Positions 1 through 64,000 of a DNA stretch of 64,000 nucleotides are shown one piece after another. Below the pieces are notes generated by a model. That model made no database searches, was not told the origin of the DNA, and saw only the letters and a program-made list of their open reading frames with translations. The stretch's first letter is position 1; each line of letters begins with the position of its first letter. The translations under genes were made by a program, and so were the position numbers. This stretch comes from Corynebacterium liangguodongii (GTDB taxonomy: Bacteria; Actinomycetota; Actinomycetes; Mycobacteriales; Mycobacteriaceae), in contig NZ_CP026948.1 in NCBI RefSeq assembly GCF_003070865.1, forward strand, positions 1,550,001 through 1,614,000, read 5' to 3'.

Positions 1-1356
1 GGTGATCACCTGGGCGATCTTGTCCTCGCCCCACCGCTCGGCGGCATAAGTGATCATCTCGCCGCGGCGGCGGTCGTCGAAGTCGATATCGATATCGGGT
101 GCGGAGGGCCGCTCCGGGTTCAAAAACCTCTCAAAGAGCAGGCCGTGCTCCATCGGGTCGATGTTGGTAATCGTCAGCGCGTAGGCCACCAGCGAACCTG
201 CGGCCGAGCCGCGGCCCGGGCCGACGCGGATGCCCACCTCGCGGGCGTGCTTAATCAGCTCGGCGACGATGAGGAAGTAGGACGGGTAGCCCTTCATGTC
301 AATGACGTCGACCTCGTAGTTCGCCCGCTCGATGTAGTCCGCGGGAACCTCCTCGCCGGGGAACCGATCCTCCAGGCCGCGAATGACCTCCTTGCGCAGC
401 CACGTCGTCGGCGTCTCGCCCTCGGGCACGTCCGCAATAGGCATGCGGTCGTAGGGGTGTTCCTCCCACAGCTCGGAGTAGTCGCCGACCCGCTCCGCGA
501 TCCACAGCGTGTTATCGCAGCCGTCGGGGACCATGGAGTCCCAGGTCTCCCGCATCTGGGCGGCGGATTTGATGTAGTAGCCGGTGCCGTCGAACTTGAA
601 CCGGTCCGGGTCCATGAGCGTCTTGCCGGTTTGCACGCACAGCATCGCCTCGTGGGCCGGGGCCTGAGATTCCAGCACGTAGTGGCAGTCATTTGTCACC
701 AGGGGCGGAAGCTCGAGGATCTCGCCGATCTTGAGCAGATCCTCCCTCACCCGCCGCTCGATGTGCAGGCCGTGATCCATCAGCTCGAGGAAGTAGTTAT
801 CTTTGCCGTAGATGTCCTGCCACATCGCCGCCGCCTCCAGCGCGGCGTCAAACTGCCCGAGCCGCAGGCGGGTCTGCACGTCCCCCGAGGGACAGCCCGT
901 GGTGGCAATAATGCCGTCTGCATGTTCGGCGATAAGCTCGGCATCCATACGCGGCCACTTACCCAGCTGGCCCTCGTACGAGGCCAGGGAGGAGAGCCTG
1001 AACAGGTTGCGCAGACCGGTCGCGTTCTCCGCCAGCATGGTTTGGTGGAGGTAGGCGCCGGAGGCGGAGACATCATCACTCTTTTGATCGGGCGTGCCCC
1101 ACGTGACGCGCTTTTTGTTAAAGCGAGACTCCGGAGCCATATATGCCTCGATGCCGATGATCGGCTTGATCCCGGCGGAGACCATCTTGCGGTAGAACGC
1201 GTTAGAGCCAAACATGTTGCCGTGGTCCGTCATGCCAACGGCCGGCATGTTCTGCCGCGCGACCTCCTCGGCGAGCAGGTCCACCTTTGCCATCCCGTCG
1301 AGCATGGAGAACTCGGTGTGGTTGTGCAGGTGGACGAAGGAGGAATTCTTGGCCAT
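1..1356 (-). CDS. dnaE: DNA polymerase III alpha subunit, 3' end outside window
   Basis: This is the N-terminal 452 codons of the replicative DNA polymerase; the gene runs off the left edge. The protein opens [21 protein letters not shown], giving the PHP-domain HxH pair at residues 9-13. The polymerase palm motif PDIDIDFD lies at about residues 420-427, with the paired aspartates that bind catalytic metal in family C polymerases. The ATG at 1356 is where the conserved PHP sequence begins. It lies downstream of the exporter permease on the same strand, with a 35 bp gap that holds a weak GC hairpin. The short lead into the PHP domain is typical of DnaE1 of actinobacteria. Identity is secure; the C-terminal domains cannot be inspected. 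Confidence 0.97.
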
Positions 1357-1370
1357 GCGGGCTATCCTAT

Positions 1371-1391
1371 CCCCCGCGTCAACCGGGGGTC
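1371..1391 (-). terminator. weak GC hairpin between exporter permease and dnaE
   Basis: On the minus strand ACCCCC and GGGGGAT arms face each other across an 8-base loop just after the permease stop codon. There is no U-run, so it may only weaken readthrough into dnaE. Confidence 0.3.
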
Positions 1392-2654
1392 TTACTCGTA
1401 GCGCAATGCGTCAATAGGCTGCATCTTCGCCGCCTTCGACGCGGGGTATGCCCCGAAGAACACCCCCGTGGCCAGAGAAAATACCAAAGACATGAGGACC
1501 GCGCCGAGCGGGGGCGCGACGAAGGCATCAAACGCCGCGGTGGCGGCCATTCCGATGGCCGAGCCCAGCACGATGCCGATCACCCCGCCGATGAGGCACA
1601 CCAAGATCGCCTCGACGATGAACTGCGTGCGGATATCCGCCTGGGTCGCCCCCAGCGCCTTACGGATGCCGATCTCGCGGGTGCGTTCCGTCACCGTAAT
1701 CAACATGATGTTCATCACCCCGATGCCGCCGACTACGAGCGAGATGCCACCGATCGAGGAGAGAACCTTGGAGATGATCCCGAAGACGTTCGTGAGCTCC
1801 TCGAGCCCCTTGGACAAGTCAATGACCGTGATCTCGTAGTCCTCGTTGTGCTCGTACCAGCGGTTGACGTAGTTCTGCAGCTCCGACTGGAACGCAGTGG
1901 TGTCCTCCCCGGGACGCGACTGCACTGAGAAGCTATCGAGCGCGTCGACCTTCTCCCCTACACGGTCGGACGCCTCAAGCGGTATGAACATTTCGGCCGC
2001 CGGGGAGGCGCCGAACATCCCGGAGTTTCCTTCGTTCTCCAGCACGCCGACGACGGTGAACACCGCGGTGTTCGACCCGACGGTCACATCGATGCGCTCG
2101 CCGAGCGCGCCCTGGGCGTCCCCGCCGAACATGCTCTCCACCACGGCGGAAGAGACCACCGTGACCGGCCTGCCTTGGGAGATGTCCTCGCCGCTAAACC
2201 CGCGTCCGAACTGGACGTTTTTATTGCGCATAGCCAGCGTGTCCGCCAGGGCAGCAGAGATGGTGGCGGTCTCCTTGGCCTCCCCCGCGGTGATCTCGCC
2301 GGTGTTGGAGACGGAGTTCTCCACGTCAACTCCCTGGATCCGCGGCCCGAAGTGCTCGCGCATCTGCGCAATCTGATCGAAAGAGACCTGATCTTGTTCC
2401 TCGGTCGGAGGCTCACCCATCCCTGGGATCGTCTCGGCGCCGTCCTTGGGCCGCTCGTGCACCATGACAACGTGGTTGGTCGCCCCCACGCCCTCGATGG
2501 AGGACATGACCTGGTTTTGCAGGCCCGCGCCCAGGGTCATGATGATGATCACGGCCATGATGCCGATGATGATGCCCAGCAGCGTGAGCAAGGAACGCAG
2601 CTTGTTGTTGTTCAGGCTGGATGCGGCCAGGCGGATCGATTCGCGAATATCCAT
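1392..2654 (-). CDS. MacB/FtsX-type ABC transporter permease
   Basis: A 420-residue integral membrane subunit of a MacB-like efflux or export system. It has the family layout: an N-terminal helix (about residues 17-42, rich in Leu/Ile after [14 protein letters not shown]), a large extracytoplasmic domain (about 45-280), then three C-terminal helices. The signature [26 protein letters not shown] sits near residues 308-340 and the end reads PIDALRYE, both standard for MacB permeases. Its ATG is 4 bp after the stop of the ATPase gene, and the fusion-protein gene lies upstream, so the three form one operon encoding a tripartite exporter. The substrate cannot be told from sequence; macrolides, peptides and lipids are all known for relatives. 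Confidence 0.9.
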
Positions 2655-2658
2655 AGCG

Positions 2659-3405
2659 CTAGACCTCCCCCGCCGGGGCGACGGGCTGCGGCCGGCGGAC
2701 CTTGGCCACGTGGCCGTCCATCATCTCGACGACCCGCTGGGTCTCCTCGGCAAGCTCCGGGTTGTGGGTAATAAAGACGATGGCCTTGCCCAGGTCCTCG
2801 TGGAGCTCGTGGAAGAGGTCCATGACCATCCGGCCGGTCCGGGAGTCGAGGGCGCCGGTGGGCTCATCAGCAAGCAGCAGATCCGGGTCATTGGCGAGGC
2901 TGCGCGCGATGGCCACGCGCTGCTTTTGCCCGCCCGAGAGCTCGTTGGGCAAGTGGTTGAGGCGATCCCCCATCCCCATCTTGCCCAAAAGCTCGGCGGC
3001 GACCTCTTCGCGCTCCGCCTTGTCCACCCCTGCGTACATCATGGGCATGGCGACGTTTTGCAGGGCGTCGATACGCCCAATGAGGTTGAAGTTTTGGAAG
3101 ATAAACCCGATGTTTTGGCTGCGGTAGCTCGCCAGCTCCTTGTCTTGTTTGGCGTAGACGGGCTCGCCGTTGAACGCGTAGGCACCCTCGGTGGGCCGAT
3201 CGAGCATGCCGATGAGGTTCATCAGGGTCGACTTGCCGCAGCCGGAAGGGCCGACGATGGAGACGAATTCTCCCTGCTCGGTGTAGAAGTCGATGCCATG
3301 GAGCACGCGCACCTCGCTCGGCTCTCCCGGGTTGTAGGTTTTGACGATTCGCCGCATGTCGATAAGCAGGCCGGACTCGGCCATCGACGCGTTTGGAGTA
3401 CCCAC
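2659..3405 (-). CDS. MacB-like ABC transporter ATP-binding protein
   Basis: A 248-residue cytoplasmic ATPase of the LolD/MacB class. Visible motifs are Walker A GPSGCGKST (about residues 52-60), signature LSGGQ (about 157), Walker B LLLADEP followed by the D-loop TGALDS, and the switch histidine in FITHN. The GTG at 3405 is one base downstream of the fusion-protein stop; an internal ATG at 3384 (MAESGLL) is an alternative start. It would power the downstream permease, with the upstream lipoprotein as the membrane fusion partner. High confidence in class, none in substrate. Confidence 0.9.
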   Translation of the reverse strand: MGTPNASMAESGLLIDMRRIVKTYNPGEPSEVRVLHGIDFYTEQGEFVSIVGPSGCGKSTLMNLIGMLDRPTEGAYAFNGEPVYAKQDKELASYRSQNIGFIFQNFNLIGRIDALQNVAMPMMYAGVDKAEREEVAAELLGKMGMGDRLNHLPNELSGGQKQRVAIARSLANDPDLLLADEPTGALDSRTGRMVMDLFHELHEDLGKAIVFITHNPELAEETQRVVEMMDGHVAKVRRPQPVAPAGEV

Positions 3406-3406
3406 G

Positions 3407-5008
3407 CTACCGCGCCTTGTTTTCGCTCGTGCCGCCCTTGTCCGCGCCCGAGCGGGCCGCGGCGACGTCCTCCGGCTTGAAGTTCGGGTCAGTAATGGAT
3501 ACCGCCTCGCCGACCTTGTCGCGGTACTGGTCCGGCCAGTTGATCACGATCTCACCCGGCTTGAGCTCGCCGCCGGTCACGGCAACGTCGACGTCGTTCT
3601 CGGCGCCGGTGTCCACCACGCGCTCCTCCACGGTCCCGCGGTTCTCGCCCTCGCCGGCGGCGAGCACCAACACCTTCTTCTTCCCGCCGTCATCGAAGAC
3701 GGCGTCGAGAGGCACCGACAACGCATCGGGCGCCTCGTCGGTGATGATCTCGGCTCGCGCGCTGCCGCCGAGCAGTAGGCCCGCCTTATCGCCGGTGACC
3801 TCGATATCGACGGGGAACATCACCGCTCCGTCGGACTTCTTCCCGCCGCCTTGGACGGGCACCTCGTCGGAGGAGCCGACCGGGGAGATCCAGGAGACCC
3901 GCCCCTGGAATTCCTTATCGCCCGTCGCCGTGGAGGTAAACGTCACCCGGTTGCCGTTAGCGATGTTCGGGATGTCGCTCTCGCGCACCTTCGTGTGGAT
4001 GATGAGGCGGGAATCATCCGCGATGGTTACGAGCTTGCCCTGCGGGACGTCGCCTTCCTTGACATCGACGCTGGTGACCAGGCCGGCCATCGGCGCCGTG
4101 ACGGTTGCCGATTGCACCTGGTATTCCAGCGAGCCGTCCCCCTCGCTGGTGCCGGCGAGATCCGCCTTGCGCCAGGCAGAATCCGCCTGCCGCTTAAGCG
4201 CGTCGCGCTCCTGCGCCGCCTGGGTGTAGGCGGCATCCAGCTGCGCCTGGGCCTGCTGGAGCGCCGCGGACGCCTGGGCGATGTTCGCCTGGCGCGCGGC
4301 CTCCTCCTGCGCGGGGTCGACCTGCGGGAGCTGCGCGGGGGCGGGCTGGGCCTCCGGGGCCGGTGCGGGAGCCGGTGCCGGGGCTGGTGGCTGCGGGGCG
4401 GGATCGGGCGCACCGCCGCCCGATCCGAGCTGGCCAAGCAGGCGTTTGATCTGGTTAGCTGAGGCGTCCATCTTCACCGGCGCCTCGCCCGCGACGGCGG
4501 CGTCGTAGGCCGCCTGCGCCTGGTTCACGGCCGCCTGGGCCTGCGCGATCGCCGGGTGGACGCCGCGGTTGATCTGATCGCGGGCGGCGTCGAGCTGAGC
4601 CTGGGCATCTTGGGCCGCGGCCACCGCGTCGGCCTGCGCGCTCGCCTGCTGGGCTTGCTGCTGCTCGAGCTGGCGCTCGGCGGCGGAGGAGTCAAGTTCT
4701 AGGAGGAACTGGTCGACGCTGACCCGATCCCCGGTGCCCACGGCAACGCGGAGAACCGGGGACTGCAGCGCGGTGGTCACGCTCATGGAGCGGATCGGCC
4801 CGACGTTGCCGTTGACGACGACGCTGTTGCGCACGTCATCGGCCGCGGCCACCGTGTAGTCGCCCGCGGCGAGCCCCTCTTTTTTCTTCTCTTCGCCGCC
4901 GCCGACCCCGCACGCGGAAGTACACAGCAACGCCGCGGCGGCGAGCGCCGCAAGGGCACGCTTAGCGGGCCGGTTGACGGTGGAATCGGGTCCAGGGACA
5001 GATACCAA
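3407..5008 (-). CDS. membrane fusion (HlyD/MacA-like) lipoprotein
   Basis: A 533-residue periplasmic adaptor for the ABC exporter encoded downstream. The N terminus is a lipoprotein signal peptide with lipobox TSAC and lipidated cysteine at about residue 33. A biotinyl-lipoyl-like half, a long alanine/glutamine-rich helical hairpin (about 105-290) and a beta-barrel region (about 300-460) follow, as in MacA/HlyD proteins. The tip of the helical hairpin carries a Pro-Ala-rich insert (about residues 203-235, repeated APAPAP), which is unusual because proline breaks such coiled coils. The start is a TTG at 5008 with GAGGAG six bases upstream; no better in-frame start precedes the signal peptide. 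Confidence 0.85.
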   Translation of the reverse strand: MVSVPGPDSTVNRPAKRALAALAAAALLCTSACGVGGGEEKKKEGLAAGDYTVAAADDVRNSVVVNGNVGPIRSMSVTTALQSPVLRVAVGTGDRVSVDQFLLELDSSAAERQLEQQQAQQASAQADAVAAAQDAQAQLDAARDQINRGVHPAIAQAQAAVNQAQAAYDAAVAGEAPVKMDASANQIKRLLGQLGSGGGAPDPAPQPPAPAPAPAPAPEAQPAPAQLPQVDPAQEEAARQANIAQASAALQQAQAQLDAAYTQAAQERDALKRQADSAWRKADLAGTSEGDGSLEYQVQSATVTAPMAGLVTSVDVKEGDVPQGKLVTIADDSRLIIHTKVRESDIPNIANGNRVTFTSTATGDKEFQGRVSWISPVGSSDEVPVQGGGKKSDGAVMFPVDIEVTGDKAGLLLGGSARAEIITDEAPDALSVPLDAVFDDGGKKKVLVLAAGEGENRGTVEERVVDTGAENDVDVAVTGGELKPGEIVINWPDQYRDKVGEAVSITDPNFKPEDVAAARSGADKGGTSENKAR

Positions 5009-5061
5009 TGATGCTCCTCACGGGTGCCTCGCGCGGCGGCAAAGTCGTACGAATCTAACTC

Positions 5062-5086
5062 GTCCAGACTATACACTCCGCCGGCG
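5062..5086 (-). promoter_or_regulatory. possible promoter of the ABC exporter operon
   Basis: On the minus strand TGTATAGT resembles an extended -10 element about 60 bp ahead of the TTG start of the fusion-protein gene. No convincing -35 is seen. Confidence 0.3.
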
Positions 5087-5109
5087 CATCTCGCCCCCTG
5101 GCAGCGGCG

Positions 5110-5634
5110 CTACTGCGGCCGCACCGGCGCAATAGCGAAGGACCCCCATGCCGCGTCCGCCGGCAAGGCCTCGACGGCGAAGACCCCCGCTTCCCCTCGG
5201 ATGCGAGCAAGCTCCTCGCCCGGCGCGTAGACGACGGCACCGATAACGCCGTCCCTCTTTTCCCCGCTCGCCGCTAGCCTGCGGGCCTCGCGCGCGAAGA
5301 CGTCCGCCCGGTCCTCGCCGCCCGTGGGTTCGGGGACTGCCCGGGGCGCTACCGCGTCGAATACGATCGCGCTGACTCTGCCCGCCGGGCGCAGCGCTGC
5401 GGCGGCCGCCTCGAAGCTGCTCTCGCGCTCGAAGCTCACGAGCGCGAACGAGGGCGGGGCGTCTTCGCGTATCGACGCCCCCACGCGCGCCAGGTATTCC
5501 TCCGGCGTGTCCTCCGGCTCCATGCCGAGGTGGTCTCCCTGGTAGGTCGGCTCCGGCGCCGCCGCGAGGCCGAGGGCATAGAGCCCGCCGGCGGCGAGGG
5601 CGACGGCGCAGAGCAACGCGATGGCCTTCCTCAC
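5110..5634 (-). CDS. membrane-anchored protein of unknown function, coupled to rluD
   Basis: I do not recognise this 174-residue protein. It begins [21 protein letters not shown], a single N-terminal hydrophobic segment that could be an anchor or uncleaved signal; the rest is soluble, rich in Ala, Glu and Arg. The GTG start at 5634 overlaps the rluD stop in a GTGA arrangement, so translation is probably coupled. It carries a one-mismatch copy of the dispersed 13-mer at 5467. Conservation of position beside lspA and rluD might suggest an envelope role, but nothing in the sequence shows one. Confidence 0.7.
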
Positions 5635-6557
5635 CCGCGCAGCACCTCCAGCGCCCGGTTGAGGTCCTCCGGGTAGGGTGAGGAGACCTCCATGAACTCG
5701 CCGGTGCGCGGGTGAGTAAAGCCCAGCGTCGCGGCGTGGAGCCACTGCCGCGTAAGGCCGACGCGTGCGGCGAGGGTGGGATCGCTGCCGTACATCGGGT
5801 CCCCCACGCAGGGGTGCCCGACCGCGGAGAAGTGCACGCGGATCTGGTGGGTGCGCCCCGTCTCGATGTGGATCTTGAGCAGGCTGGCCTCACGGAAGGC
5901 CTCGATAAGCTCGTAGTGGGTCACGGCGTGGCGCCCGCTCGTCGTCACCGCGAACTTCCACCCGGAAGACGGGTGGCGGCCAATCGGCGCGTCGATCGTG
6001 CCAACGATCGGGTCGGGCAGCCCCTGGACCACCGCATGGTAGGTCTTTTCCACGGTGCGTTCCTTAAAGGCCCTCTTGAGCACCGAATACCCCTGGATGC
6101 TGTTTGCCACGACCATGACCCCGGAGGTGCCCACGTCGAGGCGCTGGACAATGCCTTTGCGCTCGGGCGGCCCGGCGTCGGGAAGCGTGTAGCCCATGGC
6201 CTGGAGCCCGCCGACGACCGTCGGCCCCTCCCACCCCAGCGTCGGGTGGGCGGCGACGCCGACGGGCTTATCCACCGCGATGACGTCGTCGTCGTGGTAG
6301 AGGATCTCTAGCCCATCGACGCGCTCCGCCTTCGGCATGGGGGCTTGCTTGGGGTCGGGCAGCGTTGCCTCGAGCAGCGCCCCGGCGCGCACGCGGTCGG
6401 ATTTGGAGACCTGTGTGGCGTCGATAAGCACTGCCCCGGCGGTGACGATGTCTGCCGCCGCGCTGCGCGAGAGCCCGAAGAGCTTGGACACAGCGGCATC
6501 CGCGCGCAGCCCATCGAGCCCCTCCGGGATCGGGAGGGCGCGGTACTCACCCGACAT
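5631..6557 (-). CDS. rluD: RluA-family 23S rRNA pseudouridine synthase
   Basis: A 308-residue enzyme that isomerises uridines in 23S rRNA, most likely RluD type. An S4 RNA-binding domain occupies about residues 14-75 ([18 protein letters not shown]) and the catalytic domain follows. The catalytic aspartate lies in QRLDVGTSG near residue 140, the RLD motif of the RluA family; RTHQIRVHF is present towards the C terminus. The ATG at 6557 (MSGEYRALP) overlaps the 3' end of lspA by 11 bp, and its own stop overlaps the next gene, so lspA-rluD-5110 gene is one transcription unit. An exact copy of the 13-mer repeat encodes LIDA in the S4 domain. Confidence 0.93.
6417..6429 (-). repeat. dispersed 13-mer copy 1 (GCTTATCGACGCC)
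   Basis: Exact copy, minus orientation, inside rluD, read in the phase CTT-ATC-GAC-GCC (Leu-Ile-Asp-Ala). Confidence 0.6.
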
Positions 6558-7071
6558 CGGCCTGCCCCCGTTTCTCGGTGCGCCCGGCGGCGTACTCGGA
6601 GGCGAACACCGCCGCGACGAAGACGGCCACACCGGTCGTAATCGCGGCGTCCGCGATGTTGAACACGGCGAAGTTCCCCACCGAGATGTAGTCGACAACG
6701 TGGCCGAACCAGAAGCCGGGCTCGCGGAAGAGGCGATCGAGGAGGTTGCCCAGCGCACCCCCGGCGATCAGCGCGAGCCCGAGCGCCTCGAAGCGCCCCG
6801 TGATCCGCGGTGCAGCGATGAGCGCGCCGAGAACGAAGGCTAGCTGGATCGTTGTGAAGATCCACGTCGATCCCTGCCCCATGGAGAAGGCCGCTCCGGG
6901 GTTGAACAGGAGGTAGAGGCGGAACCAGTCGCCGATGAGGTAGACCGGCACGCCCGGCTCGAGCTGGCTGAGCATGAGCTGCTTGACCACCTGGTCCGCG
7001 GCCGCAACGGCCGCCATAATGCCGAGGATGAACCAGCTCCACCGGCCTCGAGTTTGTGTTGTTTCCTCCAT
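6547..7071 (-). CDS. lspA: lipoprotein signal peptidase (signal peptidase II)
   Basis: A 174-residue, four-helix membrane aspartyl protease that cleaves prolipoproteins before the lipidated cysteine. The two catalytic aspartates are in GNLLDR (about residue 121) and FNIADAAI (about 149), and the NPGAAFS motif is present. It would process the several lipoproteins of this window. The ATG at 7071 ([11 protein letters not shown]) was chosen; GTG at 7080 is possible. It is the first gene of the lspA-rluD unit and divergent from the lipoprotein gene at 7159. Confidence 0.94.
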
Positions 7072-7081
7072 TGTCTTCACT

Positions 7082-7108
7082 ACTCTAGCCCGTCTCCCCC
7101 CTCGACAA
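7082..7108 (-). promoter_or_regulatory. candidate lspA promoter
   Basis: Minus strand TTGTCG and TAGAGT with a 15-base spacer, the -10 lying about 10 bases before the lspA ATG. The intergenic region is shared with the divergent lipoprotein gene. Confidence 0.4.
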
Positions 7109-7158
7109 TGAGTTTCGGCGTCCACGGGGTAAGGCGCGGGGTGAGGTAGGTTCGATGT

Positions 7159-8079
7159 GTGATGATTCGGCGCTTGACTTCCGCTCTGGCCGCCTCCGCG
7201 GCGCTGGCCCTCGCAGGGTGCTCGGCCCCCGCCCAGGACCCGCTTGCGGAGGTCCCCGCCTTTGCCGTCGACGCCCCCACCGTAACCCTCCTCTCCCCCG
7301 GCACGGACCCGCAGCCGGTGGAGTATTCCGCCGCCCCAGAGTGGGAGAGCACCGTGGCGGTCTCCCACGGCATCGAGCAACGTCTCGCGCCTGCCGCGGA
7401 GGTTGACGCCGCTGCCCCCTCGGCGCAGGCCCCCGACCGGGTCGTGGTGCCGCTTACCGCCACGGCGGGCCCCGCCCCCAAGCCCGGGAAGGGCGAGGAC
7501 GAGGCGGCGCGCCGTGTGGATATCACCGTCGGCGCCGGCGGCGACGCGGGCTCGGCCGAGGGGTTTGCTCTGGCGTGGCGGGGCTCTGTCCAGGGAGCCA
7601 TCGACACGGTGAAGGTCTACGCGCCGGAAGGCTCCGCCGAGGCGGATCGCGAGCGGGTCGAATCGGCCCTGCTCGCCCTCGTCTCCGCCGCTGTCGTCTT
7701 TCCCGACCAGCCCGTCGGGGTCGGCGGGTCGTGGACGGTGACCAACCGGGTCACCGGGGATTCTTCTCTCGTGAGCACCACGACCTACACGCTCACCCGG
7801 CGCGAGGGCGAGACGGTGGGCCTCGACGTCGAGGTGGAACAGCGCCCGGCCGCCTCGACGCTGCGCATTGACAACGGGGACTCTGGCGCGCTGGACGGCC
7901 AGTCCCTCTTTGTCGAGGGCGCATCGACAACCTCGCGCGGCAGCATTGAGGTTGACCTTGGCCGCGCGCTGCCCACCCGCGGGCAGGTCTCCTCAACAAC
8001 CCGGGTGGTCTACGCCGGCCCGAGCGGGGATCTGCGCGTGGTCCAAGACATCTCCCGCGGAATCGAATACGGAGCGTGA
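7159..8079 (+). CDS. secreted lipoprotein of unknown function (DUF6263-like)
   Basis: A 306-residue lipoprotein: the signal peptide MMIRRLTSALAASAALALAGC ends in lipobox LAGC with cysteine about residue 21. The mature part looks like a beta-rich soluble domain with repeated VTVGA/VDLGRA strands and two Ser/Thr-rich turns, resembling the DUF6263 group of actinobacterial lipoproteins; I make that link tentatively. The start is GTG at 7159 or the adjacent ATG at 7162. The gene ends 4 bp before the ABC-F gene, so the two are co-transcribed. No catalytic motif is visible. Confidence 0.75.
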   Translation: MMIRRLTSALAASAALALAGCSAPAQDPLAEVPAFAVDAPTVTLLSPGTDPQPVEYSAAPEWESTVAVSHGIEQRLAPAAEVDAAAPSAQAPDRVVVPLTATAGPAPKPGKGEDEAARRVDITVGAGGDAGSAEGFALAWRGSVQGAIDTVKVYAPEGSAEADRERVESALLALVSAAVVFPDQPVGVGGSWTVTNRVTGDSSLVSTTTYTLTRREGETVGLDVEVEQRPAASTLRIDNGDSGALDGQSLFVEGASTTSRGSIEVDLGRALPTRGQVSSTTRVVYAGPSGDLRVVQDISRGIEYGA

Positions 8080-8083
8080 CACC

Positions 8084-9760
8084 GTGGTCGCACCTTTGCA
8101 CATCGGACTCGACGGCGTGTCCTTCGCCTACCCCGGCGGCCGCCGGGTGCTCACGGACGTCTCCTTCGCCGTCCCCTCGGGTTCCGTCACCGGCTTGATC
8201 GGCGAGAACGGGGCCGGAAAGTCCACCTTGCTCCGCATCATTTCCGGCTCGCTCGCCCCCGCGCGCGGGCGCGTGGTCACACCGCCGCGCACGGGTTTTA
8301 TCGCCCAAGAAACCTCGCTGCCCTTCAGCGAGCCCGCTTCCGCGCTTATCGACGCCGCAGTCGCCGAACTCCGCGACATCGAGCGCGACATCGCTACCCT
8401 GTCGGAGAAGTTCTCCGCCGAGCCGGACTCACCGGTGCTCGCCGCGGACTTCGACCGGGCGCTCGCCCGCGCGCAGAACTCCGGGGTGTGGGAGCTCGAC
8501 GCGCGCATCGCCTCCGTGCTCGCCGGCCTCGGCCTCGATGGCGTGGCTCTTACCACCCCGCTCGGCGAGATGTCCGGCGGGCAGCGCCGCCGGTTCGCCC
8601 TGGCCACGCTCCTGCTGCGCCCCGTCGACGCGATGGTTCTCGACGAGCCGACCAACCACTTAGACGACGCCGCCGTGGACTTCCTCGTCGGCGAGCTCGA
8701 CGCGTTTAACGGCCCGGTGCTCGTCGCCTCCCACGACCGCTACTTCCTCGACGCGGCCTGCGACGGGCTGGTTGACCTCGACCCCGCCCTCGGCGCAGAG
8801 GGCGGCTACGGTGAGGACACGCGCCAAGGCGCGCGGTTTACCGGGACCTTCAGCGACTACCTCAAGGCCCGCCATGCCCGCCGCGAGCGCTGGGCCAGCG
8901 ACTACGCCGCCCAAGAACACGAGCGGGAGCGGCTGGAAAAGGCCACTGCCCAGGGCTCGGACGATGTGTTCCACTCCGAGGAGAACAAGAGCGAGACGAG
9001 GGTGGCGGCGAAGTTCTACGCCGACAGGGCCGCAAAGACCGTAGGCGCCAGGAGGCGCTCCGCGCAGTCCCGCCTCGAGGCCCTCGAGCGCGCGGAGATC
9101 CCTCCTCCCCCCGCCCGGTTGACGTTCCGCGGCCTACCGCCGCACACGGCCACGAGCCTCGGCGTGCCCGCGGTGGTGGCCAAGGGGCTTGAGGTCGACG
9201 GGCGGCTCGCACCGCTCGACCTCAAGCTACAGCCCGGCGAGCAGCTGCTAGTGGAGGGGCCGAACGGCTCGGGTAAGTCGACCTTGCTGAAAATCCTCGA
9301 CGGCACCCTCAAGCACTTCGGCGGCGAGCTCGTCGTTCCGGAGGAGATCACGATCGCCCGCCTTGAGCAGGACGATGCGTGGTCCGACCTCGGCCGCACC
9401 GCCGCGGAGGTCTACGCCCCGCGCACCCCCTCCCTCGTCGAGCTCGGGCTCTTGAGCGAGGAGCAGGCGGCCACTGCGCTAGCCGATCTCTCCCTCGGTC
9501 AGCGCCGCCGCGTCTCCCTCGGCATGATCCTGGCCACCCCGCCAGACCTCCTCTTGCTCGACGAGCCCACGAACCACCTCTCCCTCGTCCTCGCCGAGGA
9601 GCTGGAAGAGGCGCTACTGGATTTTTCCGGCACCGCGATCATCACCAGCCACGACCGCTGGCTCCGGCGCCGCTGGCGCGAGCGCATCGCTCGCGGAGAT
9701 TCCCGCGCGCGGGTGCTCACGCTCTCGACGCTGTGGACCGAGGAGGTCTGGCGGGAGTAG
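8084..9760 (+). CDS. ABC-F family ATPase (ribosome-associated type)
   Basis: A 558-residue protein with two ABC cassettes and no membrane segment, the ABC-F layout. Cassette 1 has Walker A GENGAGKST (about 41-49), signature MSGGQRRR and Walker B VLDEPTNHLDD. Cassette 2 has GPNGSGKST, LSLGQRRR and LLLDEPTNHLS. A charged inter-cassette linker (about 255-345, RRERWASDYAAQEHERER) corresponds to the P-site tRNA interaction motif region. Family members act on the ribosome, some as translation factors and some protecting against antibiotics; this sequence does not decide which. GTG at 8084 has GGAGC eight bases upstream, and it follows the lipoprotein stop by 4 bp. Confidence 0.88.
   Translation: MVAPLHIGLDGVSFAYPGGRRVLTDVSFAVPSGSVTGLIGENGAGKSTLLRIISGSLAPARGRVVTPPRTGFIAQETSLPFSEPASALIDAAVAELRDIERDIATLSEKFSAEPDSPVLAADFDRALARAQNSGVWELDARIASVLAGLGLDGVALTTPLGEMSGGQRRRFALATLLLRPVDAMVLDEPTNHLDDAAVDFLVGELDAFNGPVLVASHDRYFLDAACDGLVDLDPALGAEGGYGEDTRQGARFTGTFSDYLKARHARRERWASDYAAQEHERERLEKATAQGSDDVFHSEENKSETRVAAKFYADRAAKTVGARRRSAQSRLEALERAEIPPPPARLTFRGLPPHTATSLGVPAVVAKGLEVDGRLAPLDLKLQPGEQLLVEGPNGSGKSTLLKILDGTLKHFGGELVVPEEITIARLEQDDAWSDLGRTAAEVYAPRTPSLVELGLLSEEQAATALADLSLGQRRRVSLGMILATPPDLLLLDEPTNHLSLVLAEELEEALLDFSGTAIITSHDRWLRRRWRERIARGDSRARVLTLSTLWTEEVWRE
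8344..8356 (+). repeat. dispersed 13-mer copy 2
   Basis: Exact GCTTATCGACGCC on the plus strand in the ABC-F gene, phase encoding Leu-Ile-Asp-Ala. Confidence 0.6.
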
Positions 9761-9769
9761 CGGCGCTGC

Positions 9770-10351
9770 CTACAGCGCCGGCGCGGGCGCCGGTGCCCCG
9801 CCCTCGGCCGGAGCGGGCGCCGGTGCCCCGCCCTCGGCCGGCGCTGCCGATTGGCACATCGGCGGGACCTGCTCGGGCGGCAGGGCGTGGGTGACCAGGG
9901 TGCAAGCCCAGGTCTTGGAGAGCTTCCAGTAGCCGTTCTCAAAGACGAATTCGACGTTGTCGGCGAGCTGCGCGCCCTGCTCCGGCTGGTTGAAGCTTAC
10001 CGTCGCGAGCACGGAGTTGGGTTCGTAGCCGGGCAGGACCGGGTCGACGACGTGGAAGTTGGCGCCGGACTGCTGCTGGGACTGGGCCATGACGTCGAAA
10101 AGCTCGGGCGCGGTCTCGCCGCCCTGGACGGTGTTGACGCGCTCCTCCATGGGCACGGCCGGGTCGGTCGCGCGCGCGAGGACACCGTTGAGGTCCGCGG
10201 CGCTTGGCAGCTCGGCGGCGGGCGCGGCCTCGGCGGACGAGGCGACGGTGGAGGTCTCCGACGGCGTGGTCTCCGCCTCGTTGGAGCAGGCGGCTACGCC
10301 CATGGTTGCGCCCAGGGCCACGACGGCCGCGGCGATGTTCCTTGCGTTCAC
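9770..10351 (-). CDS. MTB12/CFP-2-like secreted lipoprotein
   Basis: A 193-residue exported protein. The signal peptide MNARNIAAAVVALGATMGVAAC has lipobox VAAC, followed by a Thr/Ser/Ala linker and a domain (about 55-165) resembling the low-molecular-weight antigen MTB12 (CFP-2) of mycobacteria: DPAVPMEERV near the start and a FENGYWKLSKTWAC segment. The C-terminal 25 residues are two copies of a Pro-Ala-Glu-Gly decapeptide from a 30 bp tandem duplication. GTG start at 10351 has AAGGAG ten bases upstream. It converges on the ABC-F gene and is divergent from ansA. Role unknown; probably cell-envelope. Confidence 0.8.
   Translation of the reverse strand: MNARNIAAAVVALGATMGVAACSNEAETTPSETSTVASSAEAAPAAELPSAADLNGVLARATDPAVPMEERVNTVQGGETAPELFDVMAQSQQQSGANFHVVDPVLPGYEPNSVLATVSFNQPEQGAQLADNVEFVFENGYWKLSKTWACTLVTHALPPEQVPPMCQSAAPAEGGAPAPAPAEGGAPAPAPAL
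9783..9842 (-). repeat. 30 bp direct tandem duplication in the MTB12-like gene
   Basis: Two near-identical 30 bp units (starting 9783 and 9813) keep frame and encode the Pro/Ala-rich tail. Such tracts often vary in copy number between strains. Confidence 0.85.
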
Positions 10352-10369
10352 TTCTCACGTCTCCTTTGT

Positions 10370-10434
10370 GCGGGTGTAATCTGGCCAAGGTTACCGTTTT
10401 ATAACAACAAACCCCAACCGGCACTCTAGTAGTC
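10370..10434. promoter_or_regulatory. divergent promoter region ansA / MTB12-like gene
   Basis: The 83 bp gap contains the AT-rich GTTTTATAACAACAAAC segment (about 10390-10410), readable as TATAAA on the minus strand and TATAAC on the plus strand. Exact start points are not evident. Confidence 0.4.
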
Positions 10435-11364
10435 ATGACTTCTCCCCAGCCCGGCGACACGTTCGTCCTCGTTATTTCCACCGGCGGCACCATCGCCTCC
10501 ACGACCGACCCTTCGGGCGCCCTCGTGCCCACGCTCGACGCCCAAGAGCTCACCCGGCGCGCGGACGCCGACGAGCCGGTGCGCGTGTTCGACGCCGCGC
10601 GGCTCGATTCCTCGGCGATGGGGCTCGGCGATATCGATACGCTCTCTTCGCTCGTGAGCAGGGCGCTTGGCGACGCCCTCGTCACCGGCATCGTCATCAC
10701 CCACGGCACCGACTCCATGGCCGAGACGGCGCTCGCGCTCGACCTTATCCACTCCGACCCGCGCCCCGTCGTGCTCACCGGCGCCCAGCTGCCCGCCGAC
10801 CACGGCAGCGCCGACGGCCCGGCCAACCTGCGCCGCGCCATCGAGCTCGCCGCGGACCCGCTGACCCGCGGCAACGGGGTGTTTGTGCACTTCGGCGGCG
10901 ACACGCTGGCCGCGCGCGGGCTGCAGAAGATCGATACCGCCGCCCGCCGCGCCTTTGCGCTGACCGCGCCGCTGACATTGCCGCGCCCGGCGGCGGTGGA
11001 GCGCGCCCCGCTGGCCGGGATAGACGTGCCGATCGTGCGCGCGTGGCCCGGCGCGGACGCCGCGCTGCTGGACTGGGTGGCCTCCAGGCGCCCCGACGGC
11101 ATCGTCGTCGAGGCGCTCGGCTCCGGCAACGTCTCGGACGAGATGGGCGCCGCGGTGGGCCGGGCCGTCGCCGCGGGTATCCCGGTGGTGGTGGCCACCT
11201 CTGTGCCCTTCGGTGAGGTCGCGTTCTCCTACGGCGGCGCTGGCGGCGGGGCCTCCCTCGGTGCGGCGGGCGCGCTTCCCGCGGGTTACTTGCGCGCCGG
11301 CCAGGCCCGCATCGCACTCGCCACCGCGATCGCCACCGGCACCGACCCACGGGCGCTGCTCTAG
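10435..11364 (+). CDS. ansA: L-asparaginase
   Basis: A 309-residue asparaginase/glutaminase-family enzyme that hydrolyses L-asparagine to aspartate and ammonia. The N-terminal nucleophile region reads STGGTIAST (about residues 14-22) and the second catalytic motif VITHGTDSMAETA occurs near residue 85; both threonines and the Thr-Asp pair are present. A late proton-relay region around DGIVVEALGSGN is also seen. No signal peptide, so it is probably cytoplasmic. It is divergent from the MTB12-like gene and convergent with dinB. Confidence 0.92.
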   Translation: MTSPQPGDTFVLVISTGGTIASTTDPSGALVPTLDAQELTRRADADEPVRVFDAARLDSSAMGLGDIDTLSSLVSRALGDALVTGIVITHGTDSMAETALALDLIHSDPRPVVLTGAQLPADHGSADGPANLRRAIELAADPLTRGNGVFVHFGGDTLAARGLQKIDTAARRAFALTAPLTLPRPAAVERAPLAGIDVPIVRAWPGADAALLDWVASRRPDGIVVEALGSGNVSDEMGAAVGRAVAAGIPVVVATSVPFGEVAFSYGGAGGGASLGAAGALPAGYLRAGQARIALATAIATGTDPRALL

Positions 11365-11410
11365 CGCTCGCCCTCAACCCGGAAGGGTAAACCCGCGGCT
11401 CCTCACCCTC

Positions 11411-11446
11411 AACCCCGAGCAGGTTCGGGGTGTCCGGGTTTAGGCT
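11411..11446. repeat. intergenic palindromic repeat, copy A (ansA/dinB junction)
   Basis: A 30 bp core starting AACCCCGAGCAGGTTC followed by TAGGCT. It contains CCCCGA/TCGGGG arms and may serve as a bidirectional terminator between the convergent genes; the dinB stop codon lies at its edge. The core is present inverted, with 3 mismatches, on the other side of dinB (12869-12898). Confidence 0.65.
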
Positions 11447-12816
11447 GAATCCCCATCCAGCCAGTCCCCCCAGGCCAGGGAGTCCACCGGGTCGGCCGGG
11501 CGCAGATCCGGGTCGCTCTCGCGCAGACTCACCGCGCGGCCCGGGCCCGTTTCGCGCGTCTCGAAGCGAACCGTGACCCAGCCGTGGCCCGCGCCCTGGA
11601 TCCAGCCGTGGCCGTAATCGGGGTGGAAGACGTCCTGCGTGGCGCGCCACCCCTCGGCCTCCCCCACGTCCGGCGCCGCGGCCTCCCCTGCCTCGTGGTC
11701 GCTCACGCCGACCTCGAAGTCCGCCTCTGCGCCGCCGGGGGCGACCTCGCGATCCAGCTCCGGGAACAGAACGTCCTGCAGGGTCTCCTCCAGCCCGGAG
11801 TAGCCCACGCCGACGAGCCGGATCGGGCCGACCTCGCCCGGGTAGCGCACGAGCTTGAAGGCGATGGCGGTCAACGTCTCGGCGTCGTCGGTGGCGTACG
11901 GCAGGCTGAGCGAGCGCGACTCGATGCGGAAATCCGCCATGCGCAGCTTTACGGTGACGGTGCGCGCGCCGCGGCCGTCGCGAAGCAGCCGCTCGTGCGC
12001 TGCCTCGGCGGCCCGCCGCAACGCCGCGTCCACCTCCGCCGCCGTGTGCAGGTCGCGCGGGTAGGTGTGCTCGGCCGAGACCTGCTTCGCCTCGGCGCGA
12101 GGCCGCACCTCGCGCTCGTCGATGCCCTGGGCGAGCCGCCACAGCTGCTTGCCCACGACCCCTCCCAGCGTGATCTCCACCTCCCGCTCGGACAGCGCGG
12201 CGAGCTCCCCGATGGTCTTAACCCCCACCGCCGCCAGCTTGCCCTGCGTGACCGGGCCGGCTCCCCACAGCTCGCCCACCGGCAGCGGCCCGACGATCTC
12301 GTCTTGCCGCTCGCGCGGGATGATGAACACCCCGTTCGGCTTGGCCTGCCCGGAGCCGATCTTCGCGTACTGCTTGCCGCTACCCGCGCCTATCGACGAC
12401 GGCAGGCCCGTGACCTCCCTAATCTCCGCGCGCAGCCGGTTGGCCCACTCGCGCACCTCCCCTGGCGTCGCGCCCTGGAGTTCTTGCGGCTCCATGTAGG
12501 CCTCGTCGATGGAGAGGCGCTCGAGCACGTCGACGCGGCGGGAAATGACCTCGAAGACGCGTTTCGACGCCACCGAGTACACCGCCTTCCTCGGCGCCAC
12601 CAGCACCGCCTTCGGGCCGACCAGTCGCGCGGCGTGGTGCGTCGGCATCGCCGAGCGGGCCCCGTAGGCGCGGGCCTCGTAGCTGGCGCCCGCGACCACT
12701 CCGCGCCCGCCCACCCCGGCGACGAGCACCGGGCGGCCTCTAAGCGTCGGGCGGGTGAGCTGCTCGCAGGAGGCGAAGAACGCGTCCATGTCGATGTGCA
12801 GCACCCAGCGGTCCAT
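11440..12816 (-). CDS. dinB: DNA polymerase IV (Y family)
   Basis: A 458-residue translesion polymerase. HIDMDAFFASCEQ at the N terminus carries the first metal-binding aspartates and LSIDEAYM (about residue 105) the second catalytic pair; the thumb and little-finger regions follow. The C-terminal 90 residues are an acidic extension ending in DSLAWGDWLDGDSA, seen in actinobacterial DinB proteins, and no clear QLxLF clamp motif is visible at the very end. ATG at 12816 opens the conserved MDRWVLHIDMD. I see no SOS box in front of it. The gene is bracketed by inverted copies of an intergenic repeat. Confidence 0.93.
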   Translation of the reverse strand: MDRWVLHIDMDAFFASCEQLTRPTLRGRPVLVAGVGGRGVVAGASYEARAYGARSAMPTHHAARLVGPKAVLVAPRKAVYSVASKRVFEVISRRVDVLERLSIDEAYMEPQELQGATPGEVREWANRLRAEIREVTGLPSSIGAGSGKQYAKIGSGQAKPNGVFIIPRERQDEIVGPLPVGELWGAGPVTQGKLAAVGVKTIGELAALSEREVEITLGGVVGKQLWRLAQGIDEREVRPRAEAKQVSAEHTYPRDLHTAAEVDAALRRAAEAAHERLLRDGRGARTVTVKLRMADFRIESRSLSLPYATDDAETLTAIAFKLVRYPGEVGPIRLVGVGYSGLEETLQDVLFPELDREVAPGGAEADFEVGVSDHEAGEAAAPDVGEAEGWRATQDVFHPDYGHGWIQGAGHGWVTVRFETRETGPGRAVSLRESDPDLRPADPVDSLAWGDWLDGDSA

Positions 12817-12859
12817 ACTGACCAGGGTATCGCGGGCGTCGGGGGGCGCGACCGACCCC

Positions 12860-12942
12860 TTCCGCCTCAACTCGGACACCCCGAACTTGCTCTGGGTTTA
12901 GGCTAAGCACCCACCAGTTGACCCGTCCGAGTTGAGGCGGAA
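12860..12942. repeat. 18 bp perfect inverted repeat between ileS and dinB
   Basis: TTCCGCCTCAACTCGGAC at 12860-12877 is perfectly repeated in inverse orientation at 12925-12942 with a 47-base spacer. It begins 5 bases after the ileS stop codon and may act as its terminator, although there is no U-run. Confidence 0.7.
12869..12904. repeat. intergenic palindromic repeat, copy B (ileS/dinB junction)
   Basis: The inverted core of copy A (11411-11440) with 3 differences in 30, again followed on the plus strand by TAGGCT. The outer hexamer is direct while the core is inverted. Confidence 0.65.
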
Positions 12943-12947
12943 AGCGC

Positions 12948-15900
12948 TCAGCGGTTCTTCACCACGTTCGCGCTGACCCCGGCGACGATGTCGAAGGCAC
13001 CCGCGCCCTCGCTGGCCACCTCGAAGGAGGTCGCGAGTGTCTCGGCGGCGATGTGCTCTGAGTGGGCGCGCGCCCACTCGCCCTTGTCCTCCGGCACGAA
13101 GAGCTGCACGGAGATGCGGTCGGAGACCTCGAAGCCGGAGGCCTTGCGGGCGTCCTGCAGGCCGCGGATGACATCAGCCGCCCACCCCTCGGCCTCGAGT
13201 TCCTCGGAGAGCTGGGTGTCGAGGACGACGAGGCCATCGGCGCCGTCGATACGCGCGGTGGACTCGGGGTTCTCGGCCACCAGGCGCTCCGTATAAAGCT
13301 CAGGCGTCAAAACGATGTCGCCGTCGACGACGACGTTGTCGCCCTCGCGCACGTAGTTTCCGGCCTTGACGTTCTTAATCGCGCGCTGGACGTCCTTGCC
13401 CAGCGTCGGGCCGGCGACCTTCGCGTTGACCACGACGTCGAAGGAGCCGGCGGAGGCGACGTCGTCAGTAAGCACGACCTCCTTGACGTTGACCTCGTCG
13501 CGGATGACGGCGACGAACGGCTGCAGCGCGCCCGAATCCGGCAGCGCCACCGTGAGGCTGCTCAGCGGCAGGCGGTTGCGCAGCTTGTTGGACTTGCGTA
13601 CCGACGACGCCGCCGAGCACACCGCGCGGGTGGCGTCCATCGCCGCGACGAGCGCGTCGTCTGCCGGGATCTCGGCGGCGCGCGGGTAGTCGCTAAGGTG
13701 CACCGAGCGCTTTGCCGTGAGCCCCCGCCAGATCACCTCGGTGATGTACGGCAGCAGCGGGGCGGCGACGCGGCAGGTGATCTCGAGGACCGTATACAAG
13801 GTGTTGAAGGCCTCCGGGTGCGCCTCCTGGCCCTCCCAGAAGCGCTCGCGAGAACGGCGCACGTACCAGTTGGTCAGGGTGTCGGCGAACTGGCGCAGCT
13901 CATCGCAGGCATCCGCGATGCGGGTGTCCTCGAGCGCGGCGCCGACGCCTTCGGCCAGGTCGTGCGTCTTGGCCAGGATGTAGCGGTCGAGCACGTCGGT
14001 GGAATCCACCGACCAGGTGGCCTCCTGCGAGGAGTAGAGCTGCAGGAAGGTGTACGCGTTCCAGATCGGCAGCAGCGCCTGGCGCACGCCCTCGCGGATG
14101 CCCTGCTCTGTGACGATGAGGTTACCGCCGCGCAGGATCGGGCTGGACATAAGGAACCAGCGCATCGCGTCCGAGCCGTCGCGGTCGAAGACCTCGAAGA
14201 CATTCGGGTAGTTGCCCTTCGACTTCGACATCTTCAGGCCGTCGGAGCCGAGCACGATGCCGTGGGCGACGACCTTCTTAAACGCCGGGCGGTCGAACAG
14301 CGCGGTGGCGAGGACGTGCTGGACGTAGAACCAGCCGCGGGTCTGGCCGGAGTACTCGACGATGAAGTCCGCGGGCTGGCGCGCCTCGAACTCTTGCGTG
14401 TTTTCGAACGGGTAGTGGTACTGCGCGAACGGCATGGAGCCGGACTCGAACCAGCAGTCAAGCACGTCGGGCACGCGGCGCATCGTGGACTTGCCCGTCG
14501 GGTCGTCGGGGTTGGGGCGGGTCAGCTCGTCGATGTGGGGGCGGTGCAGGCTTTCGGGGCGCACACCGAAGTCGCGCTCGAGCTCGTCGAGGGAGCCGTA
14601 GACGTCGACACGCGGGTAGGCGGGGTCGTCGGAGACCCAAGCCGGCACCGGCGAGCCCCAGTAGCGGGTGCGCGAGATGTTCCAATCGCGCGCGCCTTCG
14701 AGCCACTTGCCAAACTGTCCGTCGCGGATGTGCTCCGGGATCCACTCGATCTGCTGGTTGAGCTCCACCATCCGGTCGCGGAACTCGCTGACCTTGACAA
14801 ACCACGCGGGCAGCGCCATGTAGATCAGCGGCTCGCCCGAGCGCCAGGAGTGCGGGTAGGAGTGGACGATCGTCTGGTCGCGCAGCACCCGGCCGGCCGC
14901 CTTCAGGTCCCGGATGATGTCACGGTTGGCGTCGAAGACGAGCTTGCCTTCGTACTCCGGCACGAGCGAGGTGAACTTGCCGTCCGCGTCGACGGGGATG
15001 ACCAGGTCGATGCCGTACTTCGACGTGGTGGCCATGTCGTCCTCGCCAAACGCCGGGGCCTGGTGGACGATGCCGGTGCCGTCCTCGGTGGAGACGTAGT
15101 CGGCCACGAGCACCATAAAGGCGTTCTCCTGGTCGGCGAAGTAGTCGAACACCGGGGTGTACTCCAGGCCCTCAAGCTCGGCGCCGGCAAAGGTGGCCAG
15201 CACCTCAGGCTCCTTGCCCAGCTCCTTGGCGTAGGCGCCGACGAGGTTCGTGGCAAGCAGCAGGGTGCGCCCGACAAACTCGGGTGCCCCGTCCTCACCG
15301 ACGCGCACCAGGGAGTACTCGATTGCGGGCCCGACGGCGAGCGCGAGGTTCGACGGCAGCGTCCACGGCGTGGTGGTCCAGGCGATGGCGGCGGCGTCGT
15401 GGAGCTCGGGGTGCTGCGCCCACGTCTGCTTCGCCGGGAAGCCTTCGCGCGCGCCGGTGAGCGGGAGTGTGACGGTGACGGTGGGGTCCTGGCGGTCTCG
15501 GTAGGCGTCGTCAAGCCGCGTCTCCTGGTTCGACAGCGGCGTGTGCTCCGCCCAGGAGTAGGGCAGCACGCGGAAGCCCTGGTAGATCAGTCCCTTGTCG
15601 TAGAGCGCCTTGAACGCCCACATGACCGACTCCATGAAGTCGGCGTCCATCGTCTTGTACCCGTTGTCAAAGTCCACCCAGCGCGCCTGGCGGTTGACGT
15701 AGTCCTCCCACTCGCCGGCGTAGTGCATCACCGACTTCGCGCAGTACTCGTTGAACTTCTCCAAGCCCATGTCCTCGATCTGGGCCTTATCGGTGATGCC
15801 GAGCTGTTTTTCCGCCTCGAGCTCGGCGGGTAGGCCGTGGCAATCCCAGCCGAACACGCGCGGGACGTGGTAGCCGGTCATCGTGCGGAAGCGCGGCACG

Positions 15901-16128
15901 ATGTCCTTGACGTAGCCGGTCAAGAGGTGGCCGTAGTGCGGCAGGCCGTTGGCAAACGGGGGGCCGTCGTTGAAGACGTATTCCTCGCATCCCTCGCGGC
16001 CAGCTAACGACGCCTGAAACGTCCCATCTTCCTGCCAGTACCGCCCCACCTGGCGCTCCATTTCGGGGAAGCTGCTGCTCCCGCCCGTCATGTCGACCTT
16101 GGGGTAGACGCCGCCGATGTCACTCATG
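12948..16128 (-). CDS. ileS: isoleucyl-tRNA synthetase
   Basis: A 1060-residue class I synthetase charging tRNA-Ile. The HIGH-type motif is HYGH at residues 65-68 after PPFANGLP, and KMSKSKGN lies near residue 630. The long CP1 editing domain and a C-terminal anticodon-binding region are present, matching the longer, eukaryote-like IleRS of actinobacteria. ATG at 16128 ([10 protein letters not shown]) has GGAG nine bases upstream; the upstream in-frame extension lies inside the T-box leader and is not coding. Expression is governed by the T-box in front. Confidence 0.97.
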
Positions 16129-16347
16129 TGTACTGCTCCTTCACTCACGTTCTGCTTAGGACTGCAGGGACGCGGAGCTCCGCGCGGTACCACCCTGCTT
16201 GGGGCCGGCTGGGCCTGCCCCCACTTCGTTTGTGGTGAAGGAGGTGACGTCTCCTTGGCGACGTCCGGTTCTACTAAGCCCTTGCCCGGGCTGTTCTTCC
16301 GGAAACGCTCCCCGGTGATGGCCGGATCAACGCGTGCTTGGATGAGC
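16129..16347 (-). promoter_or_regulatory. T-box leader of ileS
   Basis: The minus strand carries the conserved T-box sequence AGGGTGGTACCGCG (16183-16196) inside a GCAGGG...CCCTGC helix with CGCGGAGCTCCGCG. About 110-130 bases upstream GTTGATCCGGCCATCACC (about 16318-16335) resembles the ultrashort Stem I of actinobacterial ileS leaders, offering AUC as specifier for tRNA-Ile. Uncharged tRNA-Ile would pair with the T-box bulge and expose the ileS ribosome binding site. I infer translational control because no U-run follows and because this leader class in actinobacteria works that way. Confidence 0.92.
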
Positions 16348-16353
16348 GCCTGT

Positions 16354-16359
16354 CATTGT
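16354..16359 (-). promoter_or_regulatory. ileS: -10 element of the ileS promoter
   Basis: Minus strand TACAAT directly before the T-box leader, placing the transcription start near 16347. No strong -35 at standard spacing. Confidence 0.55.
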
Positions 16360-16416
16360 AGCGCGCCGCATCCCGCGCGGCCACGCAAGGGCGACCTTCA
16401 AGCGCGGTCGCCCACA

Positions 16417-16502
16417 GTCAGACATCCACAAGCAGATAGATCGCCATACGCACGACGTACTACCTCACGGGACGGTGATCTATCTGCCTGTGGGTGTATG
16501 AC
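16417..16502. repeat. 29 bp imperfect inverted repeat between divIVA and ileS
   Basis: Arms 16417-16445 and 16474-16502 match at 25 of 29 positions around a 28-base spacer; the shared core is GCAGATAGATC. All but one of the differences are transitions. It has no U-run and sits between the divIVA terminator and the ileS promoter. It could be a small non-autonomous element, a regulator site or a structured RNA. Confidence 0.65.
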
Positions 16503-16531
16503 TTTGCCGCAAAGCACACCCTCGGCCCACG

Positions 16532-16567
16532 AAAAACCGCCCCTCCCCGATCGCGGGGACGGGCGGT
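16532..16567 (-). terminator. divIVA terminator
   Basis: Minus strand CCGCCCGTCCCC / GGGGAGGGGCGG hairpin followed by TTTTT, 14 bases after the divIVA stop. It closes the dcw cluster. Confidence 0.9.
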
Positions 16568-16580
16568 GAGCCGGCGCGAG

Positions 16581-17522
16581 TTACTTCTCGCCCGCCGGGG
16601 TGCTCGGCGCAGAGGAGCCGCGGGAGTCGAGCTCCTCGAGCTGGGACTGCAGCAGGGTGCGCAGGCGAGTGCGGTACTCGCGCTCGAAGGTGCGCAGCTC
16701 CGCAATGCGGTTCTCCAACGCGGTCTGCTGCTGCTTGACGGTGTTCATGATCTCCGTGTGCTTACGCTCGGCGTCCGCCTGCAGCTTGGCTGCCTGTTCC
16801 TCGGCCTGGCGCACCTGGGCCTCGGCGCGGGAGTTCGCGTCGCTGGTGGTCTCCGCGGCCTTCTTCTCCGCGTCGGAAACGAGCTGCTGGGCGCGGGTCT
16901 CCGCGGTGCGGGTCGTCTCGGCCGCCTTCGTCTCGGCGTCCTTGAGCTGGCGCTCGGCGGCGCCGCGGGCCTCATCGAGCATGGAGCGGGCCTCGGCCTG
17001 CGCGTCGGAGGTAAGGCGATCGGCCATTTCCTGGGCTAGGCCCAGGACCTTGGCGGCCTGGACGTGGGTGTCGGCGGAGGCCTCGGTGGGCTTATTCTCC
17101 GCAACCGGGGTGGCGGCGACGGTGCTCTTCTGGGCGTTCGCTTCGGCGTCCTTGCGGGCCTTGTCAGCCTCTTCGCGCGCGGCGCGGGCGGCTTCCTCGG
17201 CGCGGGTGCGGGCCTGCTCGGCCTCGCGGAGCTTCTTGTCGTACTCGCCGCGAAGCTCGGCCTCGAGCTTCTGGCGCACGGCTGCCTCATCAACCTTCGG
17301 TGCGTCGGTCTTGATCACGGTCGAGGCAGCGGCCGGGGCGGCACCGCCACGACCGAGCTCGTCCACCTTCGAGCGCAGCTCCTCGTTCTCGTCGATGAGC
17401 TGGGCGAGGGTGTCCTCGACGAGGTCAAGGAACTGATCGACCTCATCCTCGTTGTATCCGCGCTTGCCAATCGGAGGCTTGTTGAATGCGACCTTGTGCA
17501 CGTCTGCTGGAGTGAGCGGCAT
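16581..17522 (-). CDS. divIVA: polar growth scaffold DivIVA/Wag31
   Basis: A 313-residue coiled-coil protein that marks the poles and recruits the elongation machinery in corynebacteria and mycobacteria. The N-terminal DivIVA domain ([33 protein letters not shown], about 1-60) contains the membrane-binding segment; a variable linker (about 70-160) and a long Ala/Glu/Arg coiled coil (about 165-290) follow. ATG at 17522 has GAAGGGA upstream. It ends the dcw cluster and has its own promoter and strong terminator. The DivIVA domain and position leave little doubt. Confidence 0.96.
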
Positions 17523-17633
17523 AGAAGTTCCCTTCGAGTTAATGTCGGGCCCACCTGTGTGAGCACGCGGGTGCTCCCCCATTGTTGAGCGAACTCCCGA
17601 GCAATTTTACGTTCTTCCTTTTGTAACACGGCG

Positions 17634-17661
17634 AGTGTATCGGACGCACTCCCACGTCAAA
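17634..17661 (-). promoter_or_regulatory. divIVA: divIVA promoter
   Basis: Minus strand TTTGAC, 16-base spacer, TACACT. The start would be near 17627, giving a leader of about 105 bases that ends with GTTACAAAAGG and further AT-rich sequence. Confidence 0.55.
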
Positions 17662-17730
17662 TCATTTATACCCTCAATCTACCCCTGACGTTGACCCGAA
17701 ACGCCCTGCCTCACCCCAACGAGGGGGCAG

Positions 17731-18039
17731 CTACCGCAGGAAAGGCTGAACGAGCCCGACGCTGACGAGCATCTGGAGCAGCGCCAGGATGAGGAACAAG
17801 GCGATGACGCTGACGTCTAATCCCACACCGTTTCCCAGGCGCAGCGGCGGGATGGCGCGGCGCAGCGCCTTCACCGGCGGGTCGGTGGCGACGAAGATCA
17901 TCTCGGCAACAACCATGAACCACCGCGGCGGGTCGAACTGCTGCGAGAGGGACTGGATCATCTCCACGATGATCCGAATGACCACGAGCAGCGAATACAG
18001 GCCGATCAGTGCGAGGAGGATGGATCCAAAAAGTGCCAC
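17731..18039 (-). CDS. YggT family membrane protein
   Basis: A 102-residue protein with two hydrophobic segments (about residues 3-26 and 73-98) and the conserved SLSQQFDPPRWF and DPPVKALRRAIPPL stretches of the YggT family. YggT proteins sit beside sepF in many Gram-positives and are linked with division or osmotic tolerance, without a defined reaction. GTG at 18039 gives MALFGSILLALIG. It is 31 bp downstream of sepF on the same strand. Confidence 0.88.
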   Translation of the reverse strand: MALFGSILLALIGLYSLLVVIRIIVEMIQSLSQQFDPPRWFMVVAEMIFVATDPPVKALRRAIPPLRLGNGVGLDVSVIALFLILALLQMLVSVGLVQPFLR

Positions 18040-18070
18040 GTGTGAATCCTACCTGGCCAGGCCCGGGCGC

Positions 18071-18523
18071 CTAGCGCAGGTGCGCCGCGCGCTCGAGCTC
18101 CACGGGGGAGATCTCGGCGCCTTCCGGAACGATGGCGAAGACCCGGCGGTGCGTCGCGGAAGCCTTGCCCAGGTTGTGCATCTTGCCGCGCAGGGCGAAG
18201 CACAGGCCGGCGGCGAAGTCGACGAGGCGCTTGGCGTCGGCCGGGTCTAAGTCGGTGAGCTCCATGATCACGGCGTCGCCGTCGCGGAAGGGCTCGCCGA
18301 TCTCGCGGGCGTCGTTGTAGCTGCGCGGGGCGGCCGTGACCAGGGCCGCGGTGCGCACGCGGGTGGAACCGTAGTCGCGGCGCGGAGCGGGCGCGTAGGT
18401 ATGCTCGTCGCGCCCGCCCACAGCCGAGGGCTCCGGCGCGTAGCGGTGGTCGTCGTAGTAGACCTCGTCCGGGTCCGCCATGTTGAGGCCGAAGAACTCT
18501 TTTGCGCTGTCGAGGATAGACAT
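18071..18523 (-). CDS. sepF: cell division protein SepF
   Basis: A 150-residue cytoplasmic protein that binds membrane and the FtsZ tail, replacing FtsA as Z-ring anchor in actinobacteria. The N-terminal amphipathic start MSILDSAKEFFGL fits the membrane anchor; an acidic/Tyr linker and the globular SepF domain (about 65-150, RSYNDAREIGEPFRDGDAVIMELTD) follow. ATG at 18523 has AGGAGC eleven bases upstream. It sits in the usual place between yggS and yggT. Confidence 0.95.
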   Translation of the reverse strand: MSILDSAKEFFGLNMADPDEVYYDDHRYAPEPSAVGGRDEHTYAPAPRRDYGSTRVRTAALVTAAPRSYNDAREIGEPFRDGDAVIMELTDLDPADAKRLVDFAAGLCFALRGKMHNLGKASATHRRVFAIVPEGAEISPVELERAAHLR

Positions 18524-18585
18524 AGGTGTTGGTGCTCCTGGGGGTATGTGGACGTCTCTTTGCCGTGCGTCGGTAACCGTCGCGC

Positions 18586-19302
18586 CTAGCCTACGGGCCG
18601 CGGGCCAAACACCCCGGTTCCGACACGCACGATGTCGGAACCGCATGCGATGGCCTCCTCGAAATCGCCCGACATCCCCGCCGAGAGCAGCATGGGGCGG
18701 CCGAGGCGCTGCCCTAAGGCGTCGGCACGCGTGCGCACCTCACGAAAGACCTCCGCGGGCACCGCGTCCAGCGGCGGGACCACCATGAGGCCGCGCAGCT
18801 CGAGGTGGGTGGCCTCCTCGACCTGCTCGGCAAGGGCGTCGAGTTCGCCAAACGGCGCGCCCCCGCGCGAGGTATCGCCGTCGGCGGAGACCTGGACGAG
18901 GCACGGTAGAATCTCGCGCTCGCGCTCGCCGCGCTCGAGCGCGAGCTCCACCCCGTGGTCGAGGCGCTCGGCGAGCCTCGCCGAGTCTAACGAGTGAACC
19001 TCGGCGGCCCAGCGGGCAACGGCGTTGGCCTTCTTCGTCTGGATCTGGCCGATCATGGCGATGGCAACATCGGCTCCCGCATCCGCCAGCGCCTCGGCCT
19101 TCCCGCGCGCCTCCTGTTCCCGATTTTCCCCCACGAGGTCGACGCCGAGCTGCCCGAGCGCGATGATGTCGTCTACCGGGTGGAACTTCGACACCGGCAC
19201 GAGGCTGACGCTGCCCGGTGCGCGCCCGGCCGCCTCTTCGGCCGCCGCGATCCGCGCTTGCACGCGTACAAGGTTGTCCTTGAGTTCATCGAACCTGCTC
19301 AT
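18586..19302 (-). CDS. PLP homeostasis protein (YggS/PLPBP)
   Basis: A 238-residue type III-fold protein that binds pyridoxal phosphate but has no known catalytic activity. The PLP lysine is in VPVSKFHP (about residue 39); GENREQEARGK and LSAGMSGDFEEAI are family hallmarks. The ATG at 19302 overlaps the pgeF stop by 4 bp, so the two are translationally coupled within the dcw cluster. Confidence 0.94.
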   Translation of the reverse strand: MSRFDELKDNLVRVQARIAAAEEAAGRAPGSVSLVPVSKFHPVDDIIALGQLGVDLVGENREQEARGKAEALADAGADVAIAMIGQIQTKKANAVARWAAEVHSLDSARLAERLDHGVELALERGEREREILPCLVQVSADGDTSRGGAPFGELDALAEQVEEATHLELRGLMVVPPLDAVPAEVFREVRTRADALGQRLGRPMLLSAGMSGDFEEAIACGSDIVRVGTGVFGPRPVG

Positions 19303-20039
19303 TGCCCCTCTCCTGTCAGCCAGATCACGCTTGCCTGACGCCCGGTGGTGCCCTCGCGGCGGTAGGAAAACAGGGACTCATCGGTGACCGTATCGCGCGG
19401 GTCGGCGTCGATATGCGTCACGCCTAAGCCCATGAGCTGCCGCACGATGCCGGCGCGGATGTCGAGCCCGAACGTTCCTGCGCGCGTGCGCGTTGTGGAT
19501 CCGGGCAAATGCGTATCGACGTCTTCCGCCATCGCTTTGGGTACCTCATAGGACTCCCCCGCCGCCGCGGGCCCAAGGAGGACCTGGATGCGCCCCGGCT
19601 GCGCGCCGAGCTGCCTCATCTGTTCGACGGTCTTGCGCACAATGCCGTTGCGGGCCCCAATCCGCCCGGCGTGGGCGGCGCCGACGACCCCAGCCGTGTG
19701 GTCGGAGAGCAACACCGGTACGCAGTCGGCGGTGAGCACGCACAACGCGAGCTCGGGCACGGTGGTCACGAGCGCGTCCGTGGCCTCGACCGGGTGGGCC
19801 TGCGGGCCGTCGACGACGGTGACGGTGTTGGTGTGCAGCTGCTCCATCCACACGAGGCGATCCTCGCCAAGGCCGATCGCGGACGCCAAGCGCGCGCGGT
19901 TGGCCGCGACGGCGGCGGGGTCGTCACCGACGTGGGCGCCGAGGTTAAACGAGTCGTAGGGCGACGCCGACGCCCCGCCCGCACGGGTGGTCACCACCAT
20001 GCGGACGGGGCGTTGAGAAGGATCGTGTGGGGTGTTCAT
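19299..20039 (-). CDS. pgeF: PgeF/LACC1-type multicopper-like hydrolase (peptidoglycan editing factor)
   Basis: A 246-residue member of the YlmD/YfiH/LACC1 family. Metal-ligand motifs are visible: EQLHTNTV, LTADCVPVLL and GAAHAGRIGAR. In this family the enzyme edits UDP-MurNAc-L-Ser in E. coli and acts on purine nucleosides in other members. Here the usual HAGW is HAGR, a mild departure near the site. It follows ftsZ by 16 bp and overlaps yggS. Confidence 0.85.
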   Translation of the reverse strand: MNTPHDPSQRPVRMVVTTRAGGASASPYDSFNLGAHVGDDPAAVAANRARLASAIGLGEDRLVWMEQLHTNTVTVVDGPQAHPVEATDALVTTVPELALCVLTADCVPVLLSDHTAGVVGAAHAGRIGARNGIVRKTVEQMRQLGAQPGRIQVLLGPAAAGESYEVPKAMAEDVDTHLPGSTTRTRAGTFGLDIRAGIVRQLMGLGVTHIDADPRDTVTDESLFSYRREGTTGRQASVIWLTGEGQ

Positions 20040-20055
20040 GCCCCCAGGCTAGCGG

Positions 20056-21330
20056 CTAGCGCAGGAAGTCGGGGACATCGACGTCGTCGGCGCGGCCCCC
20101 GCGGTAGGTCTCGCGGTAGTCGTCGCGGCGCTCCTCGCGGTCGGTGAACAGGCCGCTGCGGCGCTCCTCGTAGCGGTGGCGCGGCTCGTAGGTCTCGCGC
20201 TCTTCGCGGGGCTCGCGGGGCTGGCGGGGCTCAGTCTGGTCGGCGGGGGGCTGAGAGCGGTCGTCGAAAAGCGAGCCGCGCTGCGGCGCGGGCGTCGGGG
20301 TCTCCGCGGCCGCGTCCTGCTCGACGTTGACGGCGCGCGAGACGGTCTCGTTCTGCGGTGCGGGCGCCTCGGTGCGCGCGTTGGCGTTTTCGTCGAAGCC
20401 GGTGGCGATAATCGTCACGCGCACCTCGTCGCCGAGGTTGTCGTCGATAATCGTGCCGAAGATGATGTTGGCGTCGTCGTCGGCCTTCTCCTCGACGATG
20501 GAGGCAGCGTCGTTGACCTCCATCAGGCCCAGGTCGGAGCCGCCGGCCACCGAGATGAGCACGCCCTTCGCGCCCTCCATCGTCGCCTCGAGCAGGGGCG
20601 AGTTGATCGCCTGCTCGGTGGCGGCCATGACGCGGTTATCCCCGCGCGCGGAGCCGACACCCATGAGCGCGGAGCCGGCATCCGCCATCACCGAGCGCAC
20701 GTCGGCGAAGTCGACGTTGATCATGCCCGGGATGGTGATGAGGTTGGTGATGCCCTGGACGCCGTTGTAGAGCACCTCGTCGGCGGCGCGGAATGCCTCC
20801 ATCATGGACAGCTCGGCGTCGCCAAGCTGGAGCAAGCGGTCGTTCGGGATGACGATGACGGTATCGCAGACCTCTTTGAGGTTGGCGATGCCCTCCAGTG
20901 CCTGGCGGGTGCGGCGCTTGCCTTCGAACGAGAACGGGCGGGTGACCACGCCGATGGTCAGCGCCCCCATCTTCTTGGCAATTCCGGCGACGACCGGGGC
21001 GGCGCCGGTGCCCGTGCCGCCGCCCTCGCCCGCGGTGACAAAGACCATGTCGGAGCCCTTGAGCGATTCTTCGATCTCTTGCTTGTGATCCTCCGCGGAG
21101 GTGCGGCCGACCTCGGGGTTGGCTCCTGCCCCGAGCCCGCGGGTGGCCTCGCGGCCGATGTCGAGCTTGGTGTCGGCGTCTGTGAACAGCAGCGCCTGCG
21201 AGTCGGTGTTGACGGCGACGAACTCGACGCCCTTCAACCCTTCCTCGATCATTCGGTTCACGGCGTTGACGCCGCCTCCGCCAACTCCGACGACGCGGAT
21301 CATGGCGAGGTAATTAGCGGGAGAGGTCAT
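20056..21330 (-). CDS. ftsZ: cell division GTPase FtsZ
   Basis: A 424-residue tubulin homologue forming the Z ring. [13 protein letters not shown] (about 14-26), the tubulin signature [10 protein letters not shown] (about 104-113) and the T7-loop [11 protein letters not shown] (about 202-212) are intact. After residue 320 comes a long linker rich in Pro, Gln, Glu and Arg (about 90 residues), ending in the conserved VDVPDFLR tail that binds SepF and FtsW. ATG at 21330 gives [16 protein letters not shown] 160 bp gap with its own regulatory sites separates it from ftsQ. Confidence 0.98.
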
Positions 21331-21427
21331 GTGAGAAGTCTCGCCTTTCAGGTAACTCGTGCTTCATTGGGCTTACGTTGTACCCATCATGGGTGCTATT
21401 TCGCTCAATCGCGGTTTTTGGTTCGGC

Positions 21428-21457
21428 GTGTCTCGACCCTAAACCTTAACTTTAGGG
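21428..21457. promoter_or_regulatory. ftsZ: operator-like sites ahead of ftsZ
   Basis: A perfect inverted repeat CCCTAAA / TTTAGGG (21437-21443, 21451-21457, 7-base spacer) lies about 110 bp before the ftsZ start. Beside it, GACAC on the minus strand (21428-21432) matches the core of the WhiA binding motif described in actinobacteria. Together they suggest developmental or growth-phase control of ftsZ; this is inference. Confidence 0.45.
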
Positions 21458-21492
21458 TTGTGACCTGGGGTTTTACCGGCTCCCCTCGGCAC

Positions 21493-22170
21493 CTAGGGGC
21501 GCACGGCGATCTGCTGCGGGTCCGAGATGTTGAACTCGCGCCCCTCGCGGGAGAGCACGGCCTCCAGCGCGAGCGCCTTGTTCGCGTTGTCCTCGGCCGC
21601 GCCCCAGATGACGGTGCGGCCGTCGGCGAGCCGGACCACGAACATATACGGGCTCCTCGCCTCGATCTGGGTGGCGGCCTCGCGCGCCTTCCCGCTTATC
21701 GACGCCACCACGCCCACCGCATCCTCCACCACGGCGGGATCCTTCGCGGCCGCCCCAGTGATCTCCAGCGCGCCCGGCGGCGCCGGGGCGGTGACGAACT
21801 CGCGGCCCTCGGCGTTGATGAGGTGCTCCCCGTCCCCGCTTTTCGTGTAGGCCACCGCGACGTTTTCCTCCACGGCGACATCGACCGCCCGCGGCCACGA
21901 GCGCGACACGGTCACAGTTTTCACCCACGGCAGCCCCGCGACCCCCACCGCGGCGGCGTGGGTATCAACCTTGCCCATCGGAGTGCCCACAGCGATCCCG
22001 GTCGCCGCGGCGACCTCCTCGGGGGCGAGCTGCGAGGCGCCCTCGACGCGCACCTCCTGGACGGCGAAGACTTGGGTGCGCGGCAGCACTACAGCCGCCA
22101 CCGCACACAGCCCCAGCGCGACGAGCACTGCGGTGATGATCCCCCTGTGCTTCTTTAGCCTCGTGCCCAT
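21493..22170 (-). CDS. ftsQ: cell division protein FtsQ
   Basis: A 225-residue bitopic division protein. A short basic cytoplasmic tail (MGTRLKKHRG), one transmembrane helix (about 11-30), a POTRA domain (FAVQEVRVEGASQLAPEEV, about 36-105) and the FtsQ beta domain follow. It bridges FtsL/DivIC-type proteins to the ring. The start is 3 bp after the murC stop, so coupling is likely. It contains an exact 13-mer copy read as Ala-Ser-Ile-Ser with a rare ATA codon. Confidence 0.94.
   Translation of the reverse strand: MGTRLKKHRGIITAVLVALGLCAVAAVVLPRTQVFAVQEVRVEGASQLAPEEVAAATGIAVGTPMGKVDTHAAAVGVAGLPWVKTVTVSRSWPRAVDVAVEENVAVAYTKSGDGEHLINAEGREFVTAPAPPGALEITGAAAKDPAVVEDAVGVVASISGKAREAATQIEARSPYMFVVRLADGRTVIWGAAEDNANKALALEAVLSREGREFNISDPQQIAVRP
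21694..21706 (+). repeat. dispersed 13-mer copy 3
   Basis: Exact GCTTATCGACGCC on the plus strand, antisense to ftsQ, read there as GCG-TCG-ATA-AGC. Confidence 0.6.
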
Positions 22171-22173
22171 CCC

Positions 22174-23661
22174 TTAGGCCTCCGCGCCCGCGGCGAGCTC
22201 GGCGAGGATCCTCTCGCCCAGCGCGGTCACGCTGCCCGCGCCCATAGTGATGACGACATCGCCCGGGGCGCACAGCTGCGCCACGCGGCGCGGCGCGGCG
22301 TCGAAGTCGGGCTCGAAGACGGCGGTATCGTTTTCCATCTTGCTCACCAGCAGCGCCCCATCCACGCCCGCGATCGGCTCCTCGCGTGCGCCGAAGACGT
22401 CGAGCACCACGGCGGTATCGGCGAGCCCGAGCGCGGCGGCGAATTCTTCGGCGAAGGCCAGGGTGCGCGAGTAGAGGTGCGGCTGGAAGCAGACGATCAC
22501 CTTCGCGGCGTCGCCACGCTCACTCACCTTCTCGCGCGCCGCCCGCAGCACCGCCGCCACCTCGGTGGGATGGTGGGCGTAGTCGTCGTACACGCTCGCC
22601 CCCGCCTTCGGGCCCGAGGCCACCGTGCCCTTGTGCTCGAAGCGGCGCCGCACACCGCCGAAGGAGCGCAACCCCTCGCCGAGTCGCTGCGGGTCCGCCC
22701 CGGCGAGCGCGCCGGCGAGCAACGCGGCGGCGGAGTTGAGCACCATGTGCGCGCCCGGGATGCTCAGCGCATAGCTCACCCGCTGCCGCGCCCCGTCGAG
22801 GCAGAGATCCACCACGATGTCCTCGGCCTGGCCGGCCTGGTTAGGTGCGATGGTGGCCGCGGCGGGGATCGCGGGGTGGGCCGCAGCGCCGGCCGGCGTG
22901 CCGTAGCCGAGGACGTGGACGCCCCGTGCGGCGGCGCGCTCACCGCAGGCGGCCGCGTGGTCATCATCGAGGCAGACCACGAGGTGGCCGCCGGGGGTAA
23001 TCGTGTCCGCGAAGTCGTCGAAGACCCGGTAGTACGCCTCGGGGGTGCCGAAGTAGTCGAGGTGGTCCGGCTCGATGTTGGTGATCACCGCGATATCGGG
23101 GGCGTAGCGCAGCAAGGACGCATCGGATTCGTCGGCCTCGGCAACAAAGGCGTCGCTCGCGCCGTGGTGTGCGTTCGTGCCGCCGTGGGTGAGCTGGCCG
23201 CCGATGGCGTAGGAGGGATCCCAGCCCGCGGCCTGCAACGCGACGACGGTCATCGACGTCGTCGAGGTCTTGCCGTGCGTGCCGGCGAGCAGAATCTGGG
23301 TCTTGCCCTCCATGAGCTCGGCAAGCAGGTCGGAGCGGCGCAGCACCGGGATGCCCAGCTCGGCGGCGCGGGCGAGCTCGGGATTGTCCTTGGGGATGGC
23401 CGCGAAGCTCGTCACCACTGCCGTGGGGTGCTGCCCGCCGAGTAACAGGTTGGCCGCGTCGTGCCCGATGGCGATCCGCGCGCCCTGGGCGCGCAGCGCC
23501 TCCACCACGGCGGAGTCTTTCACATCGGAGCCGGTGACCACCGCCCCCCGGCTGCACAAAATGTGTGCCAGGCCCGACATGCCCGCCCCGCCGATGCCCA
23601 CAAGGTGGACACGGGAGTAATCGGGGCGGTCCGTTGTGGCGGGGGCGGTGCAAAGGTCCAT
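22174..23661 (-). CDS. murC: UDP-N-acetylmuramate--L-alanine ligase
   Basis: A 495-residue Mur ligase adding L-Ala to UDP-MurNAc. The N-terminal Rossmann motif GIGGAGMSG (about 22-30), the ATP P-loop [10 protein letters not shown] (about 129-138) and [10 protein letters not shown] (about 365) are all present. ATG at 23661 has AAGGAAGG five bases upstream. It follows murG by about 130 bp and precedes ftsQ within the dcw cluster. Confidence 0.97.
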
Positions 23662-23721
23662 GGCGCCTTCCTTATACGTGCGTTCGGTGGGGGTATACAT
23701 GTGGGGGCCTGCGCGTCGGCG

Positions 23722-24795
23722 CTACAGTGCCGCCGCTACGCGGGAGGCCAGCTCGCGGGAAACATCGCCCGCGCCGGAGACGTCGAGGGCGGCGCGCATC
23801 TCGTCGAGCCTGCCGGGGGTGGCAAGGATCGCGTCGAGCTCCTCGACGAGGCGGCCAGGGGTGAGCTCGGCGTCGTCGATACGCACCGCCGCACCCGCCT
23901 CGACGAGGTGGGCGCAGTTGAGCCCCTGTTCGCCGTTGCCGTGCGGCAGGGGGACGTAGATCGCGGGCAGCCCGGCGGCGGAGTTCTCCGCCACCGTCAT
24001 CGCCCCGGAGCGGCACACGACGACATCGGCTACGGCGAGCGCGGCCTCCATCTCGTCGATGTAGGGCACCGCGGTGTAGCGCTCGTGCGGCGCGGGCGCG
24101 TCGTTCTTGCGGCCGTAGGCGTGGAGCACCTGCCAGCCGCGCGAGGCGAGCTCGCTTATCGACGCCCCAACGGCCGCATTAATGCTCGCCGCGCCCTGCG
24201 AGCCCCCAGTGATGAGGATCGTGGGGCAATTCGGGTCGAGCCCCCACATCTTGTAGCCGTGCGCGGCCTTCGACCCGTCCGGGTCGCGGCCGACGCCGGG
24301 GCGCACGGGGATGCCAAGGACCTCCCCCGCCATGCCGGAGCCGGCCACCGCGTTAAAACCGGTGCCGCCCAGCCACACGCCGAGCTTGTTGGCCAGGCCC
24401 GCGAGAGCGTTGGTCTCGAGGACGAAAAACGGGATGCGCAGGGAGGCCGCGGCGAGGTAGGCCGAGGCGGCGACGTAGCCGCCGGTGCCGAAGACGGCCC
24501 CGGCGTGGGTCTGCTTGAGCGCCGCGCGTGTTTGGCTCACCGAGCGCGCGAGCTTGAGAGGCACGCCGGGCAAAAGCCACGGCTTGCCGCGCGGGATCGG
24601 GACCGGGTCGATGAGGCGCAGCGGGAAGCCCCGCGCGGGCACGATCGCCGTTTCGAGTCCCTTTTCCGTTCCCAGCGCCGCGACCTCGACGCCGAACTCG
24701 TCGCGCAGCACCTCCCCTACCGCGAGGGCGGGTTCGATATGCCCCGCCGTACCGCCGCCGGCGAGCACGACGCAGCGTGTTGTGTGGTTGACCAT
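23722..24795 (-). CDS. murG: UDP-GlcNAc:lipid I GlcNAc transferase
   Basis: A 357-residue GT-B glycosyltransferase (family 28) that makes lipid II at the inner membrane face. LAGGGTAGHIEPALA near the N terminus and GGSQGAASINAAVG (about 195) are hallmark glycine-rich loops; the UDP-GlcNAc site reads CRSGAMTVAENSAAGLPAIYVPLPHGNGEQ. Three in-frame GTG codons (24807, 24804, 24801) precede the ATG at 24795; GAAGGGA upstream fits GTG 24801 or the ATG, so the start is uncertain by four codons. An exact 13-mer copy lies in it. Confidence 0.95.
   Translation of the reverse strand: MVNHTTRCVVLAGGGTAGHIEPALAVGEVLRDEFGVEVAALGTEKGLETAIVPARGFPLRLIDPVPIPRGKPWLLPGVPLKLARSVSQTRAALKQTHAGAVFGTGGYVAASAYLAAASLRIPFFVLETNALAGLANKLGVWLGGTGFNAVAGSGMAGEVLGIPVRPGVGRDPDGSKAAHGYKMWGLDPNCPTILITGGSQGAASINAAVGASISELASRGWQVLHAYGRKNDAPAPHERYTAVPYIDEMEAALAVADVVVCRSGAMTVAENSAAGLPAIYVPLPHGNGEQGLNCAHLVEAGAAVRIDDAELTPGRLVEELDAILATPGRLDEMRAALDVSGAGDVSRELASRVAAAL
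24154..24166 (+). repeat. dispersed 13-mer copy 4
   Basis: Exact copy, antisense to murG, read as GCG-TCG-ATA-AGC (Ala-Ser-Ile-Ser). Confidence 0.6.
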
Positions 24796-24813
24796 CGACA
24801 CCACCACTCCCTT

Positions 24814-26328
24814 CTAGCTCACGCGCCGGTCGGAGCGCCAACCGCGATCACGACCCACATCGTAGCGCGCGGGGGCGGGGCGCCTGGAACCGCCGGGCAC
24901 CGGTGCGGGGGCGGGCCGGGCGGTAACGGGGGTGCCAAAGCGCTGCCCGCGCCCGGTGGCCCGGCCCTGCTGGCCGGGGTGCTCGGGGGCCGCGGCGCGC
25001 CCGCGCACCTGGCGCGGGGCCTTCGGCTCGCCGATGCCGAACAGGCAGTCGAAGGCGGGGCGCCCGTAGTTCTGCATCGCGGAGACGGCGTCGGGTTCGT
25101 GGCGGGCCACGGAGGCGAGGATCCCCATCGCGCCCAGGGTGATCACGGCCGAGGTGCCGCCCGCCGAGAGCATCGGCAGCTGGATGCCGGTGACCGGCAA
25201 CAGCCCGAGCACGTAGGCGATGTTGATAAAGGCCTGGGAGACCACCCCGGCCGTGAGCGCCGCGGCGAGCAGGGCCTGGAACTGGTTGCGCGCGCGTCGC
25301 GCGGTGCGCAGGCCGAAGAAGGCCAGCAGCCCGAAGAGAGCGATGACGAGCGCGCCGCCCCACAGGCCGAGCTCTTCGCCGATGACGGCGAAGATGAAGT
25401 CGTTGCGGGCCTCCGGAAGGTAGAACCACTTAGCGCGGGACTGTCCGAGCCCGACGCCGAAGAAGGAGCCGTCGGCAAGCGAAAGGAAGCCCTGGTGGGA
25501 TTGGAAGGCGATGCCGCGCGTGTCGTCGAAGTTGCCGAACAGCGCGTCGAAGTAGACGTGGAAGCGGTTCGAGCGGTAGCCGCCGGAGAGGAAGATCAGC
25601 AGCATGCCGAAGGCCGCCGCCACGCAGGCCGCGGCGATTACCCGCCACGAGATCCCCGCGAAGATGAGGATAAAGCCCACGACGATGGCGAAAGACACGG
25701 CCATGCCGTAGTCCCCCTGCAGGCCGATAAGTCCCACGCAGACGGTGGCCACGGCGACGAACGGGGCGAAGCCGTTATCGAGGCGCGACGGGCGGGTGTG
25801 GTCCTTGTTCGCGAGAATCGCCGCGCCCCAGATCGCAATGGCGACGCGGGCAAACTCGGAGGGCTGCAGGCTCAGCGGGCCCAAGACCAGCCAGGACTGC
25901 GAACCGACCTCCTCCCGGCCCGTGCCGGCGGGGGTGAGCACGAGCACGAGGAGGAAGATCGCGACACCCATGATGACGTGGGAGAGCCGGCGCAGGCGAT
26001 CCGGGCTGGTCTTGAGCATGACCCACATGGCGCCTAAGCCGCCGGCGACCATGACCGTCTGCCGGATCGCCTGGGCCCAGACGGAGGAGGAGGAGGCAAA
26101 CGAGTAGGCCATCGAGGAGCTCAGCACCATGACGACACCGAGGCCGGCGAGGACGAGCACGACGGTGCGGATCATGGTGTAGTCCGCCAGCGGCCGGGTA
26201 CGCAGCGCCGCCTCGAAGCGGAGTATCGCTTTGGCCAGCCCGGAGGGTTGCCCGGGCGCCCCGCTCGTGGCCCGCCCGCTCGCGGCCCGCGCGGCCTGCC
26301 CCCGCGGCACTGGTCGAGTCGCTGTCAT
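24814..26328 (-). CDS. ftsW: septal peptidoglycan glycosyltransferase FtsW (SEDS)
   Basis: A 504-residue SEDS polymerase of the division septum that works with FtsI. About ten transmembrane helices lie between residues 50 and 430. Recognisable segments are LGPLSLQPSEFAR, GDYGMAVSF, QSHQGFLSLADGSFFGVGLGQS, FIFAVIGEELG and PVTGIQLPMLSAGGTS. Long cytoplasmic N- and C-terminal tails are rich in Arg, Pro and Gly. Start at 26328 (MTATRPVPRG). It lies 174 bp downstream of murD, so a secondary promoter there is possible. Confidence 0.95.
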   Translation of the reverse strand: MTATRPVPRGQAARAASGRATSGAPGQPSGLAKAILRFEAALRTRPLADYTMIRTVVLVLAGLGVVMVLSSSMAYSFASSSSVWAQAIRQTVMVAGGLGAMWVMLKTSPDRLRRLSHVIMGVAIFLLVLVLTPAGTGREEVGSQSWLVLGPLSLQPSEFARVAIAIWGAAILANKDHTRPSRLDNGFAPFVAVATVCVGLIGLQGDYGMAVSFAIVVGFILIFAGISWRVIAAACVAAAFGMLLIFLSGGYRSNRFHVYFDALFGNFDDTRGIAFQSHQGFLSLADGSFFGVGLGQSRAKWFYLPEARNDFIFAVIGEELGLWGGALVIALFGLLAFFGLRTARRARNQFQALLAAALTAGVVSQAFINIAYVLGLLPVTGIQLPMLSAGGTSAVITLGAMGILASVARHEPDAVSAMQNYGRPAFDCLFGIGEPKAPRQVRGRAAAPEHPGQQGRATGRGQRFGTPVTARPAPAPVPGGSRRPAPARYDVGRDRGWRSDRRVS

Positions 26329-26501
26329 GAATGCTGCCCCTTCGCCTTGGCTACCTTGCTTTTCTCCGCTTGTCTCCGGTCGCCGCCGGCGCCAGATTCA
26401 CTACAGTCACAATAGCCTCACTCCCCCCGTGTGCGCCTGTAGCAACACGGGCCACACTGGGGATTGTCACGAAACAGTCAGGCAGGCCCCCACCTCGGCC
26501 G

Positions 26502-27965
26502 CTACGTGCAGTATTTCACCGCAGCGGCGGCAAAAGCGTCCCCACGCGCCGCCATGCCCGTAAACATATCCAGGCTCGCCGCCGCCGGGGCAAGGATCAC
26601 GGTATCGCCCGGCAGCGCCCGGGCAGCGGCGAACGCGACGCAACTCTCCATCGCCTCGCGCGGATCGGTCGCGTCGGTGGTAAACACCTCCACCCCGGGC
26701 GCGTGCCGTCGCAGCGCCTCCTGGAACGCCTGCCGGTCCGCCCCCAGCAGCGCCACCGCGCGGAACTTCGCGGCGTGATCGGCCACCAGCTGGTCGATCT
26801 CTGCCCCCTTGAGCTGGCCGCCGGCGACCCAGATGACGGAGCGCTCGCCCCCCGCTGCTGCCCCGCCGGCGAGCGCGACGTTCGCCGCGTGCGGGTTGGT
26901 TGCCTTGGAGTTATCCACCCACTCCACCCCGCGCCCGCGGTGCACCACCGCGCCGCGGTGCCCGCCGACCCGGTAGCGCTCCAGGCCCGCTTGGATGTGG
27001 CGCGGGGCCACCCCCTGCGTCACCGCGACGGCGGCGGCCGCCAGGGCATCGAGCACCCCGGCCACGCCCTGCGGCTCGATCCCCGCCGCGCTGGCCACGT
27101 CGACGTCCACGCCGCCTCGCCGCCAGAGAATCCGGCCGTCAACCACGCCGACCTGCCCCTCGGCGGGGCGCGCCAGCGTAAAGCCCACGATGTCGTCTCT
27201 CCCGGTGAGCCCCACGAGGCGGGCGACGTCCGGGTCGTCTACCCCCGCCACCGCGACGACCGATTCAAGCACCTTTGCCTTTGCCTCCGCGTAGGCCTCG
27301 AAGGATCCGTGCCAGTCGATGTGGTCCTCGGCGAGGTTGAGCAGCACGCCGGCATCCGCGCGCAGCTTCGAGGACCAGTGCAGCTGGAAGCTGGAGAGCT
27401 CGGCGACGAGGACGTCGACACGCTCGCGCGCCACCAACGCCTCTCCGATGGCAACCCCGATGTTTCCGCACGCCATCGCCCGCAGGCCCGTCTCCGCGCC
27501 CGCGCACGACATGATCGACGCCAGCATTCCCGTCGTCGTTGTCTTGCCGTTGGTCCCAGTGACCACGAGCCAGCGCCGCGGGGCGCCGAACACTCCGGCG
27601 CGGTCAAGGCGGTAGCACGCCTCGACATCACCAAGCACCTCAACCCCCGCCAGCGCCGCCTCCACGAGCAGCGGCGAATCCGGCCGCCAGCCCGGGGAGG
27701 TGACCACCGCGGAAAACTCGCCGAGGCGCCCGGCCGCATCCGCAGTCGAGAGCGCCTCGACGCCGAAGCGCTGGGCGGCCTGCCCGCGCCGCTCGGCGCT
27801 GTCGTCCGCCACCGCGCTGCGCACCCCTGCGGCGCGCAGCAGCTCCAACGCGCCGAGCCCGGAGACCCCGGCACCGGCGACAAGCACTGTGCCTTCGAAC
27901 TCGGCGCCTCCTAACGCAGCGCCCACGCCCGCGCCCTGCGCACCGGCATTGTTGCCCTGGGTCAT
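26502..27965 (-). CDS. murD: UDP-MurNAc-L-alanine--D-glutamate ligase
   Basis: A 487-residue Mur ligase adding D-Glu. [15 protein letters not shown] is the N-terminal nucleotide fold; [14 protein letters not shown] (about 165) is the P-loop; NPHAANVAL and [10 protein letters not shown] are conserved substrate contacts. The ATG at 27965 overlaps the mraY stop as ATGA, giving a 4 bp overlap and probable coupling. A 25-residue Gly/Ala-rich N-terminal lead precedes the fold. Confidence 0.96.
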
Positions 27966-29071
27966 GACAGCGTCGCCCCCACCTTGGTCAACCACTCCCC
28001 GTAGAACAGCGCAAACCCGGTCGCCGCAGACATCGCCGTGAGCAACCAGAAGCGGATGACCACGGTCGTCTCCGCCCAGCCACCGTTTTCGAAGTGGTGG
28101 TGGAACGGAGCCATGCGGAAGACCCGCTTGCCCGTGGTCTTAAACGAGACGACCTGGATGACCACAGAGGCCGCCTCGATGACGAAGAGCGCACCGATGA
28201 TGACCATCAAAAGCTCCGTCTTCGAGGTCACCGACAACCCGGCTACGAGCCCGCCGAGGGCGAGCGAGCCGGTATCGCCCATGAAGATCTTCGCCGGGGC
28301 GGCGTTCCACCACAAAAAGCCCACGCACGCCCCGAAGCCCGCCGCCGCGAGCACCGCGAGGTCCAGTGGGTCGCGCACGTCGTAGCACCCTGGCCCGGGT
28401 GCGGCGGCGCACGAGTTGCGGAACTGCCAGAACGTAATGCCCGTGTAGGCGGCCATCACCAGCGCGGTCGTGCCTGCCGCGAGCCCATCGAGGCCGTCGG
28501 TAAGGTTCACCGCGTTCGACCACGCCGCGAGCAGAAAGTAGATGAACACGAGGAACATCGCCACCCCGATGAACCCGCCGACCACGGCGAAGTCGATGGT
28601 GGGAAGGTCGCGCACGAAGCTCAGGTTCGTCGAGGCCGGGGTGAGCCCGGCCTCGTCGGGAAACTGCAGCACCAAGATGCCGAAGGCGAGGGCGATGACG
28701 AGCTGGGAGATAAGCTTGCCGGACTCGCTAAGCCCGAGGTTGCGCCGCATAAACAGCTTGATGCCGTCGTCGGCGAAGCCCACGGCTCCCAGCGCGAGTG
28801 TCAGCCCCAGCACGATGAGCCCGGAGGCGCTAAAGACGCGGTGGCCGGTGCTCAGCGAGAACACCCCCGAGGCGACATAGCCCGCGACGATGCCCGCGAT
28901 AATCGCGATGCCGCCCATAGTCGGCGTCCCGCGCTTGCGCGCATGCGACTTCGGGCCGTCTTCCCGGATCTCCTGGCCCATTTCCCGCCGGTTGAAATAC
29001 CGGATGAGCACGGGGGTGGTGAAGATGGCGACGAGGAAGGACACCGCGCCCGCGATAAAGATCTGAACCAT
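27962..29071 (-). CDS. mraY: phospho-MurNAc-pentapeptide transferase (lipid I synthase)
   Basis: A 369-residue, ten-helix membrane enzyme transferring phospho-MurNAc-pentapeptide to undecaprenyl phosphate. The catalytic acidic motifs are visible: FADDGIK (about residue 102), [10 protein letters not shown] (about 190) and [10 protein letters not shown] (about 265). The C-terminal APFHHHFE histidine loop is intact. The start at 29071 is 5 bp after the murF stop. Confidence 0.97.
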
Positions 29072-29076
29072 GGTCT

Positions 29077-30681
29077 CTACGAGCTCCCCTCGGTGCCAAA
29101 GCGGCCTGTATTATCCGCGCGGTCGGCCTGTGCCGCCGCGCCCCGCAGCGGGTGGCCTTCGAGCAAGCGAGCGGCCACCGCCCACAACCCCTGCGAGTTG
29201 GAGGCCTTGACCAGCACGACGTCGCGCTCAGCGCGCTCGTGCCAGCCCTCCTCTCCCGCGGGCGGGTGGGACAAGATGTCCTCCACCTCCGCGGCAGCGT
29301 CGTCGACGCCGGGCACGGAGACGACCTTGATGCCGTGGCGCTGCGCCTCGCGGGCCAGCGCGTCGACGGCCTTGGAACGGCCGACGGCTACGAGGTGGCT
29401 GACCCTGTAGCGCGCCAGCTCATGCCCAAGCTCTTCGTGGGCGGCCAGGCTGTCCTCCCCAAGCTCGCCCATCTCCCCGAGCACCGCGATCGAGCGCGCG
29501 CCAGGCCGGGCCGAGGCGGTAAAGCCGAGCGCGGCAATCCCGGCGCGCATCGAATCCGGGTTGGCGTTATAGGCGTCGTTAATCACGGTGACCCCGTCGG
29601 CGCGGGTCTTGACATCCATGCGGTTGCCGGAGACACCGTGCGCCGCGCTCAAGCAGCGCGCTACGGTGGCGGCATCGAGGCCGGATTCAATCCCCACCGC
29701 GGCCGCGGCCAGCGCGTTGGAGACCTGGTGGGCGCCGAAGACGGCAAGTCGTACCCGCTGCGGCTCATACCCCGGCGAGTGCAGCGTGAAGCTCGCCCGG
29801 GTGAGGTCGTCGAGCTCAACGTCGGTGGCGTAGTATTCCGGCGCCCGCGCACCGCCCTGGGCTCCCTCCGCGGAGAAGTAGACCACGCGCGCCTTCGTGC
29901 GCTTGTGCATCGGGGAAACGTAGGGATCGTCCGCGTTGAGGATGGCCACCCCGCCGTCGTCGGCGGCCGGGAGGGCCTCAACGAGCTCGCCCTTGGCCAC
30001 GGCGATGTTGTCTTTCGAGCCGAATTCGCCGAGGTGCGCGCTGCCGATGTTGAGCACCACCCCGATCTTCGGCGGCGCGATGGTGGCAAGGTGCGCGATA
30101 TGCCCAATCCCGCGGGCCGACATCTCGGCGACGAGGTAGCGCGTCGTCGGCGCGCAGCGCAACACGGTGTAGGGGTGGCCGATTTCGTTGTTGAAGGACC
30201 CTGGCGGCGCGACGGTCTCGCCCGCCGCGGAGAGCACCGCGGCGATGAGGTCTTTTGTCGATGTCTTGCCGGCCGACCCGGTCACCCCGACGATCGTGAG
30301 CCCGTGCTCCGCGACGAGGCGGTGGGCGACGTGAGTGGCGAGCTTGGACATGCCCCGGACCACGCCGGTGGCGGATCCATCGGGGTCGCCCACCGCCAGG
30401 TCGGAGTTATCCCCGGCGGCGCGCTGGACCCGCTCGACGACGATGGCGGGGACGCCGACGTCCCTCGCGGCGAGCACCGCCACGGCCCCGTGGTCGATCG
30501 CGGCGCGCGCGAAGTCGTGCCCGTCGACGTTTTTGCCGGGCAGCGCGACGAACAGGCCGCCCGGGGCGATCTTGCGGGAATCGAACTCGACGAAGCCATC
30601 GACCACCGCGCCTGGCTCGGCTCCGCCTGCCAGGCGCCCGCCGGTCACGGCGGCGATGTCGGACAACTCAAGAGGGATCAT
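29077..30681 (-). CDS. murF: UDP-MurNAc-tripeptide--D-Ala-D-Ala ligase
   Basis: A 534-residue Mur ligase that completes the pentapeptide. The P-loop is [12 protein letters not shown] (about 130-142); [12 protein letters not shown] and [10 protein letters not shown] are conserved. Start ATG 30681 ([15 protein letters not shown]) follows the murE stop by 10 bp with AGAAG upstream. Two insertions rich in acidic residues (about 440-490) make it longer than the usual 450-500 residues. Confidence 0.96.
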
Positions 30682-30691
30682 GGACGTCTTC

Positions 30692-32245
30692 TCACCTTCC
30701 TCTCTCGCTCCCGGTACCGGGAGCATCGTTTCCACCGTAGCCGTTGGCTGCCAGCGCTCTGCGCATCTCCTCGCGGTCGTCGAAGTGGTGTGTCTCCTCG
30801 CCGACGATCTGCCCGACCTCGTGGCCCTTGCCCACGACGACGATGGCATCGCCCGGGCAGGCCCACTCCACGAGCGCGTCTATGGCCGCAGCCCGTGAGG
30901 CCACCTCGCGTACCTCCACCGCGCGGCCCGCATTCTCCGCGGCGTCCCGCGCGCCGGCGAGCACCGCCGCACGGATCGCTGCGGGGTCCTCGGTGCGGGG
31001 GTTGTCGTCGGTGACGATGACGAGGTCGGCGCGCGTGGCCGCCTCGGCACCCATCATGGGGCGCTTCGCGCGGTCGCGGTCTCCGCCGGCGCCGACGACG
31101 ACGCCGATCCGGCCGGTGACCTGCCCGCGCAACGTCTCCAGCACGGCGGCGACGGCGGCAGGCTTGTGCGCGTAGTCAACCACCGCGACGAAGCCCTGGC
31201 CGTTGTCGATGCGCTCCATTCGGCCGGGCACGGTGGCGCTTTCCAGCCCGGCGGTAAACGCCGCAACGTCCGCGCCCACGGCGTGCGCGAGCGCTACCGC
31301 CAGCGCCGCATTGGCCACGTTAAACGCGCCCGGCAGCGCGAGTGTGAAGCGGTATTCCTCTCCCCCTAGCCGCAGCTCGACGTTTTGAGCGCCGCTTTCG
31401 CTTATCGACGCCACCCAGGCCGCCACGTCCGGCTCGTCCTGCCCCGCCGTCCCCACCGTGATCGCGGTCCCGGCGCGCTGCGCCATGCGCTTTCCCCAGG
31501 CGTCGTCGACGCACACGGCGGCGACGCGCGCCGCCACCGGAGAAGCGGGGTCGAACAGCCGCGCCTTGGTGTCGAAGTAGTCCTCCATCGTCGGGTGGAA
31601 GTCGAGGTGGTCTTGGCTCAGGTTGGTAAAGCCCGCAGCGGCGAACTGGGTTCCGGTGACCCGGCCCAGGGCCAGGGCGTGCGAGCTGACCTCCATGACG
31701 ACGTGGGTGACCCCGCGCTCGAGCATCTGCGCGAACAGAGCCTGCAGGGTCGGGGCCTCCGGGGTGGTCAGCGAGGTGGGCACGTCCTTCCCGCGGATGC
31801 GCGTGCCCGTGGTACCAATGAGGCCGACCGCGCAGCCGGCGGCGGTAAGACCTCGCTCGAGAAGGTAGGTCGTCGTGGTCTTTCCCGAGGTCCCGGTCAC
31901 CCCGATTACGGTGAGGTGCTTCGAGGGGTGAGCGTAGATCAACGCGGCGACCTCGCCGAGGACCTCGCGCACGCTCTCAACCACGAGCACGGGGCGGGAC
32001 TCGCCCGCCTCGCGAAGTATGGCGGCTCCCTCGGCGTCGGTAAGAATTGCCCGCGCCCGGGACCCGCCGGCGAAGCGCGCGCCGTGCGCCCGCGTCCCCG
32101 GCAGAGCGGCGAAAAGCCCGTCCGGCTCGACATCCTTCGAGCTCAGGCTCACCGAGGCGATGCCTACCCCGGAGATGTCCTCGGTGGAAGCGCCCGCGAC
32201 CCGGGCGCCCGCGAGCTCGGCGATCGCAGCCAGGGGCGTGGTCAC
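30692..32245 (-). CDS. murE: UDP-MurNAc-tripeptide synthetase (mDAP-adding)
   Basis: A 517-residue Mur ligase that adds meso-diaminopimelate. P-loop GVTGTSGKTTTTYLL (about 126-139) and the mDAP-recognition motif DDNPRTEDP (about residue 420) are clear; the latter separates it from lysine-adding enzymes. I chose GTG 32245 (MTTPLAAIAELAG) because GGAGGG stands eight bases before it and the family starts here; an ATG at 32371 overlapping the ftsI stop would add 42 poorly conserved residues. An exact 13-mer copy lies inside. Confidence 0.94.
   Translation of the reverse strand: MTTPLAAIAELAGARVAGASTEDISGVGIASVSLSSKDVEPDGLFAALPGTRAHGARFAGGSRARAILTDAEGAAILREAGESRPVLVVESVREVLGEVAALIYAHPSKHLTVIGVTGTSGKTTTTYLLERGLTAAGCAVGLIGTTGTRIRGKDVPTSLTTPEAPTLQALFAQMLERGVTHVVMEVSSHALALGRVTGTQFAAAGFTNLSQDHLDFHPTMEDYFDTKARLFDPASPVAARVAAVCVDDAWGKRMAQRAGTAITVGTAGQDEPDVAAWVASISESGAQNVELRLGGEEYRFTLALPGAFNVANAALAVALAHAVGADVAAFTAGLESATVPGRMERIDNGQGFVAVVDYAHKPAAVAAVLETLRGQVTGRIGVVVGAGGDRDRAKRPMMGAEAATRADLVIVTDDNPRTEDPAAIRAAVLAGARDAAENAGRAVEVREVASRAAAIDALVEWACPGDAIVVVGKGHEVGQIVGEETHHFDDREEMRRALAANGYGGNDAPGTGSERGR
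31400..31412 (+). repeat. dispersed 13-mer copy 5
   Basis: Exact copy antisense to murE, read as GCG-TCG-ATA-AGC. The preceding plus-strand bases CGCTTTC also precede the one-mismatch copy at 40107. Confidence 0.6.
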
Positions 32246-32370
32246 TCGGCGCCCTCCGCTTCCTTGGTTGCTGCTCTGCTCGTCCACCGTTGCTTCTGTG
32301 CTCCTTGCTCGTTCGTCTCCATTAAACGCGATCCCGCCGCGCGACTCACCGCGGCCGCCCGCTGCCCGCA

Positions 32371-34299
32371 TTAGTGCTGCTCCAGCACGAACGGCTCCGC
32401 GGGCGGGCTCTGGGGCAGGTTTTCGCGGTTGATCAGCCACGACGCAATCTCCCGGAAGATCGGCGCGGAGGACTGCCCGCCGGCACCGCCCTCGAGCGGG
32501 CCGCGCTGGGGCTCATCAAGCATGATCGCGACGACAAACCGCGGGTTGTCCGCCGGGGCGATTCCGGCGAAGGTGATCCAGAACTGGTTTTGGGAATACG
32601 CCCCGGTCTCCGGGTTGACCTTCTGCGCGGTGCCCGTCTTGCCCGCAAGCTGGTAGCCCTCGATGCCGCTGTCCTGGGCGGTGCCCGAGTCCACACCGGC
32701 CGGGTCTTTTTGGAACGTCGCGCGGAACATGTCGACGACGGTGCGCGCCGTGGGCTCGCTGACCACCCGCGTGCGCTCGGCCGGTTCGGCGGGCTTGACC
32801 TCACCGTCCGGGCCGATGACCTCGGAGACGATGCGGGGCTCGACCCGCTCGCCGCCGTTGGCCAGCGCCTGGTAGACGCTGGCCATCTGGAGCGTCGTCC
32901 AGCTCATGCCCTGCCCGATGGGCAGGTTGGCAAAGGTGCCGCCGGACCACTGCTCAAGCACCGGGACCAGCCCCGCAGACTCGTTTGGCAGCTCGATGCC
33001 TGTGGTTTTGCCCACGCCGAACCGGTTGAGGTAGTCCCAGTATTTCTCCTCCCCGAGCCGCTGCGCGAGCTGCAGGGTGCCCACGTTCGAGGACTTACCG
33101 AAGATCCCCGCGGTGGTGTAGGGAGCGAGACCGTGCTGCCACGCGTCGTTCACGGTCACCCCTGCCATGTCGATGGACCCGGGCACCTGGTGGACCTCAC
33201 GCGGGTCCGTCAGCCCCTCCTCGATCGCGGCGGCGGCGGTGATGATCTTTGCCACGGACCCCGGCTCGTAAGGGTGGGAGATGGAGTAGTTGTCAAAACT
33301 GCGGCCATCGGCCAGTTGCTTTTGCACATCGGCATTGGGGTCGATCGTGCCGGTATTCGCCATCGCGAGCACCTCGCCTGTGTGGGCGTCGAGCACGACC
33401 GCCTCAGCGTCCTTCGCCAGGGAGTTCGCCTTCGCCTGCTCGAGAGTGCGCTGCACGTAGGTCTGCAGGTCGAGGTCGATGGTGAGCTTGTAGGTCGAGC
33501 CGTCGACGGCGGGCACCGCGTCGCGCAGCGTGCCGGGAATCGATTGCCCGTCGGCGGAGACGTCTTCCGTGGTGCGCCCGTTGATGCCGGTGAGCACGCT
33601 ATCTGCGGAGGCCTCGAGGCCGAACTGCCCCTGGCCGTCCATGGAGACCTTGCCCACGATGTTCTCCGCCACCTCCCCGTTCGGGTATTGGCGGATGTCT
33701 TGGTGGTCGGCGGCGACGCCGTGGAACGTCTCGGCCACCTTCGCGGCCACGTCCGGGTCGACGTTTCTCACCAACACCTCGTATTCGCTCTCGGCGTGGA
33801 GCTTATCCAGGATGTCTTTGGAGCTCACCCGCTTCGCCTCGCCCTGGCCGACGTAGCCCTGCTCGATCATCTTCGGGATCTCGTTGGCCATCGTGCGCAG
33901 CACGTCTTCGACCCGGGCATCGAGCTGCGATTCGATGGCCTCCTGCGAGGCACCCTCCTGGGTCATCTTGGTTTCCTGCTGCTCCCGCAGCTCCCGGCGC
34001 AGCACGACAGGGGAAACAGCGAGCGAGCGCGCCTGCATGGTGTAGGCGAGCTGGTTGCCTGAGCGGTCGATGATCTCACCGCGTCGCGCGGGCTCGGTGT
34101 AGATGCGGGCGCGCTGTGCCTGGGCCTGGTCTTGCAGCTGCGGTCCCCACACCACCTGCACCCAGGCAAGCCTGCCGATGAGCAGGGTCGTCGCCGCGGC
34201 GAACGCGATCGCGATGAATTGGGTGCGCCGCTTCGTCACCGCCTTCTGCGGCTCCGGGCGGCGGTGAGCAATAGAGCTGTTCACGGCCTCGTTGTACAC
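32371..34299 (-). CDS. ftsI: septal transpeptidase FtsI (class B penicillin-binding protein)
   Basis: A 642-residue class B PBP crosslinking septal peptidoglycan. One transmembrane helix (about 26-50), the dimerisation domain (about 60-240) and the transpeptidase domain follow. Active-site motifs are S348-V-A-K351 in EPGSVAK, S403-S-N405 in KSSNVG, and KTG in AGKTGTAQK near residue 560. No PASTA domain is present, as expected for actinobacterial FtsI. GTG 34299 (MYNEAVNSSIAH) was chosen with GAGG upstream; GTG at 34284 is possible. Confidence 0.95.
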   Translation of the reverse strand: MYNEAVNSSIAHRRPEPQKAVTKRRTQFIAIAFAAATTLLIGRLAWVQVVWGPQLQDQAQAQRARIYTEPARRGEIIDRSGNQLAYTMQARSLAVSPVVLRRELREQQETKMTQEGASQEAIESQLDARVEDVLRTMANEIPKMIEQGYVGQGEAKRVSSKDILDKLHAESEYEVLVRNVDPDVAAKVAETFHGVAADHQDIRQYPNGEVAENIVGKVSMDGQGQFGLEASADSVLTGINGRTTEDVSADGQSIPGTLRDAVPAVDGSTYKLTIDLDLQTYVQRTLEQAKANSLAKDAEAVVLDAHTGEVLAMANTGTIDPNADVQKQLADGRSFDNYSISHPYEPGSVAKIITAAAAIEEGLTDPREVHQVPGSIDMAGVTVNDAWQHGLAPYTTAGIFGKSSNVGTLQLAQRLGEEKYWDYLNRFGVGKTTGIELPNESAGLVPVLEQWSGGTFANLPIGQGMSWTTLQMASVYQALANGGERVEPRIVSEVIGPDGEVKPAEPAERTRVVSEPTARTVVDMFRATFQKDPAGVDSGTAQDSGIEGYQLAGKTGTAQKVNPETGAYSQNQFWITFAGIAPADNPRFVVAIMLDEPQRGPLEGGAGGQSSAPIFREIASWLINRENLPQSPPAEPFVLEQH

Positions 34300-34455
34300 C
34301 TGCCTCGTTGTCTCGCGCTGATCTGTGTGCCGGCGGCGCCGGCCGAACGCGGCGCCGTCTGTTTGTGCCGCCTTTCATACTGCCCCGGCCGGGGGCCGCC
34401 CCGTGCCAACGCCACGCCTTTGGCAGTTTGGCAGCCGCGGCACCCCTTCCCCCTC

Positions 34456-35238
34456 CTAGCGGCCGGGGGCGATACGCGGCGCGTACGGCGCGAGGTTGCC
34501 CTGCTGTGCGCCGGCCGGGGCCGCGGGTACCGCCGGGGCCGGCTCGCCGGGCCGGTTTCCCGCGCCCGCATGCGCCGCCGCACCATCGCGACCCAGTACG
34601 TTTCCTCCGGGCACCTGGGTGAGCTGATCCCCGACCTGGGCGGTCGCGTCCCGGTCACTCGTGGCGCGGTTATCGCCCGGGCGCTTGTTATCGCTGGCGG
34701 CATCCGTCAGCGGCTGGGTGGCCTCCGGGTTAAACGGCCGCGCCTCGGTGACGGCACCGTCGGGGGCCACGGTGAGGATGCCGGGCTGCTGGGAGACGAC
34801 CATCCCCGCCTCGGCGGCGCCCTTCGCGAGGTGGGAGGAAGATTTGAGGCTCTCCGCGTCGCGGTTGAGCGTTTCCACTTCGTTGCCGAGCGCCCGCTCG
34901 CGGGCCTGCAGCTCCTGGATCCTAAACGCCTGGCCGGTAGAGAGGCCCGAGAGCACCATCGCGACGATGACGCCGAAGATGAGCAGCGGTACGGCAACGG
35001 CCGTGACCCTGGTGAAGGCATGGCGCGCCCGGTTGACCTCCGCGACGCGGCGGCCGCGGATGGAGACGACCTGTTGAGACCCGAGCCGGCCGGTGCTGCG
35101 CTGGGCCGTGCGCGGGCGCGGGGTATGCGGCGCAAAGCGCGGTGCCCGCGTGGGGCGCGGCAGGCTCGGCGCGAACGGGCGGTCGATGGTCGTCGTGCCC
35201 ATCCGCGATCCCGCGGTGAGGTCTCGGCTTGCTCCCAT
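34456..35238 (-). CDS. FtsL-like septum formation initiator
   Basis: A 260-residue bitopic protein in the ftsL position between rsmH and ftsI. A long basic, Pro-rich cytoplasmic part (about 1-75), one transmembrane helix (about 78-100, VTAVAVPLLIFGVIVAMVLSG), a short leucine-zipper-like coil (RIQELQARERALGNEVETLNRD, about 106-127) and a disordered Pro/Ala/Gly tail are visible. The layout fits actinobacterial FtsL (Rv2164c type), which stabilises FtsQ and FtsI. The tail is longer than in classical FtsL. Assignment rests on topology and context. Confidence 0.82.
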   Translation of the reverse strand: MGASRDLTAGSRMGTTTIDRPFAPSLPRPTRAPRFAPHTPRPRTAQRSTGRLGSQQVVSIRGRRVAEVNRARHAFTRVTAVAVPLLIFGVIVAMVLSGLSTGQAFRIQELQARERALGNEVETLNRDAESLKSSSHLAKGAAEAGMVVSQQPGILTVAPDGAVTEARPFNPEATQPLTDAASDNKRPGDNRATSDRDATAQVGDQLTQVPGGNVLGRDGAAAHAGAGNRPGEPAPAVPAAPAGAQQGNLAPYAPRIAPGR

Positions 35239-35299
35239 GGTCTTCGTGCCTTTCGTTGTCTGCTGGCTGGGGTCGGGGGTGGGGGTCGTCGTGAAGGTC

Positions 35300-36307
35300 C
35301 TAGGGCACGGCGCGAAGCTTTTCGACGCCTCGTACCCGCACCGGCGCAGCCCGCGAGTTCTGCTCGATCTCGGCCTCAGATGCGCGCTCCGCCCCGTGGG
35401 TGATGAAGCGAAACTCCGCCGCCGTGCCGGGCAGGTCCATCGGCAGGCCCGCGGGCGTCGTCGAGGTCGTGAGCTTTGAAAGCGCAGATTTCACGATCTT
35501 GTCCTCGAGCGACTGGTAGCTCATGAACACCACCCGTCCGCCGGGGCCCAGCAGACCGGTGATGACCGGGATGACCCGCTCGAGCGCGTCGAGCTCGCCA
35601 TTGACCTCAATGCGCAGGGCCTGAAAGGTCCGCTTCGCGGGGTGCCCACCGGTGCGCCGGGCCGCTGCGGGAATTGCCCGGTAGATCAGGTCGACGAGGC
35701 GGGCGCTGCGCTCAAAGGGCTCCTGCTGGCGCTCTTTGACCACGAGCGATGCGATCTTGCCGGCGAACCTCTCGTCGCCGTAGGTCTTGAGGATCCGGGC
35801 CAGCTCGCCGTGGCTGTAGGTGTTTAACACCTCAGCGGCCGTCATGCCGCCGGTCGGGTCCATGCGCATGTCCAGCGGCGCATCGACGCGGTAGGCAAAC
35901 CCGCGCTCCTCCTGGTCGAGCTGCATGGACGAGACCCCGAGGTCGAACAGCGCGGCGGCTATTCCGTGGTCGCGGGCGGCGTCGAAGACGGGCCCCTCGC
36001 CGCGGGAGATGGCCTCTTTGAGGTCGTCGAAACGCGCGTTGACGGCGGCGAATCGGCCGCCGTACGGTGCCATGCGCTCGCTCGCCGCCGCCAGCGCGGC
36101 CGGGTCCCTGTCGACCCCGATGACGCAGGCTGCGTGGAAGGTAGACAGGAAGTGCTCGCAATGCCCACCGGCGCCCAACGTCGCATCGACGATCACCGCG
36201 CCGTCGCCTGTGGACTCAACGGCGGGGGCGATAAGCTCGGCCATCCGGTCGCGCATCACGGGGACGTGGCCGTGGTTCGCGCTCACGCTAAAGTCCATCC
36301 GAGACAT
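35300..36307 (-). CDS. rsmH: 16S rRNA m4C1402 methyltransferase
   Basis: A 335-residue SAM-dependent methyltransferase acting on 16S rRNA C1402. [12 protein letters not shown] and the SAM motif [15 protein letters not shown] (about 37-50) are diagnostic, as are [11 protein letters not shown] and [14 protein letters not shown]. The start is ambiguous: ATG 36307 ([18 protein letters not shown]) gives the usual distance to HVPVM, while GTG 36361 and ATG 36298 are alternatives. A 265 bp gap with a very large hairpin separates it from mraZ. Confidence 0.94.
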
Positions 36308-36438
36308 CCCCGCCTCGCGGCGCGCCTGCCCTGGTGCGTGCTTCTGCCCCACCGAGTCCACCCCCTTTTGCCGTATCCCGTGTGGTCGTTGTACCTATCT
36401 GCTTGTCTGCGCTTGAGTCGCGATGCGCACCGCGCGGG

Positions 36439-36529
36439 GAGCGTATAGGGCCCTGCCCGGGGCGGCTGTTCTGGTGTCGGGGAAGTACACCAGAACGCTC
36501 CACGCCCCGGACAGAGTCCGTACACGCTC
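36439..36529. repeat. long hairpin in the mraZ-rsmH gap
   Basis: Nested inverted arms: GAGCGTATA/TACACGCTC (one mismatch) outside, CCGGGGCG/CGCCCCGG (36457-36464, 36503-36510) in the middle, and a perfect GTTCTGGTGT/ACACCAGAAC (36468-36477, 36487-36496) around a 9-base loop. No U-run follows, so it looks like an RNA structure or processing site, not a simple terminator. Confidence 0.7.
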
Positions 36530-36571
36530 TCCTGGGGGCACGTGCCCCGCCCGCTCGTCGGGTAGTCAGTC

Positions 36572-37006
36572 CTAGAGCAGGCCGGAGAGTATGTCGTCGT
36601 CATCGGCCGCCGAGAAGGCAGCCTCGGTTTCTTGTTGGTAGTCAGCCCAGGACTGCGCGTCCCAGATTTCGAGGAAGTCGACCGAACCGATGACCACGCA
36701 CTCCTTGGAAAGGTGTGCGTACTCGCGGTGCGCCGGAGAGAGCGTGATGCGACCCGACCCGTCGAGCGTTTGTTCATCCGCGCTGGCAGCCAGGTTGCGG
36801 ATAAACGCGCGCGCCTTGGGGTTCGTGCGGGAAGCTGCCGCCGCCTTGCGTGCGCGGGCCGCGAACTCCTCGCGGGGATAGACCGCTAAGGAGTGGTCTT
36901 GCCCCTTGGTCACCATCAGCCCGTCCGCTAGGTCCTCGCGGAACTTCGCGGGCAGTGTCAGGCGCCCCTTGTCGTCGAGCTTGGGAGTGTAGGTTCCCAG
37001 AAACAT
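36572..37006 (-). CDS. mraZ: transcriptional regulator MraZ
   Basis: A 144-residue protein with two AbrB-like swapped-hairpin half-domains: [16 protein letters not shown] (about 9-24) and [17 protein letters not shown] (about 80-96), each with the DxxGR motif. MraZ binds TGGGN repeats ahead of its own gene and adjusts dcw expression. Three such repeats lie 106-130 bp upstream. ATG 37006 is the conserved [11 protein letters not shown] start. It is the first gene of the cluster. Confidence 0.96.
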
Positions 37007-37111
37007 CCGGAGCCCACCTTCCTTACACTCGTTCGACTTCGGTTGTTCAATTCTTCGGACGGTGATCCGCTGCGGCACGTAGTCAAGATGCCACCGCGCC
37101 TCTCCGTCGAG

Positions 37112-37136
37112 CCCCACTCTAACCCACTTTGCCCCA
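37112..37136 (-). promoter_or_regulatory. mraZ: MraZ-binding box ahead of mraZ
   Basis: On the minus strand TGGGG, TGGGT and TGGGG repeat exactly every 10 bases (plus-strand blocks at 37132, 37122 and 37112). This is the direct-repeat pattern known for MraZ autoregulation. The likely -10 TAGAGT lies between repeats two and three, so binding should block transcription. Confidence 0.8.
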
Positions 37137-37384
37137 CCTACGCCACATATTGCCCGGATTGCCCGGAAAATTTTGCGGAAATGGCAGGTTAACAGGCGAT
37201 CTCACGGTGGGACATGTTCCCGCAAGGCGACCGCGGGCAAGGCCTCGCGGCCATCGCCCCCCGGAACATGGCCAAAGCGTGCCGCATCACCTGGCACACG
37301 CATATATTTCCACACCTTGCACACCACAACTCAGGGCCCTCAGCGGCACGGTCGACACAGCCCGCGGAGCGTTTACGGGAGTAG

Positions 37385-37399
37385 TGGGGCAAAGTGGGG
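37385..37399 (+). promoter_or_regulatory. second, inverted MraZ-box-like pair
   Basis: TGGGGCAAAGTGGGG on the plus strand: two TGGGG spaced 10 bases, sharing GTGGGGCAAAGTGGG with the box 250 bp away but in opposite orientation. Confidence 0.5.
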
Positions 37400-37425
37400 C
37401 GGCGCGCGGTCGGGAGTAGGGGCAT

Positions 37426-37452
37426 GAAAAAACCCGCCGGAGAACCGGCGGG
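37426..37452 (-). terminator. terminator of the DUF3040 gene
   Basis: Minus strand CCCGCCGG-TTCT-CCGGCGGG followed by TTTTTT, 28 bases after the stop codon. Confidence 0.93.
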
Positions 37453-37479
37453 CACGACAAGCGGTGGCCGTGAAGGGTG

Positions 37480-37860
37480 CTATTGCCCCTCGAAGCGGCG
37501 CCTGAAGTTTTCCTCCAGCTTGGCCGCGCGGGCAGACTGCCGAACGGGGGCAGCCTGGCGCTGCGGCCCCGCGGCCGCAGCCGGGGTACGCAGCGCCACG
37601 ATTCCTCCCGCAAGCATGACGGCGAAGCCGACGACGCTTAGCGCGACGAACCATACGCTCACGGTGGCGAGGGCGACGCCGCCGATGAGCAGCACGAGCC
37701 CCGCGACCAGGAGCGCCGCGCTGCGCATGGTCATGCCCCCGCCCGAGGGACGAGCACGCCCGTGTGCACCGGGGACCCTGTTGCCAAACTTGGGGTCCTC
37801 GGCGAGCAACGACTGCTCAATTTCGCGCAAGGTGCGCTGTTCCTGCTCCGAAAGGGACAC
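37480..37860 (-). CDS. DUF3040 membrane protein
   Basis: A 126-residue protein with the DUF3040 pattern: an N-terminal LSEQEQRTLREIEQSLLAEDPKF segment, then two adjacent transmembrane helices (about 47-66 and 69-90), and a basic C-terminal tail. The family is restricted to actinobacteria and found next to mraZ; its function is not known. GTG 37860 opens the conserved SLSEQEQ; GGAG lies upstream. It is transcribed separately from mraZ, with a strong terminator between. Confidence 0.9.
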   Translation of the reverse strand: MSLSEQEQRTLREIEQSLLAEDPKFGNRVPGAHGRARPSGGGMTMRSAALLVAGLVLLIGGVALATVSVWFVALSVVGFAVMLAGGIVALRTPAAAAGPQRQAAPVRQSARAAKLEENFRRRFEGQ

Positions 37861-37994
37861 TGTCTCTACTCTCCAGCTCTTGCCGTGTGACGCTACGGGT
37901 TGCATCTCACGCACCGCTAGGCGCGATTGACGCCTCTCTACATCGTGTACAACGGCAAGTCTAGACGGATTGTTCCGCGCCGATGCACAAGCGC

Positions 37995-38435
37995 CTACGC
38001 GACCATACCCTGCACGTTGGCCCCCGGGACGGCCTCGTCGAGGAACTGCGCGGCTAAGTCCAGCAGCTCGGCCACGACCAGCGGGCTCGGCCGGGTCTCA
38101 ATGCCGGAGGCAACCCGGCCGCGCAGCCGGGAAAACCGCGCGAACCTCCCCGCCCACGCCTCCCCTTGCTGTGAGGTCAGCGCGAGCCGATCCCACGCGC
38201 TGGTGGGGAGCCGCTTGCGCCTTTGTATCACCGGGGATTCGGCGTTCACCGCGCCTGCGACGCGCAGCGCCGCGCGGTAGGCGCTCTCCAGCGCCAGATC
38301 GAACTCGCCGCGGCCGAACTCCCCGTGGGCCTGTGCGAGAAGGCCGTGGGCAGCATCGAGGAAGCGATCGCGGCGCGACACGCGGGCGGCCTCGCCGTGG
38401 ACGGCGCCGGTGGTGGCAGAGACAACGCTGTTCAT
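37995..38435 (-). CDS. SAV_6107-type HEPN protein
   Basis: A 146-residue helical protein of the SAV_6107/HEPN family, found between dcw and pknL loci of actinobacteria. DRFLDAAHGLLAQAHGEFGRGEFDLALESAYRAALRVAGAV is a typical HEPN helical hairpin, but no RxxxxH nuclease motif is evident, so enzymatic activity is doubtful. ATG 38435 (MNSVVSATTG) has AGGA ten bases upstream. SOS-box-like sites lie 70-118 bp upstream, between this gene and the divergent acetyltransferase. Confidence 0.8.
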   Translation of the reverse strand: MNSVVSATTGAVHGEAARVSRRDRFLDAAHGLLAQAHGEFGRGEFDLALESAYRAALRVAGAVNAESPVIQRRKRLPTSAWDRLALTSQQGEAWAGRFARFSRLRGRVASGIETRPSPLVVAELLDLAAQFLDEAVPGANVQGMVA

Positions 38436-38503
38436 TGTGGGGATGTCCTTCCTGTCGGTGGGGGGTTCTACCTGCAGTTTCCGTTCAACTTCTGAGAGCA
38501 GGA

Positions 38504-38519
38504 TAAAACGCACGTTCGA
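38504..38519 (-). promoter_or_regulatory. SOS-box-like site 1
   Basis: Minus strand TCGAACGTGCGTTTTA matches CGAACRNRYGTTYG at 13 of 14 positions and lies beside an AT-rich stretch usable as a -10 for the HEPN gene. LexA control is inferred. Confidence 0.45.
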
Positions 38520-38536
38520 CACACAGAGGCGTCGAT

Positions 38537-38552
38537 TAGCACACGTGTTCGA
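38537..38552 (-). promoter_or_regulatory. SOS-box-like site 2
   Basis: Minus strand TCGAACACGTGTGCTA matches the same consensus at 12 of 14 positions, 33 bp from site 1. Confidence 0.35.
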
Positions 38553-38619
38553 CCTTGCGTGCGTGGGTACTTTCCCCCTTCCCTCCCCCTCGACACCCAG
38601 TGCGTGGTTCGATAAGGAG

Positions 38620-39198
38620 GTGACCACGACCCTCCACCAGCTCACGGGCGCGCAGTTTGCCCTCCTCGCCCCGCAGCTCGTCGACATCTACATCGACGCG
38701 ATGGGCTACGACCCCGCCATCCGCCAGCAGCGCATCTCTGCGTGGCGGCGCGAAATCACCTGGCCCGGGTTCCGCGCGGTGGCCGCCACGGCCACGGCAC
38801 AGGGCGGCGAGCGCGTCGTCGGGCTTGCCTACGGCTTCGAAGGAAACCGTGAGCGCTGGTGGGATCGGCAACTCATTTCCGGCCTGCGCCTCGCCGGTGG
38901 GCCCACCGCGCAGGAACGGGAGATGCTGCGCAGCTACTTCGAAATCGCCGAGGTCCACGTCGCCCCGCCCTACCAGGGGGCGGGGATCGGGCGCGCGCTG
39001 ATCAACGCGCTGCTCAGCGGCACGCCTGCGCGGTGGGCGCTGCTCTCCACGCCGGAGGTGCGGGGGGAGGCCAACGCCGCCTTCGGCCTCTACCGCTCCC
39101 TCGGCTTCCGCGACGTGTTGCGCCACTACCTCTACCCGGGCGACAAGCGCCCCTTCGCCGTGCTGGGGCGCGAGCTGCCCTTGGACGCATCCGGGTAG
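38620..39198 (+). CDS. GNAT family N-acetyltransferase
   Basis: A 192-residue acetyltransferase. The acetyl-CoA motif A is VHVAPPYQGAGIGRALINALL (about 107-127), and the C-terminal NAAFGLYRSLGFRDV is typical of GNAT. The substrate is unknown. The GTG at 38620 is merged with an AAGGAGG sequence, an awkwardly short ribosome-binding spacing; no better in-frame start is visible before the fold. It is upstream of idsB by 42 bp and divergent from the HEPN gene. Confidence 0.85.
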   Translation: MTTTLHQLTGAQFALLAPQLVDIYIDAMGYDPAIRQQRISAWRREITWPGFRAVAATATAQGGERVVGLAYGFEGNRERWWDRQLISGLRLAGGPTAQEREMLRSYFEIAEVHVAPPYQGAGIGRALINALLSGTPARWALLSTPEVRGEANAAFGLYRSLGFRDVLRHYLYPGDKRPFAVLGRELPLDASG

Positions 39199-39240
39199 TG
39201 TGAGAACCAATAATGACCCCACACGAATTCGGCAGGAGGG

Positions 39241-40356
39241 ATGAGTAAGGTGACGCAGCCGCACACCGGCGGGGAGCCGGCGGGCCTGACCGAGGTTCCC
39301 GCCGCGGTCCGCGACGCCCTCGAGGCCTTGTTCGACGAGCGCCTCGCCGAGGCCGCCGAGATCGGCGCGCCGGTGATGAGCGCCGCCGCCCACCTGCGTT
39401 CCTTCGTGCTCGGCGGCGGGAAACGCATCCGCCCGCTCTACGCGTGGGCAGGCTTCATCGGCTCCCCCGGCCCGGGTAGGCGCAGCGAAGACCCCGCGGC
39501 GGTGCTGCGCGCGGTCTCCTCCCTCGAGCTCATTCAGGCCTGCGCGCTCATCCACGACGATATTATCGACGCCTCCGATACCCGCCGCGGCAATCCCACC
39601 GTCCACCGCGCCGTCGAGGCGGAGCACCGCAGCGCAGGACTCTTCGGCGACGCCGCCGACTACGGGCGCAACGTCGCCATCCTGGCCGGTGATCTCGCCC
39701 TCATGTGGGCCGAGGACTGCTGGCGCGGCTCCGGGGTGAGCGCGGCGGCGCTCGAGCGCGCCTTTCAGCCGTGGCGCGCCATGCGCACCGAGGTCATCGG
39801 CGGCCAGCTCCTCGACATCGCCATCGAGGCACAGGCCGACGAGTCGATCGAGTCTGCCGATCGCGTCAACCGGTATAAAACCGCCTCCTACACCATCGAG
39901 CGCCCCCTCCACCTCGGGGCGGCACTCGCCGGGGCCCCGGCCGCGACGATCGCGGCTTATCGCGCCTACGGGCGGGACATCGGGGTCGCCTTCCAGCTGC
40001 GCGATGACATCCTCGGCGTCTTCGGCGATGCGGCGGTGACCGGCAAGCCCGCCGGGGACGACCTGCGGGAGGGCAAGCGCACGGTCCTGCTCGCCACCGC
40101 GCTTTCGCTTCTCGACGCCCAATCCCCCGCCTCCGCCGCACTTTTGCGCCAGCGGGTTGGCCGCGCCACGGACCCCGCGGAGCTGCGCGAGTTAGCCGGG
40201 TTGGTGGAATCCAGCGGGGCCGTCGACGCCGTGGAGCGGCGCATCGCCGAGCTCACCGCATCAGGCCTCGCCCACCTCGACGCCGCGCGGGTCGATCCCG
40301 CGGTCGCCCGCACCCTCACGGACCTGGCCGTGCGCGCCACCGAGCGGCGTGCGTAG
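39241..40356 (+). CDS. idsB: polyprenyl diphosphate synthase
   Basis: A 371-residue trans-isoprenyl diphosphate synthase. The first Asp-rich motif is in LIHDDIIDASDTRRG (about 101-115) and the second in QLRDDILGVFGD (about 250); KRIRP is near residue 63. It makes long-chain polyprenyl diphosphates for menaquinone or envelope lipid carriers; product length cannot be read reliably. ATG 39241 is close to its AGGAGGG; GTG 39250 has better spacing. It overlaps mptA by 8 bp, linking prenyl carrier and mannan synthesis. Confidence 0.88.
   Translation: MSKVTQPHTGGEPAGLTEVPAAVRDALEALFDERLAEAAEIGAPVMSAAAHLRSFVLGGGKRIRPLYAWAGFIGSPGPGRRSEDPAAVLRAVSSLELIQACALIHDDIIDASDTRRGNPTVHRAVEAEHRSAGLFGDAADYGRNVAILAGDLALMWAEDCWRGSGVSAAALERAFQPWRAMRTEVIGGQLLDIAIEAQADESIESADRVNRYKTASYTIERPLHLGAALAGAPAATIAAYRAYGRDIGVAFQLRDDILGVFGDAAVTGKPAGDDLREGKRTVLLATALSLLDAQSPASAALLRQRVGRATDPAELRELAGLVESSGAVDAVERRIAELTASGLAHLDAARVDPAVARTLTDLAVRATERRA
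40107..40119 (+). repeat. one-mismatch copy of the 13-mer in idsB
   Basis: GCTTCTCGACGCC, preceded by the same CGCTTTC bases as copy 5. Confidence 0.35.
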
Positions 40357-41827
40357 CCCGCTGACGGCGGTCGGCCTGGGCGTTGCGGCCTGCGCGCTCA
40401 TCGTCGTCGGATCCTACGGCGCCGGCGCGACGCGCAACCGCGGTGGCCTCATGCGGGAAATCGGGCTGGACACCCTCCTGACGGGCCACGGCCGCTCGAT
40501 CATGGATGCGATCCTCACCGCGGGTATCGTCGGCCTGATTGTCGCCTGGGTGTGGCTGGGGCACGCGATGTCGCATCGGCGCGCGGGCCCCCGCGAGGTC
40601 TACCGCGCCGCCGCGTCCTGGGCGGGCGCGCTGCTCCTGAGCGCCCCGATCCTCTCGCGCGATGTCTATTCCTACCTCATGCAGGGCGCGATGCGCCGCG
40701 ACGGGTTTGACCCCTACACCGAGGGCGCCGCCGTCAACCCGGGGCCCTACCTTTTCGAGGTGAGCCACGACTGGCGCAACACCACCACCCCCTACGGCCC
40801 GCTGCACCTGTGGATTGGGGACGCCGTGACAAGCCTCGTGGGGGACCACGTCTCCGCGGGCCTCGTCGCCTACAAGCTGCTCACCGCCGCGGGGTTTGCC
40901 GGGATCGCCTGGGCGGTGCCGCGCATCGCGCAGCTGGTCGGCGGGAATCCCGCCCTCGCCGTGTGGCTCGGGGTGGCCAACCCCGTGATGCTCTTGCACC
41001 TCATCGGGGGCATGCACAACGAGGCCGTGATGGTCGGACTCGTGAGCGTGGGCCTCTTCCTCGTCTTGCGCGAGCGCCCCGCCGCGGGCACGGCGCTCAT
41101 CGCCCTTGCGGTCTCGCTGAAGGCCACCGCGGCCATCGCCTTGCCGTTCGTGGTGTGGATCGCCTTCCACCAGTTTCGGCGGCCAGGCGCCTCGCGGGCG
41201 AGGCAGGTCGCTCTCTTCGGCGCCGTCGGCGCGTGCGCGGTGGCGATGACGCTCGCGGTGCTCGCGGCGGTGACCTACGCCTCGGGCTCGTCGTGGGGCT
41301 GGGTGGCAGAGATTACCGGCAATTCGAAGGTGGTCAACCCTCTGGCCGGGCCCACGCTTGTTGCCGACGCTTACACCCCGCTCGCCCAGCTGTTTGACGA
41401 GCATTTCTACTACAACACCGCGCTCACCACCGCGCGCCGCGTCGGGTCAGTGGTGATGCTCGCGGGGCTGGTGCTCGTCTGGGTGTACTTCAGCCGCGGC
41501 AGGCGGCAGGCGGTCACGGGCATCGCCTGCGCCTACGCTGTGGCCTTCGTGGCCAACGCGGTGACCTTCCCGTGGTACTACGCCTCGCTGCTGAGCCTGG
41601 TGGGCGCGGTACCCACCCCCCTGTGGGTGCGGCGCGCGGTGGTGTTTTTCTCCGTGCTGGTCGCCGGGGCTTTTACCGGCAGCGGTAACCACCGCTTCTA
41701 CGAGGAGTGGTTCCTCTTTGCAGGCGTGATCGTAGCCTGGGTCGCTGCCGAGTGGGTCTACCCGCGCGCCGCCGCGGAGGACATGCCCGCAGGGGGCGCT
41801 AGAACGCCATCGCCTGAGCGCGCCTGA
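40349..41827 (+). CDS. mptA: alpha-(1->6)-mannosyltransferase MptA-like (GT-C)
   Basis: A 492-residue polytopic GT-C glycosyltransferase with about twelve hydrophobic helices. The acidic motif after the second helices reads SRDVYSYLMQGAMRRDGFDPY, typical of polyprenyl-phosphomannose-dependent mannosyltransferases, and NPVMLLHLIGGMHNEA is conserved. By position beside idsB, the Rv2175c homologue and pknL it corresponds to MptA (Rv2174), which extends the lipomannan backbone outside the membrane. GTG 40349 overlaps the idsB stop. The 3' end overlaps the convergent Rv2175c homologue by 29 bp. Confidence 0.88.
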   Translation: MRSPLTAVGLGVAACALIVVGSYGAGATRNRGGLMREIGLDTLLTGHGRSIMDAILTAGIVGLIVAWVWLGHAMSHRRAGPREVYRAAASWAGALLLSAPILSRDVYSYLMQGAMRRDGFDPYTEGAAVNPGPYLFEVSHDWRNTTTPYGPLHLWIGDAVTSLVGDHVSAGLVAYKLLTAAGFAGIAWAVPRIAQLVGGNPALAVWLGVANPVMLLHLIGGMHNEAVMVGLVSVGLFLVLRERPAAGTALIALAVSLKATAAIALPFVVWIAFHQFRRPGASRARQVALFGAVGACAVAMTLAVLAAVTYASGSSWGWVAEITGNSKVVNPLAGPTLVADAYTPLAQLFDEHFYYNTALTTARRVGSVVMLAGLVLVWVYFSRGRRQAVTGIACAYAVAFVANAVTFPWYYASLLSLVGAVPTPLWVRRAVVFFSVLVAGAFTGSGNHRFYEEWFLFAGVIVAWVAAEWVYPRAAAEDMPAGGARTPSPERA

Positions 41828-42179
41828 TCACCTCGCGCGCCCCGTGCCCGTGCAGGGCGTCGATGGGCCGGCCCGGCAGCGAGTCGTCCTCGGTGAACAG
41901 GTAGTGCAGGATTTCGTCTTCGCTATAGCCGCCGTCGTGCAGCACCATGATCGCGCCGCCGACGAACTTGGAGAGCTCTCCGTCTTCGCCCAGCAGGAGC
42001 TCGGGGACGTATTTGACCTTGTCCTTGCGGTAGACCAGGAGCTTGTGTGCGCCGATGAGATCGTGCACCTTGGTCACCGGCACCCCGAGGTAGTGAGCGA
42101 CGTCCGGCAGCGTCATCAGCTGCTCGTCGGCAAGAAGGGTGTCGAGGTCTGTATCGAAGTTGCTATTCGGCGTACTCAC
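41799..42179 (-). CDS. Rv2175c-like DNA-binding protein
   Basis: A 126-residue protein with a winged helix-turn-helix-like segment LMTLPDVAHYLGVPVTKVHDLIGAHKLLVYRKD (about 22-55) and a second domain ending in REVIRRAQAMAF. In mycobacteria the homologue Rv2175c is phosphorylated by PknL and its DNA binding falls. GTG 42179 (MSTPNSNFDTDLDTLL) was chosen; the Ser/Thr-rich N terminus would hold the phosphosite. It is divergent from pknL, with a 59 bp gap. Confidence 0.88.
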   Translation of the reverse strand: MSTPNSNFDTDLDTLLADEQLMTLPDVAHYLGVPVTKVHDLIGAHKLLVYRKDKVKYVPELLLGEDGELSKFVGGAIMVLHDGGYSEDEILHYLFTEDDSLPGRPIDALHGHGAREVIRRAQAMAF

Positions 42180-42225
42180 ACCCGCTACCTTACCTTCGTG
42201 TTGGCCCCGCATACGCCTCGTGGAC

Positions 42226-42231
42226 CATACT
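42226..42231 (+). promoter_or_regulatory. pknL: -10 element of a probably leaderless pknL promoter
   Basis: CATACT ends 7 bases before the ATG at 42239 and there is no ribosome-binding sequence in between, the spacing expected for a leaderless transcript. Confidence 0.5.
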
Positions 42232-42238
42232 GGTGGCT

Positions 42239-43456
42239 ATGACTGAGACTGAACTCGGCGCAGGCGAGTTCCTGGACAACAGGTACGTGATCGATCGCCC
42301 GATCGCCCGCGGCGGCATGTCTACGGTCTACCGCTGTGTCGATACCCGCCTCGGGCGCGCGGTGGCGGCCAAGGTCATGGACGCCCGCTACGTGCACGAT
42401 CGGGTCTTCCTCGACCGCTTCGAGCGCGAGGCGCGGGCGATGGCGCAGCTGAGCCACCCAAACCTCGTGGGCGTCTACGATTTCTCCCACGACGAGGACG
42501 AAGGCCTCGTCTTCCTCATCATGGAGCTCATCACGGGCGGCACCTTGCGCGAGCTCCTCGCAGAGCGCGGCCCCATGCCCCCGCACGCCGCCTCGGCGGT
42601 CATGCGCGCGACGCTCACCGGGTTGTCCGTCGCGCACCGCAAGTCGCTGGTGCACCGCGACATTAAGCCGGACAACATCTTGATCAGCGCGGACCACACG
42701 GTCAAGCTGGCGGATTTCGGTCTCGTTCGAGCAGCCGCGGCGGATGCGCGCCACACGACGGATCAGATCGTGGGCACGGTGAGCTACCTCTCCCCGGAGC
42801 AGGTGGACGGAAGCCCGATTACCCAGGCCTCGGACGTCTATTCCGCTGGGATCGTGCTCTTCGAGCTGCTGACGGGCACGGTGCCGTTTGCGGGTGAGAC
42901 GCCGCTGGCTCACGCCTATGCGCGGCTGAGCCGGGACGTGCCGAGGGCGTCGTCACGCATCGCGGGCGTGCCCAAGCTTTTCGACGAGCTGGTGGCCACC
43001 GCCACCGCCAGGGATCCGCGCGACCGCTTCGTCGACGCCGCGGAGTTCCTCGCCGCCCTCGTCGATGTCACCGCTGAGCTCGGCCTTACCGACTACGTCG
43101 TCCCGCTGCCCGCGAACTCGGCTGCCAACCGGGCGGCCGCCCAGCCGACATCGCTCACGGCGCTCACGGCACTCACCGCCGCCCGGCCCCCCGCGGCCGC
43201 GGCCCCGCAGCCTCGAGAGGCCGAGCATGTGCTCGACCAGCGCCTGTTCCCGCAGCCGGCGGCTGGGAGCACGAAGATCGTCGCGCCTCCGCCGGTGGCC
43301 GTGCGCCCGCCCGCGCCGACGCCGGTGAGCAACCGCGGACCCGGCGGGCTCATCGCGTTTTGCGTGGCCGCGGCGCTTACCATCGCGCTCGTCGCCCTAG
43401 GCGCGTGGTGGTTCGGCTCCGGGATGTACGGGCAGCTCCCGGCGCTGCTGGCCTAG
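42239..43456 (+). CDS. pknL: membrane Ser/Thr protein kinase PknL-like, no PASTA domain
   Basis: A 405-residue Hanks-type kinase. GGMSTVY (about 26-32), invariant Lys in AAKVMD (about 45), catalytic HRDIKPDN (about 139-146), DFG (about 160) and SPEQ (about 184) are intact, so it should be active. A Pro/Ala-rich juxtamembrane stretch (about 290-365) leads to one transmembrane helix (about 370-392) and only about a dozen external residues. There is no PASTA sensor domain and no remnant before aroG. The divergent Rv2175c homologue is the likely substrate. Confidence 0.93.
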   Translation: MTETELGAGEFLDNRYVIDRPIARGGMSTVYRCVDTRLGRAVAAKVMDARYVHDRVFLDRFEREARAMAQLSHPNLVGVYDFSHDEDEGLVFLIMELITGGTLRELLAERGPMPPHAASAVMRATLTGLSVAHRKSLVHRDIKPDNILISADHTVKLADFGLVRAAAADARHTTDQIVGTVSYLSPEQVDGSPITQASDVYSAGIVLFELLTGTVPFAGETPLAHAYARLSRDVPRASSRIAGVPKLFDELVATATARDPRDRFVDAAEFLAALVDVTAELGLTDYVVPLPANSAANRAAAQPTSLTALTALTAARPPAAAAPQPREAEHVLDQRLFPQPAAGSTKIVAPPPVAVRPPAPTPVSNRGPGGLIAFCVAAALTIALVALGAWWFGSGMYGQLPALLA

Positions 43457-43510
43457 CGGCCCCGCGTCCCCCCCAAGGGCCGTATAAGGACCTAGTAGCC
43501 CTTAGTAGCG

Positions 43511-44902
<1,392 letters not shown>

Positions 44903-44979
44903 TTAAGTTCTATCATGGCCACGTGACATTGGACACCCCAGGTCACCATCGGTGCAATTCACCAGACGGGAGGCGCCTC

Positions 44980-45492
44980 TCAACATGTGGACACGCGGCC
45001 GCCGGGGTCGAGCGGCAAGGCGGCCTGGCAGGCTTTGAACTTCGCGAGGTTATGGCGGGCGTCGACAAGCGCATCGTGGTTACCGCTCGGCAGATCGGGC
45101 AGCTTCGGGCGGCCTGCCATCTCCCAGTACTGCTTGAGCTCTCGGGTGTAGCGCGGCAGCTCGCGCGGCAGCTCCGACATATCGCCCCAGAGCTGCGCGA
45201 GCACGACGTGGTCGTAGGCTCCCACCCACGCCCACAGCTCGGGCCGGGAATCGCCGTGGGTGAGAAAGTCGAACACCCCACCGCGGATGACGTCCTTGCG
45301 CCGCCATTGTGGGGCGGACGGGCTCGGCAGCTTATCCAGCACGTTCTCGCGCACCCACCGGTTCGCCTTCGCCGGGTCGAACTCCGTGGACACGGCGTAG
45401 TACTCGCGCCCGTCCTCAGTCACGATCCCGATAGAGACTAACTCGATGGTGACCCCATCCTCGAGGAATTCCGTGTCGTAGAAGTAGCGCAC
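44980..45492 (-). CDS. RNase AS (3'-exoribonuclease, Rv2179c-like)
   Basis: A 170-residue DEDDh exonuclease. RYFYDTEFLEDG gives the first Asp-Glu pair, a central aspartate lies around GAYDHVVL, and SGNHDALVDARHN holds the histidine and last aspartate. The homologue in mycobacteria digests adenylated RNA 3' ends. GTG 45492 was chosen because GGAAG is eight bases upstream and homologues begin RYFYD; GTG 45501 overlaps the preceding stop. It is the last gene of the minus-strand run starting at plsC or glk. Confidence 0.9.
   Translation of the reverse strand: MRYFYDTEFLEDGVTIELVSIGIVTEDGREYYAVSTEFDPAKANRWVRENVLDKLPSPSAPQWRRKDVIRGGVFDFLTHGDSRPELWAWVGAYDHVVLAQLWGDMSELPRELPRYTRELKQYWEMAGRPKLPDLPSGNHDALVDARHNLAKFKACQAALPLDPGGRVSTC
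45058..45070 (-). repeat. one-mismatch copy of the 13-mer
   Basis: GGCGTCGACAAGC on the plus strand (rc GCTTGTCGACGCC) within the RNase AS gene. Confidence 0.3.
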
Positions 45493-45497
45493 CTCGC

Positions 45498-45659
45498 TCA
45501 CTTCCCGCGCGGCCAGAACATCGCCACGGCCACGCCCACGACGCTGAGAGGGCCAACGATGCCGACGAAGCGCCCCGTGCTCGAGGCGGTCAGAAACGCC
45601 GCCACCAGCAGGCAGCACACGATGATGCGGGCGAGGAGATCACGGTCCATTCCCCACAT
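45498..45659 (-). CDS. small membrane protein
   Basis: A 53-residue hypothetical protein (50 from the second ATG at 45650) with two hydrophobic segments: LLARIIVCCLLVAAFLTA and FVGIVGPLSVVGVAVAMFW. It lies 5 bp after plsC and overlaps the reading region of the RNase AS gene start, fitting one operon. I do not recognise a family; the small size and composition support a real but uncharacterised membrane peptide. Confidence 0.5.
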   Translation of the reverse strand: MWGMDRDLLARIIVCCLLVAAFLTASSTGRFVGIVGPLSVVGVAVAMFWPRGK

Positions 45660-45664
45660 TCTAA

Positions 45665-46426
45665 TTAGCGCGCCTCCGGCCCGGTCGGTCCGGTCGGCTC
45701 GGTCGGCTCGGTCCCCTCGGGGTAGCCCAGGCCGGCCTCGAGCGAGCGCTTCACGTCCGCCGCGTACGCGTCGACGTAGGGGTAGCCCGAGAGCTCCTGG
45801 ATGCGGTGCATCACGTAGTCCGTAAACGGGCGCATCACCTCGCGCGAATCCGGATCGAACCCGTGTTCGCGGGCCCACGCGTGCGGGTTGATCGGCTCCC
45901 CAATGCGCATGCTCACGTGGCGCGGGCGGGGGAAAAACGTGCCAATCGGGTTGGCTTTGCGGGTGTTTATCATCGCCACCGGGATGACGTCGACGTTGTT
46001 CGTCATCGCCAGGCGCGCCATGCCCGTCTTCCCCTTATAGAGCCTGCCGTCAGGCGAGCGCGTGCCCTCCGGGTAGATGCCGAGCAGCCTGCCGTCGTCG
46101 AAGACCTCCTTCGCGGCGCGCTGCAAATCGTCCGCGGCCCCCGCGGAGCTGCGATCGACCGGGATCTGCCCCACCGAGGTGAAGAAGAACTTCTGCAGCC
46201 GCCCGCCAATCCCCGGCGAGGTGAAGTACTCCTTCTTCGCGGGAAAGGTGAGATGACGCCACAGCATGAGCGGCAGGAAGAAGGAATCGAGCACAGCCTG
46301 ATGGTTCGAGGCCAAGATCGCCGCCCCATTGCGCGGGATGTTGCGCCGCCCATGGATAGTCGGGCGGTTCCACACGAGCAGAAACACGCCGAGGGTGGCT
46401 CTATAGACCTCGTACCACTTGTGCAT
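45665..46426 (-). CDS. plsC: 1-acyl-sn-glycerol-3-phosphate acyltransferase
   Basis: A 253-residue PlsC-family acyltransferase forming phosphatidic acid or acylating a related lipid. The catalytic NHxxxxD motif is SNHQAVLDSFF (about 44-54) and the glycerol-phosphate site is YPEGTRS (about 118-124); one or two N-terminal hydrophobic segments anchor it. ATG 46426 has AAGGAAC upstream. The C terminus is a low-complexity EPTEPTGPTGPEAR tail from short nucleotide repeats. Beside pimB it may act on phosphatidylinositol mannosides, but that is a guess from position. Confidence 0.9.
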   Translation of the reverse strand: MHKWYEVYRATLGVFLLVWNRPTIHGRRNIPRNGAAILASNHQAVLDSFFLPLMLWRHLTFPAKKEYFTSPGIGGRLQKFFFTSVGQIPVDRSSAGAADDLQRAAKEVFDDGRLLGIYPEGTRSPDGRLYKGKTGMARLAMTNNVDVIPVAMINTRKANPIGTFFPRPRHVSMRIGEPINPHAWAREHGFDPDSREVMRPFTDYVMHRIQELSGYPYVDAYAADVKRSLEAGLGYPEGTEPTEPTGPTGPEAR

Positions 46427-46439
46427 TATCACTGTTCCT

Positions 46440-47405
46440 TCACACGCCTGCGACCAGTTCCCGCGCCAAATCGGCCACACCGAGCATACCCGCTTCCGGG
46501 CCGCACTCGGCGCACACGACCTCCGGCAGCGGCCGGTAGCCGGCTCCCACGACCTCCCGCGACATCGTCTCGCGCGCACGCGGCAAAAACAGGTCGGCGT
46601 CGTTGCTCACTCCCCCGCCGAGCACGATGAGCTTGGGATCGAGCACGTCGGCAACGATAGAGAGGCCCTTGCCTAGCCAGTCGGCAAACATATCGACGGC
46701 CGCAACCCCTAACGCATCGCCGCTGCGAGCGGCCGCCATGACGTCGTGCCCGCTCGCACGCTTGTCGACGACAGCCCGGTACAACCCGCAGCCCCTATAC
46801 CCACCCGCGCCGGCGACCTCGATCGCGGTATCGACCAACGCGGTGCCCGAGGCGTAGCGCTCCAGGCAACCGTGCTTGCCGCACGAGCACACCCGCCCCC
46901 CGGGCACGACCGTGAGGTGCCCGAACTCGGGCGCGGTGCCGAAGGACCCGCGGTAGATCTCGCCGCGGTGCATGAGCGTCGCCCCGATCCCGGTGCCCAC
47001 GGCGAAAAACACCCACGTCTCCGCGTCCTTCGCCGAGCCGAAGCAATACTCGCCCCACGCCGCGGCGTTCGCGTCGTGCTCGAGCCTCACCGGCAGCCCG
47101 ATGGCGGATTCGAGCAACGCTTTGACTGGGGCGTCGTTACGCCACGGCAGGTGCGGGGCGAAGCGCACCTTCTCGCACGCCGGGTCGAGAAAGCCGGCGA
47201 GTGCCACCCCGACGGTGGCGATGTCGTGGTCACGCCGCAGGTCGGCCACCAGGCCGGTGATCGCCGCGGTGAGCTCGCCGACGTCCTCGGGGGTGGGCGT
47301 CGAGCGGGAATCGATGATGTCCCCGTAGCCGGTGACAACACCCGCGCGGGTGTTGGTACCGCCGATGTCGAAACCGACGGCGAGCGGCGCAATGGCGGGA
47401 TCCAT
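46440..47405 (-). CDS. glk: ROK-family glucokinase
   Basis: A 321-residue sugar kinase phosphorylating glucose. GFDIGGTNTRAG is the ATP phosphate loop (about 10-21); LEHDANAAAWGEY contains the catalytic aspartate (about 110); CSCGKHGCLERYAS is the ROK zinc motif. The order plsC-glk-pimB is the corynebacterial one. ATG 47405 (MDPAIAPLAVGFDIGG) was chosen; ATG 47411 is two codons upstream. ATP- versus polyphosphate dependence is not decided by these motifs. Confidence 0.9.
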   Translation of the reverse strand: MDPAIAPLAVGFDIGGTNTRAGVVTGYGDIIDSRSTPTPEDVGELTAAITGLVADLRRDHDIATVGVALAGFLDPACEKVRFAPHLPWRNDAPVKALLESAIGLPVRLEHDANAAAWGEYCFGSAKDAETWVFFAVGTGIGATLMHRGEIYRGSFGTAPEFGHLTVVPGGRVCSCGKHGCLERYASGTALVDTAIEVAGAGGYRGCGLYRAVVDKRASGHDVMAAARSGDALGVAAVDMFADWLGKGLSIVADVLDPKLIVLGGGVSNDADLFLPRARETMSREVVGAGYRPLPEVVCAECGPEAGMLGVADLARELVAGV

Positions 47406-47422
47406 AAGCATAAGCAGAAATC

Positions 47423-48583
47423 TTAATCTGCAGGACAATCGGGAGCGCGCACAAGGTCGTAAAGCCTGCGCCCGAGCACCTCCCAGCTAAACGCCTCCTG
47501 CACGAACGCCCTCCCGGCGCGCCCCATCTCGCGGCGGCGCGAGGGATCACCGAGCAGCTCGATGAGCACGGCCGCCACCTCGCCGCGGTCGCGGCCGTTG
47601 ACCACCACGCCGGTGCCGGGCCCCACCGTCTCGGGCGCGCCGCCCGAGCGCCCCGCCACCACGGGCACGCCGCACGCGGCGGCCTCGAGGTAGACGATGC
47701 CTAGGCCCTCGACGTCGAGCCCGCCGCCGCGGGTGCGCGCCGGCATGGCAAAGACGTCCGCGGCGGCGATGATATCGCGCAGGTCCTCGCGCCCGACGGC
47801 GCCTGTGAAGAGCACCGCGCCGGCGCTGCCCCTCGCGCGCCTGCGCAGGGAGCGCTCGTATGGCCCCGAGCCGACGATGACTAACCGGGCGCCCGGGATG
47901 GCGCGGGTGACGGCCGGCAAGGCGTCGATAAGCACGTCCTGGCCCTTTCGCGCCACCAGCCGCGAGGCGCACACGATGAGAGGGCCGGCACCGAGCCCGA
48001 AGCGCCTCCTCGTCTCGGCGGCGCGCTCTTGCGAGGCGGGACGGAAAAAGCCGGTATCCACCCCAGACGGCAGAGCCGCAAACTCCGGTTCCGCGCCGGA
48101 GGCTCCCAGCGCCCCGCGGCACCGGCCAAGCGTGTAGCGGGAGACGTAGGTGATCGCGTCCGCGCCCCGCCCGATGACACCCAGCGCCTGGCGCGCGACG
48201 GGGAGCATCGCCCAGCCCACCTCGTGTCCGTGGGTGGAGGCCACCACGCGCCGCGCCCCTGCCGCCCGCGCCGCGGGAGCCATCAGCGCCAGCGGGGCTG
48301 CCGCCCCGAACCAGACAGTCTCCACCCCGTAGCGCGCTATGATCTCGCGCATCGTGCGCGCGGTCGCCGGGGTCGGCAGCATGACGCGGCGCGGCCAGCG
48401 GATGACGGTGTAGCCCACGCTCGCGTCGAACTCGCGCGCCGCCTCCGCATCCTGCGTCGAGGCGAAGACGACCAGCTCGTCCGCGCCGGCGATGCGGGCG
48501 AGCTGGTCGGAAAAATCGCGCAGGTAGGACTGGATCCCGCCCACGGTGGGCGGGAAGTCGTTGGTGACCAGGAGCGTCGGCAT
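47423..48583 (-). CDS. pimB: GT4 mannosyltransferase PimB-like
   Basis: A 386-residue GT-B glycosyltransferase (family 4). TNDFPPTVGGIQSYL opens the acceptor domain; GVDTGFFRP, VASRLVARKGQDVLIDAL and EGLGIVYLEAAACGVPVVAG are donor-domain motifs with the EX7E pattern. By position next to the NlpC genes it matches the PimB' enzyme that adds the second mannose to phosphatidylinositol mannoside. ATG 48583 lies 16 bp after the NlpC/P60 stop. An exact 13-mer copy lies within. Confidence 0.9.
   Translation of the reverse strand: MPTLLVTNDFPPTVGGIQSYLRDFSDQLARIAGADELVVFASTQDAEAAREFDASVGYTVIRWPRRVMLPTPATARTMREIIARYGVETVWFGAAAPLALMAPAARAAGARRVVASTHGHEVGWAMLPVARQALGVIGRGADAITYVSRYTLGRCRGALGASGAEPEFAALPSGVDTGFFRPASQERAAETRRRFGLGAGPLIVCASRLVARKGQDVLIDALPAVTRAIPGARLVIVGSGPYERSLRRRARGSAGAVLFTGAVGREDLRDIIAAADVFAMPARTRGGGLDVEGLGIVYLEAAACGVPVVAGRSGGAPETVGPGTGVVVNGRDRGEVAAVLIELLGDPSRRREMGRAGRAFVQEAFSWEVLGRRLYDLVRAPDCPAD
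47921..47933 (-). repeat. dispersed 13-mer copy 6
   Basis: Exact copy, minus orientation, in pimB, phase encoding Leu-Ile-Asp-Ala. Confidence 0.6.
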
Positions 48584-48599
48584 TGCGCGGGAGGGGGCG

Positions 48600-49637
48600 C
48601 TAGTAGCGCACCGCCCCCTGTATGGGCATGGAGTTCAGCGGCACGACCTGGACGGGGATGCCGTAGTCGGAGGCGTGGACAACCTGGCCGTTGCCGATGT
48701 ACATGCCCACGTGCGTCACGCCCGGGTAGTAGCCGACGATATCGCCCGGTTGTAGCTGGTTGAGCGGCACCGGCGTGCCCCCGGCGAGCTGAGCCTGAGA
48801 GGTGCGCGGAATCGACTTGCCGTTTTGGGAATACGCCCACACCATCAGACCCGAGCAGTCGAACGCATCGGGCCCGGAAGCACCCCAGCCGTAGGGCTTG
48901 CCCAGCTGCCCCATGGCGGCGCCGACGATGCCGCCGGCAAACGCGCTGGGATCGAGCAGATCGGCGGGCACCGGGTTGCCCTGGTTCATCCACGCGAGCC
49001 GCGCCTCGGGCGAGAGCGCGTCGACCTTCGCCTCAACGTCTTTGATCCGGCCCTCGATCGCCGTGCGCTCCTCTTCGAGCCTTGCGCGCTGCGCCTCGAG
49101 CTTGCCCCGCTTGTACTGCGCCGCCGCCTTGGCCACGTCCGCGGCGCGGGCCGCATCGATGGCGTCGCGCGAGGCAAGCTTGAGGACATCGAGCTCCTCT
49201 TGGCGCTTGCGCGCGATCGAACCGAGGTAGGTGGTCTTGTCGATGATCTCTTGCGGGGTCTGCGAGCCCAGCGTGTTCACGACGCTATCGACCTGCATGG
49301 TGCGGTACGTCGAGGTTGCCACGTCGTTGACCGCGCCCTGCTGCGCGTTACGCACGTCGCGCGCGGCGGCGGCTTTGGACTGCGCCACTTCCACGTCACG
49401 CACGCTCTTTTCGAGGTCCGCCTGTGCCTGGTCGATCTCGACCTCGAGTGCCTTGATCTCCTCCATCTTCGCCGTCGCCTCATCGGAGGTTGCGGCCAGC
49501 TCCTTGATGAGGGCATCGACGTCGTCGGCCCGGGCGGGGATGGCCGCCCACGAGCTCGCGGCTACCGCGGCGATCGCGGCAACAGAGACAGTCGTGCGGC
49601 CTGCACCGGAGCGCGGCGTAGAAGCGTGTCGTCCCAC
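48600..49637 (-). CDS. secreted NlpC/P60 endopeptidase with coiled coil
   Basis: A 345-residue exported peptidoglycan hydrolase. Signal peptide about 1-37 (VAASSWAAIPARADD), a long coiled coil (about 40-210) as in RipA/Rv2190c and EnvC-type proteins, then the NlpC/P60 domain (about 235-345). The catalytic Cys is in DAFDCSGLMVWAY, the His in GVTHVGMYIG, and a third polar residue in VHASDYG. It cleaves D-Glu-mDAP stem links during daughter-cell separation. GTG 49637 has AAGGAT upstream. Confidence 0.93.
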   Translation of the reverse strand: MGRHASTPRSGAGRTTVSVAAIAAVAASSWAAIPARADDVDALIKELAATSDEATAKMEEIKALEVEIDQAQADLEKSVRDVEVAQSKAAAARDVRNAQQGAVNDVATSTYRTMQVDSVVNTLGSQTPQEIIDKTTYLGSIARKRQEELDVLKLASRDAIDAARAADVAKAAAQYKRGKLEAQRARLEEERTAIEGRIKDVEAKVDALSPEARLAWMNQGNPVPADLLDPSAFAGGIVGAAMGQLGKPYGWGASGPDAFDCSGLMVWAYSQNGKSIPRTSQAQLAGGTPVPLNQLQPGDIVGYYPGVTHVGMYIGNGQVVHASDYGIPVQVVPLNSMPIQGAVRY

Positions 49638-49719
49638 GGGGGATCCTTCCTAAGGCGGGGTCTCGCGCACGCACTCCCTAGGCTCCGGGATGGGCGCGGC
49701 TTTATAGAACTGTGACATT

Positions 49720-49747
49720 ACTATAGCGCCCGCGGCGCCGAAAGCAA
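49720..49747 (-). promoter_or_regulatory. promoter of the 48600-49637 NlpC/P60 gene
   Basis: Minus strand TTGCTT, 16-base spacer, TATAGT; predicted start near 49713, giving a leader of about 75 bases. GTGACATT-like sequence overlaps the downstream side. Confidence 0.6.
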
Positions 49748-49776
49748 GCCGCTTTTCGAAGCCTGACAAACGCCAC

Positions 49777-49809
49777 GTCGGCCCCGCCCCTCAACGGGAC
49801 GAGGCCGAC
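49777..49809 (-). terminator. terminator of the 49834-50595 NlpC/P60 gene
   Basis: Minus strand GTCGGCC...GGCCGAC arms with inner GTCCC/GGGGC pairing, 25 bases after the stop; followed by GTGGCGTTTG, so the U-run is weak. Confidence 0.6.
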
Positions 49810-49833
49810 AATGTGAGGCTGGGGTGGCGCGGC

Positions 49834-50595
49834 CTAGAAGCGCACGATGGAGTGAATCGGCATCATGTCGATCGAGCGCTCGCCGACGGGGATGCCGGAA
49901 TTCAGCGCGTCGATAATCGTGCCGTTGCCGGCATAGATGCCCACGTGGGAGGCGCCGCCGTAGTAGACGACGATGTCACCCGGCTGGATATCGGCGCGGG
50001 AGACCTGCATCCCGGACGACGCCTGTGCCTGCGAGGTGCGCGGAATGGACTTGCCCGCCTGGGCGTAGACCCAGGAGGTGAAACCGGAGCAGTCGAACGC
50101 ATCCGGGCCGGACGCGCCGTAGACGTAGGGTGCGCCCACCTTGGAGCGGGCGATATCGACGATCTGCTGGCCCGGGGAGACCTCGGGGGCCGGCGCGGGA
50201 GCGGCGGCAGCCTCGACGTTCATCGGCGCGGTGGCGGTGTAGGCCTCCTCCGGCTGCGCGTAGCGTGCCTCGACCTCAGCGATGAACTCGCTGAAGCCGG
50301 GGACGTTGGCAACGCCCGGGATGGCCTTGACCGCGGCGATTGCGGACGCAATATCGCTGGAGGTGGCGTTGCCCTGCCCCGCCAGGGACGGGATCCACGC
50401 CTCGATGCCGGGGATGGTGGCGATGCCGGGAACGCCCTCGATGCCAGGGATCTCGACGGAGACCGGGGTGTTGGGAACCTGCACCTGCGCCGCGTGAGCG
50501 GGCGCGGGGGCGAGCAGCGCCGCGCCGGTCACGACGGCGGAGGCTGCTGCGAGGTTGCGTGCGGTAGACGAGCTCAAGCGACGATGCTTTGCCAC
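49834..50595 (-). CDS. secreted NlpC/P60 endopeptidase
   Basis: A 253-residue exported hydrolase. The signal peptide SSSTARNLAAASAVVTGAALLAPAPAHA is followed by an Ile/Pro-rich repeat-like segment (PGIEGVPGIATIPGIEAW, about 45-70) and the NlpC/P60 domain (about 145-253). DAFDCSGFTSWVY carries the catalytic cysteine and ASHVGIYAGNGT the histidine. It lacks the coiled coil of its neighbour but shares its C-terminal domain. GTG 50595 has GGAGA eight bases upstream. Paired GTTAC-type motifs lie in its upstream region. Confidence 0.92.
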   Translation of the reverse strand: MAKHRRLSSSTARNLAAASAVVTGAALLAPAPAHAAQVQVPNTPVSVEIPGIEGVPGIATIPGIEAWIPSLAGQGNATSSDIASAIAAVKAIPGVANVPGFSEFIAEVEARYAQPEEAYTATAPMNVEAAAAPAPAPEVSPGQQIVDIARSKVGAPYVYGASGPDAFDCSGFTSWVYAQAGKSIPRTSQAQASSGMQVSRADIQPGDIVVYYGGASHVGIYAGNGTIIDALNSGIPVGERSIDMMPIHSIVRF

Positions 50596-51141
50596 GTAAA
50601 TTTCTCCATATCTTCTCGTGCCTACCGGGTTAGCTGACGGGTTAGGCTTGAGATCAGCCCTGAATCGCTCCGCGCCCGCCGCATCGGCGGGCACCCTCGC
50701 GCCCATGCACCCCAGGAATTCGGCCCCGCAAAGGGCCCTCAGTGGGTCCCCGGCTCCCCAGGCTTCGACCTGCAGGTGCGGGCCCGAAGCCAGGGGACTC
50801 GGCGTCATATGTTCTTGTCTTTCGTAACTTGCATCCAACGTTCGTTGCCGCAATGTCTCGGTAAGGTTACGAAACTGCAACGGCTCTTGTCCAACGCGAC
50901 ATTCGTTATTGGTCTGTTATTTTTCGCCGCGGGCCCCACCAGCCCGAGTCGGCGGGCTACGCGATCGACCCTCGAGGCGCACAGACTTCCATACACAGCC
51001 CCCTGACCTGCGCGATCTGGGAACTCTGGTGCCTCTCCCCCACGTGCAGACACCTATCCACAACACGCGCACACGTGCTTTTGTGACCTTGAGCACATTC
51101 AAGGACTGGCCCTGCGCGAGCCGCCTTTACCGAAACGTAAC
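50596..51141. other. 546 bp non-coding region upstream of the NlpC/P60 gene
   Basis: No supported gene. It holds the inverted TTTCGTAAC...GTTACGAAA motif at 50820-50874 and the qcrB terminator at its far end. The middle (about 50900-51100) shows nothing recognisable. Confidence 0.6.
50820..50874. promoter_or_regulatory. inverted TTTCGTAAC / GTTACGAAA pair ahead of the NlpC/P60 gene
   Basis: Nine-base arms at 50820-50828 and 50866-50874 are perfect inverse copies with 37 bases between. GTAAC/GTTAC cores resemble the half-sites reported for the MtrA response regulator, which controls cell-wall hydrolases in actinobacteria. Assignment is inference. Confidence 0.4.
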
Positions 51142-51173
51142 AAAGGGCCCCTCCCGCTATGGGAGGGGCCCTT
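51142..51173 (-). terminator. qcr operon terminator
   Basis: Minus strand AAGGGCCCCTCCC-ATAG-CGGGAGGGGCCCTTTG, a 12-bp stem 19 bases after the qcrB stop. Confidence 0.92.
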
Positions 51174-51191
51174 CAGAGGTCTCGAGGGGAG

Positions 51192-52829
51192 CTAGTGTTG
51201 CTCGCCCTCGCGCAGGGAGGCATCCCGGTCGCTCGCACCCTTGGTCTCCTCCAGGGCGCGCAGCGTCTCGATCTCCTCGTGGTGGTTGCGCGCGGAGGCC
51301 TCGCGCACCCGCTCGGAGATCTCGGGATCGGCCGGGGCGAAGGTACCCACGGTCTCGGAGTCGGCGAAGCCGAGCTGGTTGAGCTGCTTCGGCACACGCG
51401 CGCCGTGGTACTCCAGCGGGATCGGGTGGCCGTGCTCGTCGACCGGGCCGAGCGGCTGGTGGATCTCCACAAACGCGCCGTTCGGCAGCTTCTTGATCAC
51501 GCCGGTCTCGATACCGTGCTCGAGCACCTCGCGGTCCGAGCGCTGCAGGCCGACGCAGATGCGGTAGGTGATGAAGTACGCCAGCGGCGGCAGCACGATC
51601 AGGCCTATGCGTCCAACCCAGGTCATCGCGTTGAGCGAGATCTGGAAGAAGTGCGCCACGTGGTCGTTACCGCCGGAGATGGTCAGCAGCAGGAAGAAGG
51701 TCACGGCCATCACGCCCACGCCCGTGCGCACCGGAACGTCGCGCGGGCGCTGCAGCAGGTTGTGGTGGGCGGTATCGCCGGTGAGCTTCTGCTCGATGAA
51801 CGGGTAGGTAAAGAGCAGCACGACCATGATGCCGCACATGAGGGCCACCCAGAACGCGCCGGGGATGGTGTAGTTGCCCAGGTAGAGCTCCCAGGCCGGC
51901 ATGACGCGGGCCGCGCCGTCCGTCCACAGCATGTAGATATCGGGCTGCGAACCAGCGGAGACCTGCGACGGGTTGTACGGCCCAAGGTTCCAGATGGCGT
52001 TGATGGTGGTCAGGCCCGCCATGCCCGCGAGAACCGCGAAGACGACGAACATGAAGCCAATCGCCTTGACGGCAAAGACCGGCATGATGCGGATGCCCAC
52101 GACGTTGTTCTCCGTGCGGCCCGGGCCCGGGAACTGGGTGTGCTTTTGGAACCACACGAGCAGGAGGTGCGCCGCGACGAGGGCGAGGATGAGGCCCGGC
52201 AGCACAAGCACGTGGAGGATGTAGAAGCGATCGAGCATCAGGTCGGACGGGAAGTCGCCGCCGAAGATCGCCCAGTGGATCCATGTGCCGATGATCGGGA
52301 TGCCGACGATGATAGCGGACATGATGCGCAGCCCCACGCCGGAGAGCAGATCATCCGGCAGCGAGTAGCCGAGGAAGCCCTCCGCCATGCCGACCAGGAT
52401 GAGGGTGACGCCGATGATCCAGTTCGCCTCGCGGGGGCGGCGGAACGCGCCGGTGAAGAAGATGCGCAGCATGTGGGCGAACATCGCCATCATGAACATC
52501 AGCGCCGCCCAGTGGTGCATCTGACGGACGAACAGGCCGCCGCGCACCTCGAAGGAGATATCGAGCGCGGTGGCGTAGGCACGCGACATCTCCACGCCGT
52601 TAAGCGGAAGGTAGGCGCCGTCGTAGATCACCTTGGTAATCGACGGATCGAAAAACAGCGCGAGGTAGATACCGGTCAGCAGCAAGATGATGAAGCTGTA
52701 GAGCGCCATCTCACCGAGCATGAACGACCAGTGGGTCGGGAAAACCTTGTTTAGCTGCGGCCGCAGGACACCGGAGATGGTGTAGCGCGAGTCGACGTTG
52801 TCTGCGACCTGTGCGAGTTTAGTGCTCAT
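51192..52829 (-). CDS. qcrB: cytochrome bc1 complex cytochrome b subunit
   Basis: A 545-residue membrane subunit holding the two b haems and the quinol sites. Helix-rich core from about 35 to 430 with HW-type haem histidines in [22 protein letters not shown] and in [26 protein letters not shown]; the Qo-site PDW-equivalent region lies near [21 protein letters not shown] hydrophilic C-terminal extension of about 100 residues ([20 protein letters not shown]) is typical of actinobacteria. Its ATG shares a base with the qcrA stop (TAATG). Confidence 0.96.
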
Positions 52830-54052
52830 TAGGACTTACGCTCCCAGAATGCCGGGCCAACGGGCTCAATGAAGTTTCCGTTGGCAACGAGGTAACCTTC
52901 TTCATCCACTGTCACAGGCAACTGCGGCAGCGCACGCGCGGCCGGCCCGAAGATCGGCTTGCCGTAGTGCAATGCGTCGAACTGCGACTGGTGGCACGGG
53001 CACAAGATGCGGTTCGTCTGTGCCTCGTACAGCGACGTCGGACAGCCGATGTGGGTGCAGATCTTCGAGTACGCGTAGTAGTCGCCGTAGTGGAACTCCT
53101 CCTGGCCCTTACGCTCGACGACGCGCTTGGCGTCCTCGGTGCGCAGGCGGATAAGCATGACGGCGTTGCGCGGCCCGTGGATCGAGTGCATGTGGTTTTC
53201 GTAGACGTCGCGGCCCGCGTCGTAGGTGGAGCCGTCGTTGACGTCCTCCTCATAGAGCGGGAAGACCGTCTCCATCGAGGCGGCGGCGAGGTCCTCCGGG
53301 CGCATACGCACGAGGCGGGAAATCCCCGCGGTGGTGTAGTGGCTTCCGCCCTCGCCGTGGTGGAGCTCTGCAATCGCACCGGTATCACGGCCGAGGTAGA
53401 CCTTCACGCCTTCCTCGGCCTTCGTCCACCCGTGGGTCCACAGGGTGCCGTCGCCGTGGTAGCCCATCTCGGTGCGCGGACGCCACGGGTTCTTCACCAT
53501 GCCGCCAAGAGGGGCGACGATCATGAGGCCCGAGAGCAGGCCCGCTCCGCCGAGCAGACCCATCATCACTTTGCGACGCCCCAGGGTCGAGGTCTCCCAG
53601 GCGTCGTTAAGCAGCGCCGTGGTCGTGCGGCGATCAAGCTCGCTGGAGCGGCCGTCGTGGCGGCGCTGCACCGAGATTTCCTCGGGGATGAACTTCTTCA
53701 CGTACTGGATGATCGCGATGCCCAGGGAACCAAGGCCCAGCATCGAGGTCAGGCCCAGCAGCGGGGTGTAGAGGGTGTAGATCCACAGCCCGTCGTCGCC
53801 GTGGAACTTCGGCTCCCACGGCCAAAACAGGTAGACACCGAAAAACGCGATGCCCATGAGGATGGACAGCGCCAGCCAGAAGTTGACGTTCGCCGCGGCG
53901 GACTTCTCGCGCGGATCACCCTCGACCGGGTAGCGCTCCTTGCGGTAGGCCACCGTCACATCGTCGAGCTCGGTACCGAGAGCGGCGAGCTCGGCGTTGT
54001 TCATGCGGTCAAGCTCCGCATTCGTGTAGTTCTTCTTCACTTCATTGCTCAT
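52829..54052 (-). CDS. qcrA: cytochrome bc1 complex Rieske iron-sulfur subunit
   Basis: A 407-residue Rieske protein with three transmembrane helices (about 55-75, 90-112 and 165-185), the actinobacterial arrangement. The 2Fe-2S ligands are in CTHIGC (about residue 333) and CPCHQSQF (about 352). Start ATG 54052 ([13 protein letters not shown]) overlaps the qcrC stop as ATGA. It passes electrons from quinol to the cytochrome cc subunit in the bc1-aa3 supercomplex. Confidence 0.96.
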
Positions 54053-54909
54053 GAGCGCGATCCAATCCAGATAGCAGCGGCGGCGACGATGGTAACGCCG
54101 ATGATCCACATAGCCATGCCCTCAGACACCGGGCCGAGTCCGCCGAGCGCCCAACCGGACGGGCTCGGGGTCTCCTTGGCGGACTTGATAAAGGCGATGA
54201 TGTCCTTCTTCTCGTCCGCGGTGAGCTGGCGGTCGGAGAACTTCGGCATGTTCTGGGGGCCGGTCAGCATGGCCTGGTAGATCTCCTGCTCGTTAGCGGG
54301 AGAAAGGTGGGGCGCGTACTTGCCGGAAGACAGCGCGCCGCCCTGGCCGGTGAAGTTGTGGCAGGACGCGCAGTTGAGGCGGAACAGCTCGCCACCGCGG
54401 GCGACGTCGCCGGCCTGGATCTGGCCGTCGTAGTTCTTGCCTCGCAGCTCCTCCATGGCCAGCGAGCCGTCCTCGTTGTAGACGAGCTCGGGGCCGCCGC
54501 CGTTGGCCGCCACGTAGGCGGCCATGGCCAGCGCCTGCTCCTCGGTGTAGCGCGGGCGCTTGCGCTCGGCTTGAGCATCGTTCGACATCATCGGCATACG
54601 GCCAGAGTTGACCTGGAAGTACACGGCGCCCTCGCCGGTACCGATGAGGGACGGGCCGCGGTCGGCCACGCCCTGGAGGTTGGCGCCGTGGCAGGTGATG
54701 CAGGCGGTGTCGTAGAGGTCCTTGCCCTCCTGGATCAGTGCCTGGTCATCGCGCTGCGCGGTGGCCACCTGGGGGTTGGGGGCCAGAGCGGTTGCGGCGA
54801 AGCCGGCGCCGGTGAGACCGAAGGTCAGCGCTGCGGCGCCGGCGACGGTACGCCTCAGCTTGCGGCGACTCCGCGCCGTTGCGGGGGCCTTCTTGGGGGT
54901 GTTTTCCAT
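54049..54909 (-). CDS. qcrC: cytochrome bc1 complex dihaem cytochrome c subunit
   Basis: A 286-residue dihaem cytochrome cc. Two CxxCH sites are seen, CITCH (about residue 70) and CASCH (about 180), with an N-terminal helix and a C-terminal helix anchoring it (about 262-282). The second haem lets it pass electrons straight to cytochrome aa3 without a soluble cytochrome c, as in other actinobacteria. ATG 54909 or the adjacent 54912 are possible starts; AAGGGA spacing favours 54909. It follows ctaE by 93 bp. Confidence 0.96.
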
Positions 54910-55002
54910 CATGTTCCCTTTAGCGACTCATGTAGTAATGCGATGTCATGTTCTGTCCCATCCTCGGTGTCGTCCGCCCGCGCGTGGCGGGAGGGCGCTT
55001 AC

Positions 55003-55623
55003 CTACTGGACGAGGTAGATGGTGATAAAGACGCCGATCCAGATGACATCGACGAAGTGCCAGTAGTAGGACGTCGCCATCGCGGCGGTGGCCTGGGCCG
55101 GGGTGAACTTGGACTTAGCCACGCGGAGCAAGACGACCACGAAGGCGAGGATGCCCGCGGTGACGTGCGCCATGTGGAACCCGGTGATGATGTAGAACAC
55201 CGAGCCGTAGACGCTGGCCTGCGGCGTCACGCCGTGGAGCACCATCTCGGTCCACTCGTAGGCCACGAGGCCAAGGAAGACCAGGCCGAGCGCGATGGTC
55301 ACGCCGAACCAGCGACGCAGCCCATAGACGTCGCCACGCTCGGCGGCGAAGACGCCGAACTGCGATGTCACGGACGACGCGACAAGCACGATCGTGATGA
55401 TCAGGCCGAAGAGCACGTTGAGGTGCTCGGTCTGGTGGTGCCAGTCCCCCGCCGTCATGCCGTTCGCGCGCGACGTGAAGTACATCGCGAATAGCCCGGC
55501 GAAGAACATCAACTCCTGGGCGAGGAACGCGATCGTGCCCACGCTGACCATGTTTGGCCGGTTCAGCACAGGGACACGATCAGACGGTGTCGCCATCTCT
55601 TGGTTACTCATTGCGGTCGTCAC
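55003..55623 (-). CDS. ctaE: cytochrome c oxidase subunit III
   Basis: A 206-residue, five-helix subunit III of the aa3 oxidase. LNRPNMVSVGTIAFLAQELMFFAGLFAMYF opens the first helix and HVTAGILAFVVVLLR plus YWHFVDVIWIGVFITIYLV are conserved. I chose GTG 55623 since family members start with this extra MTTA-like lead and because a -10 element stands 7 bases before it, indicating a leaderless mRNA. It heads the ctaE-qcrCAB operon. Confidence 0.95.
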   Translation of the reverse strand: MTTAMSNQEMATPSDRVPVLNRPNMVSVGTIAFLAQELMFFAGLFAMYFTSRANGMTAGDWHHQTEHLNVLFGLIITIVLVASSVTSQFGVFAAERGDVYGLRRWFGVTIALGLVFLGLVAYEWTEMVLHGVTPQASVYGSVFYIITGFHMAHVTAGILAFVVVLLRVAKSKFTPAQATAAMATSYYWHFVDVIWIGVFITIYLVQ

Positions 55624-55630
55624 GCATGTG

Positions 55631-55636
55631 ATTATC
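55631..55636 (-). promoter_or_regulatory. ctaE: -10 element of the leaderless ctaE-qcrCAB promoter
   Basis: Minus strand TGCGATAAT (extended -10, hexamer GATAAT) ends 7 bases before GTG 55623; no ribosome binding site lies between. Confidence 0.6.
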
Positions 55637-55715
55637 GCACCGAATGGCCCTGAAAGTCACCTCGTATACCCCCGGATCTCCTCTGAAAGAACCGGGCGGA
55701 CCTGCCGTTATTTTC

Positions 55716-55746
55716 CACCCACTGTGGGTGCGAAAAGTTTTCGCAC
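55716..55746. promoter_or_regulatory. two overlapping palindromes upstream of ctaE
   Basis: CACCCAC-T-GTGGGTG (55716-55730) overlaps by three bases GTGCGAAAAGTTTTCGCAC (55728-55746, perfect with a central G). They lie about 80-110 bp upstream of the predicted ctaE start, a usual place for activator or repressor sites. Confidence 0.55.
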
Positions 55747-55974
55747 GGCCGGGAACTATTGCACGTTCTCATCCGACGCAGATCGGCGCAGGTCACCCGC
55801 GCGGCGCGTGCGCGCTCCCCCACAGCCGCACCAGAGGCGGCGGAAACCGTGCCCCGCGCACGCTCGCGTCCCGGGGGCGGGAAGTTCCCGATGGTGAGGT
55901 ATTTCACATATTTCTCATCCCCGGGCGGGGGCCAACTTTCGTATGACACTCCCCGCCCGCAGCAAACCTGGGCA

Positions 55975-56016
55975 GAAAAATCCCCCGCCGCCGTGGGGTG
56001 AAGACGGCGGCGGGGG
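55975..56016 (-). terminator. ctaCF terminator
   Basis: Minus strand CCCCCGCCGCCGT / ACGGCGGCGGGGG perfect 13-bp stem with a 9-base loop, then ATTTTT. Confidence 0.93.
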
Positions 56017-56042
56017 GAAATTCCGCGGGAGATGCGTAAACT

Positions 56043-56474
56043 CTAGTGCTTCTCGCGGGGGATGCCGTATTGCAGGTTGAGCTGCGTGGTGGTCCAGATC
56101 AACAGCACCGCGCCGATGGCGACGAGCCAGAGCTGCCAAAACGCCAGGCCCAGGCCGAGGAAGAAGATCGCGGCGGACATCGCGAACGGCCAGATCGAGC
56201 CGGGCGAGAAGAAGCCGAGCACGCCGGCGCCGTCCTCGATCTCGGCTTCCTCCCAGTCCTCCGGGACGACGTCCATGCGGCGCTCCGTGAAGTCGAGGTA
56301 GACCGCAAGCATGAACGCGAGTGCGGTGGCGAGCACGAGGCCCACGCTGCCGACCCACTCGACGCCGAACAGGTAGGCATCGTCGCCCACCCAGTTCGTC
56401 GCCAGGATGTAGAAGACGGACATCAGGCCGAGGAAGGTGCCCAGGGCGTAGAAGACTTTAGAGCCGGGTCCCAT
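56043..56474 (-). CDS. ctaF: cytochrome c oxidase subunit IV (CtaF)
   Basis: A 143-residue small subunit of the actinobacterial aa3 oxidase. Four hydrophobic helices are visible (about 7-25, 39-58, 88-104 and 107-130) with the [40 protein letters not shown] loop typical of CtaF. ATG 56474 lies 18 bp after the ctaC stop, forming a ctaCF operon. Confidence 0.95.
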
Positions 56475-56492
56475 GGTTCTACTCTCGCTTTC

Positions 56493-57587
56493 TTAGACGT
56501 TCTGGTTGGGGTCGTTGTAGTTCTCGCCGCCGCGCGTGCCCGTGCGGTCCGAGTTGAACGGGTGCGTCGTCGTCGCGTAGGGCTCCTGGCCGATGGACTC
56601 CAGCGCCTGAGCGTTGGAGGCCTCCGGGTTGTCGTTGCGGAACGCGATGTATGCCGCGAAGTCTTCCGGAGAGACCGCGCGAACCTCGAAGTTCATCATC
56701 GAGTGGTAGGTACCGCACATCTCGGCGCATCGGCCGACGAAGGCGCCTTCGCGCTCGATGCGCTCGATCTGGAAGGAGCGCTGCTGCTGGTTGGCCTCGG
56801 GGTGGGCGTAGACGTCGCGCTTGAACAGGAACTCCGGGACCCAGAAGGCGTGGCTGACGTCGCCGGAGGCGAGGCGGAACTCAATCGGGGTGTCGGTGGG
56901 GAGCACCAGCACCGGGACCTCCTCGGTGGTGCCCACGGTCTCGATGAGGTTGTAGTTAAGGTAGGACAGATCGCCCAGCGAGGTGCCGTGGATCGGGTTC
57001 GCGTTCGGCAGCTCCTCGGCGTCGTGCTTCGTCTTCTCGGCCTGCGCCTGGCGCTCCTTATCGACGCCCTCGTAGGCCTGCCCCGTCGGCGAGAGCGCCG
57101 GGTCGATCTGCGCGTAGCCGAACTTCCAGTTCCACTGGAAGGCGGTGACATCGACGGTGACCTCCGGGTCCTTATCCAGTGCCACGGTCTTCGTCTGCGC
57201 CTGCACCGTGAAGAAGAACAAGACGAAGACGATGATGATGGGCACGATGGTCAAGCCCAGCTCCAGCGGGACGTAGTACTGGAGCTGCTTCGGGAACTCC
57301 TCGCCCGACTTCTTCTCCTGCGCCTTGGCGTTCCACTTGAAGATGCCGAAGAGGAACAGGCCCCACATGATGATGCCGATGATCCAGGCCGCAAGCCACA
57401 CCCAGACCCAGAAGTTGTACATCTGGGCACCCTCGGGGGTGACGGGGTCCGGCCAGCCCATGTCGAGCACGTTGGCCAGGGCCTGCGGCGGGGCTACCTC
57501 GCAGCCGGTGAGCGCGAAGCTACCCAGCAGGAGCGAGCCCGCCACGGCAAGCTTCTTGCCCAGGTTGCGGTTCATTTCCTTGTGCAC
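56493..57587 (-). CDS. ctaC: cytochrome c oxidase subunit II
   Basis: A 364-residue lipoprotein subunit II. The lipobox is LTGC with cysteine about residue 29; two helices (about 58-78 and 104-126) anchor it; the CuA domain is at the C terminus with VSHAFWVPEFLFKRDVY and RCAEMCGTYHSMM, giving the Cys, His and Met copper ligands. A charged insert (about 165-200, KERQAQAEKTKHDAEELPN) is typical of corynebacteria and may contact QcrC. GTG 57587 has AGGAAGG nine bases before it; ATG 57575 is possible. Confidence 0.95.
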   Translation of the reverse strand: MHKEMNRNLGKKLAVAGSLLLGSFALTGCEVAPPQALANVLDMGWPDPVTPEGAQMYNFWVWVWLAAWIIGIIMWGLFLFGIFKWNAKAQEKKSGEEFPKQLQYYVPLELGLTIVPIIIVFVLFFFTVQAQTKTVALDKDPEVTVDVTAFQWNWKFGYAQIDPALSPTGQAYEGVDKERQAQAEKTKHDAEELPNANPIHGTSLGDLSYLNYNLIETVGTTEEVPVLVLPTDTPIEFRLASGDVSHAFWVPEFLFKRDVYAHPEANQQQRSFQIERIEREGAFVGRCAEMCGTYHSMMNFEVRAVSPEDFAAYIAFRNDNPEASNAQALESIGQEPYATTTHPFNSDRTGTRGGENYNDPNQNV

Positions 57588-58116
57588 GTGTGTCTGCCTT
57601 CCTGTCCACGCCTTATAAACGCCTGTATCTAAGGCTCTGCCCGCGGCGCTCCGGCGCGCCGCCGACCGCGCCGCGGGGCGGCGCTACCAACGAACGCTCA
57701 CGGTGGTGCCAGAGCATTCCTACCTAGTGAGAATAGTTCATCGCCCCTCCCCCGTCGGAATTCTTAGGCCCAGCCCTCCCCTCACTTCTTCCGCGCCTCT
57801 CCCGCCACGCTTACACGCTCGTATCTCCGCAGCTCGTGCTGCGCGTTTACGTAGTGGTGGGGCCCCGCACAGGCGTGCCTACGCTTGAAGCGTTACCCAG
57901 GTCACACAGGTGGGTAGGCGGTGTCATCCTAAAGTTGGCCCCCATCCGGGGACCTGCCAAAGGTTGACGCGACCGGCCCCGATGCAGCCGGTCTTCTACG
58001 GCGGCGGCATCGCGAACCAGGTTCGCGCCGTATGAGCACACACCCTATTGTTGGGGTATTCACTATCAGCGCGCCGCTGCCGCGGCGCGACCTTATGTGT
58101 CAGGAGGGTTATACGC
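57588..58116. other. 529 bp divergent region ctaC / asnB
   Basis: No gene is supported. A TATAAG-like -10 for ctaC lies at about 57612-57617. The asnB-proximal half holds GACCGGC-(9)-GCCGGTC (57971-57993) and the palindrome CGCGAACCAGGTTCGCG (58011-58027), which could be structures in the asnB leader or operators. Confidence 0.55.
58011..58027. promoter_or_regulatory. 17 bp palindrome ahead of asnB
   Basis: CGCGAACC-A-GGTTCGCG is a perfect odd palindrome about 90 bp before the asnB start, next to the GACCGGC hairpin. Confidence 0.45.
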
Positions 58117-60039
58117 ATGTGCGGTCTCGTCGGCTTTTTGGCAGCCAACCGCGACGCATCGGAATACATCGGCGCCGTCGAGGGGGCTTTGCCCTGCATG
58201 TACCACCGGGGGCCGGATGCGGCGGGGACCTGGAACGACTCTGACGCCGTCTTCGGTTTCAACCGGCTGGCCATTATCGATATCGCCCATTCCGACCAGC
58301 CGCTGCGCTGGGGACCGGCCGAGGACCCGCAGCGCTACGCGCTGGTGTTTAACGGGGAGATCTACAACTACCTCGAGCTGCGCGAGGAGCTCACCGCCGC
58401 GGGATACACCTTCGCCACCGAGGGAGACGGCGAGACGATCGTGGTGGGCTACCACCACTTCGGTAAGGCCGTAGTCGAGCACCTGCGGGGCATGTTTGCG
58501 TTCCTCATCTGGGATACCCGCACCCGCACGATGTTCGCGGCCCGCGACCAGTTCGGGATCAAACCGCTCTACTTTGCCACTACCCCGCGCGGCACGGTGT
58601 TTGCCTCGGAGAAGAAATCGATCCTCGCGATGGCCGAGGCCATAGGCCTCGACCTCGGGCTCGACCGCCGCGCGATCGAGCACTACGTGGACCTGCAGTA
58701 CGTGCCCGAGCCCGAGAGCCTCCACGGGGGGATCAGGCGCGTGGAATCCGGGTGCACGGTCACGCTCCGCCCCGGCGAGGAGGTCTCGCCGCGGCGCTAC
58801 TTCCGCCCCTCGTTTTCCACCACGCCCGTGCGCGGGGGCTCCGAGCAGGAGCTGTACAAGGCTATCGCCGGGGCGCTGGAAGATAGCGTCGAAAAGCACA
58901 TGCGTGCCGACGTCACAGTCGGCTCCTTCCTCTCTGGCGGCATCGACTCGACCGCCATTGCCACCCTGGCCAAGCGCCACAACCCCAACCTGTTGACCTT
59001 TACCACGGGGTTCGAGCGGGAGGGCTACTCCGAAGTCGACGTCGCCGCCGAATCGGCCGAAGCCATCGGCGTCGAGCACATCGTCAAGATCGTCAGCCCC
59101 GAGGAATTCGCCGGCGCGATCCCGGAGATCATGTGGTACCTCGATGACCCCGTCGCAGACCCGGCCCTCGTCCCGCTCTACTTCGTGGCACAAGAGGCGC
59201 GCAAGCACGTCAAGGTCGTGCTCTCCGGCGAGGGCGCCGACGAGCTCTTCGGCGGCTACACCATCTACAAAGAGCCGCTCTCGCTCGCGCCGTTTGAGAA
59301 GATCCCCGCCCCGCTCAACCGTGGCCTCAACCGGTTAAGCCGCATCCTGCCCGAGGGCATGAAGGGCAAGAGCCTGCTCGAGCGCGGCACCACCCCGATC
59401 GAGGACCGCTACTACGGCAACGCCCGGTCGTTCAACTTCGCCCAGCTCCAGCGCGTCATCCCCTGGGCCAAGCCCGAGTGGGATCACCGCGAGGTCACCG
59501 CCCCCATCTACGCCGCCTCCACCGAGATGGACCCGGTGGCGCGGATGCAAAACCTCGACCTGTTCACGTGGATGCGCGGAGACATCCTGGTCAAGGCGGA
59601 CAAGATGAACATGGCCAACTCCTTGGAGCTGCGCGTGCCCTTTTTGGATAAGGAGGTCTTCCGGGTCGCCCAAACGATCCCCGTCGACCAAAAGATCACG
59701 CACGGCACCACCAAATACGCCCTGCGCAAGGCGATGGAGTCGATCGTCCCGGCGCACGTGCTGCACCGCAAGAAGCTGGGATTCCCGGTCCCGCTGCGCC
59801 ACTGGCTCGCCGGCGACGAACTCTACGGGTGGGCCGAGGACACCATCAAGGCCTCCGGCACCGACGAGATCTTCAACATCCCCGAGGTCCTCGCGATGCT
59901 CAAGGAGCACCGCGAGGGGGTAAGCGACCACTCCCGGCGCCTGTGGACGGTGCTGGCCTTTATGATCTGGCACGGCATCTTCGTCGAGCACCGCATCGAC
60001 CCGGGCATCGAGCGCAAGGACTACCCCGTCACCCTTTAG
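58117..60039 (+). CDS. asnB: glutamine-hydrolysing asparagine synthetase-like amidotransferase (LtsA type)
   Basis: A 640-residue class II glutamine amidotransferase of the AsnB family. Cys2 after the initiator Met is the glutaminase nucleophile (MCGLVGFLA); the PP-loop SGGIDS (about 272) and GEGADELFGGY (about 372) belong to the synthetase domain. In Corynebacterium glutamicum the 640-residue orthologue LtsA amidates meso-diaminopimelate of peptidoglycan precursors and gives lysozyme and temperature sensitivity when lost; size and position beside ctaC match. ATG 58117 has AGGAGG ten bases upstream. Confidence 0.94.
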   Translation: MCGLVGFLAANRDASEYIGAVEGALPCMYHRGPDAAGTWNDSDAVFGFNRLAIIDIAHSDQPLRWGPAEDPQRYALVFNGEIYNYLELREELTAAGYTFATEGDGETIVVGYHHFGKAVVEHLRGMFAFLIWDTRTRTMFAARDQFGIKPLYFATTPRGTVFASEKKSILAMAEAIGLDLGLDRRAIEHYVDLQYVPEPESLHGGIRRVESGCTVTLRPGEEVSPRRYFRPSFSTTPVRGGSEQELYKAIAGALEDSVEKHMRADVTVGSFLSGGIDSTAIATLAKRHNPNLLTFTTGFEREGYSEVDVAAESAEAIGVEHIVKIVSPEEFAGAIPEIMWYLDDPVADPALVPLYFVAQEARKHVKVVLSGEGADELFGGYTIYKEPLSLAPFEKIPAPLNRGLNRLSRILPEGMKGKSLLERGTTPIEDRYYGNARSFNFAQLQRVIPWAKPEWDHREVTAPIYAASTEMDPVARMQNLDLFTWMRGDILVKADKMNMANSLELRVPFLDKEVFRVAQTIPVDQKITHGTTKYALRKAMESIVPAHVLHRKKLGFPVPLRHWLAGDELYGWAEDTIKASGTDEIFNIPEVLAMLKEHREGVSDHSRRLWTVLAFMIWHGIFVEHRIDPGIERKDYPVTL

Positions 60040-60057
60040 AGGGCCTACCCGCGGCGT

Positions 60058-60087
60058 AAAAATCCCCCCGCGAGGCGCAGGGGGATT
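60058..60087 (-). terminator. erpA-side terminator
   Basis: Minus strand AATCCCCC / GGGGGATT stem with an 11-base loop followed by TTTACG, 15 bases after the erpA-like stop; it also separates the convergent asnB. Confidence 0.8.
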
Positions 60088-60101
60088 GGGGCGAGGGCGG
60101 C

Positions 60102-60446
60102 CTAGTTAAAGGAATCGCCGCAGGCGCAGGAGCTGCCGGCGTTGGGGTTATCGATGGTAAAGCCCTGCTGCTCGATCGTGTCGGCGAAATCGATCGTCGC
60201 GCCCATGAGGTAGGGAACACTCATTTTGTCCACCACGAGGCGCACCCCGCCGAACTCGTCGGCCTTATCGCCGTCGAGGTCGCGATCATCGAAGTAGAGC
60301 TGGTAGCGCAGGCCCGCGCAGCCGCCCGGCTGGACCGCGATGCGCAGGGACAGGTCGTTGCGCCCCTCCTGGTCGAGCAGGGCCTTCGCCTTCGCGGCGG
60401 CGGCGTCCGTGAGGGTGACTCCCGTAGTCGAGGTCGGTGCAGTCAT
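60102..60446 (-). CDS. erpA: HesB/IscA-family iron-sulfur insertion protein (ErpA-like)
   Basis: A 114-residue A-type carrier that hands 2Fe-2S or 4Fe-4S clusters to target proteins. The three ligand cysteines are in PGGCAGLRY (about 49) and SSCACGDSF (about 108-112), the CxC pair. ATG 60446 (MTAPTSTTGVTLTD) begins the family domain. It stands alone between asnB and the DUF3043 gene; its nearness to respiratory genes fits cluster supply to QcrA. Confidence 0.9.
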   Translation of the reverse strand: MTAPTSTTGVTLTDAAAAKAKALLDQEGRNDLSLRIAVQPGGCAGLRYQLYFDDRDLDGDKADEFGGVRLVVDKMSVPYLMGATIDFADTIEQQGFTIDNPNAGSSCACGDSFN

Positions 60447-60679
60447 GTGGGTACTCCTTGGCAACTATGTCGTGGTTTCCGCGCTCGGTGTGCCCTGTCG
60501 CGGTATGAAACGCGGTATGAAAAACGTTTTCTTCGATACAGACTACTCACCGAGCCGCGGGCCGGAGGGAGGCGGAAGGCCCCACGCGAGGGCGAGGAGG
60601 GCTATGACCCGCATCTCCGAACTACCGGATCCAACGATCCGCCCGGCGGGTTTATTCCCAGAGCGGGCCGGGCGCCTTG

Positions 60680-60685
60680 TAGCCT
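60680..60685 (+). promoter_or_regulatory. -10 element of a probably leaderless DUF3043 gene
   Basis: TAGCCT in TTGTAGCCT ends 7 bases before GTG 60693 with no ribosome-binding site between. Confidence 0.4.
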
Positions 60686-60692
60686 GGGACGC

Positions 60693-61451
60693 GTGAGAAT
60701 TCCGTGGCAGAAATCCGATAGCGAGGGCGGTTCGACGGCGATCGAGCTGCCGAAGGAGCCCGCAGGCCCCAAGGGCTCGGCCAAAAAGAACGCAGGTGCG
60801 TCCCGCGAAAGCGCCGGGCCTAGAGCCCAGGGCGACGCGCCGCTGCCCAAGGGCTATACCCCGCCGAAGGGCCGCCCCACCCCGAAGCGCCACGAGCAGG
60901 AGATCAAGCGCGGGGTGGTGCGCGACCCGAACGCGCTCACACCGGCGCAGCAGGCTCAGCGCAACAAGGAACTGAAGAAGTCCATGTCCCCACAGGAGTG
61001 GAAGGACTACAAGAAGCGCCAGCGCGAGCAGCGCCGGGAGGCAACCCGCGAGGCCCAGGCGAGGATGGACGCCGGCGATGAGCGCTACATGCTCGACCGC
61101 GACAAAGGCGAGGTCCGCGCCTTTGTGCGCGACTGGGTGGACTCGCGGCGCTTCATCAACAACTGGGTCATGCCGGCGGCGCTGGTCATCCTCGTGTTGA
61201 CGTTCGCGGTGTCCTACGCCACCCCGCAGGTTGCCAACGCGATCTCGTTGATCTCACTGGCGTTTATGATCACCATCATCGCCGAGGCGTTGATCATCGG
61301 CCGCGGTGCCAACCGCGCCGTGACGCAGAAGTTCCCGGGCAGCGGCGAGACCGGGTTTGCGCTCGGCATGTACGCCTTCTCCCGTGCCACCCAGCCGCGC
61401 CGCTGGCGCACCCCGAAGCCGCGGGTTGCCGCGGGCAAGAAGGTCAACTGA
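60693..61451 (+). CDS. DUF3043 membrane protein
   Basis: A 252-residue protein of the actinobacterial DUF3043 family. A long basic, Lys/Gln/Arg-rich cytoplasmic part (about 1-140, KGYTPPKGRPTPKRHEQEIKRG, then repeated QRE/KKRQREQRRE) precedes two transmembrane helices (about 152-172 and 178-198) and a basic tail. Function unknown. GTG 60693 opens MRIPWQKSDSEGG. The stop is one base before the CobT-like start. Confidence 0.88.
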   Translation: MRIPWQKSDSEGGSTAIELPKEPAGPKGSAKKNAGASRESAGPRAQGDAPLPKGYTPPKGRPTPKRHEQEIKRGVVRDPNALTPAQQAQRNKELKKSMSPQEWKDYKKRQREQRREATREAQARMDAGDERYMLDRDKGEVRAFVRDWVDSRRFINNWVMPAALVILVLTFAVSYATPQVANAISLISLAFMITIIAEALIIGRGANRAVTQKFPGSGETGFALGMYAFSRATQPRRWRTPKPRVAAGKKVN

Positions 61452-61452
61452 C

Positions 61453-62457
61453 GTGAACGGGCAGCCTCACACGAGCAGCCGGGAGCTGTTTCGGGGCGTC
61501 GATACGCCAGACGAAGCCGCCGCGGCGCAGGTGCGCGAGGCCCTCGCGGCCTCGGTCCGCGGGCGCTCGTTCGGCCGCCTCGGGGAGATCGCGGCGTGGG
61601 TGGCCGCGTGCCAGTCGGAGACCGTGCCCGCCCCGTTTGAGCGCCCCCGCGCCATCGTCGTGGCGGGCAACCACGGCGTCGCGACCCGCGGCCTGTCCGC
61701 GTACGCCCCAGAGGCCTCGGCCGCGCAGGTCGAGGAGATCCGCTCCGGCGGCGGGCCCGGGAACAGCGTGGCGCGGGCCGCGAACTCCTCGCTGCGGCTT
61801 ATCGACGCCTTCGTCACCGCCCCCTGCGGCGCCATCGACATCGAAGACGCCATGAGCGCCGAGGAGTTCGATCGCGCCCTGACGCTGGGCGTGGAGGTGG
61901 CTGATCAGGAGGTCGACGCCGGCACCGACCTCATCATCCCCGGCGATGTCGGGGTGGGAAACACCACCGTTGCAGCGGTTGTGTTCGGCGTGCTCACCCG
62001 TACAGAACCCGTCGTCGCGGTGGGCCGCGGGAGCGGGATTAGCGACGATGTGTGGAAGGTCAAGGTCGCCGCGGTGCGCGACGCCATGTTCCGCTGCCGC
62101 GACTTCGCCGACGACACCGAGCGCGTCCTGCGGGTCGCCTCCTCCCCCGACTTCGTCTTCCTCGTCGCGCTTATCGCGCAGGCCGCGGTGCGGCGCACGC
62201 CCGTGCTTATCGATAGCGCCTACGGCGCGGTGGCGGCCTTCGTTGCCGAAAAGCTCGCCCCCGGCACCAAGCGGTGGCTCGCGGCGGGACAGCTCAGCCC
62301 GGAGCCGTGCCACACCGTCTGCGTCCAGGCGCTCGGGTTGACCCCCGTCCTCGCCCTCGACATGTCCACGGGTCAGGCCGCGGGGTCGCTGCTCGCCCTT
62401 CCCGTCATCAACACCGCCGCAGAGCTCGTCGGCGAGGAGCTCGGCGGCCGCGAGTAG
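61453..62457 (+). CDS. CobT-like nicotinate-nucleotide phosphoribosyltransferase
   Basis: A 334-residue protein of the CobT family, which forms alpha-ribazole phosphate from dimethylbenzimidazole and NaMN in cobamide synthesis. Family features: VAGNHGVATRGLSAYAPEASA (about 72-92), GGGPGNSVAR, GDVGVGNTT (about 170) and LALPVI near the end. The expected RLGEGTGA loop with the catalytic glutamate reads STGQAAGS here (about 312), so the general base is apparently Gln, and GEMGIGNTT is GDVGVGNTT. No cobU/cobS neighbour is in this window. GTG 61453 follows the DUF3043 stop by one base. Confidence 0.8.
   Translation: MNGQPHTSSRELFRGVDTPDEAAAAQVREALAASVRGRSFGRLGEIAAWVAACQSETVPAPFERPRAIVVAGNHGVATRGLSAYAPEASAAQVEEIRSGGGPGNSVARAANSSLRLIDAFVTAPCGAIDIEDAMSAEEFDRALTLGVEVADQEVDAGTDLIIPGDVGVGNTTVAAVVFGVLTRTEPVVAVGRGSGISDDVWKVKVAAVRDAMFRCRDFADDTERVLRVASSPDFVFLVALIAQAAVRRTPVLIDSAYGAVAAFVAEKLAPGTKRWLAAGQLSPEPCHTVCVQALGLTPVLALDMSTGQAAGSLLALPVINTAAELVGEELGGRE
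61797..61809 (+). repeat. dispersed 13-mer copy 7
   Basis: Exact GCTTATCGACGCC in the CobT-like gene, phase encoding Leu-Ile-Asp-Ala. Confidence 0.6.
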
Positions 62458-62471
62458 CCCCCCCGGGGGGG
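62458..62471. other. C7G7 palindrome between convergent CobT-like gene and ilvE
   Basis: CCCCCCCGGGGGGG directly follows the CobT-like stop codon. With no loop it is unlikely to form a useful hairpin on its own; it may be part of a convergent terminator. Confidence 0.35.
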
Positions 62472-62500
62472 CGGCCCCGACCGGGATCTGGGAGCCAGGT

Positions 62501-63658
62501 CTAGGAGACGGTGTCAGTGTCAGTGTCAGTGTCAGTGCCGGTGACGGAGTCCGCATCCACGAGGACGTGGTTCCACTCGTGGGTGTCTTCGACCTCCCCC
62601 TCCTGGATGGCGCGCAGTCGCTTACGCATCTTCATGGTCACCTCGCCCGGCTCGTTGCCGCCGACGACAAACTCCCCGCCATTGGACATGACCTTGCCCA
62701 CGGGGGTGATCACCGCGGCAGTGCCGCACGCCATGGTCTCGGTGATATCTCCCGCGGCCACGCCCTCGCGCCACTCGTCGACGGTGATGCGCCGCTCCTG
62801 CGTCTCGTAGCCGAGGTCGCGCGCGACCTGCAGCAGGGAAAGGCGCGTGATGCCGGGGAGGAGCGAGCCCGAGAGCTCCGGGGTGACCACCGTGACCCCG
62901 GTATCTTCCGTACCGTAGACAAACATGAGGTTCATCCCGCCCATTTCCTCGATGTAGCGTCGCTCGATGGCGTCGAGCCAGACGACCTGGTCGCACCCCT
63001 TTTCGTCGGCCTGCGCCTGCGCGAGGAGGGAGGCGGCGTAGTTGCCAGCGAACTTCGCATCGCCCGTACCACCGGGGGCGGCTCGGACGTATTCCTCGGA
63101 GATCCACACGGACACGGGCCGAACCCCGCCGGTGAAGTAGGCGCCGACGGGCGAGGCGATGACGTAGAAGGTGTAGCTCGACGAGGGTTTCACCCCGAGC
63201 GAGGCCTCAGTGCCGATCATAAACGGGCGCAGGTAGAGGGAGGATTCCCCGCCGGCTTGGGGAACCCAGCGCTGGTCTACGGCCACGAGCTGGTGGATTG
63301 CCTCGAGGAAGAGCTCCTCTGGCAGCTCCGGCATGGCGAGGCGGCGCGCGGAGGCACGCAGCCGTTTGGCGTTTTCCTCGGGCCGGAAGGTGGTAATCGC
63401 CCCGCCGCGGTTGCGGAAGGCCTTGAGCCCCTCGAAGATCGCCTGGCCGTAGTGCAAAACGCTCGCCGCCGGGTCGAGGGTGATGGGTGCGTACGGCCGC
63501 ACCTGGGCGTTGTGCCACCCAGACTCGCGGTCGTAATCGATAGAGACCATGTGGTCAGTAAAAACTTGGCCGAACTGTGGCTCACGCAGCACCTCCGCGC
63601 GCTCGGCGTCGGTTGCGGGGCGCGGGTTTTCGGTCACAGCAAATTCGAGGGAGGTCAT
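62501..63658 (-). CDS. ilvE: branched-chain amino acid aminotransferase
   Basis: A 385-residue class IV PLP aminotransferase for Val, Leu and Ile. [32 protein letters not shown], the PLP lysine region [27 protein letters not shown] and [13 protein letters not shown] are typical. The C terminus ends with an added Thr-Asp repeat ([14 protein letters not shown]) encoded by a hexanucleotide tandem repeat. ATG 63658 has no ribosome binding site and a -10 seven bases upstream, so the mRNA is probably leaderless. Divergent from pepA. Confidence 0.95.
62513..62536 (-). repeat. hexanucleotide tandem repeat at the ilvE 3' end
   Basis: Four perfect GTCAGT units (plus strand) encode a Thr-Asp tail. The unit is six bases, so copy changes keep frame. 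Confidence 0.9.
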
Positions 63659-63665
63659 GGGTCAC

Positions 63666-63671
63666 ACACTA
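63666..63671 (-). promoter_or_regulatory. ilvE: -10 element of the leaderless ilvE promoter
   Basis: Minus strand TAGTGT, 7 bases, then ATG 63658, with no ribosome-binding sequence. Confidence 0.5.
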
Positions 63672-63776
63672 CTCCGGCCGCACGGTACGGTTGGCTCTGG
63701 TTGCCGATTGCGCCGACGCCGCGCGCCCGGCTCCGCCCAACTAGTCTTTGCACAGCGTGAAAGGTGTGATTCTTCC

Positions 63777-64000
63777 ATGACCTTCGAGGTCTCTTTGCCC
63801 GCCCGCGGCTCCCACGTAGCGGTGGAGTTTGCCACCTCGCTCCCCGCCGATCCCGGGGTGCGTCTCGTACCCGCTGCCGCGGGTGACGGCCTAGAGCTCC
63901 CTATCACCGCGATGAGCACACCGGGCACGCTCGAGGCGTTGGAGCACCTCGGGGCAACAGGCAAGGCCGGGGAGATCACCCGCCTGCTCGACGGCTCATC
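63777..64000 (+). CDS. pepA: leucyl aminopeptidase, 3' end outside window
   Basis: Only 74 codons are visible: MTFEVSLPARGSHVAVEF..., an N-terminal domain rich in Ala, Leu and Gly with no catalytic motif yet. The assignment rests on position after ilvE, as in other corynebacteria, and on the fit to the variable N-terminal domain of leucyl aminopeptidases (M17 family). ATG 63777 has a weak AAAGGTG eleven bases upstream. Treat the product name as probable. Confidence 0.6.
   Translation, partial: MTFEVSLPARGSHVAVEFATSLPADPGVRLVPAAAGDGLELPITAMSTPGTLEALEHLGATGKAGEITRLLDGS

Follow-up and report, generated by a model that had tools for sequence, protein, structure and literature searches.

A short bipartite word, GCTT-NN-CGA[C/T]G, recurs throughout the genome of Corynebacterium liangguodongii (G000) and most of its sampled relatives, and most likely serves as a DNA uptake sequence of the genus, acting by way of a Tad/Flp-pilus and ComEA/ComEC path. 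Its copy number, lack of polarity, division into dialects and repeated absence among relatives, together with the comEA, comEC and tad genes of the genus, point to this role. Among the four roles first proposed for a 13-base repeat in this genome (a Chi-like or FtsK-orienting word, an uptake sequence, a methylation target and a nucleoid-protein site), uptake appears to fit best. The word may be a tag by which cells recognise DNA of their own kind.

Form and abundance of the word

The initial annotation of a 64-kb window, the whole stretch of DNA analysed here, reported seven exact copies of a 13-mer, all of which are correct in position and strand (Table 1), and eight one-mismatch forms (3064, 5467, 19404, 35317, 38528, 40107, 45058 and 61495), all of which exist. 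Three further one-mismatch forms, absent from that list, lie at 5898 and 53600 on the minus strand and at 57056 on the plus strand. Chance, already doubted at that stage, is excluded: when up to one mismatch is allowed, the window holds 18 sites, whereas 100 dinucleotide shuffles averaged 0.09 and never exceeded 2. Counted over the whole of G000, the exact 13-mer occurs 149 times (83 forward and 66 reverse) and its reversed-letter control not once (0 + 0). The 13-mer is, moreover, the most frequent variant of a looser word, GCTTNNCGACG, of which G000 has 937 copies, 22 of them in the window, against 74 for the reversed-letter control. The recognised unit is the bipartite GCTTNNCGA[C/T]G with softer flanks, and not the 13-mer. 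It is non-palindromic (GCTTNNCGAYG, complement CRTCGNNAAGC), and the flank signal consists of C at +13, +16, +22 and +25, the last three being clear mainly in the sense phase. Other over-represented words that were checked proved to be local repeat clusters.

An insertion target or a transposon-borne repeat would also be dispersed over both strands, but 45 exact 13-mers of the G000 sample share no extended flank repeat, only the word itself and a preference for C at certain positions downstream of it recurring, and the window copies lie inside predicted genes. Such an origin was rejected for the G000 sample, and the chance that it is right is negligible.

The window gene names were compared with NCBIfam models for eight proteins. 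The names murE and RluA family ('rluD') stood above curated cut-offs, as did ftsZ; the ftsQ, murG, ABC-F and cobT models were the best matches for their genes, yet fell below the cut-offs, and the gene called 'pimB' matched only glycosyltransferase models, every one below cut-off.

Table 1. Occurrences of the word GCTTNNCGACG in the 64-kb window, beginning with the seven exact 13-mers
Form	Position	Strand	Phase and gene
Exact 13-mer	6417..6429 (word 6419-6429)	-	Sense phase, RluA-family pseudouridine synthase gene ('rluD')
Exact 13-mer	8344..8356	+	Sense phase, ABC-F-like gene
Exact 13-mer	21694..21706	+	Antisense in ftsQ
Exact 13-mer	24154..24166	+	Antisense in murG
Exact 13-mer	31400..31412	+	Antisense in murE
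Exact 13-mer	47921..47933 (word 47923-47933)	-	Sense phase, glycosyltransferase gene ('pimB')
Exact 13-mer	61797..61809	+	Sense phase, cobT-like gene
GCTTCCCGACG	6176..6186	-	Sense
GCTTTTCGACG	10093..10103	-	Sense
GCTTGGCGACG	10665..10675	+	Sense
GCTTCGCGACG	11976..11986	-	Sense
GCTTGACGACG	15506..15516	-	Sense
GCTTTTCGACG	20262..20272	-	Sense, ftsZ
GCTTGGCGACG	20817..20827	-	Sense, ftsZ
GCTTGCCGACG	25470..25480	-	Sense
GCTTTTCGACG	35317..35327	+	Antisense
GCTTCTCGACG	40107..40117	+	Sense
GCTTTTCGACG	42976..42986	+	Sense
GCTTGTCGACG	45060..45070	-	Sense
GCTTGTCGACG	46760..46770	+	Antisense
GCTTAACGACG	53602..53612	-	Sense
GCTTTTCGACG	58887..58897	-	Antisense

Selection on DNA and the switch of dialect

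Selection acts at the level of DNA rather than on a shared protein motif, a claim already made for the 13-mer that is now strongly supported by the choice of synonymous codons, the spread over several phases and both strands, and a switch of dialect in place. The two codon phases described for the exact copies hold, four reading in sense as G CTT ATC GAC GCC and three lying antisense. A by-product of codon usage or of a Leu-X-Asp-Ala protein motif might seem the simplest account of the word, given that 128 of the 188 copies in the G000 sample share one sense phase reading Leu-X-Asp-[Ala]. The remaining 60, however, lie in other phases, on the opposite strand or outside any predicted gene, and in the context of the word leucine is encoded by CTT in 129/173 cases (0.746), against 0.082 overall. 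The same holds in three other genomes (54/72 against 0.070 overall in G029, 45/54 against 0.126 in G111 and 30/39 against 0.129 in G094). Since the T dialect, moreover, uses GAT in the same Leu-X-Asp context (45/49 and 30/31 times) and the dialects switch at a single base, the protein-motif and codon-usage account is refuted, with hardly any probability left to it.

The dialects differ by C or T at position 10, and their relation is best seen in two genomes of opposite dialect, G004 (C) and G006 (T), which carry about 900-1000 words each and are 81% identical where aligned. At 36 aligned C-words of G004, G006 has 22 T-words, no C-word and 14 sites with no word, whereas CGACG outside words keeps its C in 59 cases and has T in 38 (p 4.5e-8 against the words). 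In the reverse direction, which has sites in common with the first, 46 aligned T-words of G006 correspond to 24 C-words, three T-words and 19 sites with none in G004, whereas CGATG outside words keeps T in 212 cases and has C in 48 (p 2e-13). These figures leave aside 13 C-words and 14 T-words without an aligned partner, and five and three words of the other dialect.

Such a switch in place points to a trans-acting reader of altered specificity and would otherwise be hard to explain. One could suppose instead that the C-to-T difference is a product of mutation, for example through deamination of a methylated C at position 10, and all 22 of the words still present at aligned sites did change one way, at a CpG. 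The T-words are, however, themselves kept and favoured: T-rich genomes carry 625-1184 copies, the synonymous CTT precedes GAT in the proportions given above for the T genomes G111 and G094, and T-words persist at 3/3 (G094-G111) and 3/4 (G111-G150) aligned sites, against 14% at random places. A mutational origin is therefore very improbable.

Distribution, orientation and an intracellular alternative

Among 151 Corynebacterium genomes, 103 are C-rich, eight T-rich, one carries both dialects, seven are weak and 32 negative. These classes follow limits set by the authors: at least 250 copies and three times the control for C-rich, at least 400 for T-rich, and for weak at least 90 C copies with 1.5 times the control or 130 T copies with six times the control, the remainder being negative. 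The class of both dialects was assigned by hand to G142, with 1337 T and 352 C copies. The C-rich genomes hold 280-1891 copies of GCTTNNCGACG (median 1090; control median 65), and in the T-rich genomes the C form is near control. The typical density is about one copy per 2 kb, with C-rich genomes spanning one per 1.3 kb to one per 9 kb. Counts in 140 genomes from 30 other genera amount to 0.2-2.7 times control, and within this family sample the word is confined to the genus.

An unbiased scan of 40 kb for gapped words returned GCTTNNCGACG as the top word in G029 (z 14.6) and GCTTNNCGATG in G111 (z 13.6). An alternative word of equal strength was rejected for four word-less genomes, where 36 kb each gave nothing above z 8.1; pooled stretches of 15 word-less genomes reached z 17.4, which shared homology may explain, the stretches being mostly orthologous. 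Of the weak genomes, G084 reached z 10.1 over 234 kb, with words unrelated to this one, and G119 yielded nothing but a repeat array. On a helicase tree of 84 of 90 genomes (G066, G073 and G141 gave no hit, the sequences of G040, G116 and G127 were too short, and G082 forms a long branch), the T label needs at least three changes on starred branches and the negative label at least five. Word-less partners keep 0/10 aligned words (G142 to G014 and G080 to G039), and no words aligned between G098 and G132.

The word shows no strand bias (55,403 forward and 55,233 reverse copies summed over the C-rich genomes), and its spacing is even, with a variance-to-mean ratio per 2 kb of 0.84-1.31 in four genomes. 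Gaps below 100 bp fall short of the Poisson expectation in G000 (4/168) and G029 (3/92) and exceed it in G111 (6/67, of which two are between opposite copies) and G094 (3/48, all three opposite). Neither G000 nor G029 is enriched in terminator-like inverted pairs; such pairs acting as terminators are common for known uptake sequences without defining them. A 20-kb prophage stretch with portal, terminase, capsid and tape-measure genes has no copy where about eight were expected, although it is one of 21 stretches and was noticed because it is empty. A terminase search against phages found no corynebacterial phage among the best 30 of 1,540 records.

A genome-wide, non-palindromic word in hundreds of copies could also be a Chi-like recombination word or a KOPS-like word that orients FtsK. 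This role, offered in the initial annotation, is disfavoured because G000 has no replichore polarity: the counts are 54/42 and 45/47 in 464 kb (the window and 20 stretches), and the 83 forward 13-mers divide 35/48 between the genome halves, with the origin placed at base 1 from GC skew alone. The two dialects and repeated absence inside one genus also speak against it, and we regard it as improbable.

A stronger competitor is that the word is the site of an intracellular DNA-binding, modifying or repair protein (a HIP1-like system, a core methyltransferase or a nucleoid protein), kept by selection, with the dialects tracking changes in the specificity of that protein. The switch in place points to just the kind of trans-acting reader that this account needs, and the even spread and the baseline counts outside the genus fit it equally well. 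On the other hand, it would be odd for a word with a core function to be missing time and again from relatives of word-rich genomes, and HIP1 of cyanobacteria is a palindrome, as GCTT-NN-CGA[C/T]G is not. Restriction sites are usually avoided in genomes rather than enriched, and we know of no classical restriction-modification type that fits an asymmetric 11-base word with a 2-base gap. An intracellular reader thus seems unlikely, though it deserves more weight than the other alternatives.

A candidate uptake path and its counterparts

The genes that a DNA uptake path would need are widespread. The ComEC family occurs in 151/151 genomes and a TadA-like ATPase in 148/151 at E 0.001, 145 of them above the curated cut-off. 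No TadA-like match above cut-off was found in five word-rich genomes (G021, G075, G092, G113 and G118), all drafts, with completeness below 80% in two of them but at 99% in G021. Neither ComEC nor TadA predicts the word, because both also occur in word-less genomes. Word-rich genomes differ from word-less ones in ComEC length (compared without the G001 value) and in TadA type, but these differences are given little weight because they come mostly from one 19-row clade, and the word-poor G014, G082 and G132 retain the word-type tad locus. A profile search of genome contigs with a TadA alignment (nine of ten sequences, that of G084 being omitted for a stop in the chosen range) found 80 loci, one of them from Corynebacterium, in a C. 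urealyticum MAG whose word count is at baseline (108 against 78 for the control). G006 carries the ComEC, ComEA-like and DNA polymerase III delta families side by side, and G000 has open reading frames placed in the same way. The gene before tadA, which we take to be ssd, matched no family model in G000.

A search of the dialect pair for fast-evolving genes compared tad and com genes by identity. ComEC is 77%, the ComEA-like protein 72% and the TadC-like protein 70% identical between G004 and G006, against 89% for DNA polymerase III delta and 90% for the helicase; a pilin region gave 62%, but was read in the wrong frame. The low com and tad values prove nothing, because two neighbouring open reading frames with no known link to competence are equally low at 70-71%.

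Taken as an uptake sequence, the word would be bound in free DNA by a surface or membrane receptor of the Tad/Flp-pilus and ComEA/ComEC path. Fragments bearing it would be taken up and recombined more often, and alleles with the word would therefore spread, the word accumulating on both strands at permissive, mostly synonymous sites. As the specificity of the receptor drifted, position 10 of the same sites would be converted to the C or T of a new dialect, and where specific uptake was lost the words would erode. We infer that the reader serves uptake and is either located on the pilus or identical with ComEA, the force being a bias in uptake followed by recombination.

To our knowledge, uptake sequences are known only from the Neisseriaceae and Pasteurellaceae, the two families also named in the text cited here (PMC7811141). 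Among the matches listed in our literature search, none describes an uptake sequence in Gram-positives or natural transformation of Corynebacterium, in agreement with the earlier remark that no description of the repeat was known. On balance, we lean towards regarding the word as a third independent uptake-sequence system and the first in a Gram-positive, with a Tad/Flp or ComEA reader, species-isolating dialects and in-place rewriting of much of a genome's words. If so, it would provide an independent actinobacterial case, in which the question of why such words evolve could be put to 112 dialect-rich and 32 word-less genomes. The switch between G004 and G006, with sites still aligned, would be a natural experiment on a change in reader specificity and on the pace at which roughly a thousand sites follow it. 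Such an uptake system would further suggest natural transformability with self-recognition in much of the genus, either now or until recently, and would offer a simple route to finding the competence conditions of the genus.

HIP1, Chi and KOPS resemble the word in being over-represented genome-wide; Chi and KOPS, however, are polar words and HIP1 palindromic, and the Corynebacterium word is neither. Closer counterparts are the DUS of the Neisseriaceae, likewise short non-palindromic words in hundreds to thousands of copies. The word shares with them the lack of any general bias in orientation, dialects distributed by clade, the occurrence of two dialects within one genome and of family genomes without an obvious word (PMC3630211; PMC2346458), and a preference for one orientation within genes (PMC2346458). 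In contrast to DUS, the Corynebacterium word is unrelated in sequence, bipartite with a free dinucleotide and not enriched in inverted pairs (G000 and G029), and it belongs to a high-GC Gram-positive genus whose pilus is of the Tad/Flp and not the type IVa kind; the reader of DUS is the ComP receptor. The USS of the Pasteurellaceae, a 9-mer reported in H. influenzae at about 1300 copies (PMC5217627), shares intragenic copies and an alternative motif in a subclade (PMC2346458), but differs in sequence and phylum, and the Corynebacterium flank signal beyond +13 is mainly that of one codon phase. Natural transformation that depends on the Flp pilus, with comEA/comEC, is described for the actinobacterium M. 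luteus in a report whose main text contains neither 'uptake sequence' nor 'Corynebacter'; the combination of comEA, comEC and tad, which Corynebacterium shares, is there stated to be frequent in actinobacteria (PMC4322843).

Sequence and distribution of the word

All seven exact copies of the 13-mer GCTTATCGACGCC and the near-copies reported in the initial annotation were recovered in the window, where matches with at most one mismatch occur at 18 places, against a mean of 0.09 in shuffled sequences. Genome-wide counts extended this observation: across the single contig of 2,357,924 bases that constitutes the Corynebacterium liangguodongii genome (G000), with the window at G000:C1:1550001-1614000, the exact 13-mer is present 83 times on the forward and 66 times on the reverse strand, and the same word read backwards is absent. 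A 464-kb sample of G000, comprising the window and 20 further stretches, holds 45 copies against 0.2-0.5 expected. In this sample position 5 accounts for the most single-base variants (26 copies in total), followed by positions 12 (12 copies), 3 (11, with G in 10) and 6 (8), each remaining position yielding at most 3 together. Freeing positions 5 and 6 (GCTTNNCGACGCC) gives 108 copies in the sample, with AT there in 45, and G at position 3 contributes 30 additional copies. The core reads GCTT-NN-CGACG; C occupies +13 in 93% and is also preferred at +12. This core has 482 + 455 copies in the whole genome, 22 of them in the window, compared with 29 + 45 for a control with its letters reversed.

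In an evenly drawn sample of 151 genomes of the genus, GCTTATCGACGCC occurs at least once in 125, many of which hold only a few copies. The CGACG form (C form) is abundant in 103 genomes, which hold 280-1891 copies each (median 1090, against 65 for the control), totalling 55,403 on the forward and 55,233 on the reverse strand. Eight genomes are instead rich in a second dialect, GCTTNNCGATG, ending in CGATG (T form; 625-1184 copies), the C form there being about as frequent as its control, and one genome carries both (352 C and 1337 T). By the class limits set, seven genomes are weak and 32 have neither form. Within the family sample, comprising 140 genomes of 30 other genera, the word is restricted to Corynebacterium: outside the genus GCTTNNCGAYG reaches 0.23-2.67 times the count of its control, against 10.6 in G000, and GCTTATCGACGCC has 0-2 copies per genome. 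An unbiased scan for gapped words over 40 kb returned exactly this word at the top in a C genome (z 14.6) and a T genome (z 13.6); in four word-less genomes, scanned over 36 kb each, no top word exceeded z 8.1.

Placement along the chromosome and within genes

The suggestion in the initial annotation of a Chi-like or FtsK-orienting role is disfavoured by the lack of replichore polarity, the strands being divided 54/42 in the first and 45/47 in the second chromosome half (464 kb of G000, origin set at base 1 by GC skew). The copies are spaced nearly at random or a little more evenly, with a variance/mean of 0.84 in G000 and of 0.90-1.31 in three other genomes. Neither G000 nor the C genome G029 shows an excess of close pairs, and both T genomes show a slight one. 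One of the 21 stretches, noticed because it was empty of the word, carries prophage genes; it is tabulated together with repeats of other kinds observed in the stretches studied.

A word-free prophage stretch and other repeats observed
Stretch	Position	Content
L026	G000:C1:2120001-2140000 (20 kb)	0 word copies against ~8 expected; portal, terminase, minor capsid and tape measure genes
L025	~958-18,257	short inverted repeats in clusters (TGTGACATCTC / CCCAGGTGGTCAC units)
L021	~12,500-12,670	short inverted repeats in clusters (TGTGACATCTC / CCCAGGTGGTCAC units)
L011	8891-10063	short repeat units in series, CTCTGCAGCTGC (13 on plus strand) and TTGCAGAGT, spacings 34-122 bp
L072 (relative G119)	14760-16233	CRISPR-like array, 24 units, period 64 bases

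Genes were predicted by means of a self-trained codon model. Of the 188 copies in the G000 sample, 128 are read in the sense direction as G CTT NNC GAC GNC, 42 fall in two antisense frames, another 7 occupy the other frames, and 11 are not in any predicted gene. The leucine of the main frame is encoded by CTT in 129 of 173 cases, compared with 8.2% of 12,311 leucines overall in G000, and in 54/72, 45/54 and 30/39 cases in the other three genomes tested. This use of CTT rules out a protein motif as the cause of the word, and the synonymous choice in four genomes supports the earlier proposal that selection acts on DNA. Known uptake sequences are likewise described as preferring one orientation within genes (PMC2346458).

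Retention, erosion and the dialect switch

Across tad stretches of 10.5-20 kb, same-dialect word-rich pairs still have the word at 36 of the 57 sites that align, a sum of 12 comparisons in which numbers are small, some pairs are counted in both directions and one pair is 95% identical. The share of random places that retain all nine fixed positions varies from pair to pair between 6 and 66%; G067/G096 retains 1 word of 5 only. Word-less partners retain 0 of 10 aligned words, some being left as one- or two-base remnants, and the weak partner G128 retains 0 of 2, both small numbers.

A tree of the HRQ1-like helicase gene adjoining the tad locus, built by a quick method from 84 genomes, requires, on its starred branches, at least three changes for the T-rich label and five for the word-less one, gain and loss not being separable. 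One supported clade holds 19 word-less genomes, and G039, G014, G132 and G082 (long branch) fall elsewhere. The sister of T-rich G006 and G105 is C-rich G004 (SH-aLRT 100), and over 65 kb aligned at 81% identity between G004 and G006 the dialect has switched in place. The 36 C-words of G004 with an aligned partner correspond to a T-word at the same site in 22 cases, a C-word in none and no word in 14; the 46 T-words of G006 correspond to a C-word in 24, a T-word in 3 and none in 19, the two directions having common sites and thus not being independent. Outside the word, with CGA-G kept, the C of CGACG is retained 59 times and becomes T 38 times (p 4.5e-8 versus in-word), and the T of CGATG is retained 212 times and becomes C 48 times (p 2e-13 versus in-word). 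Fixed word positions except the tenth, the dialect base, are conserved at 256/289, and flanks at 1392/1767. The G+C of the G004 and G006 stretches (0.633 and 0.606) differs by 2.7 points, too little to account for 22/22 changes. Deamination by itself could convert C-words to T-words; however, T-words are themselves retained and have a synonymous codon preference of their own. The simplest cause of the switch would be a trans-acting reader of the word with changed specificity.

Competence machinery and known uptake systems

Judged from sequence, the word is best read as a candidate DNA uptake sequence, which we consider probable; the main rival, in which the reader of the word works inside the cell, appears unlikely. 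ComEC is present in all 151 genomes. A TadA-like ATPase is matched in 148 at E 0.001, and in 145 the match exceeds the cut-off; the word-rich drafts G021, G075, G092, G113 and G118 have no match above it. ComEA-like, ComEC and DNA polymerase III delta families are consecutive in G006, and ORFs of 215, 546 and 312 aa occupy like positions in G000. The G000 tad locus, flanked by a HAD-family gene and a helicase, comprises a gene before tadA that we take to be ssd-like, tadA, two T2SSF genes (tadB/C-like) and a TadE/G-like gene. By tblastn, the ssd-like gene has a match in 56 of 56 word-rich genomes examined and none in 18 of 27 word-less ones. The big word-less clade has a different tadA type (three of its genomes in the TadA alignment). 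In word-less tad loci (e.g. L084, L090, L094) TadA is of a separate type, marked by an insert of four residues and by ends that differ, and the median ComEC frame is 554 aa in word-rich and 713.5 aa in word-less genomes (150 genomes, uncorrected for kinship). The machinery is thus present, yet its association with the word is not independent evidence, because it stems mostly from a single clade and the word-type locus persists in G014, G082 and G132 though their words are few. Transformation of Micrococcus luteus is known to depend on a Flp pilus together with comEA/comEC (PMC4322843).

In a literature search that left subscription papers and preprints mostly outside its reach, the titles among the matches listed for the word itself concern other subjects, and the matches listed include no report of an uptake sequence, competence or a frequent word in the genus or phylum; a method paper mentions Corynebacterium, in the text available, solely for CRISPR (PMC5217627). 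Unlike the uptake sequences of Neisseriaceae, the present word has a different sequence with a free dinucleotide and belongs to a different phylum with a different pilus. The pattern is held in common with that family, for which one study describes thousands of copies, clade-wise dialects, the possibility of two dialects per genome and some genomes without any obvious uptake sequence (PMC3630211), and where the ComP receptor, according to another, fits its own dialect (PMC3868556).
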